The notes beneath the pieces are model-generated. The model saw nothing but the letters and a program-made list of their open reading frames with translations, ran no database searches and had not been told where the DNA came from. Below, piece by piece: positions 1 to 64,000 of a stretch of DNA of 64,000 bases; position 1 is the first letter of the stretch; every line of letters starts with the position of its first letter. The translations under genes were made by a program, and so were the position numbers. Where the stretch lies: NCBI GenBank assembly GCA_018402585.1, contig JAGYIO010000003.1, forward strand, positions 1-64,000. The letters run 5' to 3'. Origin of the DNA: Chthoniobacterales bacterium. GTDB taxonomy: Bacteria > Verrucomicrobiota > Verrucomicrobiia > Chthoniobacterales > JACTMZ01.

Positions 1-1
1 T

Positions 2-1264
2 CACGGAGGCCAACAGCCTGACCCGACCACGCTTTCGCGTGCCGTCCCCGTTTACCGCACCAGCTCGTTCGTCTTCAAAAGCACCGAGCACGCGGCCAAT
101 CTTTTTGCCCTCAAAGAACTGGGCAACATTTACACCCGGCTGATGAATCCCACGACTGACGTGCTGGAAAAGCGCGTCGCGTTGCTCGAAGGCGCGCCCG
201 AAATGGGCGGGCTGGGGGTCGCTTCCGGCACGGCGGGCGTTTTTTACTCGGTCATCAACCTCGCTTCGGCCGGCGACAATATCGTCAGCGCCCGCAATCT
301 CTACGGCGGCACCTACACGCAGTTCAACGACATCCTGCCCGCCCTCGGGATCAAGGTGAAACTGGTCGATTCCAACGACCCGCAAAACTTCGCCAACGCC
401 ATCGACGACAAGACCCGCGCGCTCTTTGTTGAAACCGTTTCGAACCCAGCGCTGGAAGTCGTCGATCTCGAGAAGGTGGCCAAAGTGGCCCATGACCACG
501 GGATCCCGCTCATTGTCGACGCGACCTTCTCCACGCCTTACCTCACCAAGCCGCTCGATTTCGGGGCGGATATCGTCGTCCACTCGCTGACCAAATGGTT
601 CGGCGGGCACGGCACCGGCATCGGCGGGGTGGTGGTCGACAGCGGACGTTTCAACTGGGCTGCCGGCCGGCACCCGCTCTACGACCAGCCGGATAACAGC
701 TACCACGGCCTTCGCTGGGGTCATGATCTCCCGGCACCGCTTGCGCCCTTGGCCTTCATCCTGCGCATGCGCACCGTGCCTCTGCGCAACCTCGGCGCCT
801 GCATCGCTCCGGACAACTCGTGGATGTTCCTCCAAGGCATCGAGACCCTGCCGCTCCGCATGGAAAAACATTGCGCCAACGCGCTTGTGGTGGCCGAACA
901 CTTGAAGAAGCACAAGGACGTCGAATGGGTCCGTTTCCCGGGCCTGAAGGACGATCCGTATTACGATCTCAACAAGAAGTATCTCCACGGCAAGGGCGGC
1001 TCCATGGTCGTCTTCGGCATCAAGGGCGGCGCCGCGGCCGGCAGGAAATTCATCGAGGCGCTCAAACTCTTCTCGCACCTCGCCAATGTGGGTGACGCCA
1101 AAAGCCTCGCCATTCATCCGGCCACAACCACGCACTCGCAACTCAACGAGGAGCAGCAACGCGGGGCGGGGATCACGCCGGAGCTGATCCGTCTTTCCGT
1201 CGGACTCGAGGATCCCGCCGACCTCCTCGAGGACATTGACCAAGCACTCGCGGCAGCAAAGTAA
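2..1264 (+). CDS. metY: O-acetylhomoserine sulfhydrylase (homocysteine synthase), 5' end cut by window
   Basis: PLP enzyme that makes homocysteine from O-acetylhomoserine and sulfide, in the cytoplasm. The open frame runs to the left window edge: reading from base 2 gives HGGQQPDPTTLSRAVPVY, the conserved start region of this family, so the ATG at 143 is internal and only about ten residues are missing. The PLP-lysine motif HSLTKWFGGHGTG and the C-terminal SVGLEDPADL block of Cys/Met-metabolism PLP enzymes are present. The stop lies 9 bp before metX, so the two steps are surely co-transcribed. O-acetyl rather than O-succinyl substrate is inferred from the metX partner. Confidence 0.95.
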   Translation, partial: HGGQQPDPTTLSRAVPVYRTSSFVFKSTEHAANLFALKELGNIYTRLMNPTTDVLEKRVALLEGAPEMGGLGVASGTAGVFYSVINLASAGDNIVSARNLYGGTYTQFNDILPALGIKVKLVDSNDPQNFANAIDDKTRALFVETVSNPALEVVDLEKVAKVAHDHGIPLIVDATFSTPYLTKPLDFGADIVVHSLTKWFGGHGTGIGGVVVDSGRFNWAAGRHPLYDQPDNSYHGLRWGHDLPAPLAPLAFILRMRTVPLRNLGACIAPDNSWMFLQGIETLPLRMEKHCANALVVAEHLKKHKDVEWVRFPGLKDDPYYDLNKKYLHGKGGSMVVFGIKGGAAAGRKFIEALKLFSHLANVGDAKSLAIHPATTTHSQLNEEQQRGAGITPELIRLSVGLEDPADLLEDIDQALAAAK

Positions 1265-1273
1265 CACCGATTT

Positions 1274-2428
1274 ATGAGCAAAGGCGTCGGCACGGTCGCA
1301 ACGCAGTTTTTGACCTTTGGCAGCGCGGACGATCCCTTCGTCACCGCGGGCGGCGATGCATTGTCCGGCGTCACCATGGCGTATGAGACGTATGGACAAC
1401 TCAATGCGGACCGTTCCAACGCCATCCTGCTTTTCCACGCCCTGAGCGGCAGCCAGCACGCGGCCGGCCTCAACCAAGCCGTGCCCGGCACCGATCACCG
1501 CTGGACCGAAGAATTGCACCTCGGCTGGTGGGACAGCTTCATCGGCCCCGGCCGCGCCCTCGACACGAATAAATATTTCGTGGTCTGCGCGAACTACCTC
1601 GGCGGCTGCTACGGCTCGACCGGACCATGCTCGGTCGACCCCGCCACGCAGAAACCTTACGGCAGCAAGTTCCCGCGGGTCACCGTCCACGACATCGTCC
1701 GCTCGCAGCTTCCGGTGCTTGAGCATCTCGGCATCGAGCGGCCCCACGCCGTGGTCGGAACTTCCCTCGGCGGCATGATGGCGCTCGACTTTGCCGTGCA
1801 TTGGCCGGACCGCGTCGCCAACGTCATTACGATCGGCACCGGCCTCCGCTCGCACGGCTTGCAACAAATGCACAACCTCGAGCAGATCATCGCCATCACC
1901 CGCGATCCGGATTTCCGCGGCGGGGAATACTCCGGCACGCCGGGCCCGGTTCACGGGCTCGCGCTGGCCCGCATGATCAGCCACAAAACTTTCCTCTATG
2001 CCGACGTCATCGAGGAGCGCGCCCGCATCGATATCGTGCAGCCGGAAACCGATCTGCCCTGGTATGAAATCTCCAGCGTGCTCGAGAGCTACATGCTTTA
2101 TCAGGGTCAGAAGTTCGTCAAACGCTTCGACGCCAATTCTTACCTGCGGATCATCGACGCCTGGCAGCAATTCGACCTCTACGAGGACGCCAAGCACGCC
2201 GGTTGGCATCCGCTCTTCGGACGGTGCCAGAACCAGCACTACCTCGTCTTCACGATCGATAGCGACTGCTGCTTCTACCCCGACTACCAATCCGAAATCT
2301 GCGCCGAGTTGAAAAAAGCCAACGTCCCGCACCTCCGCCTCACCGTGCACTCCGAGAAAGGCCACGACAGCTTCCTCCTCGAACCCAAGCTCTACACCCC
2401 GCACTTGGCTTACGCTCTGGGTCAATAA
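1274..2428 (+). CDS. metX: Homoserine O-acetyltransferase
   Basis: Alpha/beta-hydrolase-fold acyltransferase that transfers acetyl from acetyl-CoA to homoserine, the first committed step of methionine synthesis. The protein has 384 residues, normal for the family. The nucleophile elbow GTSLGG puts the catalytic Ser at residue 164, and GHDSFL near the end supplies the catalytic His (about residue 364); the acid lies in the TIDSDCCFYPD stretch. It follows metY by 9 bp, giving a two-gene transsulfhydrylation operon. Some MetX-like proteins use succinyl-CoA, and sequence alone does not settle the acyl donor. Confidence 0.95.
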   Translation: MSKGVGTVATQFLTFGSADDPFVTAGGDALSGVTMAYETYGQLNADRSNAILLFHALSGSQHAAGLNQAVPGTDHRWTEELHLGWWDSFIGPGRALDTNKYFVVCANYLGGCYGSTGPCSVDPATQKPYGSKFPRVTVHDIVRSQLPVLEHLGIERPHAVVGTSLGGMMALDFAVHWPDRVANVITIGTGLRSHGLQQMHNLEQIIAITRDPDFRGGEYSGTPGPVHGLALARMISHKTFLYADVIEERARIDIVQPETDLPWYEISSVLESYMLYQGQKFVKRFDANSYLRIIDAWQQFDLYEDAKHAGWHPLFGRCQNQHYLVFTIDSDCCFYPDYQSEICAELKKANVPHLRLTVHSEKGHDSFLLEPKLYTPHLAYALGQ

Positions 2429-2489
2429 TGGAGAAGCCGCGGCCCATGGACGGGCTGAAGCTCAAGGGGGTGTGTTTCGACTTTCGCTC

Positions 2490-2648
2490 ACTATTTGGTG
2501 AGCGAGTTGGCACGTGGCCAGGGGGCACGGGCGTCCCGCCCGTCACGATCCGACCACACGGCCGGGCCTCCTGCTCGTAGAGCTTACGGCTCGGAGGGAC
2601 GGCCGTGCCCCCTCAAAAAAACCGAAGCAAGCCGTGCCTTTATTGCGC
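2490..2648 (+). repeat. Degenerate copy A of the ~225-bp dispersed repeat
   Basis: This stretch fills the gap between metX and the MATE gene. It shares the actatttggtgagcgagttgg block, the palindromic core (gggggcacgggcgtcc ... ggccgtgccccc) and the ttattgcg tail with better copies at 20.6, 40.3, 40.5 and 46.6 kb. Both terminal inverted repeats are lost and the middle carries an extra segment. Open frames here (SRPSR-like translations) are repeat artefacts, not genes. Confidence 0.75.
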
Positions 2649-2694
2649 CTCCGACTGGATCGTGCCGGCCGAGACTCCCGTCGGCTTTCTCGTT

Positions 2695-4053
2695 TTAGCG
2701 GGGCGCCGCAGTCCCCGGCGCAGGTAGTTCCTTGGTCCGGTCAAAGAACCTCTTGACCAGCAGACCGGCCGCCACGACCAGCCCCAAGGCCAGCCCGACC
2801 CACATGCCTTGCGCCCCGTCCCCACGGGCCAAGGCCAGCCACGTTCCGAGCGGCAAGGCGACCAACCAGTAAGCCGCCACGGTGATCAACATCGGCCCCG
2901 TGGTGTCGCGCAGCCCGCGGAGCAAGCCGGACCCGACGACCTGCACGCCGTCGACCAATTGGAAAATGCCCGCGATGACGAGGAGCGAGGCCGCCAGTTT
3001 GATTACGGCCGGCTCGCGGACAAAGGCGGTGGCAATCGCCACATTGGCGACGAGGAAAAGCACGGCGAACGCCGCCATGGCGACCAACCCGATCAGCCAC
3101 GACCCTGCGGCAATCGGACGCAAGAGGTCCGTCCGCCCCGCACCCATGACCTGGGCGATCCGCACGGTCGAGGCCATGGCCACGCCAAGTGGAAACATGA
3201 ATGTGGTCGAAGCACAGGTGATGGCAATCTGATGCGCGGCCAGCGGCACCGCCCCGAGGCGGCCGATGAGTAAACCCGCCACGGCAAAGGCCCCCACCTC
3301 GCTCAAAAGCTGCAAACCGGTCGGCAGTCCGAGCCGGAACAAAGACCACTGGTCTTTCCACCAGGCCAGATCGAACCCGCACCGCTCGCTCGGCCGTGAC
3401 CACCCGGCCCAGACAAACCAGACCAAGCCCACTACCGTGACCACGCGGCTGACCAGCGTGGCCCAACCGGCGCCGGTCAATCCCATGGCCGGCGCGCCCA
3501 GATTGCCGTAGATCAGAATCCAGTTGAGCAGCACGTTGAGCCAGACCCCGCCGAACATGATCCAGAAAGCCGGCCACGGACGTGATTGCGCGTCGAGGTA
3601 GTTGCGCGCCGAGGAGGTCAACCAAGCCGGAATGAGCGACCAGCCGACGATGAGCATGTAGCCTTGCGCCTCCTCGACCACCCCCGGCGCCTGGCCGAGA
3701 AAATGGAAAGCCGGATAAACAAAATGCAGCAGCGCCGCACCCGACAACCCCATGATGACCGACAAGCCCATCCCGGCATGGAGGGCCCGTGCCATGGCCG
3801 GCACCACCCCGGCCCCGTGCGCGTGGGAAACCCGGATCGAGACTGCGGTGAGCACGCCGTAGCCGGTCACCGCGAGGACAATAAGAATGTTGTTCGCAAA
3901 GGCACAGGCCGCCAGCGCAATCGTGCCGACATGACCGATCATGATCGTATCGGCCACGCCCATCAGCATTTGTCCGACCTGCCCCGCGGTGATCGGCGCG
4001 GCCAGCCGCAAGGTCGGGCGTAACTCACGGAGCGTGGCGCGGGTAAAGGTCAT
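2695..4053 (-). CDS. MATE family multidrug/metabolite efflux transporter
   Basis: Inner-membrane antiporter of the MATE family (MatE domain twice, 12 transmembrane helices expected), exporting cationic or organic substrates in exchange for H+ or Na+. The 452-residue protein opens with LRLAAPITAGQVGQMLMG followed by VADTIMIGHVG, the characteristic first-helix signature, and is hydrophobic throughout with the two-fold repeat expected. It is transcribed alone, convergent with metYX and divergent from the M42 peptidase. The substrate cannot be read from the sequence. Confidence 0.92.
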   Translation of the reverse strand: MTFTRATLRELRPTLRLAAPITAGQVGQMLMGVADTIMIGHVGTIALAACAFANNILIVLAVTGYGVLTAVSIRVSHAHGAGVVPAMARALHAGMGLSVIMGLSGAALLHFVYPAFHFLGQAPGVVEEAQGYMLIVGWSLIPAWLTSSARNYLDAQSRPWPAFWIMFGGVWLNVLLNWILIYGNLGAPAMGLTGAGWATLVSRVVTVVGLVWFVWAGWSRPSERCGFDLAWWKDQWSLFRLGLPTGLQLLSEVGAFAVAGLLIGRLGAVPLAAHQIAITCASTTFMFPLGVAMASTVRIAQVMGAGRTDLLRPIAAGSWLIGLVAMAAFAVLFLVANVAIATAFVREPAVIKLAASLLVIAGIFQLVDGVQVVGSGLLRGLRDTTGPMLITVAAYWLVALPLGTWLALARGDGAQGMWVGLALGLVVAAGLLVKRFFDRTKELPAPGTAAPR

Positions 4054-4118
4054 GCCGGACTGCGGATCGTGCCCGAAGGATTTTCCGCCGTCGAGGTCTT
4101 GCCCCGGGGGAGGATGGT

Positions 4119-5201
4119 TTGCATACTGCTTTCGTGGAAAAGGCAGCCCTCAAGTTTTTCGAGAACCTCATCGCCACGCCGTCCCCCTCCGGCTTTGAGA
4201 CCGGAGCCCAGCGGGTCTGGGCGGATTACGTCCGGCCGCACTGCGACGCGTTCAGCACCGATGCTTACGGTAATGCCTTTGCCCGCCTCGGTCAGCCCGA
4301 GAACAAGCCGCATATCGTCCTCGCCGGGCACATCGATGAACTCGGCTTCATGGTCTCCCACCTCAACGAGGACGGCTTCCTTTTCGTCCAAGGTATCGGC
4401 GGGATCGACCGCGCGCTTTTCCGCGGACAGCGCGTGCACGTGCACGGACCGAAAGGCACCATCACCGGGGTGACCGGATCGCTGGCCATTCATTTGCAGG
4501 AGCCGGATGACCGCAAAAAAGTGCCCGACCTCCACGAGATGTATATTGACATCGGGGCCGGCTCAAAGGCCGAAGCGGATAAGCTGGTCCGGGTGGGGGA
4601 CTCCATCACCTACGCCGACGGCTTCGAGCGTCTGCAAAACCAGCGCGTGGCCGCCCGCGGCTGCGACAACCGCATCGGGGTCTGGTCCGCCGGGGAAGCC
4701 CTGCGGCAACTCGCCGCCCAGCCGCCGAAAGTCTGCGTGACCGCCGTCTCCACCGTGCAGGAAGAAAACGGGCTTTACGGGGCGACTATGGCGGCTTATT
4801 CGCTGCAACCGGATGTCGCGCTCGTGGTCGACGTGACCCACGGCACCGATATCCCGAACTGTTCGAAACCCAAGCACGGCGATGTCCGTCTGGGAAAAGG
4901 TCCGGTCATTTCCTTCGGCAGCTCGAATCACCCGGTGGTTGTCCAGCGCCTCCTCGAGGTCGCCGCCAAAGAAAAAATCCCCGTGCAACGCGAGGCCAAT
5001 CCGCGCCGCACCGGCACCGATGCCGACGCCTTTTTCCTCCAGCGCGGGGGCATTCCCACCGCCTCGCTCGGACTGCCCAACCGCTACATGCACTCGCCGG
5101 TCGAGGTCATCGACCTCGACGACCTCAAGGCCATGGCCAGACTGCTCGCCGCTTTCTGCCGCTCGGTCAAACCGGGGGAATTTTTCCACGTCAAACTCTG
5201 A
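4119..5201 (+). CDS. M42 family metallo-aminopeptidase
   Basis: Cytosolic co-catalytic metallopeptidase of the M42 (TET/FrvX/glutamyl-aminopeptidase) family, which trims short peptides. Metal and catalytic residues are visible in order: GHIDELG (His), DNRIGV (bridging Asp), EENGLYGA (catalytic and ligand Glu), DVTHGTD (Asp) and MHSPVE near the end (His). The 360-residue length fits. TTG is chosen as start because a GGGGGAGG sequence sits 5 bp upstream; GTG at 4134 is an alternative. The next gene starts 4 bp after its stop, so it heads a four-gene run. Confidence 0.9.
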   Translation: MHTAFVEKAALKFFENLIATPSPSGFETGAQRVWADYVRPHCDAFSTDAYGNAFARLGQPENKPHIVLAGHIDELGFMVSHLNEDGFLFVQGIGGIDRALFRGQRVHVHGPKGTITGVTGSLAIHLQEPDDRKKVPDLHEMYIDIGAGSKAEADKLVRVGDSITYADGFERLQNQRVAARGCDNRIGVWSAGEALRQLAAQPPKVCVTAVSTVQEENGLYGATMAAYSLQPDVALVVDVTHGTDIPNCSKPKHGDVRLGKGPVISFGSSNHPVVVQRLLEVAAKEKIPVQREANPRRTGTDADAFFLQRGGIPTASLGLPNRYMHSPVEVIDLDDLKAMARLLAAFCRSVKPGEFFHVKL

Positions 5202-5205
5202 TCCT

Positions 5206-6177
5206 ATGAGCCAACCCGTCTCCACCTTCATCCGCCACCATTACCGCCACTTCAACGCCGCTGCGCTGGTTGATGCGGCTGACGGCTACAGCAAACTGAT
5301 CGACAGCGGCGGCAAAATGCTCGTCTCCCTGGCCGGCGCGATGAGCACGGGCGAACTCGGGCTCTCCCTCGCCGAAATGATCCGTTGCGACAAGGTCGGC
5401 ATCATTTCCTGCACGGGCGCGAATCTGGAAGAGGACATCTTCAATCTGGTGGCCCACGACTTCTACGAGCGTGTCCCGCATTACCGCGACCTCACCCCGG
5501 CTGACGAACAGGCCCTGCTCGAGCGGCACATGAACCGGGTCACGGACACCTGCATCCCCGAAATGGAGGCCATGCGCCGCCTGGAGAAAGCCGCGCTTGA
5601 GGAATGGATGGCGGCCGATGCAGCCGGAGAGCGTTATTTCCCGCACGAATTCATCTGGCGGACGATCAAGTCCGGCCAGCTCGAGCAATATTATCAGATC
5701 GACCCGAAGGACTCGTGGGTCATCGCCGCGCTGGAGAAAAACATCCCGATCATCGTGCCCGGCTGGGAAGACTCCACCATGGGCAACATGTATGCCTCGC
5801 ACCTTATCACCGGCGAAATCAAAAACGTGCACACCGTCCGCACCGGCATTGAATACATGATGTATCTCGCCGACTGGTATCAGCAGACTTCCCCGACGCC
5901 GGTCGGATTCTTCCAGATCGGCGGCGGCATCGCCGGAGATTTCCCGATTTGCGTCGTGCCCATGCTCCACCAAGACCTCCAGTTGAAGGACATTCCGGTC
6001 TGGGCTTATTTCTGTCAGATCAGCGATTCGACCACCAGCTTCGGATCCTACTCCGGGGCCGTGCCGAACGAAAAAATCACCTGGGGCAAACTCGAGGCGC
6101 ACACCCCGAAATATATCATCGAATCCGACGCCACCATCGTCGCCCCGCTGGTCTTCGCCCTCATCTTGGGCTGGTAA
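5206..6177 (+). CDS. Deoxyhypusine synthase-like protein
   Basis: A 323-residue member of the deoxyhypusine synthase fold family, NAD-dependent enzymes that move the aminobutyl group of spermidine. The active-site lysine region of eukaryotic enzymes (WGK) is preserved as ITWGKLE, and the SDATIVAPLVFA block after it matches the family C-terminus. NAD-site features such as SCTGANLEED and a glycine-rich IGGGIAGDF are present. Bacteria generally lack eIF5A, so the acceptor is probably another amine or protein (homospermidine-type reactions are known in the family). ATG at 5206 is used, 4 bp after the peptidase; the open frame extends upstream only inside that gene. Confidence 0.85.
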   Translation: MSQPVSTFIRHHYRHFNAAALVDAADGYSKLIDSGGKMLVSLAGAMSTGELGLSLAEMIRCDKVGIISCTGANLEEDIFNLVAHDFYERVPHYRDLTPADEQALLERHMNRVTDTCIPEMEAMRRLEKAALEEWMAADAAGERYFPHEFIWRTIKSGQLEQYYQIDPKDSWVIAALEKNIPIIVPGWEDSTMGNMYASHLITGEIKNVHTVRTGIEYMMYLADWYQQTSPTPVGFFQIGGGIAGDFPICVVPMLHQDLQLKDIPVWAYFCQISDSTTSFGSYSGAVPNEKITWGKLEAHTPKYIIESDATIVAPLVFALILGW

Positions 6178-6181
6178 ACTT

Positions 6182-6577
6182 ATGTCTGTCCGCGATCTGG
6201 CCCAAAGCGAAGGAGAGGAGACCGCACGCAATGTGCTCGGCGGACCGCTCCAACCCTGCAGTTTCGATCCGGCCACCGGTTTTTTCCGGGACGGCCACTG
6301 CCACACCTGCGCGCAGGATCAAGGCTCGCACACGGTTTGCGCCATGATGACCGCCGAGTTCCTCGAATTTTCCAAATCCCGCGGCAACGACCTCTCCACC
6401 TCCGTCCCGCAGTATGGTTTTCCCGGCCTCAAGCCCGGCGACCACTGGTGCCTCTGCGCCGGCCGCTGGCTCGAAGCCTGCGAAGCCGGCAAGGCGCCGA
6501 AGGTCAATCTCGAGGCGACCAACGCAGCGGCGTTGTCCCTCGTGCCAAGGGAGCTTTTGGAACGACACGCCCGATGA
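6182..6577 (+). CDS. DUF2237 family protein
   Basis: A 131-residue protein that matches the DUF2237 family closely: NVLGGPLQPCSFDPATGFFR, then a cysteine-rich patch, GSHTVCAMMTAEFLEFSKS, and YGFPGLKPGDHWCLCA. The conserved Cys pairs suggest metal or redox chemistry, but no function is established for the family. It starts 4 bp after the deoxyhypusine-synthase-like gene and its stop overlaps the helicase start (ATGA), so it is translationally coupled to both. Confidence 0.88.
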   Translation: MSVRDLAQSEGEETARNVLGGPLQPCSFDPATGFFRDGHCHTCAQDQGSHTVCAMMTAEFLEFSKSRGNDLSTSVPQYGFPGLKPGDHWCLCAGRWLEACEAGKAPKVNLEATNAAALSLVPRELLERHAR

Positions 6578-9500
6578 GTGATGGCTTGGTCTTGACCGAG
6601 GAGCAGACGTCGCGTCTGCAGGCGACCATGGTGTGTTTCGGGAGGCTGCAGAAGCAGCGTGGGCGCGAACTGCTGGCGACTGGCGCGGTGGGAGAGTTGC
6701 TCTGGGACGACGAGGGTCAGTGCATCGAAGCCAAGATTTGCGGCAGCCGCAGCTACCTTGTGCGGGTCATGTTCTTCGACGACTTTGTCGAAACCGCTTG
6801 CACGTGTTCTTTCGGCGATTATTGCAAACACGCGGCGGCCGTGATCTTACATTGCACCAAGGCCGGCCCGCTGCGGGTTCTTGAGCCTCGGGCGGCCGCT
6901 GCGCCGGGCGCTCTCGGCCAACTCGTGCAGGCCCGGGTGCGGAGAAAGTTGTCGGGAAAGTGCTGCAAATTGCTCGACGCGGCTCAGTCCTGGATGGATG
7001 CCGGGCAGCCGCAGGTCGACGCGGAAGAGTTTTATGGAGCTTTCGGCCGGCCTTTTTACCTTGGGCACTATCGCGACCAAATCACCATTTTCCCGCGCGA
7101 ATCTCCACCTTCCACGGCTGCGGAGTTTCTCGCCTGGCTGGCCCTGACCGCGAAACAGCGGCAGCTTGTTCTTCCGGATCCGCTGCCGCAAGCCGTGGAT
7201 GAAGCCCTCCTCAAACAGTGCCGCGCTGTGCGCGACGAGCTGGAGGCGGTGCAGGTGTGGAAATCTTCGCTCGCACGTTGGACCGAGCCATCCGTCACCG
7301 CAGCCATGCTGCCGACATTCCGCCTGCGCCTGAACCGGGACGGGGGATCTGTCGAGATGCGGGCCGGGGGCACCGGCGAATTTGTCAAAGCCACCCGCAC
7401 CGCCGTGGAACAGGCCCTGCGCGTGCTGCGCAAAAGTGCCAGCGCGCGGGTCGGACGCGGGTCGGCCGCTGTGCTCGGCGTGACGATTGACGGCTACGGA
7501 AACTTCCGCGGCCTGCGGGCCGCCCCGCACGAGGACTCGCTGTTGCGCTGCCTCGCCAGTTTATTGGAAGACCAAGACGCCATCGCCGTGCATTTGGCCG
7601 GGACGAACGGTGGCCCGCTCGAACAGGTGTCGAGCCCTCTGCAGTGGCAACTGGAGGAGCCCGCGGCTGCCACCGACGGATCCTACCGCCTCAACCTCGT
7701 CGATGCGGGAGGACGTCCGGCGCCCCCGGCGTTGGCCATCGTCCCCGGGGAACCCTGCTTCTATGTCACACCTGCCGCCGTTTACACGGTCGGGAGCTGG
7801 CCGCGGGCGGCGGAACCCTTACCCCTGCCGGCCATCATTCCCGCCCGCGCGCTCGAATCCGCCGAGGGCCTCGCCGTCCTCCGCCGCTTGGCCTTGCCAC
7901 TGCCCGGCCGTCTCGTCCGGCGGATCCGCCAACTGCGGCGTAAAGTCGAAGTGGAGGCCAAAGTGGTCCGCCCGCATTACGCCGCCAGCGAATACGTGTG
8001 GCTCCGCGCCCGCGCCACGCCGGCCTTGCCGGAACGCGGGGCTCTGCAATGGGCCGGCGATGGTTGGCACGAGGAGTCGCGTCGCCGCGGCACGTCCGCC
8101 GGCGCTGACACCGGGGACGCCTTGGTGGATATCGACGACAGCATTCTGCCGCCGTCCGCGGTGTGGCTCCAAGCCCTGCCCTGGCGATTGGCGAACAACA
8201 CGCCTGCATCGGGGATTTGGCACGAGCAGCGGATCCTTGGCAAAGATTGGCCACAACGATTTGCCGAATGGCTGGCGGCGCGGCCGGACGGTTGCAATGT
8301 GCAACTCGATGGTGAACTGGCCAGTTTGGCCGATGGTCGTGTCGCGGGGCGCCTGCGTTTGGATGTCGAGGAAGCCCAGGGCCAGATCGACTGGTTTGAC
8401 CTCCGCGTCGGCCTCGAACTCACCGACACCGAACTGAGCGAGCCGGAAGTCGCGCTCCTCCTCAAGGCCTCCGGCCGCTGGGTGCGACTGGCAGGCAAGG
8501 GTTGGCGGCGATTGGAATGGAACCTCAGCGGGGAAGAGGAAAAAGAACTCGCGGCCATCGGACTCGCCGCGCACGACATCGGCCCCGAACGTCAGCGCCT
8601 CCATGTTTTGCAACTCGGCGCACTGGCCAAAGGCCCGAGCCACTTGCTGCCGAAGGACCGCGTGGCGCAGGTGCGGCGGCGGCTGGAGGAAATCAAGACC
8701 CGCGTCACCCCGGACTTGCCGCGTGCCCTCACCGCGGATCTGCGTCCCTATCAAGTGGAAGGATTTCATTTCCTCGCCTACCTCGCCGAGAACCGCTTCG
8801 GTGGGGTGCTGGCCGACGACATGGGGCTGGGCAAGACCGTGCAGGCGCTGGCCTGGCTGGCTTGGCTGCGCGAGCAGGACTTGCTCGGTGGCCCCGCACT
8901 CGTGATTTGCCCGAAATCCGTGCAGGACAACTGGCGCGCTGAGGCCGCCAAATTTTATCCCGGTCTGCGCGTGGAAGTTTGGAACCGCGCCACGGCCGGC
9001 CGAAAGGCCTTGGACGGGTCGGCCGATCTTTTGGTCATTCACTACGCGCAGTTGCGCGCCCACGCCGACGCTCTGCAAAAGAATGTCTGGGGCGCTGTCA
9101 TCGTCGACGAAGCCCAAGCGATCAAAAATCCGGGCTCGCAGAATGCCCGCACCGCCTGCGCCCTCGTCGCTCCGCACCGGCTGGCTCTGACCGGCACGCC
9201 GATCGAAAACCGTCTGACCGACCTTTGGTCCATTTTCGCCTTCGCCATGCCCGGCGTGCTGGGCCATCGCGCGGCCTTCACGCGTCAATTCGAACGGAGC
9301 GATGATCCGCTGGCCCGGCGGCGCCTCGCCGCCCGCACGCGCCCCTTTCTTCTCCGTCGCACCAAAAACGAAGTCGCCCGCGACCTGCCCGATCGTGTGG
9401 AAGAGGATCTTTTCGTCGAATTGGAAGGCCGGCAGGCGGACCTTTACCGCGCCGAATTGAAACGTGCCCGGGCCCAACTTCTCAAAGTCCGCACGCCCCA

Positions 9501-10209
9501 TCAACTCGACAAACTGCGCTTCAACATCCTCACCAGTCTGCTGCGCCTCCGCCAAATCTGCTGTCACCCCCGACTCGTCGGGTTGGACGAGGAGGGTGGG
9601 GCGGAGATCGCGAGGGACGCCCCGGAAAGCGCCAAAGTGGTCGCCTTGCTCGAGACGCTCGAGCCGCTTATGGAGGAAGGCCAGAAGGTCCTCGTCTTTT
9701 CACAATTCGTCACCATGCTCGAAATTCTCGACGCAGAAGCCGCGGCGCGTTCGTGGAAACGGTTCACTCTCACGGGTCGCACCGAGGATCGGGGTGCGCT
9801 GGTCGGGGAATTCCAGAATCATGACGGCCCGGCGGTGTTCTTCATCAGTCTCAAGGCGGGCGGCACCGGCCTCAATCTTACCGCCGCCAGCTACGTGGTC
9901 CTCTTCGACCCGTGGTGGAATCCGGCTGTCGAAGCGCAGGCCATCGACCGCACCCACCGCATCGGACAGAAACAAACGGTCTTCGCCTACCGCCTGCTCG
10001 TCAAAAACAGCATCGAGGAAAAAATTCGCGCCCTGCAAAAGCACAAAGGCCGGCTGGCCCACGACATTCTCGGCGAGGAAAGTTTTGCCCAAGCGCTCAC
10101 CCTCGACGACTTCCGCTTCCTGCTGGGGGAGGATGATGACGAGGCCGCTGGGCCGCCGGTGCGCGGCCAGACGCGGCGCCGTCCCGAGCCCGCGAAGGTG
10201 TTGCGCTAA
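6574..10209 (+). CDS. SWIM-domain SNF2/Swi2-type helicase
   Basis: Large (1211 residues) DNA-dependent ATPase of the SNF2 group, likely remodelling protein-DNA complexes or rescuing stalled transcription. Near the N-terminus (about residues 72-90) a SWIM zinc finger is seen as CTCSFGDYCKH. The C-terminal half carries motif I (DDMGLGKT, about 748), motif II (DEAQAIKN), motif III (LTGTPIENR), and motifs V/VI (GGTGLNL, IDRTHRIGQ). The ATG at 6574 overlaps the DUF2237 stop; the long open frame further upstream is out-of-frame read-through of that gene. The central 500 residues are of no recognised domain. Confidence 0.92.
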   Translation: MSDGLVLTEEQTSRLQATMVCFGRLQKQRGRELLATGAVGELLWDDEGQCIEAKICGSRSYLVRVMFFDDFVETACTCSFGDYCKHAAAVILHCTKAGPLRVLEPRAAAAPGALGQLVQARVRRKLSGKCCKLLDAAQSWMDAGQPQVDAEEFYGAFGRPFYLGHYRDQITIFPRESPPSTAAEFLAWLALTAKQRQLVLPDPLPQAVDEALLKQCRAVRDELEAVQVWKSSLARWTEPSVTAAMLPTFRLRLNRDGGSVEMRAGGTGEFVKATRTAVEQALRVLRKSASARVGRGSAAVLGVTIDGYGNFRGLRAAPHEDSLLRCLASLLEDQDAIAVHLAGTNGGPLEQVSSPLQWQLEEPAAATDGSYRLNLVDAGGRPAPPALAIVPGEPCFYVTPAAVYTVGSWPRAAEPLPLPAIIPARALESAEGLAVLRRLALPLPGRLVRRIRQLRRKVEVEAKVVRPHYAASEYVWLRARATPALPERGALQWAGDGWHEESRRRGTSAGADTGDALVDIDDSILPPSAVWLQALPWRLANNTPASGIWHEQRILGKDWPQRFAEWLAARPDGCNVQLDGELASLADGRVAGRLRLDVEEAQGQIDWFDLRVGLELTDTELSEPEVALLLKASGRWVRLAGKGWRRLEWNLSGEEEKELAAIGLAAHDIGPERQRLHVLQLGALAKGPSHLLPKDRVAQVRRRLEEIKTRVTPDLPRALTADLRPYQVEGFHFLAYLAENRFGGVLADDMGLGKTVQALAWLAWLREQDLLGGPALVICPKSVQDNWRAEAAKFYPGLRVEVWNRATAGRKALDGSADLLVIHYAQLRAHADALQKNVWGAVIVDEAQAIKNPGSQNARTACALVAPHRLALTGTPIENRLTDLWSIFAFAMPGVLGHRAAFTRQFERSDDPLARRRLAARTRPFLLRRTKNEVARDLPDRVEEDLFVELEGRQADLYRAELKRARAQLLKVRTPHQLDKLRFNILTSLLRLRQICCHPRLVGLDEEGGAEIARDAPESAKVVALLETLEPLMEEGQKVLVFSQFVTMLEILDAEAAARSWKRFTLTGRTEDRGALVGEFQNHDGPAVFFISLKAGGTGLNLTAASYVVLFDPWWNPAVEAQAIDRTHRIGQKQTVFAYRLLVKNSIEEKIRALQKHKGRLAHDILGEESFAQALTLDDFRFLLGEDDDEAAGPPVRGQTRRRPEPAKVLR

Positions 10210-10210
10210 A

Positions 10211-10230
10211 CCGGACAGTTACCAGTCCGG
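10211..10230. terminator. Hairpin between convergent helicase and J-domain genes
   Basis: CCGGAC-agttacca-GTCCGG forms a 6-bp GC stem right at the junction of two convergent genes (stops at 10209 and 10219). There is no clear U-tract, so a bidirectional terminator role is only a suggestion. Confidence 0.35.
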
Positions 10231-11376
10231 GGCGGAGAAAAAATCAAAAGTATCATGGGTCTCAACCCGCTGCGGGCGACGGGGGCGGGCCCGTTTCCCC
10301 GGCTTCTTCCGCCCGTTCCTCCGCGCCAACTCCTCCGCCGCGCGTTTGATCCGTGCCAGTTCCTGCTCCAGAAACTTCGCCTTTTCCTGCAGTTGGAAGT
10401 GTTCCCGGTGGAGTTTCTTGCGCAGTTCGTGCGCCAACTTCGTGCGGTCCTGGCCCTTCCACAGCTTCCAAGCCTCCGAGCGGCGGACTGCGGACAGCCG
10501 TTGGCGCAGGGCTCGCACGCCGCGGCGGAATTCGCGCGCCGCCTCGCGCAAATGGAAAAGCGTGCTCCCCGCGGCATCGATTCCCTCGCGCAAGTCGGTC
10601 ACCGCCACGAGAATTTCCAGCCGCTCGACATCCCCGCGACCATGCGCCTCCTGAAAATCGTGCCAGAGGCCGATCGTCGTGCCCCGCCCCCCGGCGTCGG
10701 GATGCAAGCGACGGGCCAGTTGCCGGTAAAGCTCCTTCAGCCGCGCCTCCAGCGGACTTTCGGGACCGGCGCGCCGGGGCGTGGCAGCAGGCCACGGCCC
10801 CCTCTGTTCCGCCTTCTCCGCCCCGGGGCCTCCGCGGGGTGGACCCTGGAAATCCCGAAGTATTTCCTCGTAAACGTTCGGCGGAACTTCCCGCGGATCG
10901 AGTCCGAAAACCTCGCGGATAAACTCGTCTACCACGGTCCGCATGATCTCCTCGTCGGTGATCTCCTCGTCTTCCACCCTGCCAGCTTCACGCCGCTGCG
11001 CTTCTGCTTCATCCGCTTTATCCCGCAGGTAGGCTTCCTCGGGCGAAATACCTTCAAAAAAGGCGCGGGCGTGGAGATTTTCGAGGATGTCGCCGGTCTG
11101 CTGCAGTCTCGCTTCCGTTTCACGCAGTCCCGTCAGCAACGTCCCGAACTGCACGGCCTTCCACCGTTCGAATTCCGGCACGGCGACCCGCTCGAAAGCC
11201 TCGAGTTCCCCGCGGAGCCGCTCCGTCTCCTTCATCAAGGCCAGTGCTTCGGCCGCGGCGGTCTTCCGCAGGGGGGCAGACTCAACGAAGACCAGCGCCC
11301 GACAGCCATGGCGGCTCGGATCCGTCGCCGCTCTTTCCCGCTGCCGTCGGCGAGCTTTCGAGGTGCGTGATCTCAT
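10219..11376 (-). CDS. J-domain (DnaJ-like) protein with long charged N-terminus
   Basis: A 385-residue cytosolic protein. The core of a J-domain is visible around residues 212-250, with LYRQLARRLHPDAGG carrying the HPD tripeptide (His225-Asp227) that stimulates DnaK-type Hsp70. Unlike DnaJ there is no Gly/Phe or zinc-finger region; instead there are about 200 residues of charged, probably helical sequence before it and a basic coiled-coil-like tail after it. This looks like a specialised co-chaperone. Its partner is unknown. It is convergent with the helicase gene and has no operon partner. Confidence 0.72.
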   Translation of the reverse strand: MRSRTSKARRRQRERAATDPSRHGCRALVFVESAPLRKTAAAEALALMKETERLRGELEAFERVAVPEFERWKAVQFGTLLTGLRETEARLQQTGDILENLHARAFFEGISPEEAYLRDKADEAEAQRREAGRVEDEEITDEEIMRTVVDEFIREVFGLDPREVPPNVYEEILRDFQGPPRGGPGAEKAEQRGPWPAATPRRAGPESPLEARLKELYRQLARRLHPDAGGRGTTIGLWHDFQEAHGRGDVERLEILVAVTDLREGIDAAGSTLFHLREAAREFRRGVRALRQRLSAVRRSEAWKLWKGQDRTKLAHELRKKLHREHFQLQEKAKFLEQELARIKRAAEELARRNGRKKPGKRARPRRPQRVETHDTFDFFSAPDW

Positions 11377-11441
11377 GCCTGTGTCAAGCGGACGGGTGAT
11401 GTTCGGCCGGAAAGGCTGGCAGAGGTGTCTTCCTTCGTCAG

Positions 11442-12665
11442 CTACTTCAGCTTTTTGACTTTCAGACCCTTGAACCGCCCGATCTGCGGCAGCTTCCCGA
11501 CGAGCGGCTTCGCGTAAGCGATAAACGCCGGCGTCACATCATTCGCGTCCTTGTTGATAAACTTGTCCGGCATGTGGCGCGTCTCCTTCGAAACCTTGCG
11601 CAACTCGACCAACCCGTAAGCCGGCGCATATCTCTTGCCGGGTTTCCGGTTGATCGTCACCGAACCGCTCTGCGTCTTGCCGCCCACCGCATGCTTCACG
11701 GCCAGCTCGCCGACTTCGCGGGCCTCGGCGGAATCGACCGACGACGCGATATCCGGGAAGGAGCGCTGCAGATACCCGAAGGTGTCGGCGCGCACCCGCG
11801 AGATCTTTGTTTTGCTCTTGATGATGCCCGCCAACAGGTCGCCGAGCGCGCCGGAACCGCTGAGTTGCACATTTCCGTGCGAATCGACTTCCTTGCTCAG
11901 CTTGGCCGCAACGGCCGTTCCTTGTTCGTCGCAGATCCCCTCCGAGACGGCGACAACGCAGCGTCCGAGCTTGGCGTAAACTTTCTCCACATCTTTGGCG
12001 AACTTGTTTTCATCGAAGGGCCGCTCCGGCAGATAAACGAGGTGAGGGCCGTCGTCGGGATAGACCCGCGCCAGCGCCGCCGCCGCGGTGAGAAAACCGG
12101 CATGACGCCCCATGATGATATTGATCTTCACTCCGGGCAACGCGCGGTTGTCGAGATTGTCGCCCATGAAAGCCTCGGCGACAAAGCGGGCGCCACTGCC
12201 GAAGCCCGGCGTGTGGTCGTTCTCGCGCAGATCGTTGTCGATCGTCTTCGGGATGTGGAAGCACTGCAACGCGTAATTGTTCGCTTTCGCTTCCTCGTTG
12301 ATGATGTGCGTGGTTTCGGCCGTGTCGTTGCCGCCGATATAGAAGAAATAGCGGACCTTGTATTTCTGCAGGACATGAAAGATGGCCAGGCAGTCGTCTT
12401 TGGTCGGCTTCTGGCGCACCGAACCCAGCGCCGACGATGGCGTCTTGGCCACCGCCTCGAGTGTCGCCGCGCTTTCTTTGCGCAGGTCGATGAAGTTTTC
12501 CCCGAGAATCCCGGCGATGCCGTGCAGCGAGCCGTAAATCTTTTTGATCTGCGGGTGCTTCTTCGCCTCGAGGACGGCGCCGACCAGACTTTGGTTGATC
12601 ACCATGGTCGGTCCGCCGCTCTGGGCGATGACCATGTTGCCGAGAGGAGTTTTGCTTTTCGCCAT
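11442..12665 (-). CDS. pfp: 6-phosphofructokinase, pyrophosphate-type
   Basis: Glycolytic/gluconeogenic enzyme phosphorylating fructose 6-phosphate. The 407-residue protein shows the PFK phosphate-binding start (AQSGGPTMVINQSL), GGND at about residue 110 and PKTIDND at about 139. An Asp at the second motif position and PKT instead of the PGT of ATP enzymes are the usual marks of PPi-dependent PFKs, making the reaction reversible. The ATG at 12665 is chosen because family homology begins right there; the open frame extends upstream without homology into a hairpin repeat. Confidence 0.88.
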   Translation of the reverse strand: MAKSKTPLGNMVIAQSGGPTMVINQSLVGAVLEAKKHPQIKKIYGSLHGIAGILGENFIDLRKESAATLEAVAKTPSSALGSVRQKPTKDDCLAIFHVLQKYKVRYFFYIGGNDTAETTHIINEEAKANNYALQCFHIPKTIDNDLRENDHTPGFGSGARFVAEAFMGDNLDNRALPGVKINIIMGRHAGFLTAAAALARVYPDDGPHLVYLPERPFDENKFAKDVEKVYAKLGRCVVAVSEGICDEQGTAVAAKLSKEVDSHGNVQLSGSGALGDLLAGIIKSKTKISRVRADTFGYLQRSFPDIASSVDSAEAREVGELAVKHAVGGKTQSGSVTINRKPGKRYAPAYGLVELRKVSKETRHMPDKFINKDANDVTPAFIAYAKPLVGKLPQIGRFKGLKVKKLK

Positions 12666-12746
12666 AAATAAGACCGAAAAATTAACGAACCGGTGCCGGG
12701 GCGTCGAGAATCCTCTCGGTCTGGAAAGTGGCAGGGGCATCCTGCC

Positions 12747-12788
12747 GGCATCTTGCCCGTGATGACGACACGTCATCGGCAGGATGCC
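12747..12788. repeat. Imperfect inverted repeat upstream of pfp
   Basis: ggcatcttgcccgtgatgacg and cgtcatcggcaggatgcc face each other around a 1-3 nt loop, between the divergent 5' end of pfp and the 3' end of pdxH. It could be a pdxH terminator or a short extragenic palindrome; no U-tract follows. Confidence 0.5.
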
Positions 12789-12804
12789 GATGCCCAGATT
12801 CCCC

Positions 12805-13458
12805 TCACGGGGACAATCGCTCGATGCCCCAGCCATCCCCGCTTCGTGTATAGCGGAAGCGGTCATGCAACCGGTTCTCGCGCCCCTGCCAAAATTCGAT
12901 CTCGGCCGGCACCACGCGGAACCCGCCCCAAAACGGGGGCAGGGGGATCTCCCCCTCGGCAAACTTCCGCTTCACCTCGTCCCATTTCATTTCCAGAAAT
13001 TTGCGTGAGTCGATCACGGCACTCTGCTGCGAGACCCACGCGCCGAGGCGGCTGCCGTGCGGGCGGGAGACAAAATAGGCCAGCGACTCCGCCGCGCTGA
13101 TCCGCTCGGCCCGCCCGAGTATGCCGACCTGCCGCTCAAGCGCGTACCAAGGGAAAAGCAGACTGACTTCGGCCTGGAGCGCGATGTCCTGTGCCTTGCG
13201 GCTTCCGTAGTTGCTGAAAAAAACAAAGCCCCCCTCGTCGTAGGCTTTGAGCAGGACGGTGCGGGAACTCGGACGTCGCCCGTCCGTGGTGGAAAGAACC
13301 AGCGCATTGGGCTCGAGCAACTCGGCGGCCATGGCATCGGCAAACCAATGGCGGAATTGCCCGACCGGATCGGGGGCAAGGTCGGCCCGAGACAAGCCAT
13401 CGCGGGTGTAATTGCGGCGCATTTCCGCCACATCGGCATGCGGGTGCTCAAGACTCAT
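12805..13458 (-). CDS. pdxH: Pyridoxamine 5'-phosphate oxidase
   Basis: FMN enzyme that oxidises pyridoxamine/pyridoxine 5'-phosphate to PLP. The protein of 217 residues from ATG 13458 has family landmarks: [20 protein letters not shown] (FMN phosphate site), [29 protein letters not shown] and the C-terminal [12 protein letters not shown] with RLSP at the end. The frame is open 23 codons further upstream, but the family begins near [17 protein letters not shown]. The gene is alone, divergent from a TetR regulator. Confidence 0.95.
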
Positions 13459-13542
13459 GGTTTGAGCATAGCGGCTGGAGGCCTTCCGGCCAAGACGGGG
13501 ATTGACACCGCGGGTCGGAGACCACATGTTTTAAACGGTCGT

Positions 13543-14187
13543 ATGCCCAAGAAACTCCCCGAGTCCACCCGCGAACGGATCCTCCGCGCCGCCGAAGGTA
13601 TTTACGCTGCCAGCGGTTTCCATGGCATGTCGCTCCGCGATGTCACCATGCTTGCCGGGGTCAATCTCGCCGCGGTGAACTACCATTTTGGTTCGAAGGA
13701 TAAACTGATCTTCGCGCTGGCCGACCGCCGGCTGACCCCGATCAACTCGGAACGCCTTGCGCGTCTGGACAAGCTGCGCCAGAAACATGGCAAAGAGCCC
13801 ATTCCGGTCCGCGAGCTGGTCTGCGCGCTGATCGATCCGATGTTTAAAGCTTTGCGCCAAGGCAAGAACACCCGCGCGATTACGGTCCGTCTCGTCGCGC
13901 AAATGATGATCGACGACCCGCGGCGTTTCGCCCAAATCCACAAGACCTTCTACAAGCCGGTCCTCGATTGTTATCACCTCGAGTTGCAGCGAACCATACC
14001 CCAGCTCCATTCGCACCAAGTCAACGCACGTTTCTTCTGCGCCTTCGCGACCGTCCTCGGCATCCGCCTCATGCACGAAAGCATGGAGTGGTTCCTCAAG
14101 ATACGTTCGGAAGACAAACAGTTCGATATCCTGGAGGAAGAAATGCATGCCTTCATGCTTGGAGCTTTGACCGCGCCGGCGTCATGA
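13543..14187 (+). CDS. TetR/AcrR family transcriptional regulator (CecR-like)
   Basis: A 214-residue repressor. The N-terminal helix-turn-helix (about residues 8-55) reads TRERILRAAEGIYAASGF, then MSLRDVTMLAGVNLAAVNYHFGSKDKL, the standard TetR signature. The C-terminal ligand domain resembles the CecR/YbiH group (DUF1956-like), though this is a looser match. ATG 13543 is the start of homology. Its stop overlaps the ATG of the next gene, so it is coupled to a sugar-nucleotide reductase, an unusual partner. The divergent pdxH lies 84 bp upstream. Confidence 0.88.
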   Translation: MPKKLPESTRERILRAAEGIYAASGFHGMSLRDVTMLAGVNLAAVNYHFGSKDKLIFALADRRLTPINSERLARLDKLRQKHGKEPIPVRELVCALIDPMFKALRQGKNTRAITVRLVAQMMIDDPRRFAQIHKTFYKPVLDCYHLELQRTIPQLHSHQVNARFFCAFATVLGIRLMHESMEWFLKIRSEDKQFDILEEEMHAFMLGALTAPAS

Positions 14188-15086
14188 CGTCAAGCCGCCC
14201 GAAAATCCTCATCTTTGGGGCCAGAGGCCGGCTCGGCGCGGCCTTGGTTCGCGCCTCCGTGGCCGATGGCGAAGTGCACCCCCTCGGCCGGGCCGAAGGC
14301 AATCTTGCCGATCCGGCCGCCTGTGCCGATCGTGTACGCGCGGAACAACCGGCCATCGTGATCAACTCGGCCGCCCTGACCAATGTCGACCTCTGCGAAA
14401 CCGAGCGCGACCTGGCTCGGACCGTCAACGCCGATGCAGCCGGTGCCCTGGCCCGCGCCTGCACCGAGGTGGGAGCGCGGCTGATCCAGATCAGCACGGA
14501 TTATGTTTTTTCTGGTCAAGGAAAGGAGCCCTATGCCGAAGACGACAGCCCGGAGCCGATCTCGTGGTATGGACAGACCAAGCTCGAGGGCGAGCAGCAG
14601 GTCATGGCGGCGGAGAGCCGACACGCCGTGGTCCGGGTCGCCTGGGTCTTTGGTCCGGACCGTGACAGCTTCGTGGACAAAGCGGTGCAGTCCTCCCTGC
14701 GGGGCGAACCGGTCAAAGCAGTGGCCGACAAATGGTCTTCGCCCAGTTACACGCTGGATATTGCGGATGCGCTCCGGGCCTTGTTCGCTCCGGCTGCTCC
14801 CGGTGGTATTTATCATCTCTGCAACCGCGGTGTCTGCACCTGGCGCGACTGGGCGGAGGAGGGGATCAGAGCTGCCGCAGCCCTCGGCGCCCCGGTGCAG
14901 ACCCGCACGGTCGAGCCGCTCCGACTGGCTGAGCTTGGCGCGATGGTCGCGCCGCGTCCGGTTTACAGCCCCTTGTCTTCGGCCCGGATCGAGGCTTTGA
15001 CCGGACGCCCCATGCGGCCCTGGCCGGAGGCGGTCGCTGCTTATGTGCGACTTTTAGCCGAAGCGGGACGGCTCCGCGTCGACTGA
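14184..15086 (+). CDS. dTDP-4-dehydrorhamnose reductase family (RmlD-like) SDR
   Basis: A 300-residue extended short-chain dehydrogenase. It begins with a Rossmann turn (FGARGRLG), has the VINSAALTNVDLCE block, STDYVFSG, and the catalytic Tyr-x3-Lys in WYGQTKLEGE. These match RmlD, which makes dTDP-L-rhamnose for surface polysaccharides. No other rml genes are nearby, so a related role (for example MAT2B-like or another sugar reductase) is possible. The start codon overlaps the TetR stop (ATGA). Its last 46 bp overlap the 3' end of the convergent membrane-protein gene. Confidence 0.82.
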   Translation: MTSSRPKILIFGARGRLGAALVRASVADGEVHPLGRAEGNLADPAACADRVRAEQPAIVINSAALTNVDLCETERDLARTVNADAAGALARACTEVGARLIQISTDYVFSGQGKEPYAEDDSPEPISWYGQTKLEGEQQVMAAESRHAVVRVAWVFGPDRDSFVDKAVQSSLRGEPVKAVADKWSSPSYTLDIADALRALFAPAAPGGIYHLCNRGVCTWRDWAEEGIRAAAALGAPVQTRTVEPLRLAELGAMVAPRPVYSPLSSARIEALTGRPMRPWPEAVAAYVRLLAEAGRLRVD

Positions 15087-15526
15087 AGATCAAAGTTTGG
15101 CGGTTCAAGCGGGGTCAGGGCGCGCGCATTCCACCAGACAAACAAGATACCCGGCAGGAGGACCAGGACGACCTCGGCCGCCCAGACCGACGCGAAGGCC
15201 GTAACGGAATCAGCTTCGAGTCCCGGACGAGCGAAGGCGCGGTGGACGCGGAGAAAATCCAAGCGGTAAGCCATTTGGGTCAGCCCGACGAGCAAGGGCG
15301 CCGCAGCACCGCAAAGCAACAACTCATCGGCCCGCGGTAATTTCACCCAGGCGGCCAGACCGCCAACCAGCCAAATGGCGGCCAAGGCAGTCGCGGCAAC
15401 CAAAAGCACACTTGGAGCCGCCCGCAGGTTGGGCCAAAGGATAAAGGTGGCAAAAAGAGCGGCGTAACCCATTTGCAGAGCCGCACGGCGCCGCAGGGCG
15501 GAATGAGCATGAGAGGAACGGGTCAT
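15041..15526 (-). CDS. Small membrane protein of unknown function
   Basis: A 161-residue protein with about four hydrophobic segments (around residues 20-40, 44-60, 72-90 and 116-136) and a polar C-terminal tail. ATG 15526 precedes a basic N-terminus (MTRSSHAHSALRRRA). No family is recognised. It overlaps the 3' end of the RmlD-like gene tail-to-tail, so both genes must tolerate antisense transcription. Continuous hydrophobic coding supports it being real. Confidence 0.6.
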   Translation of the reverse strand: MTRSSHAHSALRRRAALQMGYAALFATFILWPNLRAAPSVLLVAATALAAIWLVGGLAAWVKLPRADELLLCGAAAPLLVGLTQMAYRLDFLRVHRAFARPGLEADSVTAFASVWAAEVVLVLLPGILFVWWNARALTPLEPPNFDLQSTRSRPASAKSRT

Positions 15527-15595
15527 GACTGGGTTACCCGGCCGGAGGGCCGAAGCACACATCTTGCAACTATACATGACATATATTGTCTATAG

Positions 15596-15937
15596 TTATA
15601 GGCTTGAGGGCGGAACCGTGACCGTCAGCACCGTCGAACCGCAATCCGGACCTTTCGGCCCAGCTTCGTGGATCAAGACAAGGGCTGCTGCGACCGAGTG
15701 GACGCAGACCTTCCCCTCGGACCAGGAATCGAAGCAGCTGCAGAGGTTTTCCAGCTCTGATCCCAATCTCAAGCCGGCGCCATAGGTGCGTGAGCCCATG
15801 CGCACCGCACCTTTGAGCAGCGGCGGATCATAAGACACGCGCAGAACTTTGCCCGTGTCGCGGAGCTTGCGAGCAGCGTGAACGATCGGCCAGCCAGCAG
15901 CGGCGGCCAGCTCTTTTTCCGTGATCGGCACAGTCAT
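15596..15937 (-). CDS. Stand-alone SWIM zinc-finger protein
   Basis: A 113-residue protein whose second half contains LCSCFDSWSEGKVCVHSVAAAL, a Cys-x-Cys-x(n)-Cys-x-His SWIM zinc-finger pattern. The first half (ITEKELAAAAGWPIVHAARKL) looks like a small helical, perhaps winged, unit. SWIM fingers bind DNA or protein and normally sit at the N-terminus of SNF2 helicases, as in the protein at 6574-10209. Here the finger is alone, so it may be an adaptor or a reduced relic. It is divergent from trpA, with start codons 86 bp apart. Confidence 0.6.
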   Translation of the reverse strand: MTVPITEKELAAAAGWPIVHAARKLRDTGKVLRVSYDPPLLKGAVRMGSRTYGAGLRLGSELENLCSCFDSWSEGKVCVHSVAAALVLIHEAGPKGPDCGSTVLTVTVPPSSL

Positions 15938-16023
15938 GTCCGGTCATTGCTATGCCTCCAGCCACCGCACGGCACGCGCAAAATGTTGGCTCCACGGGTG
16001 GTTCGCCCTACAACAGACCGCCC

Positions 16024-16833
16024 ATGCCGAACCGGATCGATGAAAAGTTCGCCTCCTTGCGGGCGGTCAACCGCAGCGGATTTGTCGCTTACATCACGGC
16101 CGGCGACCCGTCCCTCGAGGCCACCGAGCGTTTGGTGCCTGCTTTGGCCGAGGCTGGTGTTGATGTGGTCGAGCTTGGAGTTCCTTTCTCCGATCCTCTG
16201 GCCGATGGCGTGGTCAATCAGTTGGGTGCTCAACGTGCTCTCGACGCCGGGACCACCTTGGACAAGGTGCTCCAGTCCGTGCGCCGTATCCGCCTTGTCT
16301 CGGATGTCCCCATCGTCCTCTACACCTACCTCAATCCGGTCTACATCCACGGATTTGCAAAATTCCACGAGGAAGCTGCCGAGGCCGGCGTCGATGGCGT
16401 GTTGATTTTGGATCTTCCGCCGGACGAAATTGCGGCCAACCGTGAACTCGCCGACCAGCACCACCTCAAGTCCATCCGGCTCATCGCGCCGACCACGCCT
16501 CCGGCCCGCATGGAGATGATCGCCCGCACGGCTGACGGATTCATTTACTATGTCTCCCGCGAAGGAGTGACCGGCGAGCAGACCCGACTATCCGACTCCA
16601 TCGCGAGTCAGGTCTCGGAAATCCGGCGGCACACTGACTTGCCGGTCGCCGTCGGCTTCGGGATTTCCACTCCCGAACAAGCGGCCCAAGTCGCGCGTCA
16701 AGCCGACGCGGTGGTGGTTGGCAGTGCCATTGTGCGCACCATGGGCGAATGCGGTGGTGCCCCCGACTTCATCGACCGCATTGTCTCCTTTGTCACTCCC
16801 CTCACCGCGGCAGCGCACCGCGCGCGCGAATGA
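16024..16833 (+). CDS. trpA: Tryptophan synthase alpha chain
   Basis: Cleaves indole-3-glycerol phosphate to indole, which passes to the beta subunit. The 269-residue TIM barrel shows the catalytic Glu in VVELGVPFSDPLADG with the catalytic Asp nearby, LILDLPPDE, LIAPTTP, the phosphate-binding GFIYYVSREGVTG and VGFGISTPEQ. ATG 16024 matches the usual start (RIDEKFASL). trpB is not adjacent in this window, so the trp genes are dispersed here or lie elsewhere. Confidence 0.96.
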   Translation: MPNRIDEKFASLRAVNRSGFVAYITAGDPSLEATERLVPALAEAGVDVVELGVPFSDPLADGVVNQLGAQRALDAGTTLDKVLQSVRRIRLVSDVPIVLYTYLNPVYIHGFAKFHEEAAEAGVDGVLILDLPPDEIAANRELADQHHLKSIRLIAPTTPPARMEMIARTADGFIYYVSREGVTGEQTRLSDSIASQVSEIRRHTDLPVAVGFGISTPEQAAQVARQADAVVVGSAIVRTMGECGGAPDFIDRIVSFVTPLTAAAHRARE

Positions 16834-16888
16834 TTCGTCGGGCTTGTCATGTCCGCGGGAAAGGTGTTGAAGAGCGGGCACCTTATTC

Positions 16889-17470
16889 ATGATCTACGAC
16901 TTTTCACTGCGCACGGTCGGCCTCGTGGCCGGCCTTGGTTTGGTTGCGGCGCATGCCTTCGCTTTGCTGCGGACCGATTGGACGATCGACAAATTGCGCG
17001 AGTTTCCCCGTTCCTATCCGGCTGGCGTGTTTCTCTTCCTGCTCGCCGCCGCGTGGGCCTTTTGGCTGGCTGCGACGATGGACCTCGGAGAGTTCTCCCC
17101 GAACCGCACTCTTATTTGCGGGGCTATTCTGGCCGCGGCAGTCATGGTTCCTTTGTTCGCCGAGGAATTTCTCGCCGTGCGCGCCGTTGGCATTCTGGCC
17201 CTGTTGGCCGCTGAACCGCTTCTCGGTGCAGCCTTCCTGCGGCCCGAGCAAACCCGCCTGCTGCTCGTCATTCTCGCCTATGGTTGGGCCGTCGCCGGAC
17301 TCATCTTCGTCGGCGCTCCTTACACCATGCGCGATGCTCTGCAATGGGCTTCCCGGTCCTCTGGACGCTTCCGACTGGTTGCCTGGGTCGGCATCGCTTA
17401 TGGAACCCTTCTGGTTGTTGTCTCGCTGCTTTTCTTCGGGGCGGGCCCTGTCCAATATCCACTGCCCTGA
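16889..17470 (+). CDS. Integral membrane protein of unknown function
   Basis: A 193-residue protein made almost wholly of hydrophobic helices (about six: roughly 8-26, 42-64, 74-92, 96-118, 124-144, 166-186). No motif identifies a family. It is followed with a 1-base stop/start overlap (TGATG at 17468-17472) by a small RelE-like protein, so the two are translationally coupled. It lies 55 bp after trpA and could be on the same transcript. Confidence 0.65.
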   Translation: MIYDFSLRTVGLVAGLGLVAAHAFALLRTDWTIDKLREFPRSYPAGVFLFLLAAAWAFWLAATMDLGEFSPNRTLICGAILAAAVMVPLFAEEFLAVRAVGILALLAAEPLLGAAFLRPEQTRLLLVILAYGWAVAGLIFVGAPYTMRDALQWASRSSGRFRLVAWVGIAYGTLLVVVSLLFFGAGPVQYPLP

Positions 17471-17826
17471 TGTTGCAGATTATTTTCAACGACCTGAGCG
17501 CGGCCGAAATGGCGGCCTTACCCAAGCTTTTGCAGCTGGAAATCCTTGGGGAATTCCAGGTCCTGCCCGACGACCTGGATAAACTTGATCCGAAACTTTA
17601 CGGCAAGGTCTCCCGGGACGGTCGCACGCTTTATCGTTACCGTGCGGGTGACTACCGTATTTATTTCGAACCGCATGATCACGGCCTGCTCATCCGCCGG
17701 GTGCTGAGCAAGAACACTATCCGCGACTTTCTTTTCCGGGCCAGCCTGCCTATGGCCGAAGACGAGCAGCTGGCCGGAAACCACAAGTTCTGGGAACTTA
17801 TCGAGCAAGACGGCAAAAAGCCGTAG
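17470..17826 (+). CDS. RelE/ParE-fold-like small protein
   Basis: A 118-residue protein. The segment DGRTLYRYRAGDYRIYFE followed by LLIRRVLSKNTIRDFL follows the beta-strand pattern of RelE/ParE-type toxins. There is no antitoxin-like gene beside it; its coupled upstream partner is a membrane protein. The fold is therefore suggested by pattern only and the role need not be toxic. Start ATG overlaps the stop of the upstream gene. Confidence 0.55.
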   Translation: MLQIIFNDLSAAEMAALPKLLQLEILGEFQVLPDDLDKLDPKLYGKVSRDGRTLYRYRAGDYRIYFEPHDHGLLIRRVLSKNTIRDFLFRASLPMAEDEQLAGNHKFWELIEQDGKKP

Positions 17827-17882
17827 GACCGCTCCGGTTCACCCGCTCATCCCCGCAGGAAAACATCACCCCCCAACCGCCC

Positions 17883-19181
17883 ATGAACAATCAACAAAAA
17901 CTGACCAACCCGTTCTACGTCCTGCTCAGTCTTCCCTCCACGGCCATGGGTTTTGCCTTGTGCGTACAGATTTCCGCACTGAGCTGGATCCTCAGCACCA
18001 AATACAATCTTTCCATCGAGCATGTCGGTCTCGTCTGGCTGGCCGGCCCGCTGGCCGGTCTGCTTGCCCAGCCAATTGTCGGCCTGATCAGTGACAAAGT
18101 CTGGTTCTGGGGCGGACGCCGGCGTCCGTTCATCCTCATCGGCGGTGTTACCGCATCGCTCATGCTTCTCGCCCTGCCGTTCCTCGGCCAGTTGAGTGAG
18201 CTTTCCGGCATCCAAATCCTTTGGACCGCCATCATCATCGCCCTCACCCTCGATCTGGCCATCAACGTCGGTTTCAACCCGACGCGGTCGATCATTGCCG
18301 ACCTCACGCCAGACGGGGAAGCCCGGACCAAAGGCTTCACTTGGATGCAGACCATCTCCGGCATGTTCGGTGTGCTCGCTTACGTCATCGGCGCGATCTT
18401 CGGCAATTACGCCCTCATTTACTTCGGCGTTGGACTCGTTCTTTTCTTCAACGTCATCCCCGCCTTTTTCCTCAAAGAGCCTCGCGATCTTGGCCCGGTC
18501 GCCGCGCACGACGCGCCGACCGAACCCGCGGACGGACACGGCAAGACCAACTTGCCCCGCCTCTTTCACATCTATACCGCGCACGCTTTCACCTGGCTCG
18601 GCGTGCAAACCATGTTTGTCTTCATGTTTGCTTATGCGCAGCACGCGCTTTTTCCCGGGGCGGCCGATCTGGACGAGGCCCAAAAAACCTCCCTCGGGCA
18701 GGTCATTTCCATTTCCTTCCTCATCATGAATGTTGTCGGTTTCATTCTGCCCGTTGCCGTGCTGCAACCCATGGCGAAGAAGGTCGGCCTCGTCCGCACC
18801 CACACGCTTTGCATTTTCATCATGGCCCTCGGGTATGCCGGGATCATCCTGTTCGGCAAAACCGCACCCGCGATCTACGGATTGATGGCCATTGTCGGCA
18901 TCGGCTGGGCCTCCGTGGTCAGCCTCCCCTTTGCCATCATGAGCGACAGCGTGGACAAAGCCCGTATGGGTACTTTCATGGGCATCTTCAACCTGTCGGT
19001 GGTCATTCCCCAGATCATCGTCAGCGTGGCCATCGGCACGGTCATCGGCGCTGCGGCCGACAAATCGATCACTTTTATTATCTGCGCCGTTGCCCTCGCC
19101 ATCTCCGCTGCCCTCTGGGCATTCCTCAAGGAGGACCGGACCGAACCCGGTGAACTCGCCATGGGTGGTGGCGGTCATTGA
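17883..19181 (+). CDS. MFS transporter, sugar (sucrose/maltose, SLC45-like) type
   Basis: A 432-residue 12-helix major facilitator protein for uptake across the inner membrane. Features match the glycoside-pentoside/SLC45 type: WLAGPLAGLLAQPIVGLISD followed by GGRRRPFILIG in the loop between helices 2 and 3, and GFNPTRSIIADLTP after helix 4. The central cytoplasmic loop is about residues 200-225. The substrate is probably a disaccharide or similar sugar, by family only. The tRNA-Arg gene begins 68 bp downstream. Confidence 0.88.
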   Translation: MNNQQKLTNPFYVLLSLPSTAMGFALCVQISALSWILSTKYNLSIEHVGLVWLAGPLAGLLAQPIVGLISDKVWFWGGRRRPFILIGGVTASLMLLALPFLGQLSELSGIQILWTAIIIALTLDLAINVGFNPTRSIIADLTPDGEARTKGFTWMQTISGMFGVLAYVIGAIFGNYALIYFGVGLVLFFNVIPAFFLKEPRDLGPVAAHDAPTEPADGHGKTNLPRLFHIYTAHAFTWLGVQTMFVFMFAYAQHALFPGAADLDEAQKTSLGQVISISFLIMNVVGFILPVAVLQPMAKKVGLVRTHTLCIFIMALGYAGIILFGKTAPAIYGLMAIVGIGWASVVSLPFAIMSDSVDKARMGTFMGIFNLSVVIPQIIVSVAIGTVIGAAADKSITFIICAVALAISAALWAFLKEDRTEPGELAMGGGGH

Positions 19182-19249
19182 CCGGCGTTGACCGCTTGAA
19201 TCCATTTGACCAGCCCACCCGGCGCAGTTAATTTTTTCTCTTCAACCAC

Positions 19250-19323
19250 GCGGCCATAGCTCAATTGGATAGAGCATCTGACTACGGATCAGAAGGTTAG
19301 AGGTTCGAGTCCTCTTGGCCGCA
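19250..19323 (+). tRNA. tRNA-Arg (anticodon ACG)
   Basis: Cloverleaf folds completely: acceptor GCGGCCA/TGGCCGC with discriminator A, D-arm AGCTCAATTGGATAGAGC, anticodon stem TCTGA-CT-ACG-GA-TCAGA, T-arm AGAGG-TTCGAGT-CCTCT. Anticodon ACG (wobble inosine) decodes CGU/CGC/CGA. CCA is not encoded. Its last 46 bases are duplicated at 22810-22855, so it is the attachment site of an integrated element. Confidence 0.97.
19278..19323 (+). repeat. attL: 46-bp direct repeat inside tRNA-Arg
   Basis: Runs from ctgactacgg in the anticodon stem to the discriminator base. It is identical over all 46 positions to 22810-22855, and flanking bases differ on both sides. Confidence 0.93.
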
Positions 19324-19537
19324 GTCTCTGAATCAACGAGTTACAGAGAATCGGTGAAAAAGCCCGCTCGGCCAGTGCCCGCATGGTGCCCTTTAGAAAT
19401 TCAATCCGGCACTGAAAGTCACTCGCTTCTCCCCTGCCATCCCTGCCGCCATCGAGGTTTTTTTATAACAATTCCGCCATAATGAATTTTCGACTTGCAC
19501 CAGCGGGCGTAAGGGGGCAAGTAAATTTTTTGAATTT

Positions 19538-20200
19538 ATGAAAACCTGTCCTGCTATCACCATCGTAGCAGCGTTGTTCACTGCCCTTACCCTGACCACG
19601 CAGCCCGCCGCGGGGGCCGTAATCATCTTCAACAACCTCGGGGCTGGCTCCTTTGCCGGGTCCTTCGGGGTGAGCAATTCGCAGTCGAGTGCGCAGTCCT
19701 TCTCGACGACGTCCTCGGGTTTCATCCTCAGCGAGGTCACCCTCCGGCTTTGGAACCAGAACGGAACCAGCGGCAACTTCGAACTGCAAGTTTGGGACGC
19801 GCTCGGTGCCTCAGGTCGCCCCGGGGCACAGGTCGGCTCGGCCATCTACACGGGCTTGGCGGAGAACCTCGGTAGCGAATCCGCCAGTCTGCTCACCGTC
19901 TCCGGATTGAACTTCACCTTGGTCCCCGACACCACTTATTACATGGTGGCGGCCGGCACGAGTCTGGCCGATATTCCAGACGACTTCGGCCCCCAGCCCG
20001 GCACGCTCTACTGGGATGCCACGAACGTGCGGAATTCCGACGCTTATGACACCAGCAACAGCGGAGCCAGTTGGAATGGCCCCTACAGCCAAAACCTTTA
20101 CACAGAAATCACCGCCGTCCCCGAGCCCTCGACTTACGCATTGCTTCTCATGGCCGGAGCAGGATGGCTGTTGTGGAAGCGCCGGAAGGCTTCCCTTTGA
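19538..20200 (+). CDS. PEP-CTERM sorting domain protein (exported)
   Basis: A 220-residue exported protein. Residues 1-27 form a Sec signal peptide ending TQPAAGA. The C-terminus has the PEP-CTERM signal: VPEPSTYALLLMAG, a hydrophobic helix, then WKRRKA, which directs sorting by an exosortase and surface or polysaccharide attachment. The middle has a beta-rich pattern (ILSEVTLRLWNQNG, TYYMVAAGT) seen in choice-of-anchor/lectin-like domains of such proteins. No exosortase is in this window. It is carried inside the tRNA-Arg element, so it is probably acquired cargo. Confidence 0.9.
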   Translation: MKTCPAITIVAALFTALTLTTQPAAGAVIIFNNLGAGSFAGSFGVSNSQSSAQSFSTTSSGFILSEVTLRLWNQNGTSGNFELQVWDALGASGRPGAQVGSAIYTGLAENLGSESASLLTVSGLNFTLVPDTTYYMVAAGTSLADIPDDFGPQPGTLYWDATNVRNSDAYDTSNSGASWNGPYSQNLYTEITAVPEPSTYALLLMAGAGWLLWKRRKASL

Positions 20201-20457
20201 CCTTTGGTTCTTTGCCTTGTTGCCTGCGGTGAGGTGGAAAGCCCGCCACAGGCCAACCTCGCGCAAAGATTTTGCACCCTACTCCGCGACCGCATCGGCC
20301 AGATATTCGGCGTCCCGTGCGCGCTGGCGCGCAATGCTGCCGTCATCGCTCATCGGGCGGGCGTCCTTGCCACGCAACCTTTGATTTCGTTAGTGGACAC
20401 GCGGGGAAGCATCGGTGTTGATCGGGCACTTGTGTCTTAGCCGTGTCCATTCAATTG
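20201..20457. other. Non-coding stretch in the element
   Basis: I see no supported gene, RNA or repeat here. Together with the two repeats that follow, it makes a 692-bp gene-free segment between the PEP-CTERM gene and the HTH gene. Confidence 0.5.
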
Positions 20458-20610
20458 AACCACGGATGACACGAATTTCACGGATGGGTTCAGAGAAATT
20501 TCAAGACAATCCCTGCCGGCGGATTACTCACCAAATGGTGAACTTTCTTTACGGTTTCCTGCCCCTCATCAAGGTGCTTGGCATCAGTGTCATCCGTGAA
20601 ATCCGTGGTT
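20458..20610. repeat. 153-bp element with terminal inverted repeats
   Basis: Left end aaccacggatgacacgaatttcacggatg and right end catccgtgaaatccgtggtt (20591-20610) are inverted copies; the left arm holds an extra 8-9 bases. The whole stretch could fold into a long hairpin. Similar ccacggatttcacggat arms are common in intergenic repeats of many bacteria. It directly precedes repeat copy B. Confidence 0.65.
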
Positions 20611-20632
20611 AAAGGTTCTGCATCGTTACGGC

Positions 20633-20857
20633 TTAGGCGTAACCATGCAGTTGAAGACGCAATAAAAGCGCGGCTTGGCTCGGTTTTTCCAGGGGGCATG
20701 GCCGTCTCGGCCGTGTTGTCGGGTCGTGACGGACGGGACGCCCGTGCCCCCTTGGCGACGTGCCAACTCGCTCACCAAATAGTTAGTCAACTCTCGCCCA
20801 GACGCGCCTCTGTTGCCGTGCCAGAAATGGCAGAATGTTTTGCATGGATACGGCTTA
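20633..20857 (-). repeat. Copy B of the ~225-bp dispersed repeat
   Basis: Complete copy in reverse orientation to the others, 225 bp long, with ends ttaggcgtaaccatgca and tgcatggatacggctta. The inner palindromic core and the actatttggtgagcg-type block are present. An extra end-like sequence (tgcatcgttacggctta, 20620-20636) lies just outside, as if another copy once abutted it. See copies C-E for the family. Confidence 0.85.
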
Positions 20858-20892
20858 GGTCTTTAAAAGATTACTTTTTCCAAAACCGCCCG

Positions 20893-21261
20893 TCATCTCG
20901 GGCCGAACCACTTTTCATGCAGCGCGTCGATATGGCGGCGCACGCTTTGATTGTTTGCGATGGAAGGGAAAAAGTTTCGATCACTGGCAATCAACGCGGG
21001 TAGCTCTCGCAGATCGCCGTCAAGTTCAATGCAAGCGCAGGCATCGTCCATGACTTCGAGGATGCGAGAATTGTAGGCAGGGCCAACGCACGCAGAGCGC
21101 GGGGCGTTGGGTCGTTTGCGGTCGGCCTTGCTGCGAATGTTGCGGTGATACCAGTCAAGCGCGGCCTCGGATGATGTCCTCGGGCATCCACGCTCAACAT
21201 GCTTGGCTGCCATCTGGCGAGAGCACCCGAGCGCGTCAGCTATTTGCTGTTGAGTCATCAT
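20893..21261 (-). CDS. Small helix-turn-helix protein (excisionase/terminase-small-subunit-like)
   Basis: A 122-residue protein that begins MMTQQQIADALGCSRQMAAKHV, a clear helix-turn-helix of the kind found in phage excisionases and Nu1-type small terminase subunits; the following segment (SEAALDWYHRNIRSKA) fits a short DNA-binding unit. The C-terminal 60 residues are unrecognised. Lying in the same element and on the same strand as the integrase, it is a good candidate for a directionality factor or element regulator. Confidence 0.65.
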   Translation of the reverse strand: MMTQQQIADALGCSRQMAAKHVERGCPRTSSEAALDWYHRNIRSKADRKRPNAPRSACVGPAYNSRILEVMDDACACIELDGDLRELPALIASDRNFFPSIANNQSVRRHIDALHEKWFGPR

Positions 21262-21490
21262 AATTCAAAAAGATTGGCGCGGCGGGTGAAGTATGCGGCC
21301 TTCATTCCCCGCGAGAATTTCCACAGAGACAATGAACATGATCGCGATATTGCCCTCTGGCTGCACCCCGAAACAGGTCAGCCCCGCAACACCAACTACA
21401 CACGCTGCGAACCGCTTAAGTTGTGGATAGACACGCTACGGCAGCGCATTATTGATCATCGCTACGACCATCAGCCAGGGCGGCCTCGCC
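21262..21490. other. Gap between HTH gene and integrase
   Basis: No gene can be supported. A plus-strand open frame (21199-21519) has some protein-like sequence (ALWLHPETGQPRN) but its only start lies inside the antisense HTH gene and it has no visible ribosome-binding site. Confidence 0.4.
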
Positions 21491-22729
21491 TCAAGTCAGC
21501 CCTAACGCCTCCGGCGTGATCTGCCAATACTTCGCGGCCTCGGTTTTTGGCACGGCAGTCTTGTAGTGCTTGAACAGCATGGTCGAACCTTGGTGTCCCA
21601 TGTTTTCCATGCAGCGGGACAGGTTCTCAAAGTGCGACATGAAGTAGCTGCCGAAACTATGTCGGGCCACATCCTGCTTCCATTCGATCCCTGCGGCCTT
21701 GCGTAGTATCCTCATGCGATTGATGCGGCCCTCAAGCGGGATGATCTGGCCCTCGGCCTTGCCATGCTTGGCGAGGTAGTAGCGCAGCCAATCCACAAGG
21801 TTTTGCTCCATGTGAACAATGCGTTGGGCGCGGGTCTTGGATACCTTCGCGGGGATGATGACCATCTTCTCGTCCATGCGGATCATCGACCAATCCATCT
21901 TGATCAATTCACCATTGGTCAGATCGGGACGGATGCCGGCAAAAAGAGACAGGGCAATATAGGGGATGAAGTAAGGCGCGGCCTCGGCAGCGGCAACCAG
22001 AAGTTGCCTTGTCTCGTCGATGGTGAGGATGGGCGTCTCAGCATCATCGTCGGCCCCAGCCACGGCCCCCTTGCCCTCGATCATCTTTTTCGTGATCGGG
22101 TTCTTCGCGGCCAGACCTTCCGCGATCCCATACTCAAAGACGGCGCGCAGGGAGCGGAGATTGGCAATAGCATAGGCTGGCGAGCATCCGGCCAGCTGCG
22201 TCTCGATCTGCGCGGCAGTGATGTCGGAGAGCATAAGGTCGGCCAGCGGCTCGGCATGACGCTTGGCATACTTGAATTGCTGAAGGTAGCTCGGGCGAAA
22301 GGGAACCCAAAGCACGGCCCCACTGCGCGCCCTCACCTTCCGGCCTCGGGCCTCGTAGCGGTCAAAGACCTCGCGCAGCGGAGCGGATGCGGCGGCGACC
22401 TTGCGGAGTCTTGACCATTCTTCAACGATCTCAAGCAACCTCTGCGGCGGTTGGTCGCCCAGCAAGCGGAAGGCGGCAGCGGCAGCGTCACGTTGCGAGA
22501 CAGACAAGGTGGCCGTTGCGTCACGGCCTTCGCGCTCCACGCGAATCTTTTCATCCTTCGCGTAATCCAGTGCTTCGCGCTTGGTGTTGAAAAACTTCCT
22601 TTCTCGTCTCCCGCCCTGCGCGTAGGCTGCCGGGATGTTAACGCACCACGGGCACGGCCTGTCTTTCATCTCCATCGGGGTGAATTGGGGTGTCCTCATC
22701 TCCCCATCAGTGCCCGTTAGTGCCCGCAA
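21491..22729 (-). CDS. int: Tyrosine recombinase (integrase)
   Basis: A 412-residue site-specific recombinase. The N-terminal part carries an arm-binding-like region with a Cys pair (CPWCVN); residues about 105-200 form the core-binding SAM-like domain. The catalytic domain shows Arg (LFAGIRPDL), the ARHSFGSYF box (degenerate His-x-x-Arg), MGHQG, and the Tyr nucleophile in LFKHYKT. The gene starts 81 bp from the right att copy, normal for tRNA-integrating elements, and should catalyse the tRNA-Arg integration seen here. The true start could be an internal Met (MKDRPCPW). Confidence 0.92.
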   Translation of the reverse strand: MRALTGTDGEMRTPQFTPMEMKDRPCPWCVNIPAAYAQGGRRERKFFNTKREALDYAKDEKIRVEREGRDATATLSVSQRDAAAAAFRLLGDQPPQRLLEIVEEWSRLRKVAAASAPLREVFDRYEARGRKVRARSGAVLWVPFRPSYLQQFKYAKRHAEPLADLMLSDITAAQIETQLAGCSPAYAIANLRSLRAVFEYGIAEGLAAKNPITKKMIEGKGAVAGADDDAETPILTIDETRQLLVAAAEAAPYFIPYIALSLFAGIRPDLTNGELIKMDWSMIRMDEKMVIIPAKVSKTRAQRIVHMEQNLVDWLRYYLAKHGKAEGQIIPLEGRINRMRILRKAAGIEWKQDVARHSFGSYFMSHFENLSRCMENMGHQGSTMLFKHYKTAVPKTEAAKYWQITPEALGLT

Positions 22730-22755
22730 AACAAGCTATTTTCACCATTTAATGG

Positions 22756-22777
22756 GTAGGAATGGGGTAGTTCCTAC
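22756..22777. repeat. Short inverted repeat near the right att site
   Basis: gtaggaa and ttcctac flank 8 bases in the 80-bp space between the integrase start and attR. It could be an integrase arm-type site or an operator; this is inference from position only. Confidence 0.45.
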
Positions 22778-22809
22778 TGTAGAAACTGATATCAACACCG
22801 GCAATCTTG

Positions 22810-22855
22810 CTGACTACGGATCAGAAGGTTAGAGGTTCGAGTCCTCTTGGCCGCA
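22810..22855 (+). repeat. attR: duplicated 3' end of tRNA-Arg
   Basis: Exact 46-bp copy of 19278-19323. The 5' half of the tRNA is missing, so this copy is not a functional tRNA. It ends 15 bp before the GTG of gcvT. Confidence 0.93.
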
Positions 22856-22870
22856 TTTTCCGCCTGACAG

Positions 22871-23965
22871 GTGACTTTCCAACCGCGCCGCACCACCCTT
22901 TTTGATCAGCAAAAAGCCGCCGGGGCACGCTGTGTCAACTTTGGCGGATGGGAAATGCCGGTGCAGTTCACCTCGATCATCGAGGAGCACCAAGCGGTGC
23001 GCACGACCTGCGGCGTCTTCGATATTTCGCACATGGGCGAGGTCTTTGTCTCGGGTCCGCGCGCCTTTGCGTGGTTGCAACACATGCTGGCCAACGACCT
23101 GTCCAAGTGCCCGGCGGACGGGGCGCAATACACTTTTCTCCTCAACGAACGCGGAGGGGTGATCGACGACCTCATTGTCTACCGCATGGCGGACGACAAT
23201 TTCCTCCTCTTGGTCAATGCGGCGAAAATCGAGGAGGACGTCGCCTGGTTGGAACAGCACGTGAACGACGGCGTGACGATCGATAACCGCAGCGACACGA
23301 TGAGCGCGCTTGCCGTGCAAGGACCGCAGGCCCCGCGTGTTTTCCGCGAGGTCTTCCAGTGCGAAATGCCGGCGCGTAACAGCTTTGTCACGCTGGAAAA
23401 GTGCCGCGGTGCGGTCATCGCGGCCGGCACCGGCTACACCGGCGAAACCGGTTTCGAGCTTTTCTTCTCGAGCAGCCTCGCGGCCGACCTTTGGCACGCT
23501 TTGTTGCAAGCCGGGGTCAAACCATGCGGACTCGGCGCCCGCGACACGCTGCGCCTTGAAATGTGCTATCCGCTCAACGGCTCTGATCTTTCTCCCGACC
23601 GCACTCCGCTGGAGGCCGGTCTTGCCATGTTTGTTGCCTTGGACAAAGCGGACTTTATCGGTCGCGACGCCCTCGCCGCCCAGCAGGCGGCTGGCCTTCC
23701 CTCCAAATTGGTCGCCCTGCGCATGACGGAAAAAGCTCCCCCGCCCCGCGCTCACTATCCGGTGCTGGTCGACGGCCAACTGGTCGGTGAAACGACCAGC
23801 GGGGCGCTCTCGCCCAGCTTGGGCGAAGGTATTGCTCTGGCCTACCTGCCCCCCGACTTTGCCCAGCCCGGTCAAGTGGTCAAAATCGACATCCGCGGAC
23901 GCCCCTTTGCCGCGGTGGTTGAAAAGAAGCCCTTTTATCGTCCATCCTCTAACCGGCCGTCGTAA
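22871..23965 (+). CDS. gcvT: Glycine cleavage system T protein (aminomethyltransferase)
   Basis: Transfers the aminomethyl carbon from lipoyl-GcvH to tetrahydrofolate, releasing ammonia. The protein has 364 residues. Hallmarks: HHPFF-type start replaced here by RRTTLFDQQKAAGA, FGGWEMPVQF, GVFDISHMGE (conserved Asp), DDLIVYR, TGYTGETGFELF and GLGARDTLRLE. The start is GTG 22871, only 15 bp after attR, with a poor ribosome-binding site. It heads gcvT-gcvH-gcvP. Because the tRNA-Arg element lies immediately upstream, the operon's original promoter context has been displaced. Confidence 0.95.
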   Translation: MTFQPRRTTLFDQQKAAGARCVNFGGWEMPVQFTSIIEEHQAVRTTCGVFDISHMGEVFVSGPRAFAWLQHMLANDLSKCPADGAQYTFLLNERGGVIDDLIVYRMADDNFLLLVNAAKIEEDVAWLEQHVNDGVTIDNRSDTMSALAVQGPQAPRVFREVFQCEMPARNSFVTLEKCRGAVIAAGTGYTGETGFELFFSSSLAADLWHALLQAGVKPCGLGARDTLRLEMCYPLNGSDLSPDRTPLEAGLAMFVALDKADFIGRDALAAQQAAGLPSKLVALRMTEKAPPPRAHYPVLVDGQLVGETTSGALSPSLGEGIALAYLPPDFAQPGQVVKIDIRGRPFAAVVEKKPFYRPSSNRPS

Positions 23966-23985
23966 CTCCCGCGGCCAGCCACCAC

Positions 23986-24363
23986 ATGAATGTTCCGAAT
24001 GATTTGCAGTATGCCGAAACCCACGAGTGGATCCGCGTCGAAGGCGACACGGGCACGGTCGGCATCACGGACCACGCCCAGCATGAATTGACCGATATCG
24101 TCTACGTCGATCCGCCGAAAGTCGGCGCCGTCCTGACCGGAGGCCAACCCGCGGCGGTGGTCGAATCGGTCAAAGCGGCGAGCGACATTTATTCTCCCGT
24201 GGATGGCGAAGTCATCGCGGTGAACCCCGCCCTGGCCTCCGAGCCGGCCTTGGTCAACACCTCACCCTACGAAAGTGGCTGGCTCTACCAACTCCGGCTG
24301 ACCAATCCAGCGCAACTCGAAGCGCTGAAATCCCCCGAGACTTACCGCGCCCAAATTGGCTGA
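23986..24363 (+). CDS. gcvH: Glycine cleavage system H protein
   Basis: Lipoyl carrier that shuttles the aminomethyl group between P, T and L proteins. The 125-residue protein has TEEHEW-like opening as [29 protein letters not shown] and the lipoylation site ESVKAAS with Lys63. It starts 20 bp after gcvT and ends 14 bp before gcvP, so the three genes are one operon. Confidence 0.97.
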
Positions 24364-24377
24364 CCCCTTTTTATTTC

Positions 24378-27203
24378 ATGAGCACCACCGCCGCAGCGCA
24401 GTCCGATTTTGTCCGCCGTCACGTCGGTCCCAACCGCCCAGAAATCGCCCAGATGCTCGAGGCGGTCGGCTATGCCGACCTCGACGCCTTGATCGACGCC
24501 ACCGTGCCGGAAGTAATTCGCCGCCGCGCGCCGCTCGACCTGCCGGCCCCGCTCGATGAGCCGGCGGCTCTGGCCGAAATCCGCGCCCTGGCCAACCAAA
24601 ACAAACCCCAATCCTGCTACCTCGGCCTCGGCTACCACAATTGCCACACCCCGCCGGTTATCTTGCGCAACGTCCTCGAAAATCCGGGATGGTACACCGC
24701 TTACACCCCCTACCAGGCGGAACTCGCGCAAGGCCGCCTCGAGGCCCTGCTCAATTTCCAAACCATGGTGGCCGACCTCACCGGGTTGGAAATTTCCAAT
24801 GCCTCCCTGCTCGACGAGTCCACCGCGGCGGCCGAAGCCATGACCATGGCGCACGGGGTCAAGGGCTCGGGGGACAAATTTTTCGTGGCGGACAATGTTC
24901 ATCCGCAAACCATCTCCCTGCTCCGCACCCGGGCCGAACCGCTCGGCTTGAGCATCGTCTCGGGTCCTTGGAGCGAAGCCGCGCTCGACGCCTCCTACTT
25001 CGGCGCCCTCGTGCAATATCCGGCCACGGATGGCCGGATCGACGATTACGGGGACTTGGCCGCCCGCATCCACGCCATCGGCGGAACCTTTGTCGTGGCC
25101 TCCGATCTTCTCGCCCTCACCTTGCTCAAGCCGCCCGGGGAATTCGGGGCGGACATCGTGGTGGGCAGCGCCCAGCGCTTCGGCGTGCCCCTGGGCTACG
25201 GCGGGCCGCATGCCGCTTTTCTGGCCACGAAGGATGACTACAAGCGCCGCCTGCCCGGCCGCCTCATCGGTCTCTCCAAGGATGCGGCGGGCAATCCGGC
25301 CCTGCGCCTCTCCCTCCAGACGCGCGAGCAGCACATCCGTCGGGACAAGGCCACGAGTAACATCTGCACCGCGCAGGTCCTGCTCGCCGTCATGGCCTCA
25401 ATGTACGCCGTCTATCACGGCCCGGAGGGTCTCCGGGCCATCGCGCAACGGGTGCACGACACCGCGGCGACTCTCGCGGCCATTTTGAGCCAAGCCGGAC
25501 ACACCGTGCACCACGAGATCTTCTTCGACACTTTGCGTGTCACGCCGCGCGCGCCACTAGACGCAGCCAAGGCCGGAATTTTGTTCCGTGAATTTGCCGA
25601 CGGCTCGGTCGGAATCGCCCTCGATGAAACCACGGACCTTGCCGCGCTCAACCGCATCCTCGCCCTATTCGGGCTCCCTGCCGTGGCGGACGTCGCATCG
25701 CACGACTTCGCTCCCGCGGTCGCGCGCACGTCCTCTTTCCTCACCCACCCGGTTTTCAACTCTTATCACACCGAAACGCAGATGATGCGTTACCTGCGGC
25801 GGTTGGAGGGACGCGACCTCGCGCTCAATCACAGCATGATCCCGCTCGGGTCCTGCACCATGAAGCTCAATGCCGCCGCGGAAATGATCCCGGTTACCTG
25901 GCCGGAATTCGGCAACTTGCACCCCTTCGCCCCGGTCGAGCAGGCCAAGGGCTACGCCGAACTCTTTGCTCAACTCGACGCCTGGCTGGCCGAAATCACC
26001 GGCTTTGCCGCCGTCTCCTTGCAGCCCAATGCCGGATCCCAAGGGGAATACACCGGACTACTCGTCATTCGCGCCTACCACCTTTCGCGCGGTGACACCG
26101 GGCGCCACATTTGTCTCATTCCGACCTCCGCCCACGGCACGAATCCGGCCAGTGCGGTCATGGCTGGAATGACCGTTGTGCCCGTGGCCTGCGACGCGCA
26201 GGGCAATGTCGATGTCGCGGACCTCCGGCAAAAGGTCGCGGAGCATGGACCGAAACTCTCCGCCCTCATGGTCACCTACCCCTCGACCCACGGCGTCTTT
26301 GAAGAAAGTATCCGCGAAATTTGTGATCTGGTCCACGCGGCCGGCGGTCAGGTTTACATGGATGGCGCCAACCTCAACGCGCAGGTCGCCCTCTGCCGCC
26401 CCGGGGATATCGGTGCGGACGTCTGCCATCTCAACCTGCACAAAACTTTCTGCATCCCGCACGGTGGCGGCGGCCCCGGGATGGGCCCGATCGGCGTGGC
26501 TGCACACCTCGCCCCCTTTCTGCCGGGCCACAGCATGATCAAAACCGGCGGGACCCAGGCCATCGGCGAGGTCTCCCAAGCGCCCTGGGGCAGCGCGAGC
26601 ATCTTGCCCATTTCGTGGATGTATATCCGCATGATGGGCGCCGCCGGGCTGGAGCACGCGACCAAGGTCGCCATCCTCAACGCCAACTACATGGCGCAGC
26701 GCCTCGATCCGCATTTCCCCGTCCTCTACAAGGGCAAAAACGGCCGCGTGGCCCACGAATGCATCCTCGATCTGCGCGAGTGGAAGCAGCGGGCGGGGAT
26801 TGAAGTGGAAGATGTGGCCAAGCGCCTCATGGATTACGGATTCCACGCGCCGACCATGAGCTGGCCGGTGCCCGGCACCCTCATGATCGAACCAACCGAA
26901 AGCGAGTCGCTCGAGGAGCTCGATCGCTATTGCGACGCGCTCATTGCCATCCACGGGGAACTCGTGGCGGTCGAAGCGGGTCGTCTCGACAAAGAAGACA
27001 ACCCGCTGAAAAACGCCCCGCACACCGCGGAATGCGTCATGGCCGACGAGTGGACTCACCCCTACTCCCGCGAAGTCGCCGCCTTCCCCCTGGCCTGGCT
27101 GCGGGCTCACAAGTTTTGGCCCGCCGTCCGCCGGGTCGACAACGTCTACGGCGACCGCAACCTCTTTTGCACCTGCGCGCCGGTCGAAGAAGTCGCGGCC
27201 TGA
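24378..27203 (+). CDS. gcvP: Glycine dehydrogenase (decarboxylating), fused single-chain P protein
   Basis: PLP enzyme that decarboxylates glycine and loads the aminomethyl group onto GcvH. At 941 residues it is the full-length homodimeric form (P1 and P2 halves fused), as in E. coli and mitochondria. Visible landmarks: RHVGP at the start, YLGLGYHN, the P1-P2 junction near [13 protein letters not shown], and [19 protein letters not shown] with the PLP lysine at residue 689. The operon order T-H-P matches the enterobacterial arrangement. A lipoamide dehydrogenase gene is not in this window. Confidence 0.97.
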
Positions 27204-27255
27204 CCTGGCATGTTGGAGTGCGGCGACTCGGCGCCGCTTTTCTCCAGCCGCGCTC

Positions 27256-28365
27256 TTATCGCGTGTCCGGCGCCTGCAGCCCGACCAACCCGCCTCCGTA
27301 TCCCGTCATTTCGAGGTAGCCCCGCGCCCCTATCGCCTGCCCGCCCCGCGTCCCCACGGCCCGCACACTTCCCTCCCAATAAGAAATCGGACGCAGGACC
27401 AACTCCTGTTCGTCCAAGGCGGCCTCCACCGTGACCTCCAAATCCAGCTTCGGGATGCGCACCGTCCACTCCACCGGATAAACACCCCCAGTGGCCTCGC
27501 TTCGCCAAGTCCGCCCCGGCAACATCTCGAAATCTTCATTCTTCACCGCCGTGCTTGCGCCCTTTGCGTCGATCCACGTTCCATGCGAAAACGGATCGCG
27601 TCCCCCATCCTTCAGCCGGATCTGGAAAAGCATCAACTCCGTCCCGTCCTCGAATTGCAAACTCAACCAGTCCCAACCGGTCTGGTCTTCCGTCAATTGG
27701 TTGGTCGCCCATTCTTGATCGAACCATGACCAGCCATTCACCGCCACCGCCCGGCCGTCGATCATCAGGCGCCCAACGGTTTCCAGCCGGGTGAAAGAAT
27801 AGTAGTGCGAAGCCCGTCCCTCACCCTCGGACTTCTGACTCACCCCGTTGTCGCCGTGGAAGACCGGGGGCTTGTCTGGAATGAGCGTTAGTTCCAAGGC
27901 AAACGTATCGTCCTTCGCCTGCAAAACAAACCCGCCGCCCTCCCGCAGACGCAACTCCCAGTCCTCAATCCATGCCACACGGTCGCCCTCGGCAAAGCCC
28001 GCTTCGCCGAATGCCCCGCGCGAGACCTTTTGCGCATAATGGAAACGTCCGCCGGAAATCTCCGTCACCGCGAAGTGGGCCAGCTTGATCTCACCGACCG
28101 CAAAACGCGTTTCGACCTCTACTTGCCGTTGCACGCCCTGACGGAAAAACGTGAGCTGATACCCGTAGTCCCGCCCATCGTCTCCGGTCAGGTTCCCCGT
28201 GAAATACCACCACTCGGTTTTGAAGTCCGGGTGCGCATGGTGATCCCGCGGAAATTCGTATTTCCAACCAGGCAAGGCCAGGGCCCAGCCGTCGGCCGCC
28301 GCCTGCGGGGTAACAAGTCCGCTCCAGCCGGTCAAAAGCAGGGCGCTAATAAAGAAACGATTCAC
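27256..28365 (-). CDS. CrtC/AttH-like lipocalin-domain protein (carotenoid 1,2-hydratase family)
   Basis: A 369-residue exported protein of the hydroxyneurosporene synthase/AttH family. An N-terminal signal (FFISALLLTGWSG ... QAAADG) is followed by two lipocalin-like halves with the family's KTEWWYFTGNL, YGYQLTFFRQG and WSWFDQEW motifs. Such proteins in non-phototrophs are often next to ABC transporters and are probably lipid or hydrophobic-ligand processing. The start is GTG 28365, which has AGGAGG 12 bp upstream and overlaps the preceding gene by 20 bp. It is the last gene of a three-gene operon. Confidence 0.82.
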   Translation of the reverse strand: MNRFFISALLLTGWSGLVTPQAAADGWALALPGWKYEFPRDHHAHPDFKTEWWYFTGNLTGDDGRDYGYQLTFFRQGVQRQVEVETRFAVGEIKLAHFAVTEISGGRFHYAQKVSRGAFGEAGFAEGDRVAWIEDWELRLREGGGFVLQAKDDTFALELTLIPDKPPVFHGDNGVSQKSEGEGRASHYYSFTRLETVGRLMIDGRAVAVNGWSWFDQEWATNQLTEDQTGWDWLSLQFEDGTELMLFQIRLKDGGRDPFSHGTWIDAKGASTAVKNEDFEMLPGRTWRSEATGGVYPVEWTVRIPKLDLEVTVEAALDEQELVLRPISYWEGSVRAVGTRGGQAIGARGYLEMTGYGGGLVGLQAPDTR

Positions 28366-29188
28366 GCGGCGCTTCGACCTCCTCGATTTTTTCCAGTTCC
28401 AGACTCGGCTCAATGACCCCTCCCCGGTTTTCGAAACGTGCCACGCCGGTAATCCTGACCCACCCCATACGCGGCACCTCCACCGATTCACCCACCACCT
28501 TGATGCCCAGCGGTCGCGCATCCGCCGCACAGCAGACGACAAACATGCGGACCAAATCGAACCCGCCCTTCGCTCCGCCCCGCGGCGGAACATACTGGCC
28601 GAGGATAGAAACCCGCTGGTTTTCGAATTCTTCCCGCAAGGCCGGTTCCTGCGCGGCGAAGAGCAAGTCGAGCGTCTCCACTTGAATCGCCCCATCCGCA
28701 GTGCGGGTGAAATATTCCACCCCTTCCTCCTGATCCTCGGGCCATGATGCGTCAGCCGAATCCACACTATCATCCCACGCCGGGGCATCCTGCCAGGAAC
28801 CGCCCGGCAATTCCGCGGAGGGCAATTGCGAGACATCGGTCACGATCCCCCGGTTCATCACCATGGCTTCGCCGAATTGGCTGGGCGAAATGAAAGCCGC
28901 CGCGGTGATAGGCAGTAAGAGCACGCCGAAAGCAAAGACCGCACCCGCGCTCAGCCGTCGTCTCGGTTCCTCCCCCTCGTGATGACAACCACAGTCGTCG
29001 CAGCCCGCATCGGTCTGACGCGAGGCCCACCACCACAAAGCCCCCAAGACGACCAGGCCGGCCCCGGCGGCGGCGACATAGGCGTGGAACTGTGGGTGCA
29101 AATACGATGCGATGCGTCCGCTCAGGTAAAAATAAAGAAAAGTCGTTCCCCAGAGGAGCAAGGTGACGAGGGTGAGGATTCTCTTCAT
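28346..29188 (-). CDS. TIGR03943/DUF1980 family two-domain membrane protein
   Basis: A 280-residue protein with two N-terminal transmembrane helices, a short Cys/His-rich linker (GCDDCGCHHEGEE) and a third helix, then an exported C-terminal domain with MFVVCCAADARPLG and IEPSLELEKIEEVE, typical of TIGR03943 proteins. The family is nearly always paired with the DUF318-type permease encoded just upstream (1-bp overlap), and in Bacillus-type genomes the pair is linked to metal homeostasis. The Cys/His linker could bind zinc; that is an inference. Confidence 0.83.
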   Translation of the reverse strand: MKRILTLVTLLLWGTTFLYFYLSGRIASYLHPQFHAYVAAAGAGLVVLGALWWWASRQTDAGCDDCGCHHEGEEPRRRLSAGAVFAFGVLLLPITAAAFISPSQFGEAMVMNRGIVTDVSQLPSAELPGGSWQDAPAWDDSVDSADASWPEDQEEGVEYFTRTADGAIQVETLDLLFAAQEPALREEFENQRVSILGQYVPPRGGAKGGFDLVRMFVVCCAADARPLGIKVVGESVEVPRMGWVRITGVARFENRGGVIEPSLELEKIEEVEAPRESFLY

Positions 29189-30114
29189 TATCCGCGGAAG
29201 TTGGGGATGGGTAGCAAAGTGCAGGCCGCGAAAATCAGCAAAATGAGTGCCGCGACGAGGAAGCCGATGAAGCGCTTGCGGAAGACCAACCCGTAAATGA
29301 AGACCAGCTTCAGATCGACCACCGGGCCGAAACTCATGAAGGCCAGCTTCGCGGCGGACGGAAACGCGGTGAAGGTCGCGGCGACAAAAGCGTCCGACGT
29401 GCTGCACAAGGAAAGCAGGGCAGCCAAAGCCATCATGCTCCCGACGGCCAGCGCACGGTCATCGGCCAGCGGCATGATCACCTGCTGGTTCACGCTCGTG
29501 TTGAAGAGCGTGGCCACCGCCGCACCGAGGACAAAAAAGACCGTCACATCCAGAAAGTCACCCGTGGCCGCCCGCACTGCGGCGGCCGACTTTTCTTTCC
29601 CGCTCCGTAGATCGGGGTGGTCGTCAATCACCGGGGCGGCGACCAGATCCGGTCTGAGCACCCAGACACGGCGCAGGAAATGGACGATGCTGGCGATGAC
29701 CACCGCAACGGCGAAGGACAGCGCGATCCGGCAGAGCATCATTTCCAACGGTCCCTGACCGCGGAAAGCCGCATAAGTGCTCACGGCCACGATCGGATTC
29801 ACCACCGGGGCCGCGAGCATGTAGGCCATGGCACTGGAGAGGGGCAGACCTTTCTGCAGGAGGCGGCGAATGACCACCACAATGCCGCATTCGCACATTG
29901 GCAAGATGGCCCCGAGGGCGCCGCCAAGGAGGATGCCGCCGGCCGGATGGCGCGGAAGAAGACGCGCGAGTACCCGTGGCGGGAGAAACGCGTCGATCAA
30001 GCCGCTCAAGACCACCCCAGCCAGAATGAAGGGCACCCCTTCGAGCACCACACTCAGGAAGGAGTAAGCGAAGTCCGGCAAACTAAACCAAAACCAGTGA
30101 TCCATCCGATCCAA
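29188..30114 (-). CDS. Permease, DUF318/UPF0718 family (YraQ-like)
   Basis: A 308-residue inner-membrane protein with about eight helices. The signature GALGAILPMCECGIVVVIRR, then AAPVVNPI, and later SLCSTSDAFVAA are the conserved repeats of this permease family. Substrates are not firmly known; metal or small oxyanion export has been proposed for relatives. It is the first gene of the permease / TIGR03943 / lipocalin operon, with stop and start of the next gene overlapping. The start may be at Met1 or Met4. Confidence 0.88.
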   Translation of the reverse strand: MDRMDHWFWFSLPDFAYSFLSVVLEGVPFILAGVVLSGLIDAFLPPRVLARLLPRHPAGGILLGGALGAILPMCECGIVVVIRRLLQKGLPLSSAMAYMLAAPVVNPIVAVSTYAAFRGQGPLEMMLCRIALSFAVAVVIASIVHFLRRVWVLRPDLVAAPVIDDHPDLRSGKEKSAAAVRAATGDFLDVTVFFVLGAAVATLFNTSVNQQVIMPLADDRALAVGSMMALAALLSLCSTSDAFVAATFTAFPSAAKLAFMSFGPVVDLKLVFIYGLVFRKRFIGFLVAALILLIFAACTLLPIPNFRG

Positions 30115-30233
30115 GAGTTGAAATCAGATCGCAGGTAAAGGCAAACGGGCAGTGGTTCGGTCCGGAAGAAATCGGTTGCCTTCCCCGTTGCCGAGGCTTC
30201 CCTCTGCCCTTCAAAGCCATACCCTCCCGAGGC

Positions 30234-31196
30234 ATGCCGATGGCCCGTTCTGCGTTTGCCCTTCTCGTCCTTTCGCTTCCCCTCTCACCCGGACTAGCCG
30301 GGGCGCCGCACAACGGACTGGTTGCGCTCGAGACGGTGCAACCTCCCTGCCTACCCGAGGTGCGCTACGCCACAAGGCACAATTTCACCGGTGAGATTCT
30401 TTACCCGCTACCGCGTCTCTTCCTTCACCGCGATGCTGCCCGCGCCTTGAGCCGGGTGCAGCGCGATCTGCAGAAACGCGGGCTTGGCCTCAAAGTGTGG
30501 GATGCCTACCGGCCGCTCGCCGTGCAGCAAAAAATGTGGAACCTCATCCGCGACGAGCGCTACGTCTCCGATCCGGCCAAAAATCAGGGTCGACACACCC
30601 GGGGCACCGCGGTTGATATCACCTTGGTCGATAAGACGGGCCGTGAATTGCCCATGCCCAGCGACTTCGACGATTTCAGCGAGCGCGCCCACCGTGATTA
30701 TCGGGGAGGCACCGCCGAGCAGCGCCGCAACCGTCAACTCCTTGCGGACGTCATGCAAAGGCACGGCTTCATCGGCTTCCCTACCGAGTGGTGGCACTTC
30801 GACCTGAAAGGATGGGAAGCTTATCCCCCTCTCGACATTCCAATCGATACTCTCGCCCAGGAAACGCCTGCCGACGCCCGTCTTGGCAGCATCGAGCACC
30901 TCGTCTTTGTCTGGCTCAAGCGTCCCGGCAACATAGCAGACCGCGCCGCGCTCATCCGCGCGACCAAAGAACTCCGCGAGTCCACCGGCCTCATCGAATC
31001 GGTCCGCTACGGAGGCCCTGTCCCGAGCCAGCGCCCGACGGTGGACGACACTTTCGACCTCGCTCTCCTCATGCGCTTCAAGGACCGACCGGCTCTGGCC
31101 AACTTCGAGAAAAACCCCGCGCACGAAAAAGCCATCCGTGAAGTGCTCCGGCCGCTGACCCGCAAAGTGCTTATTTATGACGTCGCCACGGAATAA
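30234..31196 (+). CDS. VanX-type D-Ala-D-Ala dipeptidase fused to a C-terminal Dabb domain
   Basis: A 320-residue exported protein. After a signal peptide (to about residue 24), residues 30-205 form an M15D zinc peptidase: zinc ligands in GRHTRGTAVDITL (His and Asp) and the catalytic Glu plus His in EWWHFD. Such enzymes cleave D-Ala-D-Ala or cell-wall peptides. Residues about 215-318 (LGSIEHLVFVWLKRPG ... VLIYDVATE) match a stress-responsive alpha/beta-barrel (Dabb) domain, an unusual addition. ATG 30240 is an alternative start with GAGG 7 bp upstream. The gene is monocistronic. Confidence 0.85.
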   Translation: MPMARSAFALLVLSLPLSPGLAGAPHNGLVALETVQPPCLPEVRYATRHNFTGEILYPLPRLFLHRDAARALSRVQRDLQKRGLGLKVWDAYRPLAVQQKMWNLIRDERYVSDPAKNQGRHTRGTAVDITLVDKTGRELPMPSDFDDFSERAHRDYRGGTAEQRRNRQLLADVMQRHGFIGFPTEWWHFDLKGWEAYPPLDIPIDTLAQETPADARLGSIEHLVFVWLKRPGNIADRAALIRATKELRESTGLIESVRYGGPVPSQRPTVDDTFDLALLMRFKDRPALANFEKNPAHEKAIREVLRPLTRKVLIYDVATE

Positions 31197-31228
31197 CCAC
31201 CGCCCAGCCGCCTGTTCCACCCGAAAAA

Positions 31229-31256
31229 GAAAGCGGCTCCTAATGGAGCCGCTTTC
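31229..31256 (-). terminator. Intrinsic terminator of the small secreted-peptide gene
   Basis: An 11-bp perfect stem (AAAGCGGCTCC / GGAGCCGCTTT, loop of four) followed on the minus strand by a T-rich run (ctttcttttt). It lies 22 bp beyond the stop of the 46-residue gene and could also stop the convergent dipeptidase transcript. Confidence 0.8.
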
Positions 31257-31277
31257 ATGAAGGACAGAGAACCTGAC

Positions 31278-31418
31278 TTAGCTCTGCGTGCTCTCCGTCT
31301 TTTTGTCTTTCGACTTTTCGCCGCCGCCGGTGCAAGGACCGCAGTCATCAGCGAAGGTGGACGAGGAGAGGGCAACCAAGGCGATAGCCGTGGTAACAAT
31401 GGTTAGGAATGATTTCAT
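31278..31418 (-). CDS. Small secreted CGPC-motif peptide (46 aa)
   Basis: ATG at 31418 opens a 46-residue frame: MKSFLTIVTTAIALVALSS then STFADDCGPC and a Gly/Lys-rich tail ending TESTQS. The first 23 residues are a convincing Sec signal with an AxA-like TFA cleavage site, leaving a mature peptide of about 23 residues with a CGPC motif like thioredoxin-type redox centres. A strong terminator follows it, which supports a real transcript. No homologue is recognised; it may be a metal-binding or redox-active exported peptide. Confidence 0.68.
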   Translation of the reverse strand: MKSFLTIVTTAIALVALSSSTFADDCGPCTGGGEKSKDKKTESTQS

Positions 31419-31590
31419 CACCTAATCTACGACCATCCCGCCCGTCCGGATGTTCAATCTTTCATTCCGGTTTCGGGAGTCCCCCGGAAGCGCTGCTTAC
31501 ACTCGGCCCGCATCGTAAGCGAAGAGGGCCATCCGGCCCTTGGATCAGGGAGAACTCGACAAGGTTTATCGTCGGGGCATTCTTACCGGC

Positions 31591-32718
31591 ATGCATTCCA
31601 CCCTTCCTATCCTCCTCTCTGCTTCGATCCTCGCCTGCTCCCCGGCCCAAGCCTGCTCGCGCGCCCTCTTCAAAAACAGCGAAGGCAGCGTGTTCACTGG
31701 TCGCTCGATGGACTGGATGAACGCCACCGCCACCGATCTTTATCTTTTCCCGCGCGGTCTGTCACGCGAAGGGGGCACTTCAGGTGACACCCTCAAATGG
31801 ACGTCGAAATACGGCAGCCTGATTTCTTCCTTCTACAATGCGGCCACGGCCGACGGCATCAATGAGAAGGGTTTGGTCGCCAACTTGCTCTACCTCTCCG
31901 TCTCCGATTACGGTTCTCCGGAAGGGAAACCCACCCTCAACATTGCGGCATGGACACAATACGTCCTCGACAATTTTGCCACGGTCGCCGAGGCCGTCGC
32001 CGCTTTGGAAAAAGAGCCCTTCCGCATTATCGCACCCGTTCTGCCCGGCGGGGTCGCCGCCAGCGGCCACCTTGCCATCTCGGACTCTTCCGGGGATTCT
32101 GCCATCTTCGAATACCTCGACGGCAAATTGGTCATTCATCACGGTCCCGAATACAAAGTCATGACCAATGAACCCGCTTACAACGAGCAGTTGGCCATCA
32201 ACAAGTATTGGAAGGACGTCAAGGGCGACGACTTCCTCCCCGGCACCTCGCGTCCGGCCGACCGCTTCGCCCGTGCCTCCTATTACATCAACGCCATCCC
32301 GACGAAACTTGATTCGGCTTATGCCGCCATGGTCCCCGGACAAGACCTCGACGCGCAAAGCATCGCCAGCGTACTCGGAGTGATCCGCGATGTCAGCGTG
32401 CCTCTCGGGATCAGCACACCCGGCCAGCCCAATGTGGCCTCCACGACCTGGCGTACGATCTCGGACCAAAAATCGCTGGTCTATTACTTTGACTCCGCGA
32501 CCTCGCCGAACATTTTCTATGTCGAGCTCGGTAAACTCGATTTTTCGGCGGGTGCCCCGGTGAAAAAGCTGCCTGTCTCCGGCGGCCAAATTTACGGCGG
32601 GGAAGTCTCGGACAAACTCCAGCCTGCCGAACCCTTCGCGTGGCTCCCGGATGATGCAGCCTCCGCTCCGGTTCCGGGAGATGCCCCCGAAGCCTCCGAG
32701 AATACACCGGGTGCCTGA
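31591..32718 (+). CDS. Secreted linear amide C-N hydrolase (choloylglycine hydrolase family), paralog 1
   Basis: N-terminal-nucleophile amidase of the penicillin V acylase/bile salt hydrolase family, exported to the periplasm or outside. ATG 31591 starts a 21-residue signal ending AQA, directly followed by the nucleophile Cys22. Counting from that Cys as 1, Arg17 and Asp20 are in GRSMDW, the catalytic Asn is in MTNEPAYN and the Arg is in DRFARA, so all five classic residues are present. Length 375. A Pro/Ala-rich tail ends the protein. Only this one of six paralogs in the window keeps Asp20 and is on the plus strand. The amide substrate is unknown. Confidence 0.88.
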   Translation: MHSTLPILLSASILACSPAQACSRALFKNSEGSVFTGRSMDWMNATATDLYLFPRGLSREGGTSGDTLKWTSKYGSLISSFYNAATADGINEKGLVANLLYLSVSDYGSPEGKPTLNIAAWTQYVLDNFATVAEAVAALEKEPFRIIAPVLPGGVAASGHLAISDSSGDSAIFEYLDGKLVIHHGPEYKVMTNEPAYNEQLAINKYWKDVKGDDFLPGTSRPADRFARASYYINAIPTKLDSAYAAMVPGQDLDAQSIASVLGVIRDVSVPLGISTPGQPNVASTTWRTISDQKSLVYYFDSATSPNIFYVELGKLDFSAGAPVKKLPVSGGQIYGGEVSDKLQPAEPFAWLPDDAASAPVPGDAPEASENTPGA

Positions 32719-32719
32719 C

Positions 32720-33364
32720 ATGGACCATTTCACCGAATACCTCAAGGTTTTCATCGCGGTCTTCGTGCTGGTCAACCCGCTCGAAGGCATCCCCATTTAT
32801 TTGGCCCGTACTCAGGGCATGTCCAACGCGCAGCGTTTGGCCATCGCACGTACCACGTCGATTGCCATCGCGATCATCCTCTGGGTCGCCCTCGCCCTCG
32901 GCCATGTGGTTCTGCAGCTCCTTGGTATCAGCGTCGGGGCCTTCACCTTGGCCGGCGGCATCATCATTTTTCTCATCGCCCTGAAAATGGTCCTCGGCCC
33001 CACGGGCGGCGACCTCGGCGGATCCGGTCCCGCCGATGGCAGCTTCGCCATCGTGCCGCTGGCCATCCCGCTCCTCGCCGGACCCGGCCCGATCAGTAGC
33101 GTGATCGTCTACGCGAGCAAAGGCATCACCGGGCAGGGCGCCTCGCTCAGCGATGATCTGGTGCTGGCCGGCATCATTCTCGTCGTGGCCGTCGCCGCCT
33201 TTCTTTCGCTGGCCGTGGCCGATCCGGCCCGCCGCTTGCTCGGTGACACCGGCATCAATGTCTTCACCCGCATCGCCGGCATCCTCGTCGCTGCCATCGC
33301 CCTCGGTCTCGTCCACGAAGGCCTCGGCATGCTCTACCCGCAGTTGGCCAGCTCTGCGCCGTAA
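32720..33364 (+). CDS. MarC family integral membrane protein
   Basis: A 214-residue protein with six hydrophobic helices of the MarC (UPF0056) family. Motifs include FVLVNPLEGIPIYL in helix 1, LAGGIIIFLIALKM, and VPLAIPLLAGPGPIS. The family was once tied to antibiotic resistance, but its function is unsettled. ATG 32720 lies 1 bp after the amidase stop, so it is probably co-transcribed with paralog 1; GTG 32711 is an alternative. Confidence 0.9.
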   Translation: MDHFTEYLKVFIAVFVLVNPLEGIPIYLARTQGMSNAQRLAIARTTSIAIAIILWVALALGHVVLQLLGISVGAFTLAGGIIIFLIALKMVLGPTGGDLGGSGPADGSFAIVPLAIPLLAGPGPISSVIVYASKGITGQGASLSDDLVLAGIILVVAVAAFLSLAVADPARRLLGDTGINVFTRIAGILVAAIALGLVHEGLGMLYPQLASSAP

Positions 33365-33474
33365 CGAGCAAAACCACGACACACCCTTGTAGCGTCGCCA
33401 GCCTGTCCGCCCGGGGGCGGATTCCCAAAGATGGTCGTTATTCCCCCGGCGGCCCGCACCCCGCACCTATCTTG

Positions 33475-33834
33475 CTACCGTCCCGCCAGCCCCAACTCTC
33501 GGGCAGCCTTCATCAGCCGCACGTCTTTACTCCACAGACCGATTCCCTCCACCGCACAGGACGCCAGCAAGTTCACATCGACGAGCCCCAGACCGCGTCC
33601 ATGCAGCGCATGACGGCCGATAAAAAACATCACTTCATCATGCGACACTGACTCAACCCGCGGCAGATCGGTGAGCAGTGATAGAATTTCTTGCCGGTTC
33701 CGCAGGTTCCCGCAGGCCAGTTCACCGATAACGAACGGGTGAACCACGACCTCGCCATTCTCGAGCAAGCGAGTCAGCCGCTCCTCACCCGACCGCAGAT
33801 GGTCGATCCAGACCGAGGTATCAACCAGCAGCAT
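33475..33834 (-). CDS. vapC: VapC-type PIN-domain ribonuclease toxin
   Basis: A 119-residue PIN nuclease. The acidic metal-binding residues are visible: Asp5 in LLVDTSVWIDHL, Glu in IGELACG, and Asp in GLVDVNLLAS, with LWSKDVRL in the C-terminal part. VapC toxins cut tRNA or rRNA. The start abuts the stop of the vapB gene with no gap, the classic antitoxin-first operon. Confidence 0.93.
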   Translation of the reverse strand: MLLVDTSVWIDHLRSGEERLTRLLENGEVVVHPFVIGELACGNLRNRQEILSLLTDLPRVESVSHDEVMFFIGRHALHGRGLGLVDVNLLASCAVEGIGLWSKDVRLMKAARELGLAGR

Positions 33835-34026
33835 TCAGGCGGCACGGCGCCGCGGCACCGCTTTGGCTTTTTTCTCGGTGCCGCCCAACCGAGCCAGCCG
33901 CGCCGCACTCATCTTGGCGATCAACGCCTCCAACCCCATGTGCACCAAGGCCGTCTTTTCCTTTACCCCCGCCAAAGCAGAGGCTTTCGAAATCATCTCC
34001 GCATCCAAAATCAACGTCGTCCTCAT
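33835..34026 (-). CDS. vapB: VapB-type antitoxin
   Basis: A 63-residue protein from ATG 34026: MRTTLILDAEMISKASALAG, the ribbon-helix-helix start typical of the VapB/DUF2191 group, then a basic tail (EKKAKAVPRRRAA). It neutralises VapC and represses the operon. The upstream extension of the frame (to 34095) lacks homology and is left out. Confidence 0.9.
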   Translation of the reverse strand: MRTTLILDAEMISKASALAGVKEKTALVHMGLEALIAKMSAARLARLGGTEKKAKAVPRRRAA

Positions 34027-34126
34027 GCATATCAATATGGCTGTTTCATCTGCATAGGTCAATCGCCGGCAGCACATTCCTTGTAGCGTTGCCACGCTGT
34101 TCGCCGCGGGCTCCGGCTCAGCTCAG

Positions 34127-34192
34127 GTGGATCGCGATGTCCCTATCGCGATATCGTTCCAAAACATCGCGCCCGGAGGTCGCGATCCACCC
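34127..34192. repeat. ATCGCGAT palindromic repeat, copy 1
   Basis: ggtggatcgcgatgtccc ... tcgcgatccacc: a 66-bp stretch with 12-bp inverted ends and an inner tatcgcgatatcg. A second copy in the same orientation lies at 35693-35760; together they bracket the ClC gene. The rest of the 263-bp gap 34027-34289 has no gene. Confidence 0.75.
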
Positions 34193-34289
34193 TTCCCCGC
34201 GCAATAAGCCGGGCGCTCATCTCAGTTGGTCGCTGTGGCGACCCGTCTCGCTCTGCTCGGCTGACCGCCGCTCCAATCCCACTCAGCCT

Positions 34290-35648
34290 TCAGGTCTCAG
34301 CCTTCTGCTCCATCCCTAAAAAGTTCTCCGCCAACGCCTCGTAAAGCGCCACCGGGCACACCCGCCGCGAGGCTTCGTAAGCGACGATCGACGCCACCCC
34401 CAGCGGCAAAGTAAAGGCCACGGCCCCCGTCATTTCGATGAGAATAATAAATGACGTCATCGGGCTCTGCACCACGCCGGAAAAATACGACACGACCCAC
34501 AACAAAATGATCCCCTGCACCGTCGCGCCCGTCACGGCCAGCCAGGGCGCCGTCAAATGACCCAACCCCGCCCCGACGGAAAACGACGGATCAAACAACC
34601 CGCCCGGAATCCCGGTCAGCAGCACCATCATCGTCACCGCCGCGCGCTGCAGCGCATACCACGGACCGATATTCTCCCGCACCGCCGCCATGCGCTCCAC
34701 TTCCTCCGCCGGCAGCGTCGCCAGATACTGCGGGCTGTCCTGCAAAATCAGCGCCCGTGCCTGATCGTAGCCGGTTCCCAGCGCCGCACCGTCCGAACTC
34801 CAGACGACCCCCGCACTGACCAAGCCGATGACCAGCGCCACCACCCAGAACCGCCGCCGGATCATCCTCGAGACATGCGGCACGACAAGGAGAAGCACCT
34901 TGGCAAAGAGCCCGCCAAGCAACCCGCCGGCCAGCCCGATGATCAGCACCGCGATCCACGGTCCGGGCGTCATAAACTCCAGGGGCAACAACCGGTCATA
35001 GTCGATGCGGCCGTAAAAGAAATAGTTGCCCAGAAAAACCACGCAGACCAGACACGCCACCATGACCGTGCGTACGATGGTGCCGAGATTTTCCTTATCG
35101 AACCGCCGTCCGATTTCCTCGAAGGCGAAGACGATCCCGGCGATCGGCGCATTGAAGGCCGCCGCAATGCCCGCCGCACCTCCGCCCATGATCAGCCCGC
35201 GTTCCATCAAATGACGCGGAAACACCGTCCATTTGCTCACCAAGTGCATGAAGCACGCCCCGAGTTGCACGGACGGTCCCTCGCGTCCGATCGACAAAAA
35301 CGAAAACATCCCCAAGCCCAGCAGCAACGCTTTACCGACCGCCACACGCATGGACAGCAACCGGTCCCGCAATTCCCCCGGCCCCGCCTGCAACACCGCG
35401 ATGGTCTGCGGGATCCCCGTGCCGTCGGTCCAAGGAAACACGTGATCGCGTAGCCAAAGAATCAAGGCGAACCCCAGCGGCATGATGATAAACACCGCCC
35501 ACGGTGCCGCTTCCCAGACGACCCGCGCCAGCTTGGTCGACTGCAGATCGAAAAAGGCGAAGAGCAGCGCCCCCAGGCCCGCGAAAACCGCGCCGATCAA
35601 CGCCGCGCCAAGTGCGCGCCAGGTGCTGTGCGTGGATTCGTTCTTCAT
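34290..35648 (-). CDS. ClC-type chloride channel / H+ antiporter
   Basis: A 452-residue member of the ClC family. The selectivity sequence GREGPSVQLG is clear, and the other anion-site stretches are recognisable in GIPGGLFDPSFSVGAGLG. The early gating-region Glu in GREGP is present; whether it is a channel or exchanger depends on the proton glutamate, which I cannot place with certainty. ClC proteins help in acid resistance, and gadB lies about 26 kb away, though no link is shown. The gene stands alone between two ATCGCGAT repeats. Confidence 0.92.
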   Translation of the reverse strand: MKNESTHSTWRALGAALIGAVFAGLGALLFAFFDLQSTKLARVVWEAAPWAVFIIMPLGFALILWLRDHVFPWTDGTGIPQTIAVLQAGPGELRDRLLSMRVAVGKALLLGLGMFSFLSIGREGPSVQLGACFMHLVSKWTVFPRHLMERGLIMGGGAAGIAAAFNAPIAGIVFAFEEIGRRFDKENLGTIVRTVMVACLVCVVFLGNYFFYGRIDYDRLLPLEFMTPGPWIAVLIIGLAGGLLGGLFAKVLLLVVPHVSRMIRRRFWVVALVIGLVSAGVVWSSDGAALGTGYDQARALILQDSPQYLATLPAEEVERMAAVRENIGPWYALQRAAVTMMVLLTGIPGGLFDPSFSVGAGLGHLTAPWLAVTGATVQGIILLWVVSYFSGVVQSPMTSFIILIEMTGAVAFTLPLGVASIVAYEASRRVCPVALYEALAENFLGMEQKAET

Positions 35649-35692
35649 CGGGAATGCGGTATAACAAGGTCAGCGCGTGCCGTCGATGATCC

Positions 35693-35760
35693 GGTGGATC
35701 GCGATGTCCCCATCGCGATAAATCGACCCACAATATCGCGCCCGGAGGGCACGATCCACC
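35693..35760. repeat. ATCGCGAT palindromic repeat, copy 2
   Basis: Same architecture and orientation as 34127-34192 (ggtggatcgcgatgtccc ... cgcccggagggcacgatccacc), 68 bp. The remaining non-coding sequence up to 35927 shows no gene. Confidence 0.75.
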
Positions 35761-35927
35761 CAAGCTTGGACGAAGGGAACCGTGTCCAGCCGGAACCGAG
35801 GCATGGCGAGATAGCCCGCAGGCAATCACACGGCTGGACACAATCCTCTTCAATCTTCCCTAATTTGACCGCTTCGCTCAGCTCTTCGAGCTGTCTGTCT
35901 CGCTCCGCTCGGCTGTGGCCTGCCTTT

Positions 35928-37097
35928 TCACTCCGCCTTGGCCGCCGCCAAAGGCTGCGCCTTGGACGTGATGTCCTCCGGCGCGAAATCATTCTGCAGC
36001 GCAATGACCCGCATGCCGGGTTGACCAAAGTCGATGGCTTTCAGATCGACCACCTGAATCTCCAGCCCGGTGTAGGTCCGGATGTAAGTCTTCAGATTCG
36101 TCCGGTCATGCGCCACGGCCCACTCGGTGGTGTCGGTGTTGACCAGCTTAGGCTGGCCGGCCGAAGTGAGGAATCCCTTCGTATTCGGAGTCTGATCGGC
36201 CGTGTTGCTTTGGATCGCGCCGTTGAAGATGTCGAACGTGTTGAGCACGTGGAAGCCGAGGTTGACCGTGTCGGACGCCGTCGCACCCGGAGTGGCCCAG
36301 CTCGAGAAGAGCGCAGCGCGGACGAAACGCGAGGGTGGCGTCATGTCGCCGGGCAAGCCGACGGCGCCGCTGCCCTGCCCGTAGTTCACCGCAGTGAATT
36401 TGCCCAGTGTGCGCTCGGCCACATTGACCGGCGAAAGGTCGACGTAGTTGCTCACGTTGATCTCCTGCCAGTTGTAAGGCGGCGAGTTGGTCAGGGTGCC
36501 GAGCGGCGCATCATGGATGCTCAGCTTGCCGCCGACGTATTCGGCAATGACCACCTTGTCCGTGCTGTCACCGATCCAGTAGTGGACCGCCAGGACTTCC
36601 TTGAAAGGCACAAACTCCTGCTGCGCCACGTAGACGTCGTTCTGTAAAGCCGCCACGGCTTCATCCACGGAGGAGCAATTGGCCAGGAGATAACTCAGCA
36701 CTTCCCAGCTGCCGATCGACTTGTCCGCCGGCGCCGCCTCGGGATCGAGATACTGCGTAAAACCCGGCAGATAGAGCATGCCGAGAGCCAGGCCCTTTTC
36801 ATTCTGACCATCCGCCACCAGCGTCGGGGCGACATCGACGTTCAGTCCGACGAAACCGTATTTGGCCGTCCACTTTTTGCCCGGCTTTCCGCCGGGGGCC
36901 GTGCCGGTGAAGTCCGTGCCGCGCGGCACGACGAGCACCTTCGAATTGAACGGATACCCGAACTCCATGGAGCGGAAATAAATCTGCGCGCCGTCGTTGG
37001 ATTTGATTTGGAACGCCGTGCAAGCCACAGCGGGGCTGGGAATGCTCAGTGCCAAACAGGCCACCAAGCCGGCCAAGGGGTGTCGGAGTTTTTGCAT
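35928..37097 (-). CDS. Secreted linear amide C-N hydrolase (choloylglycine hydrolase family), paralog 2
   Basis: A 389-residue exported Ntn-type amidase. The signal peptide ends AVA after residue 25, directly before the nucleophile Cys26 (CTAFQIKS). In mature numbering Arg17 is kept (FRSMEFG) but position 20 is Glu instead of Asp. The Asn is in LTNSPPYNW and the Arg in TPPSRFVRAA. ATG 37097 is taken because the signal starts there; the frame is open further upstream without homology. It lies 184 bp downstream of a beta-barrel gene and probably belongs to the OMP-amidase-OMP-amidase run starting at 40133. Confidence 0.87.
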   Translation of the reverse strand: MQKLRHPLAGLVACLALSIPSPAVACTAFQIKSNDGAQIYFRSMEFGYPFNSKVLVVPRGTDFTGTAPGGKPGKKWTAKYGFVGLNVDVAPTLVADGQNEKGLALGMLYLPGFTQYLDPEAAPADKSIGSWEVLSYLLANCSSVDEAVAALQNDVYVAQQEFVPFKEVLAVHYWIGDSTDKVVIAEYVGGKLSIHDAPLGTLTNSPPYNWQEINVSNYVDLSPVNVAERTLGKFTAVNYGQGSGAVGLPGDMTPPSRFVRAALFSSWATPGATASDTVNLGFHVLNTFDIFNGAIQSNTADQTPNTKGFLTSAGQPKLVNTDTTEWAVAHDRTNLKTYIRTYTGLEIQVVDLKAIDFGQPGMRVIALQNDFAPEDITSKAQPLAAAKAE

Positions 37098-37281
37098 AAG
37101 TCTGAAGGATCGGAAACTGCCGTCCGTGCCACAAGGAAATAGGCCGGATGCATGGGAACAAAAGGAAACGAAGTTGACGAAGTAGGAACGGACTAACCCA
37201 GTAAAACTCTTCTTCGTGGCCTTCGTTATCTTATGTTCAACGCGCGTGCCCCCGCCCCGCATCGCCCTGTGCGTAGGCACG

Positions 37282-38055
37282 CTAAAACTCAAAGCTCAGA
37301 CCGATAATCGGGCCGTGCGTGGTCACGTCGTAGCGGAACCCCGCCTGATCGTATTCGTATCCGAGCGCACGGTAACCGACAACCACAGCGAACCATCGGC
37401 TGATCTGCGCGCCGACCCCGGCCAGCGCCTGCCACGTCAGTTCCGAATTCGCCCCGAAGCCGCCGATGTCGCCACGAATGGGGATGAACAGCCAGTGGGT
37501 CAGATGCGTCTGCGTGCGCAGGCCGATCACCGGATCGACCCAAGTGCGGCTCCAATCTCGCGATTTACCCGGCAAGAGTCCCGGGGTCAGGTCGGCGTCC
37601 AAGCCCAGCGAAGCCAGACGGAACCCGCCCAGTAAAGCCATGGTGAAGGCCTTGGTGTCGATGACGCGATAGCCGAGATAACTGGTCCAGAAAACTTCGT
37701 AAGCCTTGGTCTTCAGCTCCCCGAAGAACGGCTGTGTTTCGCTCGTTGACGACTTAACCTGGGCATAGACGAGGTCGTTTTCCAGGCTCCAGCGCTCGTA
37801 AGCCACCTCGATGTCGAGCATGGCGCCCAACGACACGTCGGGGGCCACTTTGGAGAAACTGACATTGGCATCCCTGCTCAACGGACCGGCCCCGACGCTT
37901 CCGCTGGTCGAGGGCAGCCAAGCGTAGGGCGTGATGCGGAAACGCCACGGCGAGTCCGACGCCTTCCCGCGCTCATCGATCACTGCGGGCTGTTCGGGAG
38001 AGCCCGCGAAGACCAGCACTGGACAGCAGACCGCGAGCAGCAGGAGGCTTTTCAT
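37282..38055 (-). CDS. Predicted outer-membrane beta-barrel protein
   Basis: A 257-residue exported protein: signal to about residue 18 (VLVFAG), then alternating strands such as WRFRITPYAWLP, IEVAYERWSLENDLVYAQ and FAVVVGYRALGYEY, ending in GLSFEF with a terminal Phe. This is the pattern of small outer-membrane barrels. It sits between amidase paralogs 2 and 3, 93 bp after paralog 3, so it may pass their substrate or product. No named family is assigned. Confidence 0.75.
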   Translation of the reverse strand: MKSLLLLAVCCPVLVFAGSPEQPAVIDERGKASDSPWRFRITPYAWLPSTSGSVGAGPLSRDANVSFSKVAPDVSLGAMLDIEVAYERWSLENDLVYAQVKSSTSETQPFFGELKTKAYEVFWTSYLGYRVIDTKAFTMALLGGFRLASLGLDADLTPGLLPGKSRDWSRTWVDPVIGLRTQTHLTHWLFIPIRGDIGGFGANSELTWQALAGVGAQISRWFAVVVGYRALGYEYDQAGFRYDVTTHGPIIGLSFEF

Positions 38056-38148
38056 AGTGCCATTGCTTTTTCGGGCTTGGCCCTAAAGACAGCCCCGCGT
38101 TTGTCCCGACTTCGTGACCTTCGCTTCCTTTTGTTCAATAACCTGAGG

Positions 38149-39258
38149 CTATTTGACCGTCACCATTTCCGACGGCGTGAAGTTGACATGGTCCTGCGGG
38201 CCCATTTCGACGGTGACCATCTTGTCGCCGGCGGCTTGCAGGGCTTGGGCGAGATCGATGACGCGCACATTCGGGTTCCCGTAGGTTTTGAAGTGGTAGT
38301 GCTTCTTGGCCAGGTCGCTGACCACCGTCCAGGAGGTGTAGTCGGGGAATTTTTCCGAAACGCCGGCGGGGGGCTTGGCGACGCCGGGCGGGATGTCGAA
38401 GTTGTTGAGGAAATGGAACATCGTGCCCACGGCCTCGGCGCTAGTGGCCTGCGGCAGGGCGTTTTGCAGATAGAACGCCATGCGCACGAAGCGCGAAGGC
38501 GGGGTGAAGTCGCCGGGCAGACCGCGCGAACCGCCACCCATGCCGAAAGGCGATAGTTCGAGGTCGCCGATTTTCTGGTTCGCGGGATAGGCCGCGGACA
38601 TGTTCAGGTAGTTGTTGAGGTTGGTCAGCATCCAGGAGAATTCCGGGGCGTTGGTCAAAACGCGCACGGGGTTATCGTGCACGACGAGTTCTCCGCCGCG
38701 AGGCTCGATGGTGATGCAGGCGCCGGTGGGATCCTGCACCTTGATGTGCAAGTCCGGCACGATGCCGAGGAGGTCGATCACCACGGGCAAGAGGGCGATC
38801 TTACCGATATTCGCCTTCACCTCGGCGACCGTGGCAAAATTGCTGAGAATCCACGCGGTGACTTGGGCGGGCGCGAGGCCTTTGGCCGAGTTTTCCGGTG
38901 TCGCCTCGGCGTATTGCGCGAAGCCGGGGAAGTAAAAGAGGCCGACGTTGAGGCCTTGGTCGTTCAGACCGTCGATCAGCATGTCATAGTTCGTGGCGGC
39001 GGTCGGGCCGACAAAACCATATTTCGATTTCCATTTGAGGCCGTTCTTGCCGGTGGAGGTCAGTCCGGTGAATTCGGACCCGGCCGGCCAGACGGCGAGC
39101 ACGGAATTAAGGGGTTCACCGAACTCGAGTGTGCGTCCGACGGCCACGCCGCCGTCTTTGGCGGTGAGTGCCCCGCCGGTGCAGGCGAGCGCGGGTTGGT
39201 TGGCAAAAAGCATCGCTGCGAGAGCGAGCACTGCGGGCAGAACTTTAGGTGTTTTCAT
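38149..39258 (-). CDS. Secreted linear amide C-N hydrolase (choloylglycine hydrolase family), paralog 3
   Basis: A 369-residue exported amidase. The signal ends ALA at residue 25, then Cys26 starts the mature enzyme (CTGGALTAKDGG). Arg17 (GRTLEFG) is kept, position 20 is Glu, the Asn is in LTNAPEFSW and the Arg in TPPSRFVRMA. It shares the PGDxTPPSRFVR loop with paralog 2, so these two are the closest pair. It begins 47 bp after the outer-membrane gene at 39306 and is followed by another one, suggesting one transcript. Confidence 0.87.
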   Translation of the reverse strand: MKTPKVLPAVLALAAMLFANQPALACTGGALTAKDGGVAVGRTLEFGEPLNSVLAVWPAGSEFTGLTSTGKNGLKWKSKYGFVGPTAATNYDMLIDGLNDQGLNVGLFYFPGFAQYAEATPENSAKGLAPAQVTAWILSNFATVAEVKANIGKIALLPVVIDLLGIVPDLHIKVQDPTGACITIEPRGGELVVHDNPVRVLTNAPEFSWMLTNLNNYLNMSAAYPANQKIGDLELSPFGMGGGSRGLPGDFTPPSRFVRMAFYLQNALPQATSAEAVGTMFHFLNNFDIPPGVAKPPAGVSEKFPDYTSWTVVSDLAKKHYHFKTYGNPNVRVIDLAQALQAAGDKMVTVEMGPQDHVNFTPSEMVTVK

Positions 39259-39305
39259 TGAGTTATGTCTATTGGGTTTGAAATAAGCGGAAAAAACGCC
39301 GTTGT

Positions 39306-40133
39306 CTATTCAGGAAACATCGGAGTGAAGCTGACACGCATGCCCCATTGCTGACCGGGCACGGGCGACTGAGCATAGTATTGTAGCTCCAAGGCAATTT
39401 GCACCGGGAGTTTGCCGAGTTTGAAGACTTGGCTGACTCCGGAGTTGAAGGAAATCGTCCAGTCCTGGTCGGCCTCCTCGCTGATCCAGTTGTAGGACGA
39501 TTCGCTGTCCACCGAGATGGTCGTTGCCGTTTTGAAGGTGTGAGCGATGAAGGGCTGGACATACGTCGTGTTGTAATCGCCCGGCCCGGCCACGCGCCAG
39601 TTTTGCGTGACGAGCGAACCGATGGTCCATCCGTCGCGCTGCCACAAGGCGACGCCGGTGGGACCGAGGGTCATGACATCGCCGCCCAACCGGCGCTGCG
39701 TGGCGGTGGGTAGAATTGCGGTGGGGCCGATTCCCCAAATAATCCCGAGCGGCCCGGGCGCCATCGGCGAAATGAATGTTTCCAGCTCAAGATCCCCCAA
39801 CCCACTGACATAGCCTGGCCCATACACATTGCTCGTCGAGATAAAGGGCAAGACAGGGCGCACGATATAATTCCACTCTGGCGTGATGTGCAGCGGAATC
39901 ACCGGCTGGAAATTGAGCAGATAAAGCGTCCCGTTGTTCGCTCCCACGCCGAAGTCGAAGTTGTTTTGGAACTGCACGCTGATCAGATCCGCCACGGGAT
40001 TCTGCAGTTTCACGGCCAGAGCCGCGGTATCTGTCGGCGCAGCGGACGAGGTGGTAACGGGAACAGGATCCGTGGCGAGCGCCGCCGTGGACATGGAGAA
40101 AACAAGGAGCGCACGGAGGGAGGGCGATTTCAT
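39306..40133 (-). CDS. Outer-membrane transporter-like beta-barrel protein
   Basis: A 275-residue protein with a signal peptide (to about residue 20, AALAT) and strand-rich sequence: ISVQFQNNFDFGVG, WNYIVRPVLPFIS, GIGPTAILPTAT, WRVAGPG. This resembles the neuromedin-U/phenol-degradation-type outer-membrane proteins found near catabolic genes. ATG 40133 begins the signal. It appears to be the first gene of the OMP-amidase-OMP-amidase run. Upstream is a 225-bp repeat copy, so its promoter must lie in the 117 bp between 40134 and 40250. Confidence 0.75.
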   Translation of the reverse strand: MKSPSLRALLVFSMSTAALATDPVPVTTSSAAPTDTAALAVKLQNPVADLISVQFQNNFDFGVGANNGTLYLLNFQPVIPLHITPEWNYIVRPVLPFISTSNVYGPGYVSGLGDLELETFISPMAPGPLGIIWGIGPTAILPTATQRRLGGDVMTLGPTGVALWQRDGWTIGSLVTQNWRVAGPGDYNTTYVQPFIAHTFKTATTISVDSESSYNWISEEADQDWTISFNSGVSQVFKLGKLPVQIALELQYYAQSPVPGQQWGMRVSFTPMFPE

Positions 40134-40250
40134 GCGACGTAAATTCTTTCCACCCCCGCAAAAATGTAAATCCAGAATTTTCTCCCGGTTGATCGCGTGC
40201 ACGTTTTGAGGGGCTTTTACTCATTGGCTTTGCTGGCCACAAAACCACCC

Positions 40251-40475
40251 TTAGCCGTAACCATGCAAAACATTCTGCCATTTCTGGCACGGCAACAGAG
40301 GCGCGTCTGGGCGAGAGTTGACTAACTATTTGGTGAGCGAGGTGGCACGTGGCCAAGGGGGCACGGGCGTCCCGCCCGTCACGACCCGACAACACGGCCG
40401 GGACGGCCGTGCCCCCTGGACAAACCGAACCAAGCCGCGCTTTTATTGCCTCTTCAACTGCATGGTTACGGCTAA
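40251..40475 (+). repeat. Copy C of the ~225-bp dispersed repeat (best-preserved)
   Basis: Perfect 17-bp terminal inverted repeats: TTAGCCGTAACCATGCA at 40251-40267 and its complement at 40459-40475. Inside are a aaaacattctgcc block, actatttggtgagcg, a GC-rich palindromic core (gggggcacgggcgtcc / ggacggccgtgccccc) and a ttattgc tail. It has no coding capacity that looks real, so it is a non-autonomous (MITE-like) element or large extragenic palindrome. Copy D starts where it ends, sharing TAA. Confidence 0.9.
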
Positions 40476-40706
40476 GCCGTAACCATGCAAAACATTCTGC
40501 CACTTCTGGCACGGCCACAGAGGCGCGCGGGGGCGAGAATTGACTAACTATTTGGTAAGCGAGTTGGCAGGTGGCCAAGGGGCACGGGCGTCCCGCCCGT
40601 CACGATCAAACAACATCAAACAACACGGCCGAGACGGCCATGCCCCCTGGAAAAACCGAGCCAAGCCGCGCTTTTATTGCGTCTTCAACTGCATGGATAC
40701 GGCTTA
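40473..40706 (+). repeat. Copy D of the ~225-bp dispersed repeat
   Basis: Directly joined to copy C in the same orientation, 234 bp. Ends are TAAGCCGTAACCATGC and GCATGGATACGGCTTA (one mismatch). A duplicated atcaaacaac in the core makes it longer. It ends 14 bp before the start codon of the alpha/beta hydrolase, so any promoter for that gene must lie in the repeat. Confidence 0.9.
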
Positions 40707-40720
40707 GACTGCACCCAACG

Positions 40721-41623
40721 ATGAAACGCACCCTTCTTGCCCTCACCACCGCTGTTTTTGGCACCACCATACCTTTGACGCTGCAAGCAGACTTCAAACC
40801 CGAAGTGAAATTCGCGGAAGTCAACGGGGTCAAACTGGCCTACTACATCCGCGGCGAAGGTGAACCGCTGCTCATGATCAACGGGTTCGTTTCCAGCATG
40901 AGTTTGTGGGATCCCCTCATGCTCGAGACCTTGGCCCAGCAGCATCAGCTGATCCTCTTCGACAACCGCGGCGTGGGCCTGTCCACCGACACGAAGGAAA
41001 ACAACACGACCATCCGGCAGATGGCCGACGATGCCGCCGGGTTGATCAAAGCCCTCGGCCTCAAGAAGACGAACATCCTTGCCTACTCCATGGGCGCGCG
41101 GATCGGACAGCAGCTGCTCATCCGGCATCCCGACCTGGTAAACAAAGCCGTGCTCTGCGCCGCCGATCCGGGCGGTAAATATGATGACCCGGCGGCGCCG
41201 GATGTGGAAGCCAAGCTCAACAATCCCGACGCGCCCAAGATGGAAAGACTGGCGCTCACCGTCCCCGACACCGCGGCCGGGCAGGCCGCGTTGAAAGCCG
41301 CACTGGCACGAATCAAGGCGGCTGTTGCGTCGGGTATCATTCCCGACGATTTCGACGTCTCCAAACAGACCACCGAGCGTCAGGACCGCGCCCGCACCAC
41401 GCTGTGGAAGGCGGACAACAGCAACTTCGAGAACCTGAAAAACATCAAGGTGCCCGTGCTCATCACCGACGGGCGTTACGACGCCATTGATCCGCCAAAA
41501 AACTCACTCATCATCGCCAACCAAATCCCTTTCTCCTGGCTGGCCTTCTTCGACGGCGGCCATTCGTTCCTCTACACCTCCCCGAAGCACTTCGCCGACA
41601 CGGCCAACGCGTTCCTACAGTAA
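40721..41623 (+). CDS. Exported alpha/beta hydrolase
   Basis: A 300-residue alpha/beta-hydrolase-fold protein with a signal peptide (ends LTLQAD near residue 23). The oxyanion region INGFVSSMSLWD, the nucleophile elbow AYSMGAR (Ser), an acid near ITDGRYDAIDPP and the His in FFDGGHSFL make a full triad. It resembles arylesterase/lactonase/haloperoxidase-type enzymes, which include quorum-signal lactonases, but the substrate is not readable. ATG 40721 is used; the frame extends upstream only into repeat copy D. Confidence 0.85.
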   Translation: MKRTLLALTTAVFGTTIPLTLQADFKPEVKFAEVNGVKLAYYIRGEGEPLLMINGFVSSMSLWDPLMLETLAQQHQLILFDNRGVGLSTDTKENNTTIRQMADDAAGLIKALGLKKTNILAYSMGARIGQQLLIRHPDLVNKAVLCAADPGGKYDDPAAPDVEAKLNNPDAPKMERLALTVPDTAAGQAALKAALARIKAAVASGIIPDDFDVSKQTTERQDRARTTLWKADNSNFENLKNIKVPVLITDGRYDAIDPPKNSLIIANQIPFSWLAFFDGGHSFLYTSPKHFADTANAFLQ

Positions 41624-41631
41624 AAGAGTAG

Positions 41632-41682
41632 AAGCGGCATCTTGCCGCTTATCGTCCAAGGTTAAGCGGCGGGGACGCCGCT
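41632..41682. repeat. Two short hairpins after the hydrolase
   Basis: aagcggca-tct-tgccgctt (41632-41650) and aagcggcggggacgccgctt (41663-41682) share the same stem ends. The second is followed by tgtactttttg, so it could terminate hydrolase transcription. Confidence 0.5.
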
Positions 41683-41767
41683 TGTACTTTTTGACTGCGA
41701 CTGCAGTGTTTCAGCTGAGGCCGAATCCGGTTTGCGGGACGTAGTTCCACAGGCTAAAGATATCATC

Positions 41768-41956
41768 ATGAAATTTGTCACCTTGATTACCCGCGATGAG
41801 GACGGGATGTGGATCGTCGAATGTCCGGCCATACCCGGTTGTGTGAGCCAAGGCAAAACCCGCGCCGAAGCGCTCGAAAACGCCCGCGAAGCAGTCGCCG
41901 CCTGTCTCGGAGTCCGCGCGGAGCGCGGGATGCCCCGCACGGTGGAAACCGAATAA
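41768..41956 (+). CDS. hicB: HicB-type antitoxin
   Basis: A 62-residue protein with the HicB partial RNase-H fold: FVTLITRDEDGMWIVECPAIPGCVSQG and then ALENAREAVAACL. HicB blocks the mRNA-cutting toxin HicA. It lacks a C-terminal DNA-binding extension, like the short HicB group. The partner hicA gene next to it is broken (41974-42061), so this is an orphan antitoxin that could still neutralise HicA toxins from elsewhere. Confidence 0.85.
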   Translation: MKFVTLITRDEDGMWIVECPAIPGCVSQGKTRAEALENAREAVAACLGVRAERGMPRTVETE

Positions 41957-41973
41957 CTTCAAGTCGTGGCCTG

Positions 41974-42061
41974 ATGCCCTCGCTGCCTAAGGTCAGCGGA
42001 CGCGAGGTGGTCAAGGCGTGTGCCAACGACGGTCGAGGAATTCGTCGCTCTGCTTGATTAG
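41974..42061 (+). pseudogene. hicA: hicA toxin remnant with internal deletion
   Basis: The frame begins MPSLPKVSGREVVKAC, the standard HicA start, but after 18 codons the sequence jumps to another frame that reads TVEEFVALLD-stop, the usual HicA C-terminus. About 40-45 codons, including the catalytic His region (GSHxxxR), are gone. The remaining in-frame ORF is 27 codons (stop at 42055-42057). This is a clean internal deletion that removed the toxin's active centre. Confidence 0.8.
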
Positions 42062-42077
42062 GCTCGCGCGAGCACTC

Positions 42078-42144
42078 ATGGGGAACGGGTAGCCTGCCCG
42101 CCTTCAGACAGACAACACGGGCGGGACGCCGTGCCCCCTGGTCA
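42078..42144. repeat. Core-only fragment related to the dispersed repeat
   Basis: ggggaacgggtagcctgcccgcc ... acacgggcgggacgccgtgccccctgg resembles the palindromic core of the ~225-bp repeats without their ends. It lies in the 226-bp gap between the hicA remnant and the next TA pair; nothing else is seen there. Confidence 0.55.
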
Positions 42145-42287
42145 CGCACGAGATAGCTCACCCAAAAGCGGGTTACCCTTAAAACATGTTTCCCTCTGCC
42201 AGAGCATGGAAAACACCATTCCTCCGCATCGTTGTTGCTAAGGAATACAGTTTGCGGGGAAATCGGTCGCACCTTAGAATCTGTTTT

Positions 42288-42485
42288 ATGAGCGTTGAGC
42301 AACTCGAGCAGGAGGTGTCCAAGCTGGAGCGCGACCAGTTCGCACGCTTCTCCGCATGGTTCGAGCAGTTCCGCGCCGATGCTTGGGACAAGCAAATCGC
42401 CTGCGATGCGGAAGATGGTAAATTCGATGCCGTCTTCGCGGAGATCGACGGGGAGTTGCAGCGCGGCGAGATCCGGCCGCTGTGA
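42288..42485 (+). CDS. Antitoxin-like protein of a RelE/ParE-type module
   Basis: A 65-residue acidic protein: MSVEQLEQEVSKLERDQFARFSAWFEQF, then WDKQIACDAEDGKFDA. This pattern (helical N-terminus, W-D-x-Q-I) is typical of short antitoxins that precede ParE/RelE-type toxins. The toxin start overlaps its stop (gtga at 42482-42485). No DNA-binding motif is obvious. Confidence 0.75.
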   Translation: MSVEQLEQEVSKLERDQFARFSAWFEQFRADAWDKQIACDAEDGKFDAVFAEIDGELQRGEIRPL

Positions 42486-42748
42486 AGCACCTCGCCCGGA
42501 AATCTTTTTGGGAGCACTACGACCGGCTGCCGAAAAAGACCAAGGCGCTGGCCGATAAAAATTTCGAACTCCTCAAACAGGATCCTCGGCACCCCTCACT
42601 CCAGCTCAAAAAAGCCGGACGCCTTTGGTCGGCCCGGGTTGGCCGCGACTTCCGCGCCTTGGCTTACGACTCGGCACAAGGACTCGTTTGGTTCTGGATC
42701 GGCCCGCATGACGAATACGAACGCTACCTCGGCTCACTAGGTCGCTAG
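42482..42748 (+). CDS. RelE/ParE-type toxin
   Basis: An 88-residue basic protein with GTG start overlapping the antitoxin stop. The segments HYDRLPKKTKALADKNF, HPSLQLKKAG and SARVGRDFRALAY follow the RelE/ParE beta-sheet pattern, and IGPHDEYERYL matches the common C-terminal GxHDxY motif. It probably targets the ribosome or gyrase; the sequence does not decide which. Confidence 0.8.
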   Translation: MKHLARKSFWEHYDRLPKKTKALADKNFELLKQDPRHPSLQLKKAGRLWSARVGRDFRALAYDSAQGLVWFWIGPHDEYERYLGSLGR

Positions 42749-42766
42749 TTCGGCTTTTCAGGGGGA

Positions 42767-42815
42767 ACGGGCGTCTCGCCCGTTTTCAGAGCGCCATCAC
42801 GGGCGAGACGCCCGT
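42767..42815. repeat. Perfect 17-bp inverted repeat
   Basis: acgggcgtctcgcccgt (42767-42783) and its complement (42799-42815) around a 15-bp spacer. Each arm is itself nearly palindromic. It resembles the core of the dispersed repeat and could terminate the TA transcript. Confidence 0.65.
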
Positions 42816-42925
42816 GCCGCCAAAAGATCGGTCCGGCGCTAGGGCCCCTTCTGCGGCTTGGCCAGCGGCGCCGCTACATCCAACTCCGCGCTTCACCCCG
42901 GCCACGGACATGCTATGCGTCACCG

Positions 42926-44326
42926 ATGCCCAGATCCCCTCGCCCGGCTCTCATTCTGGCTCTGGCATTTTGTCTCTTGGGCTACGAGTGGTCCGCCGCG
43001 TTGGAGGGCGACTCCTCCTCCCCCCTGGTGGGGACAGCTGGCTCGCCCTCAAACCAAATGTCGCGGCCCGCTGCGGCGAGCGGGTCGTACCAAACGGCGG
43101 ACCTTGAGCCCGACACGGTCCTCTCGCGTATTTCTTCACTGCTCAAAACATCCGCCCAGCCTGTGGACCTCGAATTTTTCGTCGATTATTTCGGCGTCTT
43201 CCAAGGCAATCCGGTGGGCGGTCAATCGCAGGGTGTGGCCTATTCGCAATACCTGCCCTTCGGCTTCGTCTGGAGGGAGCCATTCGGATGGCGCGGGGGC
43301 GGACTTCGGGTTTCCGCCGTCTCCGGCGCGGGAAACAATCTTTCCGAGACGATCGGCAATGCTTTCACCGTCTCGCAGGCCTGGGATGGGAACACCTTGT
43401 TTCTTTATCAAGCTTACCTCGTGCAGAAGGCTTTCGATGACAAATTGGAAATCGGCATCGGCCGGGTTTCCGCTTCGCAATACTTTGCCACCCTTCCCGC
43501 CTTCGATTTGCTCGTTTCCGGCGGACTCAATTCCGTGCCCATCGGCCTCGAACTCAACTCGACCTTCACCGGCAGCGCCTCGGCTTCGTGGTTCGCGGGG
43601 GCGCGTTGGCTGCCGATGAAGGAGACCGTTCTCACCGCGGGAGTTTTCCAGGCCCGCGCCGACCTCGGACAAACCGGACCCTACGACGGCTTGGATTTCG
43701 GACTGGATCCGGACGATGGCACCTTCGGCGTGGTGGAAATCGCTTGGACTCCGCACTCGAAAGAATTCGCCTCCGTGCAGGAGGACCGGCAGTTCACCCG
43801 CGGCCGACGTGAGCTCAACGGCAACGGTGTCGGTTTTCCCGGCGTTTATAAACTCGGGGCCTATGTCTCGGACCAACCGCAGGTGTCCTACCCCGGCGGA
43901 TGGGGCGGAAGCCCTTTCGGCTTCTACGGGATCGGACAGCAAACGCTCTGGGAGCAAAGTCCGGGTCAAGCCAACACCTCGCAATTCTCCGTCTTCGGGG
44001 GCGTGGTCTGGTCACCACCGAGCGGCGTGACGCAAATGCCGGTGGACGGATTCGCCGGCACCGTCTGGCGCGGGCCGTGGAGCGCGCGTCCTCACGACCA
44101 TTTATACACATCATGGCAGATCGGCAGCTTCAGCGAGCCTTACGCGCAAAGTCAGGGGCAAAGTTCCGCCGGCGCCTTCGAGTCCGTGCTCAACGCGGGC
44201 TATATCATCCAAATCACCAAGGAATTCTCCGTGCAACCCGACATCCAATACATCATCCAGCCGGACGGCTTCGGCCAATACGGCAACGCGCTTGTGCTCG
44301 GGCTGCAGGTGACGATCGAGCTTTAG
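42926..44326 (+). CDS. OprB-type carbohydrate porin
   Basis: A 466-residue outer-membrane porin. After a signal peptide (LALAFCLLGYEWSAALEG) come strands such as FFVDYFGVFQGNPVGG, FLYQAYLVQKAF, LEIGIGRVSASQYFA and a long C-terminal barrel with YIIQITKEFSVQPDIQYIIQP, the OprB signature, ending GLQVTIEL. OprB porins pass sugars, matching the sugar-type MFS gene far upstream only loosely. Its last ~50 bp are copied at 45096-45147, after a toxin-antitoxin module. Confidence 0.88.
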   Translation: MPRSPRPALILALAFCLLGYEWSAALEGDSSSPLVGTAGSPSNQMSRPAAASGSYQTADLEPDTVLSRISSLLKTSAQPVDLEFFVDYFGVFQGNPVGGQSQGVAYSQYLPFGFVWREPFGWRGGGLRVSAVSGAGNNLSETIGNAFTVSQAWDGNTLFLYQAYLVQKAFDDKLEIGIGRVSASQYFATLPAFDLLVSGGLNSVPIGLELNSTFTGSASASWFAGARWLPMKETVLTAGVFQARADLGQTGPYDGLDFGLDPDDGTFGVVEIAWTPHSKEFASVQEDRQFTRGRRELNGNGVGFPGVYKLGAYVSDQPQVSYPGGWGGSPFGFYGIGQQTLWEQSPGQANTSQFSVFGGVVWSPPSGVTQMPVDGFAGTVWRGPWSARPHDHLYTSWQIGSFSEPYAQSQGQSSAGAFESVLNAGYIIQITKEFSVQPDIQYIIQPDGFGQYGNALVLGLQVTIEL

Positions 44327-44361
44327 AGCAATTCAAGAAATGCGGTGGCTCGCATGGTTTC

Positions 44362-44416
44362 GGCGCCGGGGACGGCGCCGCTACATTTAACTGTAGCGTC
44401 GGCGTCCTCGCCGACG
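44362..44416. repeat. Two GC hairpins in the porin-antitoxin gap
   Basis: ggcgccggggacggcgcc (44362-44379) and cgtcggcgtcctcgccgacg (44397-44416) with ctacattt/tgtagc between them. They may end porin transcription. The rest of 44327-44581 shows no gene. Confidence 0.5.
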
Positions 44417-44581
44417 AATCGAGGGGTTCGCGGTAGACCCTGCCGCGACTACAGAAACCGAAACGCCTTTCAGCGCTTTCCCCGTGTCATTGGCGTCCTT
44501 GAGTGTGCTGAACCGATCCCCTCGGAAAAGCGGCGCCACCGCCCTTGCACACGCCCCCTTCCCGTTGTATAGACATTTATT

Positions 44582-44833
44582 GTGACTTCTACCTACAACA
44601 TGCGCGAGGCTCAGGCCAGCCTGCCCAAGCTTTGCCGCTCCGGACGGCGTTTTGTCATCTCCAACCGCAACCGCCCCGTGGTCGTCGCGCTGCCCGTCGA
44701 GGACTTCGAAGCCCTGATGGAAACCTTGGACGTTCTGGCCGACCCGGCAGCCATGAAAGCGGTGCAAGCCGCGCGAGCGGGCAAGACGAAATACCGCACG
44801 CTTGACCTGACCGATGAAAATTTCGGCCTCTGA
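44582..44833 (+). CDS. Phd/YefM-type antitoxin
   Basis: An 83-residue protein beginning with GTG: MTSTYNMREAQASLPKLC, then FVISNRNRPVVVALPVEDFEAL, the conserved Phd/YefM DNA-binding half, and a C-terminal toxin-binding tail (YRTLDLTDENFGL). It represses the operon and neutralises the RelE-type toxin whose gene overlaps its end by 20 bp. ATG at 44600 is a possible alternative start. Confidence 0.88.
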   Translation: MTSTYNMREAQASLPKLCRSGRRFVISNRNRPVVVALPVEDFEALMETLDVLADPAAMKAVQAARAGKTKYRTLDLTDENFGL

Positions 44834-45092
44834 TCAGATCGCGGCGTGGTTTACCGCTTTACCGCCCCAGACCAAAAAGAGAGTTCGCGCCGCCCTGCGT
44901 GCTTTGGCCAAGGGAAAGGGCGATATCAAGGGCCTGCAGGGCGATCTCGAGGGCTTCAGCCGTCTGCGCATCGGGGGAATCCGCATCCTTCACCGTCAGG
45001 TCTCGGCCCGGGAAATAAAGTTGGAATACGCCAACACCCGCGACGTGGTTTACGAAATGTTCCGCCAACTGCTCGCCGGCGAAAAGGAATAA
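44814..45092 (+). CDS. RelE-type toxin
   Basis: A 92-residue protein: SDQIAAWFTALPPQTKKRVRAAL, GDIKGLQGDLEGFSRLRIGGIRIL, YANTRDVVYEMF. This is the YoeB/RelE order of helix pair and sheet with GxxRLRxGxxRI, the usual ribosome-dependent mRNA interferase. It overlaps the Phd/YefM gene. Three bases after the stop begins a copy of the 3' end of the porin gene. Confidence 0.88.
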   Translation: MKISASDQIAAWFTALPPQTKKRVRAALRALAKGKGDIKGLQGDLEGFSRLRIGGIRILHRQVSAREIKLEYANTRDVVYEMFRQLLAGEKE

Positions 45093-45095
45093 CGA

Positions 45096-45147
45096 GGCCA
45101 ATACGGCAACGCGCGCGTGCTCGGGCTGCGCAGGTGACGATCGAGTT
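45096..45147 (+). repeat. Copy of the porin gene 3' end
   Basis: ggccaatacggcaacgcgc..gtgctcgggctgc..aggtgacgatcgag repeats 44273-44320 with only a few changes (tt to gc, one 2-bp insertion). Thus the TA module 44582-45092 is enclosed between the true porin end and this copy. Confidence 0.85.
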
Positions 45148-45166
45148 GTGGCGCTGCCCCCGCGGT

Positions 45167-45268
45167 GGTAGGGCGCGACAGCCTGTCCGCCGTGTGCGGA
45201 TCCCCGGCGCGCCGTGTTCATCTATTCAACCACCGAACGCGCGGCGGGTCCGGAGGCCCTGCCCTACC
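45167..45268. repeat. Imperfect inverted repeat
   Basis: ggtagggc... and ...gccctacc bound a 100-bp GC-rich stretch, similar in style to 59775-59838. It lies between the porin-tail copy and the 3' end of amidase paralog 4. Confidence 0.45.
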
Positions 45269-45305
45269 GATAGTGCACTCGCCGCGGCGAACGTCTGTGT
45301 CGCTT

Positions 45306-46448
45306 CTACTCTTCCTTCGCCGAGCCGAGGAGAATCTGCGTTCCGTCGAGTTGGTCGTCGTTGATCTTGTCCAACGGAACAGTGACCACTTTTTTGATGG
45401 GCGACAGCTTGTCGATCTCGAACTGCGCGAAATTCAGCGCGTCGATCGTGCGCAGGAAGTAAAGATTCCGCACTTTGTCGTTCATCCAAGTGAAGAGCGT
45501 CACCTCGCTCGAGGTGGTGCCCGGAGTTCCTCCTTCGGCCGAGTAACCTTTGTCGATCGAGAGGTCGTAGGGACGGTCGAAATTGTTGAGGATATGCCCC
45601 AAGGTGATGACCGCGTCCCGCGGCGAGTCGGCCTTGCGCACGTATTGCGTGTAGAAAGCCGCTTTGACGAAACGGCCGGCGGAGATTTGCGAAGAGGGCA
45701 CGCCGGCCAGCGCGTTGCCGCTGTCAGGCGCGTTCACCTCGAGGTCGCGGAACTGACCAGTGCTCTTGTCGAGATTACTCAGCTGCGCGTAGTTGTTCAG
45801 GTTTGTCAGGTGCCACGGAAAATCCGGGGCATTGGTCACGACACCCACCGGGTTGTCGTGGATGTTTTGTTTGCCGTCCAAATACTCGATGACAATCCCC
45901 GCGCCGGACTTGTCGAAAAGGATGTAGTGCAACGGCGCGACGAGATTTCCCATGAGCGGAATCTCCGGGAGCCAGACACTGACAGAACCGTCCTCCAGCG
46001 CCGCTCTGACCTCTGCCACGGATTTGAAGTTGCCGAGGAGGTAAAGGCCAAGGTCGGTGGAGGCCAAAGCCTTCGCGGCATCAGATCCCGCTCCGGTCGG
46101 CGATTGGGATTTCGGCATTTCATTGGTACTCACGGACAGGCCTTGGTTGTTGATGGCTTCCACCATCATATTGATGCCATTGCCTACGCCCACATCGCCA
46201 CTGACTCCCAGCACAGGATACTTCGTCTCGAAGGGCAGGCCGGGCTCGTTCCCCGGCGCCACGGAAACGACCTTGGTGCCGGCCGGGACATAGGTCATTT
46301 CGAATGGCAGCGGCACTGCGTATTCCATCGTCTTGCCGCTGTAGGCATTGCCTTGCTTGTCGGTGATCATCAACGCCGTGCAGGCCTGTGCGGAGGGCAC
46401 GGCCATGACAAGAGACAAGCTGAGAAGGAGGAGAAGCGATCTTTTCAT
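45306..46448 (-). CDS. Secreted linear amide C-N hydrolase (choloylglycine hydrolase family), paralog 4
   Basis: A 380-residue exported amidase starting at ATG 46448 (the frame upstream runs into repeat copy E and is spurious). The signal ends AQA at residue 22; Cys23 is the nucleophile (CTALMITDK). In mature numbering position 17 is Lys instead of the usual Arg (SGKTMEYA) and position 20 is Glu. The Asn in VTNAPDFPW and the Arg in GRFVKAAFY are kept. It forms a subgroup with paralogs 5 and 6, sharing PDFPWHL-like loops. Confidence 0.87.
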   Translation of the reverse strand: MKRSLLLLLSLSLVMAVPSAQACTALMITDKQGNAYSGKTMEYAVPLPFEMTYVPAGTKVVSVAPGNEPGLPFETKYPVLGVSGDVGVGNGINMMVEAINNQGLSVSTNEMPKSQSPTGAGSDAAKALASTDLGLYLLGNFKSVAEVRAALEDGSVSVWLPEIPLMGNLVAPLHYILFDKSGAGIVIEYLDGKQNIHDNPVGVVTNAPDFPWHLTNLNNYAQLSNLDKSTGQFRDLEVNAPDSGNALAGVPSSQISAGRFVKAAFYTQYVRKADSPRDAVITLGHILNNFDRPYDLSIDKGYSAEGGTPGTTSSEVTLFTWMNDKVRNLYFLRTIDALNFAQFEIDKLSPIKKVVTVPLDKINDDQLDGTQILLGSAKEE

Positions 46449-46549
46449 AAGGGGCTTAACGTAGGAACTCCCGGCAGAAATGCAAGCCACGACCGCCCGC
46501 CGCCACGAGGCCGTGCAACGGCAATCCGCTGGATCCCGACGCCCCCCGC

Positions 46550-46793
46550 TTAGCCGGAATGATGCAAAACATTCTGCCTTTTCCGGCGCTGCCCCAGAGG
46601 CGCGCCTGGGCGAGAGTTGACTAACTATTTGGTGAGCGAGTTGGCACGTGGCCAAGGGGCACGGGCAGCCTGCCCGCCGTGCGCGGGTCCCGCCCGTCAC
46701 GATCAAACAACACGGCCGGGACGGCCGTGCCCCCTGGACAAACCGAGCCAAGCCGCGCTTTTATGGCGTCTTCAACTGCATGGTCCCGGCTTA
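46550..46793 (+). repeat. Copy E of the ~225-bp dispersed repeat
   Basis: Ends TTAGCCGGAATGATGCA (left) and TGCATGGTCCCGGCTTA (right) are diverged terminal inverted repeats. An extra gcctgcccgccgtgcgcggg is inserted in the core. It fills the space between amidase paralogs 4 and 5, and its last three bases (tta) are the stop codon of paralog 5. Confidence 0.85.
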
Positions 46794-47933
46794 AGATCCC
46801 TGCTCCGGATAAAACAACTTGAAGGAATCCGCCCCGGCCTGGTCCACGTCATAGGTGAGGACGGACTTCACCTCCTTGACGTCTTTCAGCTTGTCCATGT
46901 CGATGACGGCCCAGTTCATCGCATTGATGCTGCGGAAGTAGAGCAGGTTGCGGGACAGGTCCTGCAGGGTCGTCCAAATGGTGACTTCGCTCGAGGTGCC
47001 ACTGCTCCTGACCCCGTCGCCCGTGCCGCCCGCCTCATCCACCGTCAGATCATAGGGACGGTCGAAATTGTTCATGAGGTGCGCCAGGGTGACAATGGCC
47101 TCGTCGGGCGTTTTGGCTTTGCGCACGTAATTGGCATAAAAAGCCGCTTTGACGAATCGTCCCTGCGATGTCTCCGCGGACGGCAGGGCCGTCAAGGCGA
47201 TGCCCGCATCCTGGGTCTGGAGCTTGAGCTTGCCCAACTGCCCGGTGTTTTTGTCGACATTGGTGAAGGTGTAGTTTTGCAGGTTCTTCAAATGCCACGG
47301 AAAATCCGGACCGTTGGTCATCACCCCGACGGGGTTATCATAGACATTGACCTTGCCATCCGTGAATTCGACCACGATGGAATCGCCGTTTTTGTCATTG
47401 ATCGCATAATGCAGCGGCAAAGGCGTGCCCGGCGCCACCACATTATCCGTGGGCACCCAGAATTCGGTCTGACCACTCGTCAGGGCCGCTTTGACTTCCC
47501 CGACAGACTTGAAGTTTCCCAGCACCCAGGCACCAAGGTCGTTCGACGCCAAAATCCGGGCCTCGTCGTCGCCCACGCCGGGTGATTCCGTGCCGTTCAA
47601 CCAATTCGCCGAAAAACTGACGCCTTGATCGTTGATGCCTTCGGCAAAGGCCACCTGCTTGGCGGAGGTCACGACCGGAAAACTCATGCCCAGAATGGGA
47701 TACTTGGTGTCAAAGGTCAGGCCTTGGTTTCCAGTCGGCGTGGCGGAAATGACTTTCGTGCCGGCCGGGAAATAGGTCATGTCCAGCGGCAGAAGCACAC
47801 TGTATTCCAAGGTTCTTCCATGATAAGCGCGCCCGCTCGTATCGGTGACAAGAATGGTGGTGCAGGCTTGGGCCGCGGGGGCATGAAGCAGCAGCGCGGC
47901 GATAACGAGGAGGACGGGAGGCAGCTTTCTCAT
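46791..47933 (-). CDS. Secreted linear amide C-N hydrolase (choloylglycine hydrolase family), paralog 5
   Basis: A 380-residue exported amidase. The signal ends AQA at residue 23, Cys24 begins the mature enzyme (CTTILVTDTSG). Arg17 (HGRTLEYS) is present, position 20 is Glu, the Asn is in MTNGPDFPW and the Arg in GRFVKAAFYA. It lies just upstream of paralog 4 on the same strand, but repeat copy E separates them by about 340 bp. Its stop codon coincides with the repeat end. The 187 bp upstream up to 48120 hold nothing recognisable besides its promoter. Confidence 0.87.
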   Translation of the reverse strand: MRKLPPVLLVIAALLLHAPAAQACTTILVTDTSGRAYHGRTLEYSVLLPLDMTYFPAGTKVISATPTGNQGLTFDTKYPILGMSFPVVTSAKQVAFAEGINDQGVSFSANWLNGTESPGVGDDEARILASNDLGAWVLGNFKSVGEVKAALTSGQTEFWVPTDNVVAPGTPLPLHYAINDKNGDSIVVEFTDGKVNVYDNPVGVMTNGPDFPWHLKNLQNYTFTNVDKNTGQLGKLKLQTQDAGIALTALPSAETSQGRFVKAAFYANYVRKAKTPDEAIVTLAHLMNNFDRPYDLTVDEAGGTGDGVRSSGTSSEVTIWTTLQDLSRNLLYFRSINAMNWAVIDMDKLKDVKEVKSVLTYDVDQAGADSFKLFYPEQGS

Positions 47934-48120
47934 AAGCTATTTATTTTTGTCCCTCGCCCTCCCAGGACAAGTGAAAAATGCGTTGTGTCTCCATCCCCGC
48001 TGCAACAGGGCCCGCTGGCTGCCTACGCCGCAAGGAGGCAGAAGCAGTGGTGGTTGTCAGACTCTGACGGCCACCAGCAATCCGGGTGTCGTGATAACGA
48101 CATAGATCCCCTGACTCCGT

Positions 48121-48984
48121 TCAGCCGAACCGCTTCAACTCCCGCGACTCCACCATGTTTCGTTCCGGACCAGACCTGCCGGCTTCGCGACTTTTGCTTT
48201 CTCCGGCGAGCAAGGACTTCCCAAAAATCCAAAGCGCCACCCCGACCATGGCCACGGCAAAAATCTTTCGGAGCAGCGGGGCGGACAGACGGCTCTTCAG
48301 CGCGGCCCCACCGGACATGCCCACGGCCCCGCCGAGGAGAAACCATCCTGCCACAGGAAGGGGAAAAGTTTCCAAGGCAACGAGGTTGGAAGAAAAAGCG
48401 GCCGCGCTGATCAGGAAGATGCCGACCAGCGAGGTGGCCAGGGCGCGATCCATGGGCATGGCGGTAACAAGAAGCAGGGCGGGAACCACGAGGAATCCCC
48501 CACCCACCCCGAACACCCCGGAAAGCACTCCGGTCAGGGCTCCCGCCGCGACCAACTTGCCCGCACAGGACCAGCGAAAACGGAGCACCCCATCCGGGTC
48601 GCGGCGACAGGAGAAGGCGGTCAGAGGCACCTCCGCCGCTCCGCTGCTCCGCCACATCTTGGCGCCGATGAACAGCATCAAGGCTGCAAACAACCACAGC
48701 GTGATCGCATCAGGCAACGCACTCCCCAGCCATGCCCCGAGGGGCGCCCCCAGTATCCCGCCAGCCCCAAGCAGAGCACCTGCTCCCCACACCACCGAGC
48801 CGCGCTGCAAAAGTGCCCCGTAAAGAGCGGTCAATCCCACCACCGCCAAGGAAACCGCCACGGCTTCGCGCAAAGGCAGCCCCAGCACATAGAGCAGGAG
48901 AGGAACGGCGAAGATCGAGCCTCCGCCACCGGTCAGCCCCAGGGAAATCCCCACCAGTGCCCCGCATAGGACCGCGTCGATCAC
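48121..48984 (-). CDS. tauE: TauE/SafE family sulfite/sulfonate exporter
   Basis: A 287-residue inner-membrane protein with eight helices in two repeats: GISLGLTGGGGSIFAVPLLL in the first half and GVLSGVFGVGGGFLVVPALL in the second, the family's double glycine motif. It probably exports sulfite or thiosulfate made by the persulfide dioxygenase encoded 2 bp upstream, as in staphylococcal cst operons. The last 30 residues are a charged cytoplasmic tail. Confidence 0.92.
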   Translation of the reverse strand: MIDAVLCGALVGISLGLTGGGGSIFAVPLLLYVLGLPLREAVAVSLAVVGLTALYGALLQRGSVVWGAGALLGAGGILGAPLGAWLGSALPDAITLWLFAALMLFIGAKMWRSSGAAEVPLTAFSCRRDPDGVLRFRWSCAGKLVAAGALTGVLSGVFGVGGGFLVVPALLLVTAMPMDRALATSLVGIFLISAAAFSSNLVALETFPLPVAGWFLLGGAVGMSGGAALKSRLSAPLLRKIFAVAMVGVALWIFGKSLLAGESKSREAGRSGPERNMVESRELKRFG

Positions 48985-48986
48985 GA

Positions 48987-50423
48987 TCAGTGAGAAATAT
49001 TCTGTTCGTTGGCGATGCGCTCACACTCCGCACAAAGACCATCAATATGAACGGCCGGGAATCCCTGCGCCGCCAAATAGGAAGCAGCCAGCGACGCGCG
49101 CTTGCCGCTGCCACAATGGATGAACAACCTTTTGCCTCGCGGCACTTCGGCCAGCCGGTCACGCAGTCTGGTGTAAGGAATGGAAATCGCGCCGGGCAGG
49201 TGCCCCTCCTGAAATTCGGAGGTCGTGCGCACATCCAAGATTACCCCTTCCGTGGCGGCTTTCGCCGCATCGAAATCCGGGAACATCGTGCGTTCCGCCG
49301 GAACAATCTCCCCTCCCGCTTCCTGCCATTGCCGGCCGGAAATCCAGCCGACCAGACCGTCCAAGCCAATGCGATACAACTGCAAGGCAGCCAAGTCGGC
49401 GGACGCCTGGTCCTCGGCGATCAAAAGAATTCTTTCATTTTCCCCGACATAGGAGCCGGCTCCCGCGCTGAAAAACGGTCCATGGAGCGGCAGATGGATG
49501 GAGCGCGGCACATGACCTTCGACAAACTCATCCCGCGAATCCCTGCTGTCCAAGACGCTGACCGTAGGATCATCAACCAAAGCTTTCGCTTCGGCCAAAG
49601 ACAAGGCCACGGCCGGAGGCACGGCGCCGGTGACGCGAATCCCATCACGGTTGACCCTCTTCATGGTCGCAAAATAAACGGGCGACTCCGGTTGGCCTCG
49701 CAGGATTTCTTTGACGAACCCCTCGGGATCGCCCGCCGCCTGACGCAGCGGCGCATTATACTTGCGCTCATAGCCCAAAGTCGTGGTCGGCACCGCCCCC
49801 AGAGATTTGCCGCAGGCACTGCCGGCACCATGACCGGGTAAGATCTGCAAAAAATCTTCCCGCGAAGCCAAACGCCCGACCAACGAAGCCTGCAGCTTCC
49901 GTGCCGAGGGTTCCATCACGCCCTTTTGACCCGCTGCACTCTCGAGCAAATCCGGACGGCCCACATCCCCGACAAAAAGAAAATCCCCGGTGGCCAGGGC
50001 GATGGGGGAATCCGCCCCTCCGCCCAGATCGGTGACCAAATAACTCATGTGCTCGGGCGTGTGCCCCGGGGAGTGAACCGCTTCGAGCAAAATGTTGCCC
50101 ACCTTGAAGGTGTCCCCGTTTTTCAATAAAAAGGTGTTGGGACGCCCCTTGCTCCACTGGTAAGTCCAGTCCTTACCGCCTTCGTCGGAAAGATACAATT
50201 TGATTTGGGGATCCGCGGCGAACTCTTGGCTGCCACTGACAAAATCCGCATGGATGTGGGTCTCGGCCACCGCCGTGATGCGCAGACCATTCTGTGCCGC
50301 CAAGGCCTCATAGCGCGCAATGTCCCGCTCGGGATCGATCACCACGGCTTCGCCCGTGCGCTGGCACCCCACGAGGTAGGCGTATTGGGCCAGGTAAGGA
50401 TCAAAAATTTGTCGTAAAAACAT
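48987..50423 (-). CDS. Persulfide dioxygenase-rhodanese fusion (CstB/Blh-like)
   Basis: A 478-residue sulfur-oxidising enzyme in the cytoplasm. Residues 1-240 form an ETHE1-like metallo-beta-lactamase domain with iron ligands in THIHADFVSGS, SPGHTPEH and GDFLFVGDVGRPDL. Residues about 255-350 form a rhodanese-like domain without active Cys. Residues about 375-475 form an active rhodanese with HCGSGKRA. The same three-domain order is found in CstB, which turns persulfides into sulfite/thiosulfate. It is co-transcribed with tauE and a YgaP-like rhodanese. Confidence 0.93.
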   Translation of the reverse strand: MFLRQIFDPYLAQYAYLVGCQRTGEAVVIDPERDIARYEALAAQNGLRITAVAETHIHADFVSGSQEFAADPQIKLYLSDEGGKDWTYQWSKGRPNTFLLKNGDTFKVGNILLEAVHSPGHTPEHMSYLVTDLGGGADSPIALATGDFLFVGDVGRPDLLESAAGQKGVMEPSARKLQASLVGRLASREDFLQILPGHGAGSACGKSLGAVPTTTLGYERKYNAPLRQAAGDPEGFVKEILRGQPESPVYFATMKRVNRDGIRVTGAVPPAVALSLAEAKALVDDPTVSVLDSRDSRDEFVEGHVPRSIHLPLHGPFFSAGAGSYVGENERILLIAEDQASADLAALQLYRIGLDGLVGWISGRQWQEAGGEIVPAERTMFPDFDAAKAATEGVILDVRTTSEFQEGHLPGAISIPYTRLRDRLAEVPRGKRLFIHCGSGKRASLAASYLAAQGFPAVHIDGLCAECERIANEQNISH

Positions 50424-50445
50424 AAGGTGTCAGAAAAGTGGTTCG

Positions 50446-50991
50446 TTATCGGGCACAGGTCGCTCCGCCCTCCGCAGAGCAGCTGCCCCCGCGGTTGTTC
50501 CAAGGCATCCGGGCCAACATCAACCCCATGCCACACCAGTCGGTCAGCCCGGCAAAAATCAACCCGCACCCCACAAAGCCGCTCAAAAGCAGAAACCACG
50601 GGGTCACCAACGTGCCCAAGACCACGCCGGCCACGATGATGACGCCGGCCCCGATGCGCACCTGACGCTCGATGGAAATACTCTTCTTCCCGCGATTGAC
50701 CGGCAATCCGGCCTCATCCCAGGCCGTCACACCGCCCTCCAAGACCTCCAGCCCGCCGTGCCCCGCAGCCTCCAACTTCTCCGCCGCCTGCTTCGCGCGG
50801 TTCCCCGACCGGCAAATCAAGGCCACCCTCGAACCGCCCATGTCCTTCACCTTCTGCGGATCCAACTCATGCAAAGGCATCAAGCGCGACCCCGGAATAT
50901 GCACCTCCTCGAATTCCGCCGCCGTCCTCACATCGAGCAGAATGCCATCGTTAAAATTGTCGTTCAGTTCCTTGGCGTGAATCGTTTTCAT
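50446..50991 (-). CDS. Membrane-anchored rhodanese (YgaP-like)
   Basis: A 181-residue protein. Residues 1-100 are a rhodanese domain with LLDVRTAAEFEEVHIPGS and the active Cys in LICRSGNRA; residues about 113-155 hold two transmembrane helices of the DUF2892 kind, as in E. coli YgaP. It is a persulfide sulfurtransferase at the inner membrane. It is the first gene of the operon, 22 bp before the persulfide dioxygenase gene, and diverges from an ArsR regulator, matching the YgaV-YgaP pairing known in enterobacteria. Confidence 0.9.
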   Translation of the reverse strand: MKTIHAKELNDNFNDGILLDVRTAAEFEEVHIPGSRLMPLHELDPQKVKDMGGSRVALICRSGNRAKQAAEKLEAAGHGGLEVLEGGVTAWDEAGLPVNRGKKSISIERQVRIGAGVIIVAGVVLGTLVTPWFLLLSGFVGCGLIFAGLTDWCGMGLMLARMPWNNRGGSCSAEGGATCAR

Positions 50992-51027
50992 TTTTTTCTT
51001 GGATAAGTTGGTTCAAAGGACATATTT

Positions 51028-51045
51028 TATCGCGATATCGCGATA
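51028..51045. promoter_or_regulatory. Perfect 18-bp palindromic operator
   Basis: TATCGCGATATCGCGATA is its own reverse complement. It lies in the 53-bp space between the divergent rhodanese and ArsR start codons and touches the ArsR ATG, so a bound dimer would block both promoters. It is most simply the ArsR regulator's operator. Confidence 0.8.
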
Positions 51046-51413
51046 TGCAAGCAAAAAAGCAAAGTAAAATCTCCATGTCCGATGGGCAGGTGGAGGAGGC
51101 CGCGCGGCTTTTCGGGATGCTCTCGGAGCCGGCCCGGCTCTATTTGTTGCGCGCGCTCATGGAGGGGGCTGCTCCAGTCGGGAGGCTGGTCGCGCTGACC
51201 GGGATAAAGCAAGGTACGGTTTCGAAGCATTTGGGCATCCTGCACGCCAGCCGTTTTGTGGCCCGCCGCCGCGAGGGAACCCAGGTCTGGTATGAAATCT
51301 CCGAGCCGGCCCTGTTCGAATTGTGCGAGCTGATGTGTTCGAGGATCCAGCGCGATGTCGAAGGACAGATTGCGCGCCTCGGAGCGGACCGGCACGGCAA
51401 CCCTGCGGCGTAA
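51045..51413 (+). CDS. ArsR family regulator of the persulfide operon
   Basis: A 122-residue winged-helix repressor: LFGMLSEPARLYLLRALMEG, then the recognition helix GIKQGTVSKHLGILH and the wing FVARRREGTQVWYEI. Its only cysteines are Cys94 and Cys98 in ELCELMC, near the C-terminal helix; the helix-2 Cys of BigR/SqrR is missing, so if it senses sulfide or persulfide it must use this pair, between or within subunits. It starts at the edge of a perfect palindrome shared with the divergent operon. Confidence 0.9.
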   Translation: MQAKKQSKISMSDGQVEEAARLFGMLSEPARLYLLRALMEGAAPVGRLVALTGIKQGTVSKHLGILHASRFVARRREGTQVWYEISEPALFELCELMCSRIQRDVEGQIARLGADRHGNPAA

Positions 51414-51440
51414 CTTTGCAGAAGCTGCTGAGCCCCGCCG

Positions 51441-52601
51441 TCAGTTCAGAAAAAGATCCGTCGCGTCGAGTTGCGTGTTGGCATTGACCGCATCGAGGGT
51501 CACTACCTTCGGCGCCTTGAGCACGCTCAGCTTGTTGATGTCGAACTTCGAGAAGTTGAGGGCATTGATCGTGCGGAGGTAGAAGTGCCCCTGCGTCAAA
51601 TCGTGCAACACGGTCCAGTCGGTGACTTCGGAAATGGATTTGGGGCCCTTCGACGCCGCCATGCTGCGTTCGCCGGACGGCAGATCGCCCTCGAGGTCCT
51701 TCGAGATATCCTTCGGACGGTCAAAGTTGTTCATCACATGACCCAGCGTAAAGATGGCCTGCTCGGGGGTTTCGGCTTTGTGCGCGAAGGTCGAGTAATA
51801 GGCCGCTTTGACGAAGCGCCCGGGTGAGGTCTCGACGCCGGGCAGGCTGGCCATGTTGCCGCCGCTGTCGTCGGCCTGCACTTCCAGCTTGTTGAAGCGG
51901 CCGCGGTTTTTGTCGATGTTGGTCAGGTAGGCGTAGTTCTGCATGTTGGCCAGATGCCACGGGAACGGCGGATTGTTGGTTAACACTCCGACCGGGTTGT
52001 CATAGACGGTGGTCTCACCGTCGGTCCATTCGATGACAATCCCCGCCCCCGTCCTGTCGAAGAGCGCGAAGTGCACCGGCATGTCGCCGTCGCCGAGGAA
52101 CGGAATCTCCGGCAACCACACCGCCACTTCTTTTTTGGCCAACGCTTCTTTGACCTCGGCCACCGTCGCAAAATTGCCCAGCGCCCAGGTTCCCAGATCG
52201 AGTCCCGAAAGCACCTGGTCGGCCGGCACCCCGGCGACATCCGGCGACTTGTTGCCGCTGAGGGAATTGGTCGTGAAGGTCAACCCTTGATCGTTGGTCG
52301 CCTCGTGCAGGGTGTCCTGCTTGGCATCAGGCACCAAACCATAGGCCGTGACCGCCAGAATCGCATATTTGGTGTCAAACGTTTTGCCCGGCTGGCCGCC
52401 TGGCGTGACCGATTCGATGCGACTACCGGCGGGGTAATACGTCATGCGGTCCGGCACACTCCCGACAAACTCCATGGTCCGCCCCACGTAAGGAAGCCCC
52501 TTGGCATCGGTGTAAAGCAGAACAGTGCAAGCCGAAGCACGCGGCGGAAGCACCAAGGCAATGAGAGCAAGAACAACAGGAAGGATGTATGTCTTATTCA
52601 T
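51441..52601 (-). CDS. Secreted linear amide C-N hydrolase (choloylglycine hydrolase family), paralog 6
   Basis: A 386-residue exported amidase. The signal ends ASA at residue 24, then Cys25 (CTVLLYTDAKG). Arg17 (VGRTMEFVG) is present, position 20 is Glu, the Asn is in LTNNPPFPW and the Arg in GRFVKAAYYS. It is closest in loop sequences to paralogs 4 and 5. Its gene ends 27 bp from the convergent ArsR gene. The mature protein is otherwise collinear with the others, pointing to repeated duplication with dispersal. Confidence 0.87.
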   Translation of the reverse strand: MNKTYILPVVLALIALVLPPRASACTVLLYTDAKGLPYVGRTMEFVGSVPDRMTYYPAGSRIESVTPGGQPGKTFDTKYAILAVTAYGLVPDAKQDTLHEATNDQGLTFTTNSLSGNKSPDVAGVPADQVLSGLDLGTWALGNFATVAEVKEALAKKEVAVWLPEIPFLGDGDMPVHFALFDRTGAGIVIEWTDGETTVYDNPVGVLTNNPPFPWHLANMQNYAYLTNIDKNRGRFNKLEVQADDSGGNMASLPGVETSPGRFVKAAYYSTFAHKAETPEQAIFTLGHVMNNFDRPKDISKDLEGDLPSGERSMAASKGPKSISEVTDWTVLHDLTQGHFYLRTINALNFSKFDINKLSVLKAPKVVTLDAVNANTQLDATDLFLN

Positions 52602-52746
52602 AAAAGTCAGATTTTAAAGCCCACCCCCCAACCCCACAAGCCCCCTTTCCCCCTGTCGTTGTTTTCCGGCAGTTCGACCCCTGATACCAGTTCCCAAAGA
52701 TTTTTGACTTAATCAGTTTCGCGCCCGGTAGCGTCCGCTGTTTGCC
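52602..52746. other. Upstream region of paralog 6
   Basis: Contains the promoter side of the amidase gene; I see no gene or clear motif before the repeat that starts at about 52747. Confidence 0.4.
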
Positions 52747-52901
52747 TTAACCGTAACGATGCAGAGGCTGTCGCGCTTTCCCTGCACTGGCCGAGGGAAA
52801 CGCTTTTTCAGGGCGAATCACCTTTGGGTGAACATTGTCGCGCCTGACCAGGGGGCACGGGCGTCCCGCCCGTCACGACCAGACAACACGGCCGAGACGG
52901 C
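52747..52901 (+). repeat. Copy F of the dispersed repeat, right end missing
   Basis: Left end TTAACCGTAACGATGCA and the palindromic core (gggggcacgggcgtcccg ... cacggccgagacggcc) are kept, the middle is diverged. The right third is replaced at 52901 by a LuxR-type coding remnant. Confidence 0.7.
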
Positions 52902-53174
52902 CTGCTGCTCGAGGAATGCCGTCAGCGCTGGCTGAAACGCCAACCGCTGGCCGTCCGCCACATCCGGGCGGCGTTTCCCGCCCTGACTCCCCGCGAAGCC
53001 GAGGTGCTTGTCTGGCTGTGCGAAAGCAAAAGCGACGCGGAGATTGCTACCGTCCTCGGCCAGAGCCGCCTTACGACGAGCACGCACGTCCGCAACATCA
53101 TGGCCAAACTCGGCGTGGAAAGCCGGCTCGCCGCCACCCTCTCCACCATCCGCCGCGTCCTCATGGCCAACTGA
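52902..53174 (+). pseudogene. LuxR-type HTH regulator, C-terminal remnant
   Basis: Reading from 52902 gives 90 codons to a stop at 53172: LLLEECRQRWLKRQ, then FPALTPREAEVLVWLCESKS and DAEIATVLGQSRLTTSTHV with IMAKLGVESRLAA. This is a complete LuxR/GerE helix-turn-helix, including the LTPRE start and the recognition helix. There is no start codon or sensor domain; the upstream side is repeat copy F. It is therefore a truncated regulator, perhaps cut by the repeat's insertion or a deletion. The 187 bp after it contain nothing I can support. Confidence 0.8.
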
Positions 53175-53361
53175 TGCCGCACACGGAAGGTTCTTGGCCG
53201 CAAAGCTGCCGTCGGAAACAGTCCGCGAAGCAAACATCAGGAAATTGTTTCGAGGCAAATCGCCCGCCATTTTGCGAAGCCCGGGAGCGAGTCGCTTGCC
53301 CTTCGTAGTTCTGGCGCCGCGGCGACAGAAACTCTTCGCCGCTTTAGCGAAGGAGCAGTAA

Positions 53362-53679
53362 CTAAAGGTCAAGAGCGTAGCGGAGTGCTTCTTTGATTTG
53401 CTCTAGGAGTTCGGCCGGCATTTTGCCAAGTTTGCGCTCGAGGCGGTTTGTGGGTATCGAGGCAATACCCTGCACGTTCACGAATGACGATTCGCGCAAG
53501 AAAGGCAACATCCCAAGATCAACCTCGTAACGACTTCCACGATTTTGCGTGGTCACGGGAACATGGATAATCAACGCCCGAGGCGGATCTTCATCCGCGC
53601 GCGAGACAATAAGCACGGGACGCGTCTTGGCGGCAAGCCCCAGATCGGCGAGCCAAACTTCGCCGGGTTCAGTCCGCAT
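53362..53679 (-). CDS. MazF/PemK-type mRNA interferase toxin
   Basis: A 105-residue toxin: PGEVWLADLGLAAKTRPVLIVSR is the conserved PemK/MazF start (the Arg and the RPVLIVS strand), followed by HVPVTTQN and SFVNVQGIASIP. It cleaves mRNA at short sites. The antitoxin gene overlaps its start by 11 bp. Confidence 0.9.
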   Translation of the reverse strand: MRTEPGEVWLADLGLAAKTRPVLIVSRADEDPPRALIIHVPVTTQNRGSRYEVDLGMLPFLRESSFVNVQGIASIPTNRLERKLGKMPAELLEQIKEALRYALDL

Positions 53680-53845
53680 CGATTATATCCAAAACTTCCT
53701 GTTCCAAATGGCGGGGCCGCATCAAGTCGAGCGCATCAGCGTCCGCCCAATCAATGATTTCACCGATCAAGCGCTCGACTTCGGAGGCGGTTTCAGGCTT
53801 CCAGCCCGACAGCTTGCGATCTAATTGCTCGGCAATGGCAGTCAT
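53669..53845 (-). CDS. Antitoxin of the MazF-type module
   Basis: A 58-residue acidic protein from ATG 53845: MTAIAEQLDRKLSGWKPETA, then VERLIGEIIDWADADALDLM. No MazE-type DNA-binding fold is clear, but the position (immediately upstream and overlapping the toxin), size and acidity fit an antitoxin. It may represent one of the less common PemK partners. Confidence 0.75.
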   Translation of the reverse strand: MTAIAEQLDRKLSGWKPETASEVERLIGEIIDWADADALDLMRPRHLEQEVLDIIDAD

Positions 53846-53962
53846 ATGAAAAAAGTAAGCGAGCCAAACGCGCCGGTCAATCTGTAGCCACGGCACTCTG
53901 TGCCGTGCACCCGCTCACCAGCGCGGCACCGGGTGCAGAAGCCCCCTCCCCGGCGGCGGCGC

Positions 53963-54721
53963 TCAGCCGATCAGTCCGCCGGGCGTGGGGTCGATGCGGC
54001 GGCCGCGGTCGGCCAGGGCGAGGAAGGCCAATACCATGGCGATGGCGGCGGGTAGAAAGAGCGCGACGCCATCGGTCACGGCATCGACGAGAAAACCGAT
54101 CGCGCCGCCGGCGGCGAAGCCGAGGAGGATGAAGAAAAAGAGCCCGGCCCACTTCAGGTTGGGCTCGCCGTTGATGCCGTTGCGGCTGAAGGCGGCTTGG
54201 ATGAAGAAGTTGAACGCCATCTGGACGACGAAAGTGACGGCCACATTGCCGTAGAGCATGCCGTTGCTTTTGTGGAAGGCGTTGCCTTGGGCGCCGGCGA
54301 CGAAACTGACCGCATAGGCGATATGGTGCGGGTCGCAGTCGCCGCGCCACGCGAAGACGCCGCAGACCGCGAGGATCGCCGTCTGCGCGAAGAGGACCCA
54401 GGGCGTGTAGCTTCGCCCGCGGCGCAACATGGTGGTGATGAGGATGCCGCAGGTGAGCGAGCCGAGACCAAAGGCGAGGATGGAATAAAAAGCGAAGCCG
54501 AACCTCGTCCAGTCGCCTTGCACCAACCAGTAACCGCTCGACACGACATTGCCCGATTGCACGGTGGCGAAGGTCTGCGCGTTGCCGAGCGTCCACGCGT
54601 CCATCGTGCCGGCCATGAAGGCGAGAAGGAAACCGACCAGCGGCTTTTCCATCAAAGGAAACCGCGGCAGGTCGGCCGGGGCGGTGGAGCGGTCCGTCAG
54701 GGCGGTCGAGTCCTTGCTCAT
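53963..54721 (-). CDS. DUF1275 (YoaK-like) membrane protein
   Basis: A 252-residue inner-membrane protein with about six helices. Motifs GFLLAFMAGTMDAWTL, FATVQSGNVVSSG and VAGAQGNAFHKSNG are the conserved DUF1275 signature (Asp in helix 1, SGN, and the Q-N stretch). The family's function is unknown. ATG 54721 overlaps the nitrilase stop, so it is the last gene of the GGT-bicupin-nitrilase operon and may be its transporter. Confidence 0.88.
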   Translation of the reverse strand: MSKDSTALTDRSTAPADLPRFPLMEKPLVGFLLAFMAGTMDAWTLGNAQTFATVQSGNVVSSGYWLVQGDWTRFGFAFYSILAFGLGSLTCGILITTMLRRGRSYTPWVLFAQTAILAVCGVFAWRGDCDPHHIAYAVSFVAGAQGNAFHKSNGMLYGNVAVTFVVQMAFNFFIQAAFSRNGINGEPNLKWAGLFFFILLGFAAGGAIGFLVDAVTDGVALFLPAAIAMVLAFLALADRGRRIDPTPGGLIG

Positions 54722-56580
54722 GACCCCTGCCGGAATTGCTGCCAGATCGACAGATCGAAGCCGGGCGTGTCGCGCCACTTCAGGAAGGCCTCCGCATCCA
54801 TGGCGAAGGTGAGCGGGGCGCAGAGGTCGACGCGGCGTCCGGTCACCAGCTTTTGTTGGCTCATCCACCAAGCCGGCTCGGCCTGTGTGGTGAATTCGAC
54901 GGCGAGGGCGATCTCGGCGTCCTTCGGCGCGGTGACCGGCGGGTCGAGCGCATCGACGGGGTTGAGGGTGAAGAGTCCGCTGCTGCCGAGGTAGTCGCCG
55001 CCGCTGAAGTTGGCCACCAAGGTGTAGGCCTGCGTGCTTTTGGCCATGCCATACCAGAGCGCCATGGTGTTCTCCGGATAACGCACCGCGAAAAGATCGG
55101 GCGCAATCTGCAACCACATGCCGTATTGCCCGCGCCAGGAAGTCGGATGCGCGATGATGTCGGCCCGCAACACACCCAGGGTCCCAGAGCACTCGGGAAA
55201 CCGGGCCTCGCCACCCATCATCATGCCGATGCGTCCAATGGCTGTGTCGAAAACGGGAAGATCGTCACCGGCCGCCGCCCACGCTTTTTCCTCCGCATCG
55301 AGGTGCGTCTTGCGGTAAAGGCCGATGATCCGGCCGTCCGGTCCGAAGAGCACGGAGGCGGCAAAAAGCTGTCCTTTCTCTTCGAGCACGAAGCTGCCGA
55401 CGACATAGGCAAAGTTCTCGTTGGCCACCTCGGAGAAGGTTTGCCCGGCCTGCCCGTTGATGTCTTCCGCGGCGGCGCGGGCGGCCGCCGCGTCGGACGG
55501 CACGCCGGTGAGGGTGTATTCGGGGAGCACGATGAGGCGGCCGGCGGCGGAGGGCGGGTGCACCCTGGAGAGCAATTGCGAAATCTTCGCGGTGTTGGCG
55601 GCGCGGTCGCCCGGCACGGGGGCGAATTGCACAGCCACGCCCTGCACCGTGTGCCGCTTGGGACAGGCGTTGTGATCGGTGGGCGCGCGAAAAAAAGCCA
55701 GCGGACCGTAAAGCTCCGGACGCCGTTCGGCGAAGGAGGCGCGGGCCGGATTGTCATAATCGGCGGGATCGATCTCGGCGTAGAGGATGCGCGGCGGCAT
55801 ATCCGGCCCGACATCCGGCGTGGAGGCCGGGGCTTGGGCGATTTTTTCCCCGCGCGGCGACCAGATCGAGGCGAGGCCGCCGTAGAAGACGGTCAGGCCG
55901 GTGGTGGGATTGGTTTCGCTGTTGTTGCGGTCGGTGGCGATGAGGGCGACGCCGTTCCAGGCGTTGATCTCCTGCACGGCGGAAATGGTGGAGTGGTTGG
56001 CGACGGACTCCGGTTCCCGCGCCAGGGCGCGGTCGGAACTCGACATGAAGCAGATGATTTGTGCGCCCTTCAACGCCGCGGTGCGGGCCACCTCCCAATA
56101 GGTGTCGTCGTAGCAAATCTCCATGGCCAGCTGGCCGTAGGACGTGTCGAAGACCGGGTAGCCGAGGTTGCCGGGGCTGAACCATTTCACATCGTCGGGA
56201 TTGAGCCCGACTTTGCGGTATTTGCCGATGTAGCCGGCCGGACCGACCAGGGCGCCGGAGTTGAAGGCCAACCCGCTGGCGCGGTCGATCTCCGCGATGC
56301 CCACGGTGACATAGCAATCGTATTTGGCGGTGAGGACGGAGAGCGCGTCGGTCGTCCGCCCCGGGATGGTGTCGAGGTAGGGCTCGAATTGCTTGCGGTC
56401 CTTGTAGATGTAACCGGAGGTGGCCGTTTCCGGCAGGACGATGATCTTCGCCCCCGCCCGGGCCGCCTCCTCGACGATGGCGCAGAGAGGCGGGATGTTT
56501 TTTTCGAACTCGAAAAGGGCGGGATTGAACTCGACCGCGGCCACCTTGAAGGGCGGCGGGGTGGACTTGGCCATGGTCAC
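54718..56580 (-). CDS. Tandem nitrilase-superfamily protein with degenerate second domain
   Basis: A 620-residue protein with two carbon-nitrogen hydrolase domains. Domain 1 (about residues 10-290) has the full Glu-Lys-Cys triad: LPETATSG (Glu51), KYRKVGL and EICYDD. Domain 2 (about 315-600) keeps LPEYTLTG and LYRKTHL, but the Cys position reads MMMGGEARFPE, so it should be inactive. Nitrilases hydrolyse nitriles or amides, and a dead second half may bind substrate or dimerise. It lies 6 bp after the bicupin gene and overlaps the DUF1275 gene. The start could also be Met3. Confidence 0.88.
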   Translation of the reverse strand: MTMAKSTPPPFKVAAVEFNPALFEFEKNIPPLCAIVEEAARAGAKIIVLPETATSGYIYKDRKQFEPYLDTIPGRTTDALSVLTAKYDCYVTVGIAEIDRASGLAFNSGALVGPAGYIGKYRKVGLNPDDVKWFSPGNLGYPVFDTSYGQLAMEICYDDTYWEVARTAALKGAQIICFMSSSDRALAREPESVANHSTISAVQEINAWNGVALIATDRNNSETNPTTGLTVFYGGLASIWSPRGEKIAQAPASTPDVGPDMPPRILYAEIDPADYDNPARASFAERRPELYGPLAFFRAPTDHNACPKRHTVQGVAVQFAPVPGDRAANTAKISQLLSRVHPPSAAGRLIVLPEYTLTGVPSDAAAARAAAEDINGQAGQTFSEVANENFAYVVGSFVLEEKGQLFAASVLFGPDGRIIGLYRKTHLDAEEKAWAAAGDDLPVFDTAIGRIGMMMGGEARFPECSGTLGVLRADIIAHPTSWRGQYGMWLQIAPDLFAVRYPENTMALWYGMAKSTQAYTLVANFSGGDYLGSSGLFTLNPVDALDPPVTAPKDAEIALAVEFTTQAEPAWWMSQQKLVTGRRVDLCAPLTFAMDAEAFLKWRDTPGFDLSIWQQFRQGS

Positions 56581-56586
56581 GGGCCC

Positions 56587-57693
56587 CTATTTCGTCATGA
56601 AGACGTCCTTCTTCGGGAACTTGTCGAAGACGGAGGCGTCCACCCCAAAATTGGTGGCGAGGATGTCGCGCGACTGGCCCGCGATCCATTGGGTGAGGTC
56701 GATCGTCTGGTAATGACCGCTGTTGAAGACGATGAGGATGCGGCCGGTTTCTCCCCCGGTATTTTCGATCGAGTGACCGAACCCCTGCGGCATGTAGGCG
56801 ACGTCGCCTTGGTTGAGCGCCTCCTTGCGGAAGCGGCCCTTCGAGCCGAAGAGGGTGACTTCGAATTGTCCGCCCAGCACATATTGCCATTCGGCGGCAT
56901 TCGGATGCCAGTGGAGGGTGCGCAGGGCGCCGGGTTCCATTTCGAGGACCACTCCGGTCATGGTCGTGCTGATCGGGAACTGCGACCCGTCGACGCGCCA
57001 TTCCTTGCCGCCCTCGAAGACCTCGAACGGATCCTGCGAGAGCAGGCTGTATTTGTGGGTCAGCGGCGGGGTCTTCCAGCCCTGCAAAGGCGCCGGCGCA
57101 GGCACCGCCGGCGTCTTCCCCTTGGCGAAATAGACTTCCTTCTTCGGGAAATTGTCGAAGGTCGAGGCCGGGACGCCGAAGTTTTTCGCCAGGGTGTTTT
57201 TGTCCACCAGACTGATCCAGTCGCTGATGCTGAAGGTGCCGAACTCGGAGAAATAGCCGTTGTCGAAGACGAGGAGGAAGTGGCAGGGCTTGTCGCCGAG
57301 GGTTTCAATCACGTGACCGTGCCCGCGCGGGAAATACCAGAGGTCGCCGGGACCGAAGTCGTTGGTCTCCGAATGGCCCGCCGGATCGATCACCGTGGTG
57401 CGGACCAACCCTTCGGTGACAAACCCCCACTCCGCCGCGGTGGCGTGCCAGTGCATTTCCCGCATGACGCCCGGCTCCAGCCGCATGGACACGCCGGCGA
57501 TGCCTTTGGAAATCGGCAACTGCACCACTGTGGCCTCTTTGCCGAAGCTGCCGCCATCGACGCGACCTTCGGACTTTTCCAACTCGAACTTGAAAGTCGG
57601 CAACTCGGCGCCGGACGTGACCGGATCAGGAACGTTGTTCTGGAAAGAGCTGCTGCCTCCTTCAGAGCTGACGGGATAGGTCGTGATGAACAT
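56587..57693 (-). CDS. Bicupin of the oxalate decarboxylase family
   Basis: A 368-residue protein with two cupin domains. Each has the metal-binding pair of motifs: in the first MHWHATAAEWGFV with FPRGHGHVIE, in the second LHWHPNAAEWQYV with MPQGFGHSIE, providing three His and one Glu for Mn or similar. This is the OxdC/OxOx-like pattern, so decarboxylation of oxalate or a related acid is likely but not certain. No signal peptide is evident. ATG 57693 is preceded by the GGT gene 28 bp away. Confidence 0.88.
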   Translation of the reverse strand: MFITTYPVSSEGGSSSFQNNVPDPVTSGAELPTFKFELEKSEGRVDGGSFGKEATVVQLPISKGIAGVSMRLEPGVMREMHWHATAAEWGFVTEGLVRTTVIDPAGHSETNDFGPGDLWYFPRGHGHVIETLGDKPCHFLLVFDNGYFSEFGTFSISDWISLVDKNTLAKNFGVPASTFDNFPKKEVYFAKGKTPAVPAPAPLQGWKTPPLTHKYSLLSQDPFEVFEGGKEWRVDGSQFPISTTMTGVVLEMEPGALRTLHWHPNAAEWQYVLGGQFEVTLFGSKGRFRKEALNQGDVAYMPQGFGHSIENTGGETGRILIVFNSGHYQTIDLTQWIAGQSRDILATNFGVDASVFDKFPKKDVFMTK

Positions 57694-57721
57694 AATAGTT
57701 GATGTGGGCCAGTAATGCTTT

Positions 57722-59341
57722 TTATAGCGGACAAGCAATGCCGTCCAGACGCGGATCGCTGGCGCCACAGAGACTTTCGGGTTCGAGCATAATGGCCTGG
57801 GCGGAACCTTCGAAACTTTCCCCGATATTGCCCGGCGAGGCGGGAGTGGAACCGTCCCAGACCACCTCGTGTCCCATCGCGGCCAGACGTTTTCCCAGGT
57901 CGGGCAGCGGATGGCGCTCGAGAGAAATACGACGCCCGTCAAGAAAGCGCACGCGCGGCGCGTCGAGGGCCTGCTGCAGGTTCATGCCGCGGTCGATGAG
58001 GTTGAGCAGGATTTGCGTCTGGCCCTGCGGCTGCATGTTTCCACCCATGCAACCGAAGGACATCTTCAATCCGCCCGACGCATCAAGAAGCATGGACGGC
58101 AGGATGGTGTGGCGCACGCGCTTGTGCGGTGCCGCGGCGTTGGGGTGGCCGGGCGTGAGAACGAAATCGGCCAGCCGGTTGTTCATGACCACACCGATTC
58201 CCGGGACGACAATTCCGCTGCCGAAAGGACCCGAGATGCTGGTGATGAGCGACACGGCCATGCGATCGCGGTCCACAACCGTGAGATAGGTGGTGTCACC
58301 GAAGACACGGCCGCACGGCGGGTTATCCGAGGCGTGGTCACTATCGATGGCCGCCCGGCGTTGCTTGATAAACTCGGGATCGAGCAAATTCTCAATCGGG
58401 GCCTTGAGAAAGCGGGGATCGGCAACCGTGGCAGCGGCATCGGCATAGGCGAGTTTGATCGCCTCGAGAATCAGATGGCAGGCCTGGACCTCATCCGCCG
58501 CGAAAATGGCCGCCATGTCATAGCCTTCGAGGATGGCCAGTGCCTCGAGCGCGACGATCCCCTGCCCGTTCGGAGGCATTTCCAGAATGGTGTGCCCGCG
58601 GTAGCTGCCGCGGATCGGTTCAACCCATTCCGCTTGGATGGCATCGAAGTCGCCCGCCTGCAGATAACCGCCTCCCTTTTGCACGGTCTCGACAATGCGG
58701 TCGCGCACTTCGCCGGAATAAAAGGCGGCACGACCTTCGCGCCCGATCCGACGCCACAAGCGCGCCAAGTCTTGCTCGCGGAAAATAGACCCGGCGGTCG
58801 GCACCTGACCTCCGGGCAAGTAAGCCGTGGAGTCCGGCGAATACTTGCGGAGTAGCGGGGCACCGGCCGCCCACGCCTGAGAGATTTTCGCGCCCACCGG
58901 GAAGCCGTCATCGACCAGTTTGGCCGCGTGCTCGAAAAGATCGGCCAGATCCATGGTCCCGAACTGTTTATGCAACTCGAGATAGCCGTCGAGCGCGCCG
59001 GGGACGTTGATCGATGCTGCCCCGGCTTGCGGCATATTGTCGCCATACTCCGCACGCACGCGCTCCAGCGTCATCAAGGAACCCGAAAACCCGCTGGCGT
59101 TCAAACCGTGCGCTTTGCCGTCCTTCCACACGATGGCGAACATATCGCCCCCCAGACCGCTCATCATCGGCTCGGTCACATTGACCACCGCGGCCATGGC
59201 CAGCGCCGCATCCGCGGCATTGCCGCCAGCCTGCAAAACATCGCGCCCGGTCACCGCGGCAAGCGGTGTGCTGGAACAGGCCAAGCCGTAGCGGCCATAG
59301 ACAGGAGCACGGCGATTATCGAAAGGGACGGGTGCAGGCAT
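57722..59341 (-). CDS. ggt: Gamma-glutamyltransferase family Ntn hydrolase
   Basis: A 539-residue proenzyme that cuts itself before Thr350 in FGDTTYLTVVD, which becomes the N-terminal nucleophile. Other landmarks are GRDVLQAGGNAADAALA, the Gly-rich PNGQGI and FGCMGGNMQPQG. It removes gamma-glutamyl groups from glutathione or other amides (some relatives act on acylated cephalosporins). No signal peptide is obvious at ATG 59341, so it may be cytoplasmic, like several family members. It heads the operon ggt-bicupin-nitrilase-DUF1275. Confidence 0.93.
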   Translation of the reverse strand: MPAPVPFDNRRAPVYGRYGLACSSTPLAAVTGRDVLQAGGNAADAALAMAAVVNVTEPMMSGLGGDMFAIVWKDGKAHGLNASGFSGSLMTLERVRAEYGDNMPQAGAASINVPGALDGYLELHKQFGTMDLADLFEHAAKLVDDGFPVGAKISQAWAAGAPLLRKYSPDSTAYLPGGQVPTAGSIFREQDLARLWRRIGREGRAAFYSGEVRDRIVETVQKGGGYLQAGDFDAIQAEWVEPIRGSYRGHTILEMPPNGQGIVALEALAILEGYDMAAIFAADEVQACHLILEAIKLAYADAAATVADPRFLKAPIENLLDPEFIKQRRAAIDSDHASDNPPCGRVFGDTTYLTVVDRDRMAVSLITSISGPFGSGIVVPGIGVVMNNRLADFVLTPGHPNAAAPHKRVRHTILPSMLLDASGGLKMSFGCMGGNMQPQGQTQILLNLIDRGMNLQQALDAPRVRFLDGRRISLERHPLPDLGKRLAAMGHEVVWDGSTPASPGNIGESFEGSAQAIMLEPESLCGASDPRLDGIACPL

Positions 59342-59473
59342 GACCAGAATACTGTAAAAGGCCCACCGGACCAACCAAGGCCAAAGAGCGAGGCAGCCAA
59401 GGCCACCTTGCTGCCCGTCGGACGCCCTTAGATTGGAGAGAATCTCCACACCCGGCTTCAGCCGGTCGCAGTT

Positions 59474-59758
59474 TTAGTGATGGTAAGACGTCCCCTCCTC
59501 CGCGGAGAGCGGCGTGACAGCCGGGTGCATTTCGAAATATTCGATCGCGCGGCGGAAATCCTCGAGCAAGGCAGCGACGAGGTCGCGGCTCACGCCGTTG
59601 CGAACCAGAATACGTTGCACCACGAGATCTTCGCGGTCTGGCGGCATGCTGTAGGCCGGCACCTGCCAACCGCGTATGCGAAGACGGTCGGCCAAGTCGT
59701 AGAGCCCGAAGGGCGCCTCGGCGCCGTTATACCAATCCTCAAAAGGACTTGGACTCAT
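59474..59758 (-). pseudogene. Glutamate decarboxylase C-terminal fragment
   Basis: Its 94 codons from [12 protein letters not shown] onward copy the last ~83 residues of GadB (61423-62820), including the [14 protein letters not shown] and [17 protein letters not shown] parts. The PLP domain is missing. The DNA match spans about 59478-59727 against 61427-61676. The first ~12 codons are unrelated. It cannot be an active decarboxylase. Confidence 0.88.
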
Positions 59759-59774
59759 GAATGACGATCGTCGG

Positions 59775-59838
59775 GTAGGGACACGCGGCCCGCGTGTCCG
59801 TTGTTCAGAGAGCGGACGAGCGGGCCGCTCGCCCCTAC
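59775..59838. repeat. 64-bp palindromic repeat
   Basis: gtagggacacgcggcccgcgtgtccg ... cggacgagcgggccgctcgcccctac: imperfect inverted repeat, similar in style to 45167-45268. Confidence 0.6.
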
Positions 59839-59859
59839 CTTAAGAGGTAAAGTTCACAG

Positions 59860-60006
59860 CCTTCTCGGGTTTGGTATTAAACCACCCATCACGATCTTCA
59901 CACACATCTTCACAAATGGATGGATATCAAGGCTATATTCAACTCTAGTATTGTGTATTTCAATTACTTGCGTATGTTATAGGGTATTCATAAAGATCTT
60001 CATAAA
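59860..60006 (+). promoter_or_regulatory. AT-rich leader upstream of the Fic gene
   Basis: This stretch is far more A+T-rich than its surroundings and contains three spaced atcttca repeats and several TATA-like hexamers (tatatt, tatgtt). It is the probable promoter and leader of the Fic gene and suggests a foreign origin. No start-proximal Shine-Dalgarno sequence is evident before ATG 60007. Confidence 0.5.
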
Positions 60007-61221
60007 ATGGACGTATACCGCCATGCCAGCGCCATGGAACCCCTGATGCCTTCAGCGGAGGCCGGGCACCTTTCCGAACTCACCTGCGACATCCTGCGCG
60101 AGTCTGGCCGCCTGACCGGCCAGGTCCACTCGCCGCACGTCCTCCACGCCGCCGCGGATTTGGTCCGCGAGATGAACTGCTACTACTCGAATCTCATCGA
60201 GGGCCACAAGACTGCCCCGCGCGACATCGAGCGCGCCCTGCGCCGCGACTTCTCGCGCGACCAAACCCGCCGCCACAACCAGCAACTCGGCCTGGCCCAC
60301 CTCGCCGCGGAAAAACACATGGAGGAACGCCTCGCCGACCCGTCCATCGATGTCTACGACCCCGCGTTCCTTTGCTGGCTCCACCGCGAATTCTACGAAC
60401 GCCTCCCCGCCGAGCTGCACGTGGCCCGAACCAAAAGCGGACGCACCTACCGCATCACGCCCGGACAACTCCGCGACTTCATGGTCGATGTCGGACGCCA
60501 CACACCGCCCGACTTCACAGCTCTGCCCGAGTTCCTCGCGCGCTTCGGGAAATTTTACGCCGATCCATCCATCCGTTCCACCGATCGCCTCGTCGCCATC
60601 GCCGCCGCCCACCACCGGCTTGCTTGGATCCATCCGTTCGGTGACGGCAACGGACGCGTGGCCCGTCTGCACTCGCACGCCCTGCTCATCCGGCACGGGG
60701 CGGACGGCAGGGGACTGTGGACCCTCTCCCGCGGCTTGGCCCGCCATCGCGAGCGTTACTATGCCGTCCTCGACGCGGCCGACCATCCGCGGCGCGGCGA
60801 TCTCGACGGACGCGGCAACCTTTCCGACGCCGCCCTCACCGCCTTCTGCGTTTTCTTCCTCGAGACCATGCTCGATCAGATCCGTTTCATGGGCGGACTG
60901 CTCGACCTGCCCGCTCTCCGCACCCGCGTGGAACGCTACTTCCAGTTCGAAACACTCGCCCTCCGTCGCGAACGCGAGCCTCTCATGCGGATCGTCCGCA
61001 CCCTCGTGGATGAGGGTGAAATTTCCCGCACCCGCGTGCAGGACATCACCGGCAAAGGCGCAACCCTGGCCGCCCGCCTCATAAAACGCGGCCTCGACGA
61101 AGGCTACTTCACCACCCCCACCCCAAAAGGCCCGCTCCGCATCGCCTTCCCCGCCAAAACCCACGATTTCTTCTTCCCGCAACTCTTTCTCGATCTGCCG
61201 GTCACGGAAGACCAACGTTGA
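60007..61221 (+). CDS. Fic-domain AMP-transferase, class II (self-inhibited)
   Basis: A 404-residue Fic protein that adds AMP (or another phosphate moiety) to target hydroxyls. The canonical HPFGDGNGR motif has the catalytic His209. An N-terminal inhibitory helix SNLIEG (Ser61-Glu65-Gly66) fits class II, where Glu blocks the ATP site. The C-terminus holds a winged-helix-like unit (RTRVQDITGKGATLAARLI), a common form that may bind DNA. The gene is flanked by two direct copies of the gadB 3' end and by an AT-rich leader, so it looks inserted. Confidence 0.92.
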   Translation: MDVYRHASAMEPLMPSAEAGHLSELTCDILRESGRLTGQVHSPHVLHAAADLVREMNCYYSNLIEGHKTAPRDIERALRRDFSRDQTRRHNQQLGLAHLAAEKHMEERLADPSIDVYDPAFLCWLHREFYERLPAELHVARTKSGRTYRITPGQLRDFMVDVGRHTPPDFTALPEFLARFGKFYADPSIRSTDRLVAIAAAHHRLAWIHPFGDGNGRVARLHSHALLIRHGADGRGLWTLSRGLARHRERYYAVLDAADHPRRGDLDGRGNLSDAALTAFCVFFLETMLDQIRFMGGLLDLPALRTRVERYFQFETLALRREREPLMRIVRTLVDEGEISRTRVQDITGKGATLAARLIKRGLDEGYFTTPTPKGPLRIAFPAKTHDFFFPQLFLDLPVTEDQR

Positions 61222-61422
61222 AATGATGACGCCCCAAGCGGGCCGAGCGACCAACCCAGCGTTGAGAGCCGGAGTCCGCCGCGGCGACCAATTGAGAGGC
61301 TAAAAGCCAATGACTTGTCGATCCGGGCGCACTCACCCTAAGCGCGAGTCAGGCCGATGATGTAAGTCGCTCCTACTCAGTCCCTCAACTTTCATCACTC
61401 AACTTTCAACTGCGCTTTTAGG
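61222..61422. other. Intergenic region between fic and gadB
   Basis: No gene or clear motif; both genes end here convergently. A short ctcaacttt / cactcaactttcaact near-repeat is the only structure seen. Confidence 0.4.
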
Positions 61423-62820
61423 CTAATGATGGTAAGACGTCCCCTCCTCCGCGGAGAGCGGCGTGACAGCCGGGTGCATTTCGAAATATTTGATCGCACG
61501 GCGGAAATCCTCGAGCAAGGCGGCGACGAGGTCGCGGCTCACGCCGTTGCGGACCAGGATGCGCTGCACCACCAGATCTTCGCGGTCCGGCGGCATGCTG
61601 TAAGCCGGCACCTGCCAGCCGCGCACACGCAAACGATCGGCCAAGTCAAAAAGCCCGAAAGGCACCTTCGCACCTTCCCGCAGTTTCCAGCTGACGCACG
61701 GGATCCCGCCGGCCGGATCGCCGCCATAGATGATTTCAAACGGCCCCAGTTTGGGCAACTCCGCGGCAAAGAACTGCGCCGTGTCGTAGCACGCCTGATG
61801 GATCTTCCGGTAGCCCGCGCGGCCGAGGCGCAGGAAATTGTAATACTGCGCGATGATCTGTCCGCCCGGACGCGAGAAGTTCAGCGCGAAGGTCGGCATG
61901 TTGCCCCCGAGATAGTTGACGTTGAAAATGAGATCCTCCGGCAGATCGGCTTTCTCCCGCCACACGACCCAGCCCGCACCCAGCGGAGCCAGGCCGAACT
62001 TATGACCCGACGCGTTGATCGATTTGACCCGCGGCAAACGGAAATCCCAGACGAGATCCGGCGCGCAAAACGGCGCCAGAAAGCCGCCGCTCGCCCCGTC
62101 CACATGGATCGGAATATCGAATCCCTGCGCCGCCTGCAGCTCATCGAGTGCGGCACTGACGGCGGTGACCGGTTCGTAATCCCCCGTAAAGGTCACCCCC
62201 AAGGTCGGCACGACCCCGATGGTGTTTTCATCGCAGCGCTTCACGACCTCCTCGGGCGACATGATGAGCCGGTCTTTCGTCATCGGGATCTGACGCAATT
62301 CCACGTCCCAATACCGCGCGAACTTCTCCCAGCAAATCTGCACCGGTCCGCAAACGAGGTTCGGTTTGTCTGTCAGCTTGCCTGCGGCACGGCGCTTGGC
62401 CCGCCAGCGCCACTTCATGGCCATCCCGCCCAGCATGGCCGCCTCGCTCGAGCCAGTCGTCGAGCAGCCGATGGTGTCCGCCGCGGACGGCGCATGCCAA
62501 AGGTCGGCCAGCATATGCACGCACCGTTCCTCGAGCGCCGAGGTCTGCGGATACTCATCCTTGTCGACCATATTCTTGTCGAGGCACTCGTTCATTAACT
62601 GGTGTACCTCAGGCTCCTCCCACGTCTGGCAAAACGTCGCGAGGTTCTGCCGCGCATTGCCGTCCAACATCAGTTCGTCGTGCACCAGCTGGTAAATTTC
62701 CTGGGCCGCCTGCTCCTCGCCAGGGAACTTGAATTTCGCCAGCGCCGTCGCCGCGTCAGGAGCGGCAAAGATTTGGTCGTTTAGGTCGCCAATCAGAGAA
62801 CTTTTCGAATGCAAAGGCAT
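61423..62820 (-). CDS. gadB: Glutamate decarboxylase
   Basis: PLP enzyme that turns glutamate into GABA while using a proton, a main acid-resistance reaction. The 465-residue protein has [30 protein letters not shown], the PLP lysine in SGHKFGLAP (Lys274; E. coli GadB Lys276) and a C-terminal HH that may plug the active site at neutral pH as in E. coli. No glutamate/GABA antiporter is next to it. The 3' end is repeated at 59474-59758. Confidence 0.95.
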
Positions 62821-62949
62821 GGCGGAATACTCGGGAACATTGCTCCGCGAGGCAATAACTGACGTTTTGTTTTCTTTCTTCGTCCGTCACTACCGCTCAT
62901 AATGCAGCCTTGCTGACGCCCTCAGGCGTTATTCTTGCTCTCTCTTTCC

Positions 62950-64000
62950 ATGAAAACAAAACGCGTTCTTATTCTCGGTGGTGGTTTTTCCGGCTTAGCC
63001 TGTGCGCAGAAGTTAACCGACGAACGTTTTGAGGTCACTCTGGTCGACCGCTGGAATCACCACCTCTTCCAAGCGCTGCTCTATCAGGTGGCCACCGCGG
63101 GTCTGACCATGGCTGAAGTGGCGCAACCACTGCGGAGCATCCTCTCCGCGCGCAAAAACGTGACCACTTTGATGGACGAGGTGACCCAGATTGATCTGGG
63201 GGCACGGCAGGTGCACTTGAAGGACCACGTGCTCGATTACGATTACCTGGTCATCGGGCTCGGCGCCAAGACAGGTTATTTCGGCCATCCCGAGTGGGAG
63301 CAACACACGCATGGGCTCAAGAGCCTGAAGGACGCTATGCGGATCCGCCGGGAAGTTCTCTTGGCCTTCGAGCGGGCGGAATCGGCCGCGGACCCGGCGG
63401 AGACAGAGCGCTTGTTGACCATGGTAGTGGTGGGCGGCGGACCGACGGGGGTGGAAATGGCGGGATCGTTGGCCGAGCTATCGCGCCGAGTTCTCAAGAA
63501 TGACTTCCGCCGCATCGACCCCTCGAGCGCTAAAGTGCACCTTATCGAGGCCGGACCAAAACTCTTGCCCATGTTTCCCGACAGCCTGCCCGAGTATACC
63601 CGCGAGCACCTGACCGGCATGGGCGTCCACGTGCATCTGAACTCTCCCGTCGAGGAAGTGGGCCGGGGCTATGTGCAAATGGCTGGTGAGCGCATCGAGT
63701 CCGACATCATCATCTGGGCGGCCGGGGTGGAGGCCAGTGAAGTCACACGCACCCTGGCCGGCATTCCGCTCGACCGCACCGGCCGTATCGAGGTGCTGCC
63801 GGATCTCAGCCTGCCGGGTCATCCCGAAGTTTTCGCGGCCGGCGATCTTGTGGCCTTAACCGACCCGAAGGGCGCGGTCGTACCCGCGGTTTCGCCGGCA
63901 GCCATTCAAATGGGCCAATTCATCGCCAAGCTCGTGACCGCCGAGGCGGAAGCCGGGACCCGTCCGGCCTTTGTTTATTGGGATAAAGGCACCATGGCGA
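62950..64000 (+). CDS. ndh: Type II NADH dehydrogenase (FAD), 3' end cut by window
   Basis: Membrane-associated flavoprotein that passes electrons from NADH to quinone without pumping protons. ATG 62950 opens MKTKRVLILGGGFSGLACAQ, the FAD-binding Rossmann motif; a second nucleotide motif (MVVVGGGPTGVEMAGSLAEL) binds NADH at about residues 160-180, and VFAAGDLVAL near residue 300 is the family's second FAD contact. About 350 residues are visible and the frame is still open at the window edge; families usually have 400-450. It is divergent from gadB. Confidence 0.93.
   Translation, partial: MKTKRVLILGGGFSGLACAQKLTDERFEVTLVDRWNHHLFQALLYQVATAGLTMAEVAQPLRSILSARKNVTTLMDEVTQIDLGARQVHLKDHVLDYDYLVIGLGAKTGYFGHPEWEQHTHGLKSLKDAMRIRREVLLAFERAESAADPAETERLLTMVVVGGGPTGVEMAGSLAELSRRVLKNDFRRIDPSSAKVHLIEAGPKLLPMFPDSLPEYTREHLTGMGVHVHLNSPVEEVGRGYVQMAGERIESDIIIWAAGVEASEVTRTLAGIPLDRTGRIEVLPDLSLPGHPEVFAAGDLVALTDPKGAVVPAVSPAAIQMGQFIAKLVTAEAEAGTRPAFVYWDKGTMA

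Follow-up and report, generated by a model that had tools for sequence, protein, structure and literature searches.

A cluster of six choloylglycine-hydrolase-type genes with Ala-x-Ala directly before the catalytic cysteine in a Chthoniobacterales bacterium

Six ORFs of the choloylglycine-hydrolase (CGH) family (PF02275) lie inside 21 kb of contig JAGYIO010000003.1 of Chthoniobacterales bacterium GCA_018402585.1, and each encodes a protein with Ala-x-Ala immediately upstream of its catalytic cysteine. Both the enzymes and their mode of maturation are those of a known family; what is unusual is the size of the cluster. The window analysed here is the whole stretch of 64,000 nucleotides from the start of the contig. 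We suggest, with reasonable though far from full confidence, that the cluster is a mosaic island of amidases that are activated by signal peptidase I, hydrolyze N-acyl amides and are served by a porin, and that it was put together from four lineages and by lateral transfer.

A Pfam profile search gave all six ORFs 133-234 bits for PF02275 (CBAH; MEROPS family C59), against a cut-off of 20.4. This agrees with the sequence-only reading, which had called six ORFs of this type at these positions. A search of the whole genome returned these six and no seventh; it should be noted that the genome is a 2.46 Mb draft, 89.6% complete, and extra copies could be missing. ATG starts were used for all six genes:

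31591..32718, + strand, CGH type A, PF02275 137 bits, Cys codon 31654-31656
35928..37097, - strand, CGH type B, PF02275 196 bits, Cys codon 37022-37020
38149..39258, - strand, CGH type C, PF02275 234 bits, Cys codon 39183-39181
45306..46448, - strand, CGH type D1, PF02275 150 bits, Cys codon 46382-46380
46791..47933, - strand, CGH type D2, PF02275 168 bits, Cys codon 47864-47862
51441..52601, - strand, CGH type D3, PF02275 139 bits, Cys codon 52529-52527

Type A alone is encoded on the positive strand, and D1 and D2 are adjacent. Pairwise identity among the six proteins is 29-49% (29-34% to type C, 48-49% among D1, D2 and D3). Trees, the first of which leaves out four short rows, resolve four lineages: A, which is AtPVA/PaPVA/BtBSH-like, B, C, and D with its three members. 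PMC8066178 describes multiple divergent CGH genes per gut strain, with mobile elements suspected. It cites a survey with at most four BSH genes per strain and states that the BSH types of one Lactobacillus strain are generally unclustered, whereas here six genes share 21 kb. Among the papers listed by our literature search, none deals with such CGH clusters in Verrucomicrobiota.

Active sites and likely substrates

Residues are numbered as in CpBSH, where the catalytic set is Cys2, Arg18, Asp21, Asn175 and Arg228 and the main specificity residue is Asn82. Cys, Asn175 and Arg228 are kept in all six proteins and Arg18 in five, D1 having Lys instead. Position 21 is Asp in type A only and Glu in the other five; Glu is the common state of the exported relatives (114 Glu, 34 Asp and one gap in 149 aligned rows). 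Asn82 is absent from all six, its place being taken by Tyr in A, B and C, Glu in D1, Trp in D2 and Ser in D3. Within the D clade residue 82 is Glu, Ser, Trp or Ala, and Lys replaces Arg18 in D1. Types A, B, C, D1 and D2 are under purifying selection (dN/dS 0.06-0.22 in nine pairs).

Among solved structures, type A is closest to AtPVA (5j9r), PaPVA (4wl2) and BtBSH (6ufy), exported enzymes of Gram-negative bacteria with which it can be aligned across the whole mature length (2e-105 to 1e-95; 2e-105 for 6ufy and 1e-102 for 5j9r). It shares with them Cys, Arg18, Asp21, Asn175, Arg228, an aromatic residue 82 and, as predicted for type A, a mature chain that starts at the Cys. Residue 82 is Tyr in type A, as opposed to Trp in AtPVA and PaPVA and Phe in BtBSH, and, unlike these three, type A is one of six clustered genes. 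The closest solved sequences to type C are BspPVA (3pva), BsuPVA (2oqc) and CpBSH (2bjf). A predicted structure of D2 (mean pLDDT 73, pTM 0.79) has the alpha-beta-beta-alpha Ntn fold, the one of the six for which the fold was modeled; it matches CpBSH (2rf8) at 7e-24 and BtBSH (6ufy) at TM 0.72/0.82, and the top 50 PDB hits listed all belong to the CGH family. The modeled fold is the same as that of the Gram-positive PVA and BSH enzymes, from which B, C and D differ by signal-peptide starts and by Glu for Asp21. D1, D2 and D3 further lack the Asn82 of BSH, and D1 and D3 also the aromatic residue of PVA.

According to PMC8066178, an aromatic residue in place of Asn82 is the rule for penicillin V acylases. 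Tyr in A, B and C and Trp in D2 follow this rule; D1 with Glu and D3 with Ser depart from it. In their substrates, A, B and C may resemble penicillin V/AHL acylases, and D1 and D3 may be unlike either. The variation at residue 82, together with Lys for Arg18 in D1, fits diversified substrates. The earlier suggestion that the six act on different N-acyl amides gains indirect support from the states of position 82 (Y, Y, Y, E, W, S) and from Lys18; it does not go as far as a substrate that could be named.

The set could instead be mainly an armoury for quorum quenching (AHL degradation) or penicillin degradation, and not for scavenging. The kinship of type A with AtPVA and PaPVA, for both of which AHL degradation is reported in PMC8066178, and the PVA-type Tyr82 of A, B and C speak for this. 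On the other hand, the aromatic residue is missing in D1 and D3, and the neighboring porin and hydrolase genes suit uptake equally. Moreover, none of the six reaches the NCBIfam cut-offs for penicillin V amidase or choloylglycine hydrolase. The best score for the bile salt hydrolase model NF038245 is 209.5 bits against a cut-off of 350, and for the penicillin V acylase model NF058572, which is narrow (YxeL type), 212.8 bits against 600. We regard the armoury as somewhat unlikely, and our best guess for the function of the six is hydrolysis of N-acyl amides outside the cytoplasm.

Neighboring genes, lateral transfer and phage-borne relatives

Four further genes lie in the island; for two of them an outer-membrane barrel is suspected from the sequence:

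37282..38055, - strand, protein beside type B, suspected outer-membrane barrel, no Pfam match
39306..40133, - strand, protein beside type C, suspected outer-membrane barrel, no Pfam match over cut-off
40721..41623, + strand, alpha/beta hydrolase with a signal-peptide-like start, PF00561 3e-26
42926..44326, + strand, OprB-type porin, PF04966 2.5e-35, tail-to-tail with D1

The protein at 39306 is conserved in the genus next to C or B; its structure model has a mean pLDDT of 28. The alpha/beta hydrolase is kept in the island of two other genomes, G004 and G007. An Rfam scan of the window gave no RNA element over threshold except a tRNA at 19250-19323.

D2 and the OprB gene are laterally shared with G478, a genome of another family. 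DNA identity between the window and G478 is 89.8% for D2 and 86.4% for OprB, whereas the regions of rpoB and recA reach 75.9%. The corresponding dS values are 0.313 and 0.455 for D2 and OprB, and 1.24 each for rpoB and recA. Since the dS of D2 and OprB to another family is below that of rpoB within the genus (0.69), the two genes have moved laterally. The OprB copy in G478 is interrupted by an in-frame stop, and the porin-amidase pair may therefore not work there. An OprB-D1 locus is also present in G481; this is weaker evidence than G478, because G481 is a 380-contig MAG (20 contigs for G478). In G362 and G583 the D loci gave no OprB match, and neither did the phage contig described below.

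Homologues of D3 and D2 stand in tandem on one phage contig, which also holds the nearest relative found of D3. Further scans of viral contigs returned the same contig and one weak match of 57 residues on another; a type A relative (L106) also came from the first viral scan. A tblastn search of a phage collection returned 16 records, all of them unannotated and at no more than 60% identity, and none of the papers listed by a literature search is about a phage-borne CGH. A DUF1275-D3-D2 block common to the window and the phage was considered and rejected, the DUF1275 pair being only 25% identical over 69 residues (E 0.19).

On this evidence the D clade might form a novel subfamily of exported amidases that is mobile and lies outside BSH/PVA specificity, moving between families of Chthoniobacterales with OprB and on phages as a D3-D2 tandem. 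We hold this to be unlikely, and its standing is lowered by the in-frame stop in the OprB of G478. If it were true, the hosts would gain periplasmic cleavage of a particular class of N-acyl amides.

Signal peptides and the junction with the catalytic cysteine

An alignment reproduced the triplets that had been read before the catalytic Cys: AQA (A), AVA (B), ALA (C), AQA (D1), AQA (D2) and ASA (D3). The predicted signal peptides are 21-25 residues long up to the Cys and have a hydrophobic core in every case (10-residue Kyte-Doolittle maximum 2.5-3.6). The first seven residues have a net charge of +1 or +2 in five of the six; it is 0 in type A, which lacks basic residues close to the N-terminus. 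By these simple measures, all six have the hydrophobic core and the small-x-small residues at -3/-1 that characterize signal peptidase I substrates. In solved homologues the position of the catalytic Cys is residue 1 or 2. The sequences are consistent with the proposal that signal-peptide cleavage would free this Cys, and they support the picture of exported-type, diversified Cys amidases.

The junction is true of all six and is not peculiar to the cluster. Among exported-type relatives outside the window, 125 of 129 have small-x-small before the Cys, and 82 have exactly Ala-x-Ala. The count of 129 leaves out five Met-Cys cytoplasmic forms; 28 of 142 ORF hits had been dropped, 27 in loci L001-L024 (repeats of other stretches) and one duplicate. 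Leu is absent from -3 in all 129, though it makes up 19% of the residues at -15 to -4. Because the junction is conserved in this way and Leu does not occur at -3, exported CGH members probably mature as a rule in one step, by signal peptidase I. Any site of signal peptidase I would, however, likewise be expected to lack Leu there.

Some of the six could be lipoproteins processed by signal peptidase II, a reading that we find quite improbable. It draws on the Cys at the cut in all six, on a strict lipobox ([LVI][ASTVI][GAS]C) at the catalytic Cys in 2 of 137 proteins in all, and on a second Cys at -6 in type A (ILAC; the G004 orthologue has IVAC, a lipobox match). In type A the anchor could then be this Cys, with a further, autocatalytic cut required to expose the nucleophile. 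Type B has VAC within its hydrophobic core. Against lipidation, the strict lipobox is absent from the catalytic Cys of every one of the six cluster proteins, all of which have Ala at -3, none of the 129 relatives has Leu at that position, and the catalytic residues are under purifying selection, which would be pointless with a lipidated nucleophile. A lipidated catalytic Cys would mean a dead enzyme.

Origin of the cluster and proposed account

Lineages A, B, C and D are all present in the genus, with orthologues in other genomes, and pieces of the island are conserved in G002, G004, G006 and G007. The idea of one dedicated set of paralogs was half right: there are four lineages, and D2 and the OprB porin arrived laterally. 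That a single gene was recently multiplied in tandem within this one genome, without functional meaning, is scarcely credible: the packing of six genes into 21 kb, with five sharing a strand and D1 adjoining D2, would suit it, but the proteins are 29-49% identical and thus no near-identical copies, the genes are under purifying selection, the separate tree places with orthologues elsewhere rule it out for A, B, C and D, and the split of D1, D2 and D3 is older (dS 1.3-1.8).

An intergenic repeat (40359, 40580, 52853 and diverged copies) was rejected as the cause of the cluster, since it is spread genome-wide (at most two mismatches allowed, 98 matches forward and 85 reverse; 0 and 0 for a reversed control). 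B and C occur at 96-97% amino-acid identity in G483, of another family, on a 5 kb contig that is possibly mis-binned; this was set aside.

We favor the mosaic island of signal-peptidase-I-activated amidases. In brief, each precursor would be exported, and signal peptidase I would then cleave it at small-x-Ala|Cys. Residue 1 would now be the catalytic Cys, its alpha-amino group free, and export, maturation and activation would be one event. Outside the cytoplasm the mature enzymes would hydrolyze linear N-acyl amides, for which the OprB porin and the two suspected outer-membrane proteins may pass substrates or products. The cluster would have been built from the genus lineages A-D, the laterally shared D2 and OprB, and D3 with its phage-borne nearest relative.

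The small-x-Ala|Cys junction common to exported members of the family avoids the lipoprotein signal, and the enzyme would be switched on by the very loss of its signal peptide. The cluster offers six neighboring enzymes as a natural panel in which the main specificity residue varies. One amidase and a porin are under transfer and relatives occur on a phage, and the role of non-gut CGH enzymes becomes directly testable.

Number and distribution of the choloylglycine hydrolase genes

The products of six ORFs in 31591..52601 of the window are exported-type members of the choloylglycine hydrolase (CGH) family (PF02275), which includes the bile salt hydrolases (BSH) and penicillin V acylases (PVA). 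They lie where the sequence-only reading had placed them; the list below also gives three neighboring genes:

31591, CGH gene A
35928, CGH gene B
38149, CGH gene C
39306, protein with no Pfam match above cut-off
40721..41623 (+), alpha/beta hydrolase
42926..44326 (+), porin OprB
45306, CGH gene D1
46791, CGH gene D2
51441, CGH gene D3

A profile search of the genome (2.46 Mb, 35 contigs, 89.6% complete) gave six PF02275 matches, every one inside the window. The window forms the first part of a 392 kb contig, on which rpoB is found as well. In the phylum sample, 54 of 387 genomes were positive, this one counted, and no other genome of the sample exceeded three matches; the rest of the genus was counted separately. 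Within the genus, matches number one to five in seven of the ten other species; two of the five in G007 are pieces at contig ends and probably belong to a single gene. Among 80 loci in other genomes, 9 show two CGH ORFs (one partial, one a fragment) and none shows more, counting only the retrieved stretch of each locus; many of the loci are ended by short contigs. In a survey cited in the available part of PMC8066178, no strain from the human gut has more than four BSH paralogues.

The junction before the catalytic cysteine

The residues before Cys, reported from the sequence as AxA in all six proteins, had been read correctly. A small-x-small motif precedes the catalytic Cys in 125 of 129 exported-type relatives outside the window (exactly A-x-A in 82 of the 125; AHT, ARP, ALP or AFP in the four exceptions), a sample that includes genus members and is skewed toward neighbors of type C, the main scan query. 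Five further relatives start with Met-Cys, the cytoplasmic form. Judging from these counts, it seems usual for exported members to have a signal peptidase I site immediately ahead of the nucleophile. The site also appears to avoid a lipobox, which would lipidate the nucleophile: Leu is found at -3 in none of the 129 and makes up 19% of residues at -15 to -4. It should be noted that lack of Leu at -3 is expected for any good signal peptidase I site, and thus does not by itself prove selection against lipidation. Type A has a second Cys at -6, which casts some doubt over its junction.

In the parts of the papers available, Met removal or autocatalysis is described for the enzymes treated in PMC8066178, and PMC8228234 reports a gut enzyme in which no signal peptide was found. 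We found no statement of a direct signal peptidase route for exported members in the literature searched, as far as its text was available, and one may still be published.

Lineages, gene order and lateral movement

In a 145-row tree, A belongs to a group of 28 rows, AtPVA, PaPVA and BtBSH among them, that has Asp at position 21 (CpBSH numbering). B, C and D form separate well-supported groups inside a large set whose members are mostly exported and have Glu at 21. Support is below 80 on 31 of 141 inner branches, so the deep order is tentative. The label at position 21 switches only twice on the tree and thus marks the large, mostly exported lineage. Over 149 CGH rows, position 21 is Glu in 114, Asp, the textbook state, in 34 and a gap in one; the available part of PMC8066178 holds no mention of Glu for Asp21. 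Brucella genus records (L047, L053, L058) carry an Asp-type and a Glu-type exported-type gene about 3-4 kb apart on opposite strands.

A 41-row tree supports the D clade (100/100) and within it D1 with sequences of G001, G004, G007 and G481 (100/100), D2 with a copy from G478, a genome of another family, and a phage gene (100/100), and D3 with a second phage gene (100/98). Over nine ortholog pairs (A, B, C, D1, D2), dN/dS is 0.06-0.22; dS is saturated in both window-phage pairs, so this range covers no D3 pair.

Between the window's genome and G478, DNA identity is 89.8% for D2 and 86.4% for OprB, against 75.9% for each of the rpoB and recA regions. For this pair of genomes dS is 0.313 for D2 and 0.455 for OprB, and 1.24 for each of rpoB and recA; within the genus (compared with G004), dS is 0.69 for rpoB and 0.63 for recA. 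The window's OprB is 86.9% identical in residues to that of G478 and 69-70% to those of its own genus. That D2 and OprB are closer across families than the control genes is strong evidence for transfer of both across family lines, whichever way it ran or from a third source. D1 lies between the two in the window and follows the genus. In G478 the OprB homologue beside D2 (L179:9261-10532, -) has an in-frame stop near its N-terminus, a point against a working porin-D2 pair there, though the stop may be a sequencing error.

Pieces of the island recur in the genus: A-MarC-ClC in G006; B-ClC-M15 peptidase in G002; B, the 39306 homologue, alpha/beta hydrolase, OprB and D1 in G004; and D1, OprB, hydrolase, 39306 homologue and C in G007, where the remainder of C is on the next contig together with B and ClC. 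OprB lies tail-to-tail with a D gene, at about 0.05 to 3 kb, in five of eight chromosomal D loci with flanks (window, G004, G007, G478, G481); G001 (3 kb contig), G362 and G583 lack the partner. This gene order suggests a functional link between porin and amidase.

Beside the cluster, at 54718-59449 (-), lie further amide-bond enzymes: a protein of 620 aa that matches the carbon-nitrogen hydrolase (nitrilase) domain twice, a gene that looks cupin-like in sequence, and a gamma-glutamyltranspeptidase. A homologue of the transpeptidase adjoins OprB-D1 in G481. The palindromic GC-rich intergenic repeat GGGCACGGGCGTCCCGCCCGT occurs at 2523, 20729, 40359, 40580, 42763, 46712 and 52853, with about 180 matches genome-wide.

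The phage genes lie on the 17 kb contig IMGVR_UViG_3300032561_002131 (L105 / L152), which encodes:

terminase large subunit (phrog_2, 6e-35)
long ORF, weak match to head-tail adaptor (phrog_332, 2e-6)
major head protein (phrog_9953, 1e-37)
holin (phrog_3427, 1e-10)

Between the head-tail and major head protein genes sits a cargo block of a secretory lipase (PF03583), a DUF1275 protein, two tandem exported-type CGH genes and a small exported-type protein. The tandem genes group as sisters with D3 and D2 and follow the order seen in the window. GC runs mostly at 0.46-0.50 across the phage part and at 0.40-0.45 across the cargo. Being a single contig, it may be a chimera. Its copies are 61-63% identical to those of the window, which rules it out as their recent donor. 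Plasmid CGH genes (matches H17-H31) of Salmonella, Providencia, Acinetobacter, Roseibium and Leptolyngbya are 37-44% identical to D2, several aligning from the catalytic Cys onward.

Specificity residues and predicted function

At position 82, which is Asn in BSH and aromatic in PVA, A, B and C all have Tyr; D1 has Glu, D2 Trp and D3 Ser. All five D1 sequences keep Glu82 and Lys18, and both D3 sequences have Ser. The Trp of D2 is shared with G478, the phage D2 has Glu, and in the five sequences from a third family the residue is Ala. Simulations in the available part of PMC3289653 indicate that Arg18 and Asp21 mainly govern Cys ionization and affect the barrier little, so that Lys at 18 and Glu at 21 are compatible with activity.

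A to C are like known enzymes that cleave penicillin V and acyl-homoserine lactones (PMC8066178, available part). None of the six reaches the NCBIfam cut-offs for BSH or PVA, and the annotation should therefore name no substrate. Judged from their sequences, the six enzymes likely hydrolyze N-acyl amides outside the cytoplasm. The fold, mechanism and junction of the cluster are ordinary; its number of genes, mix of lineages and mobility are unusual.
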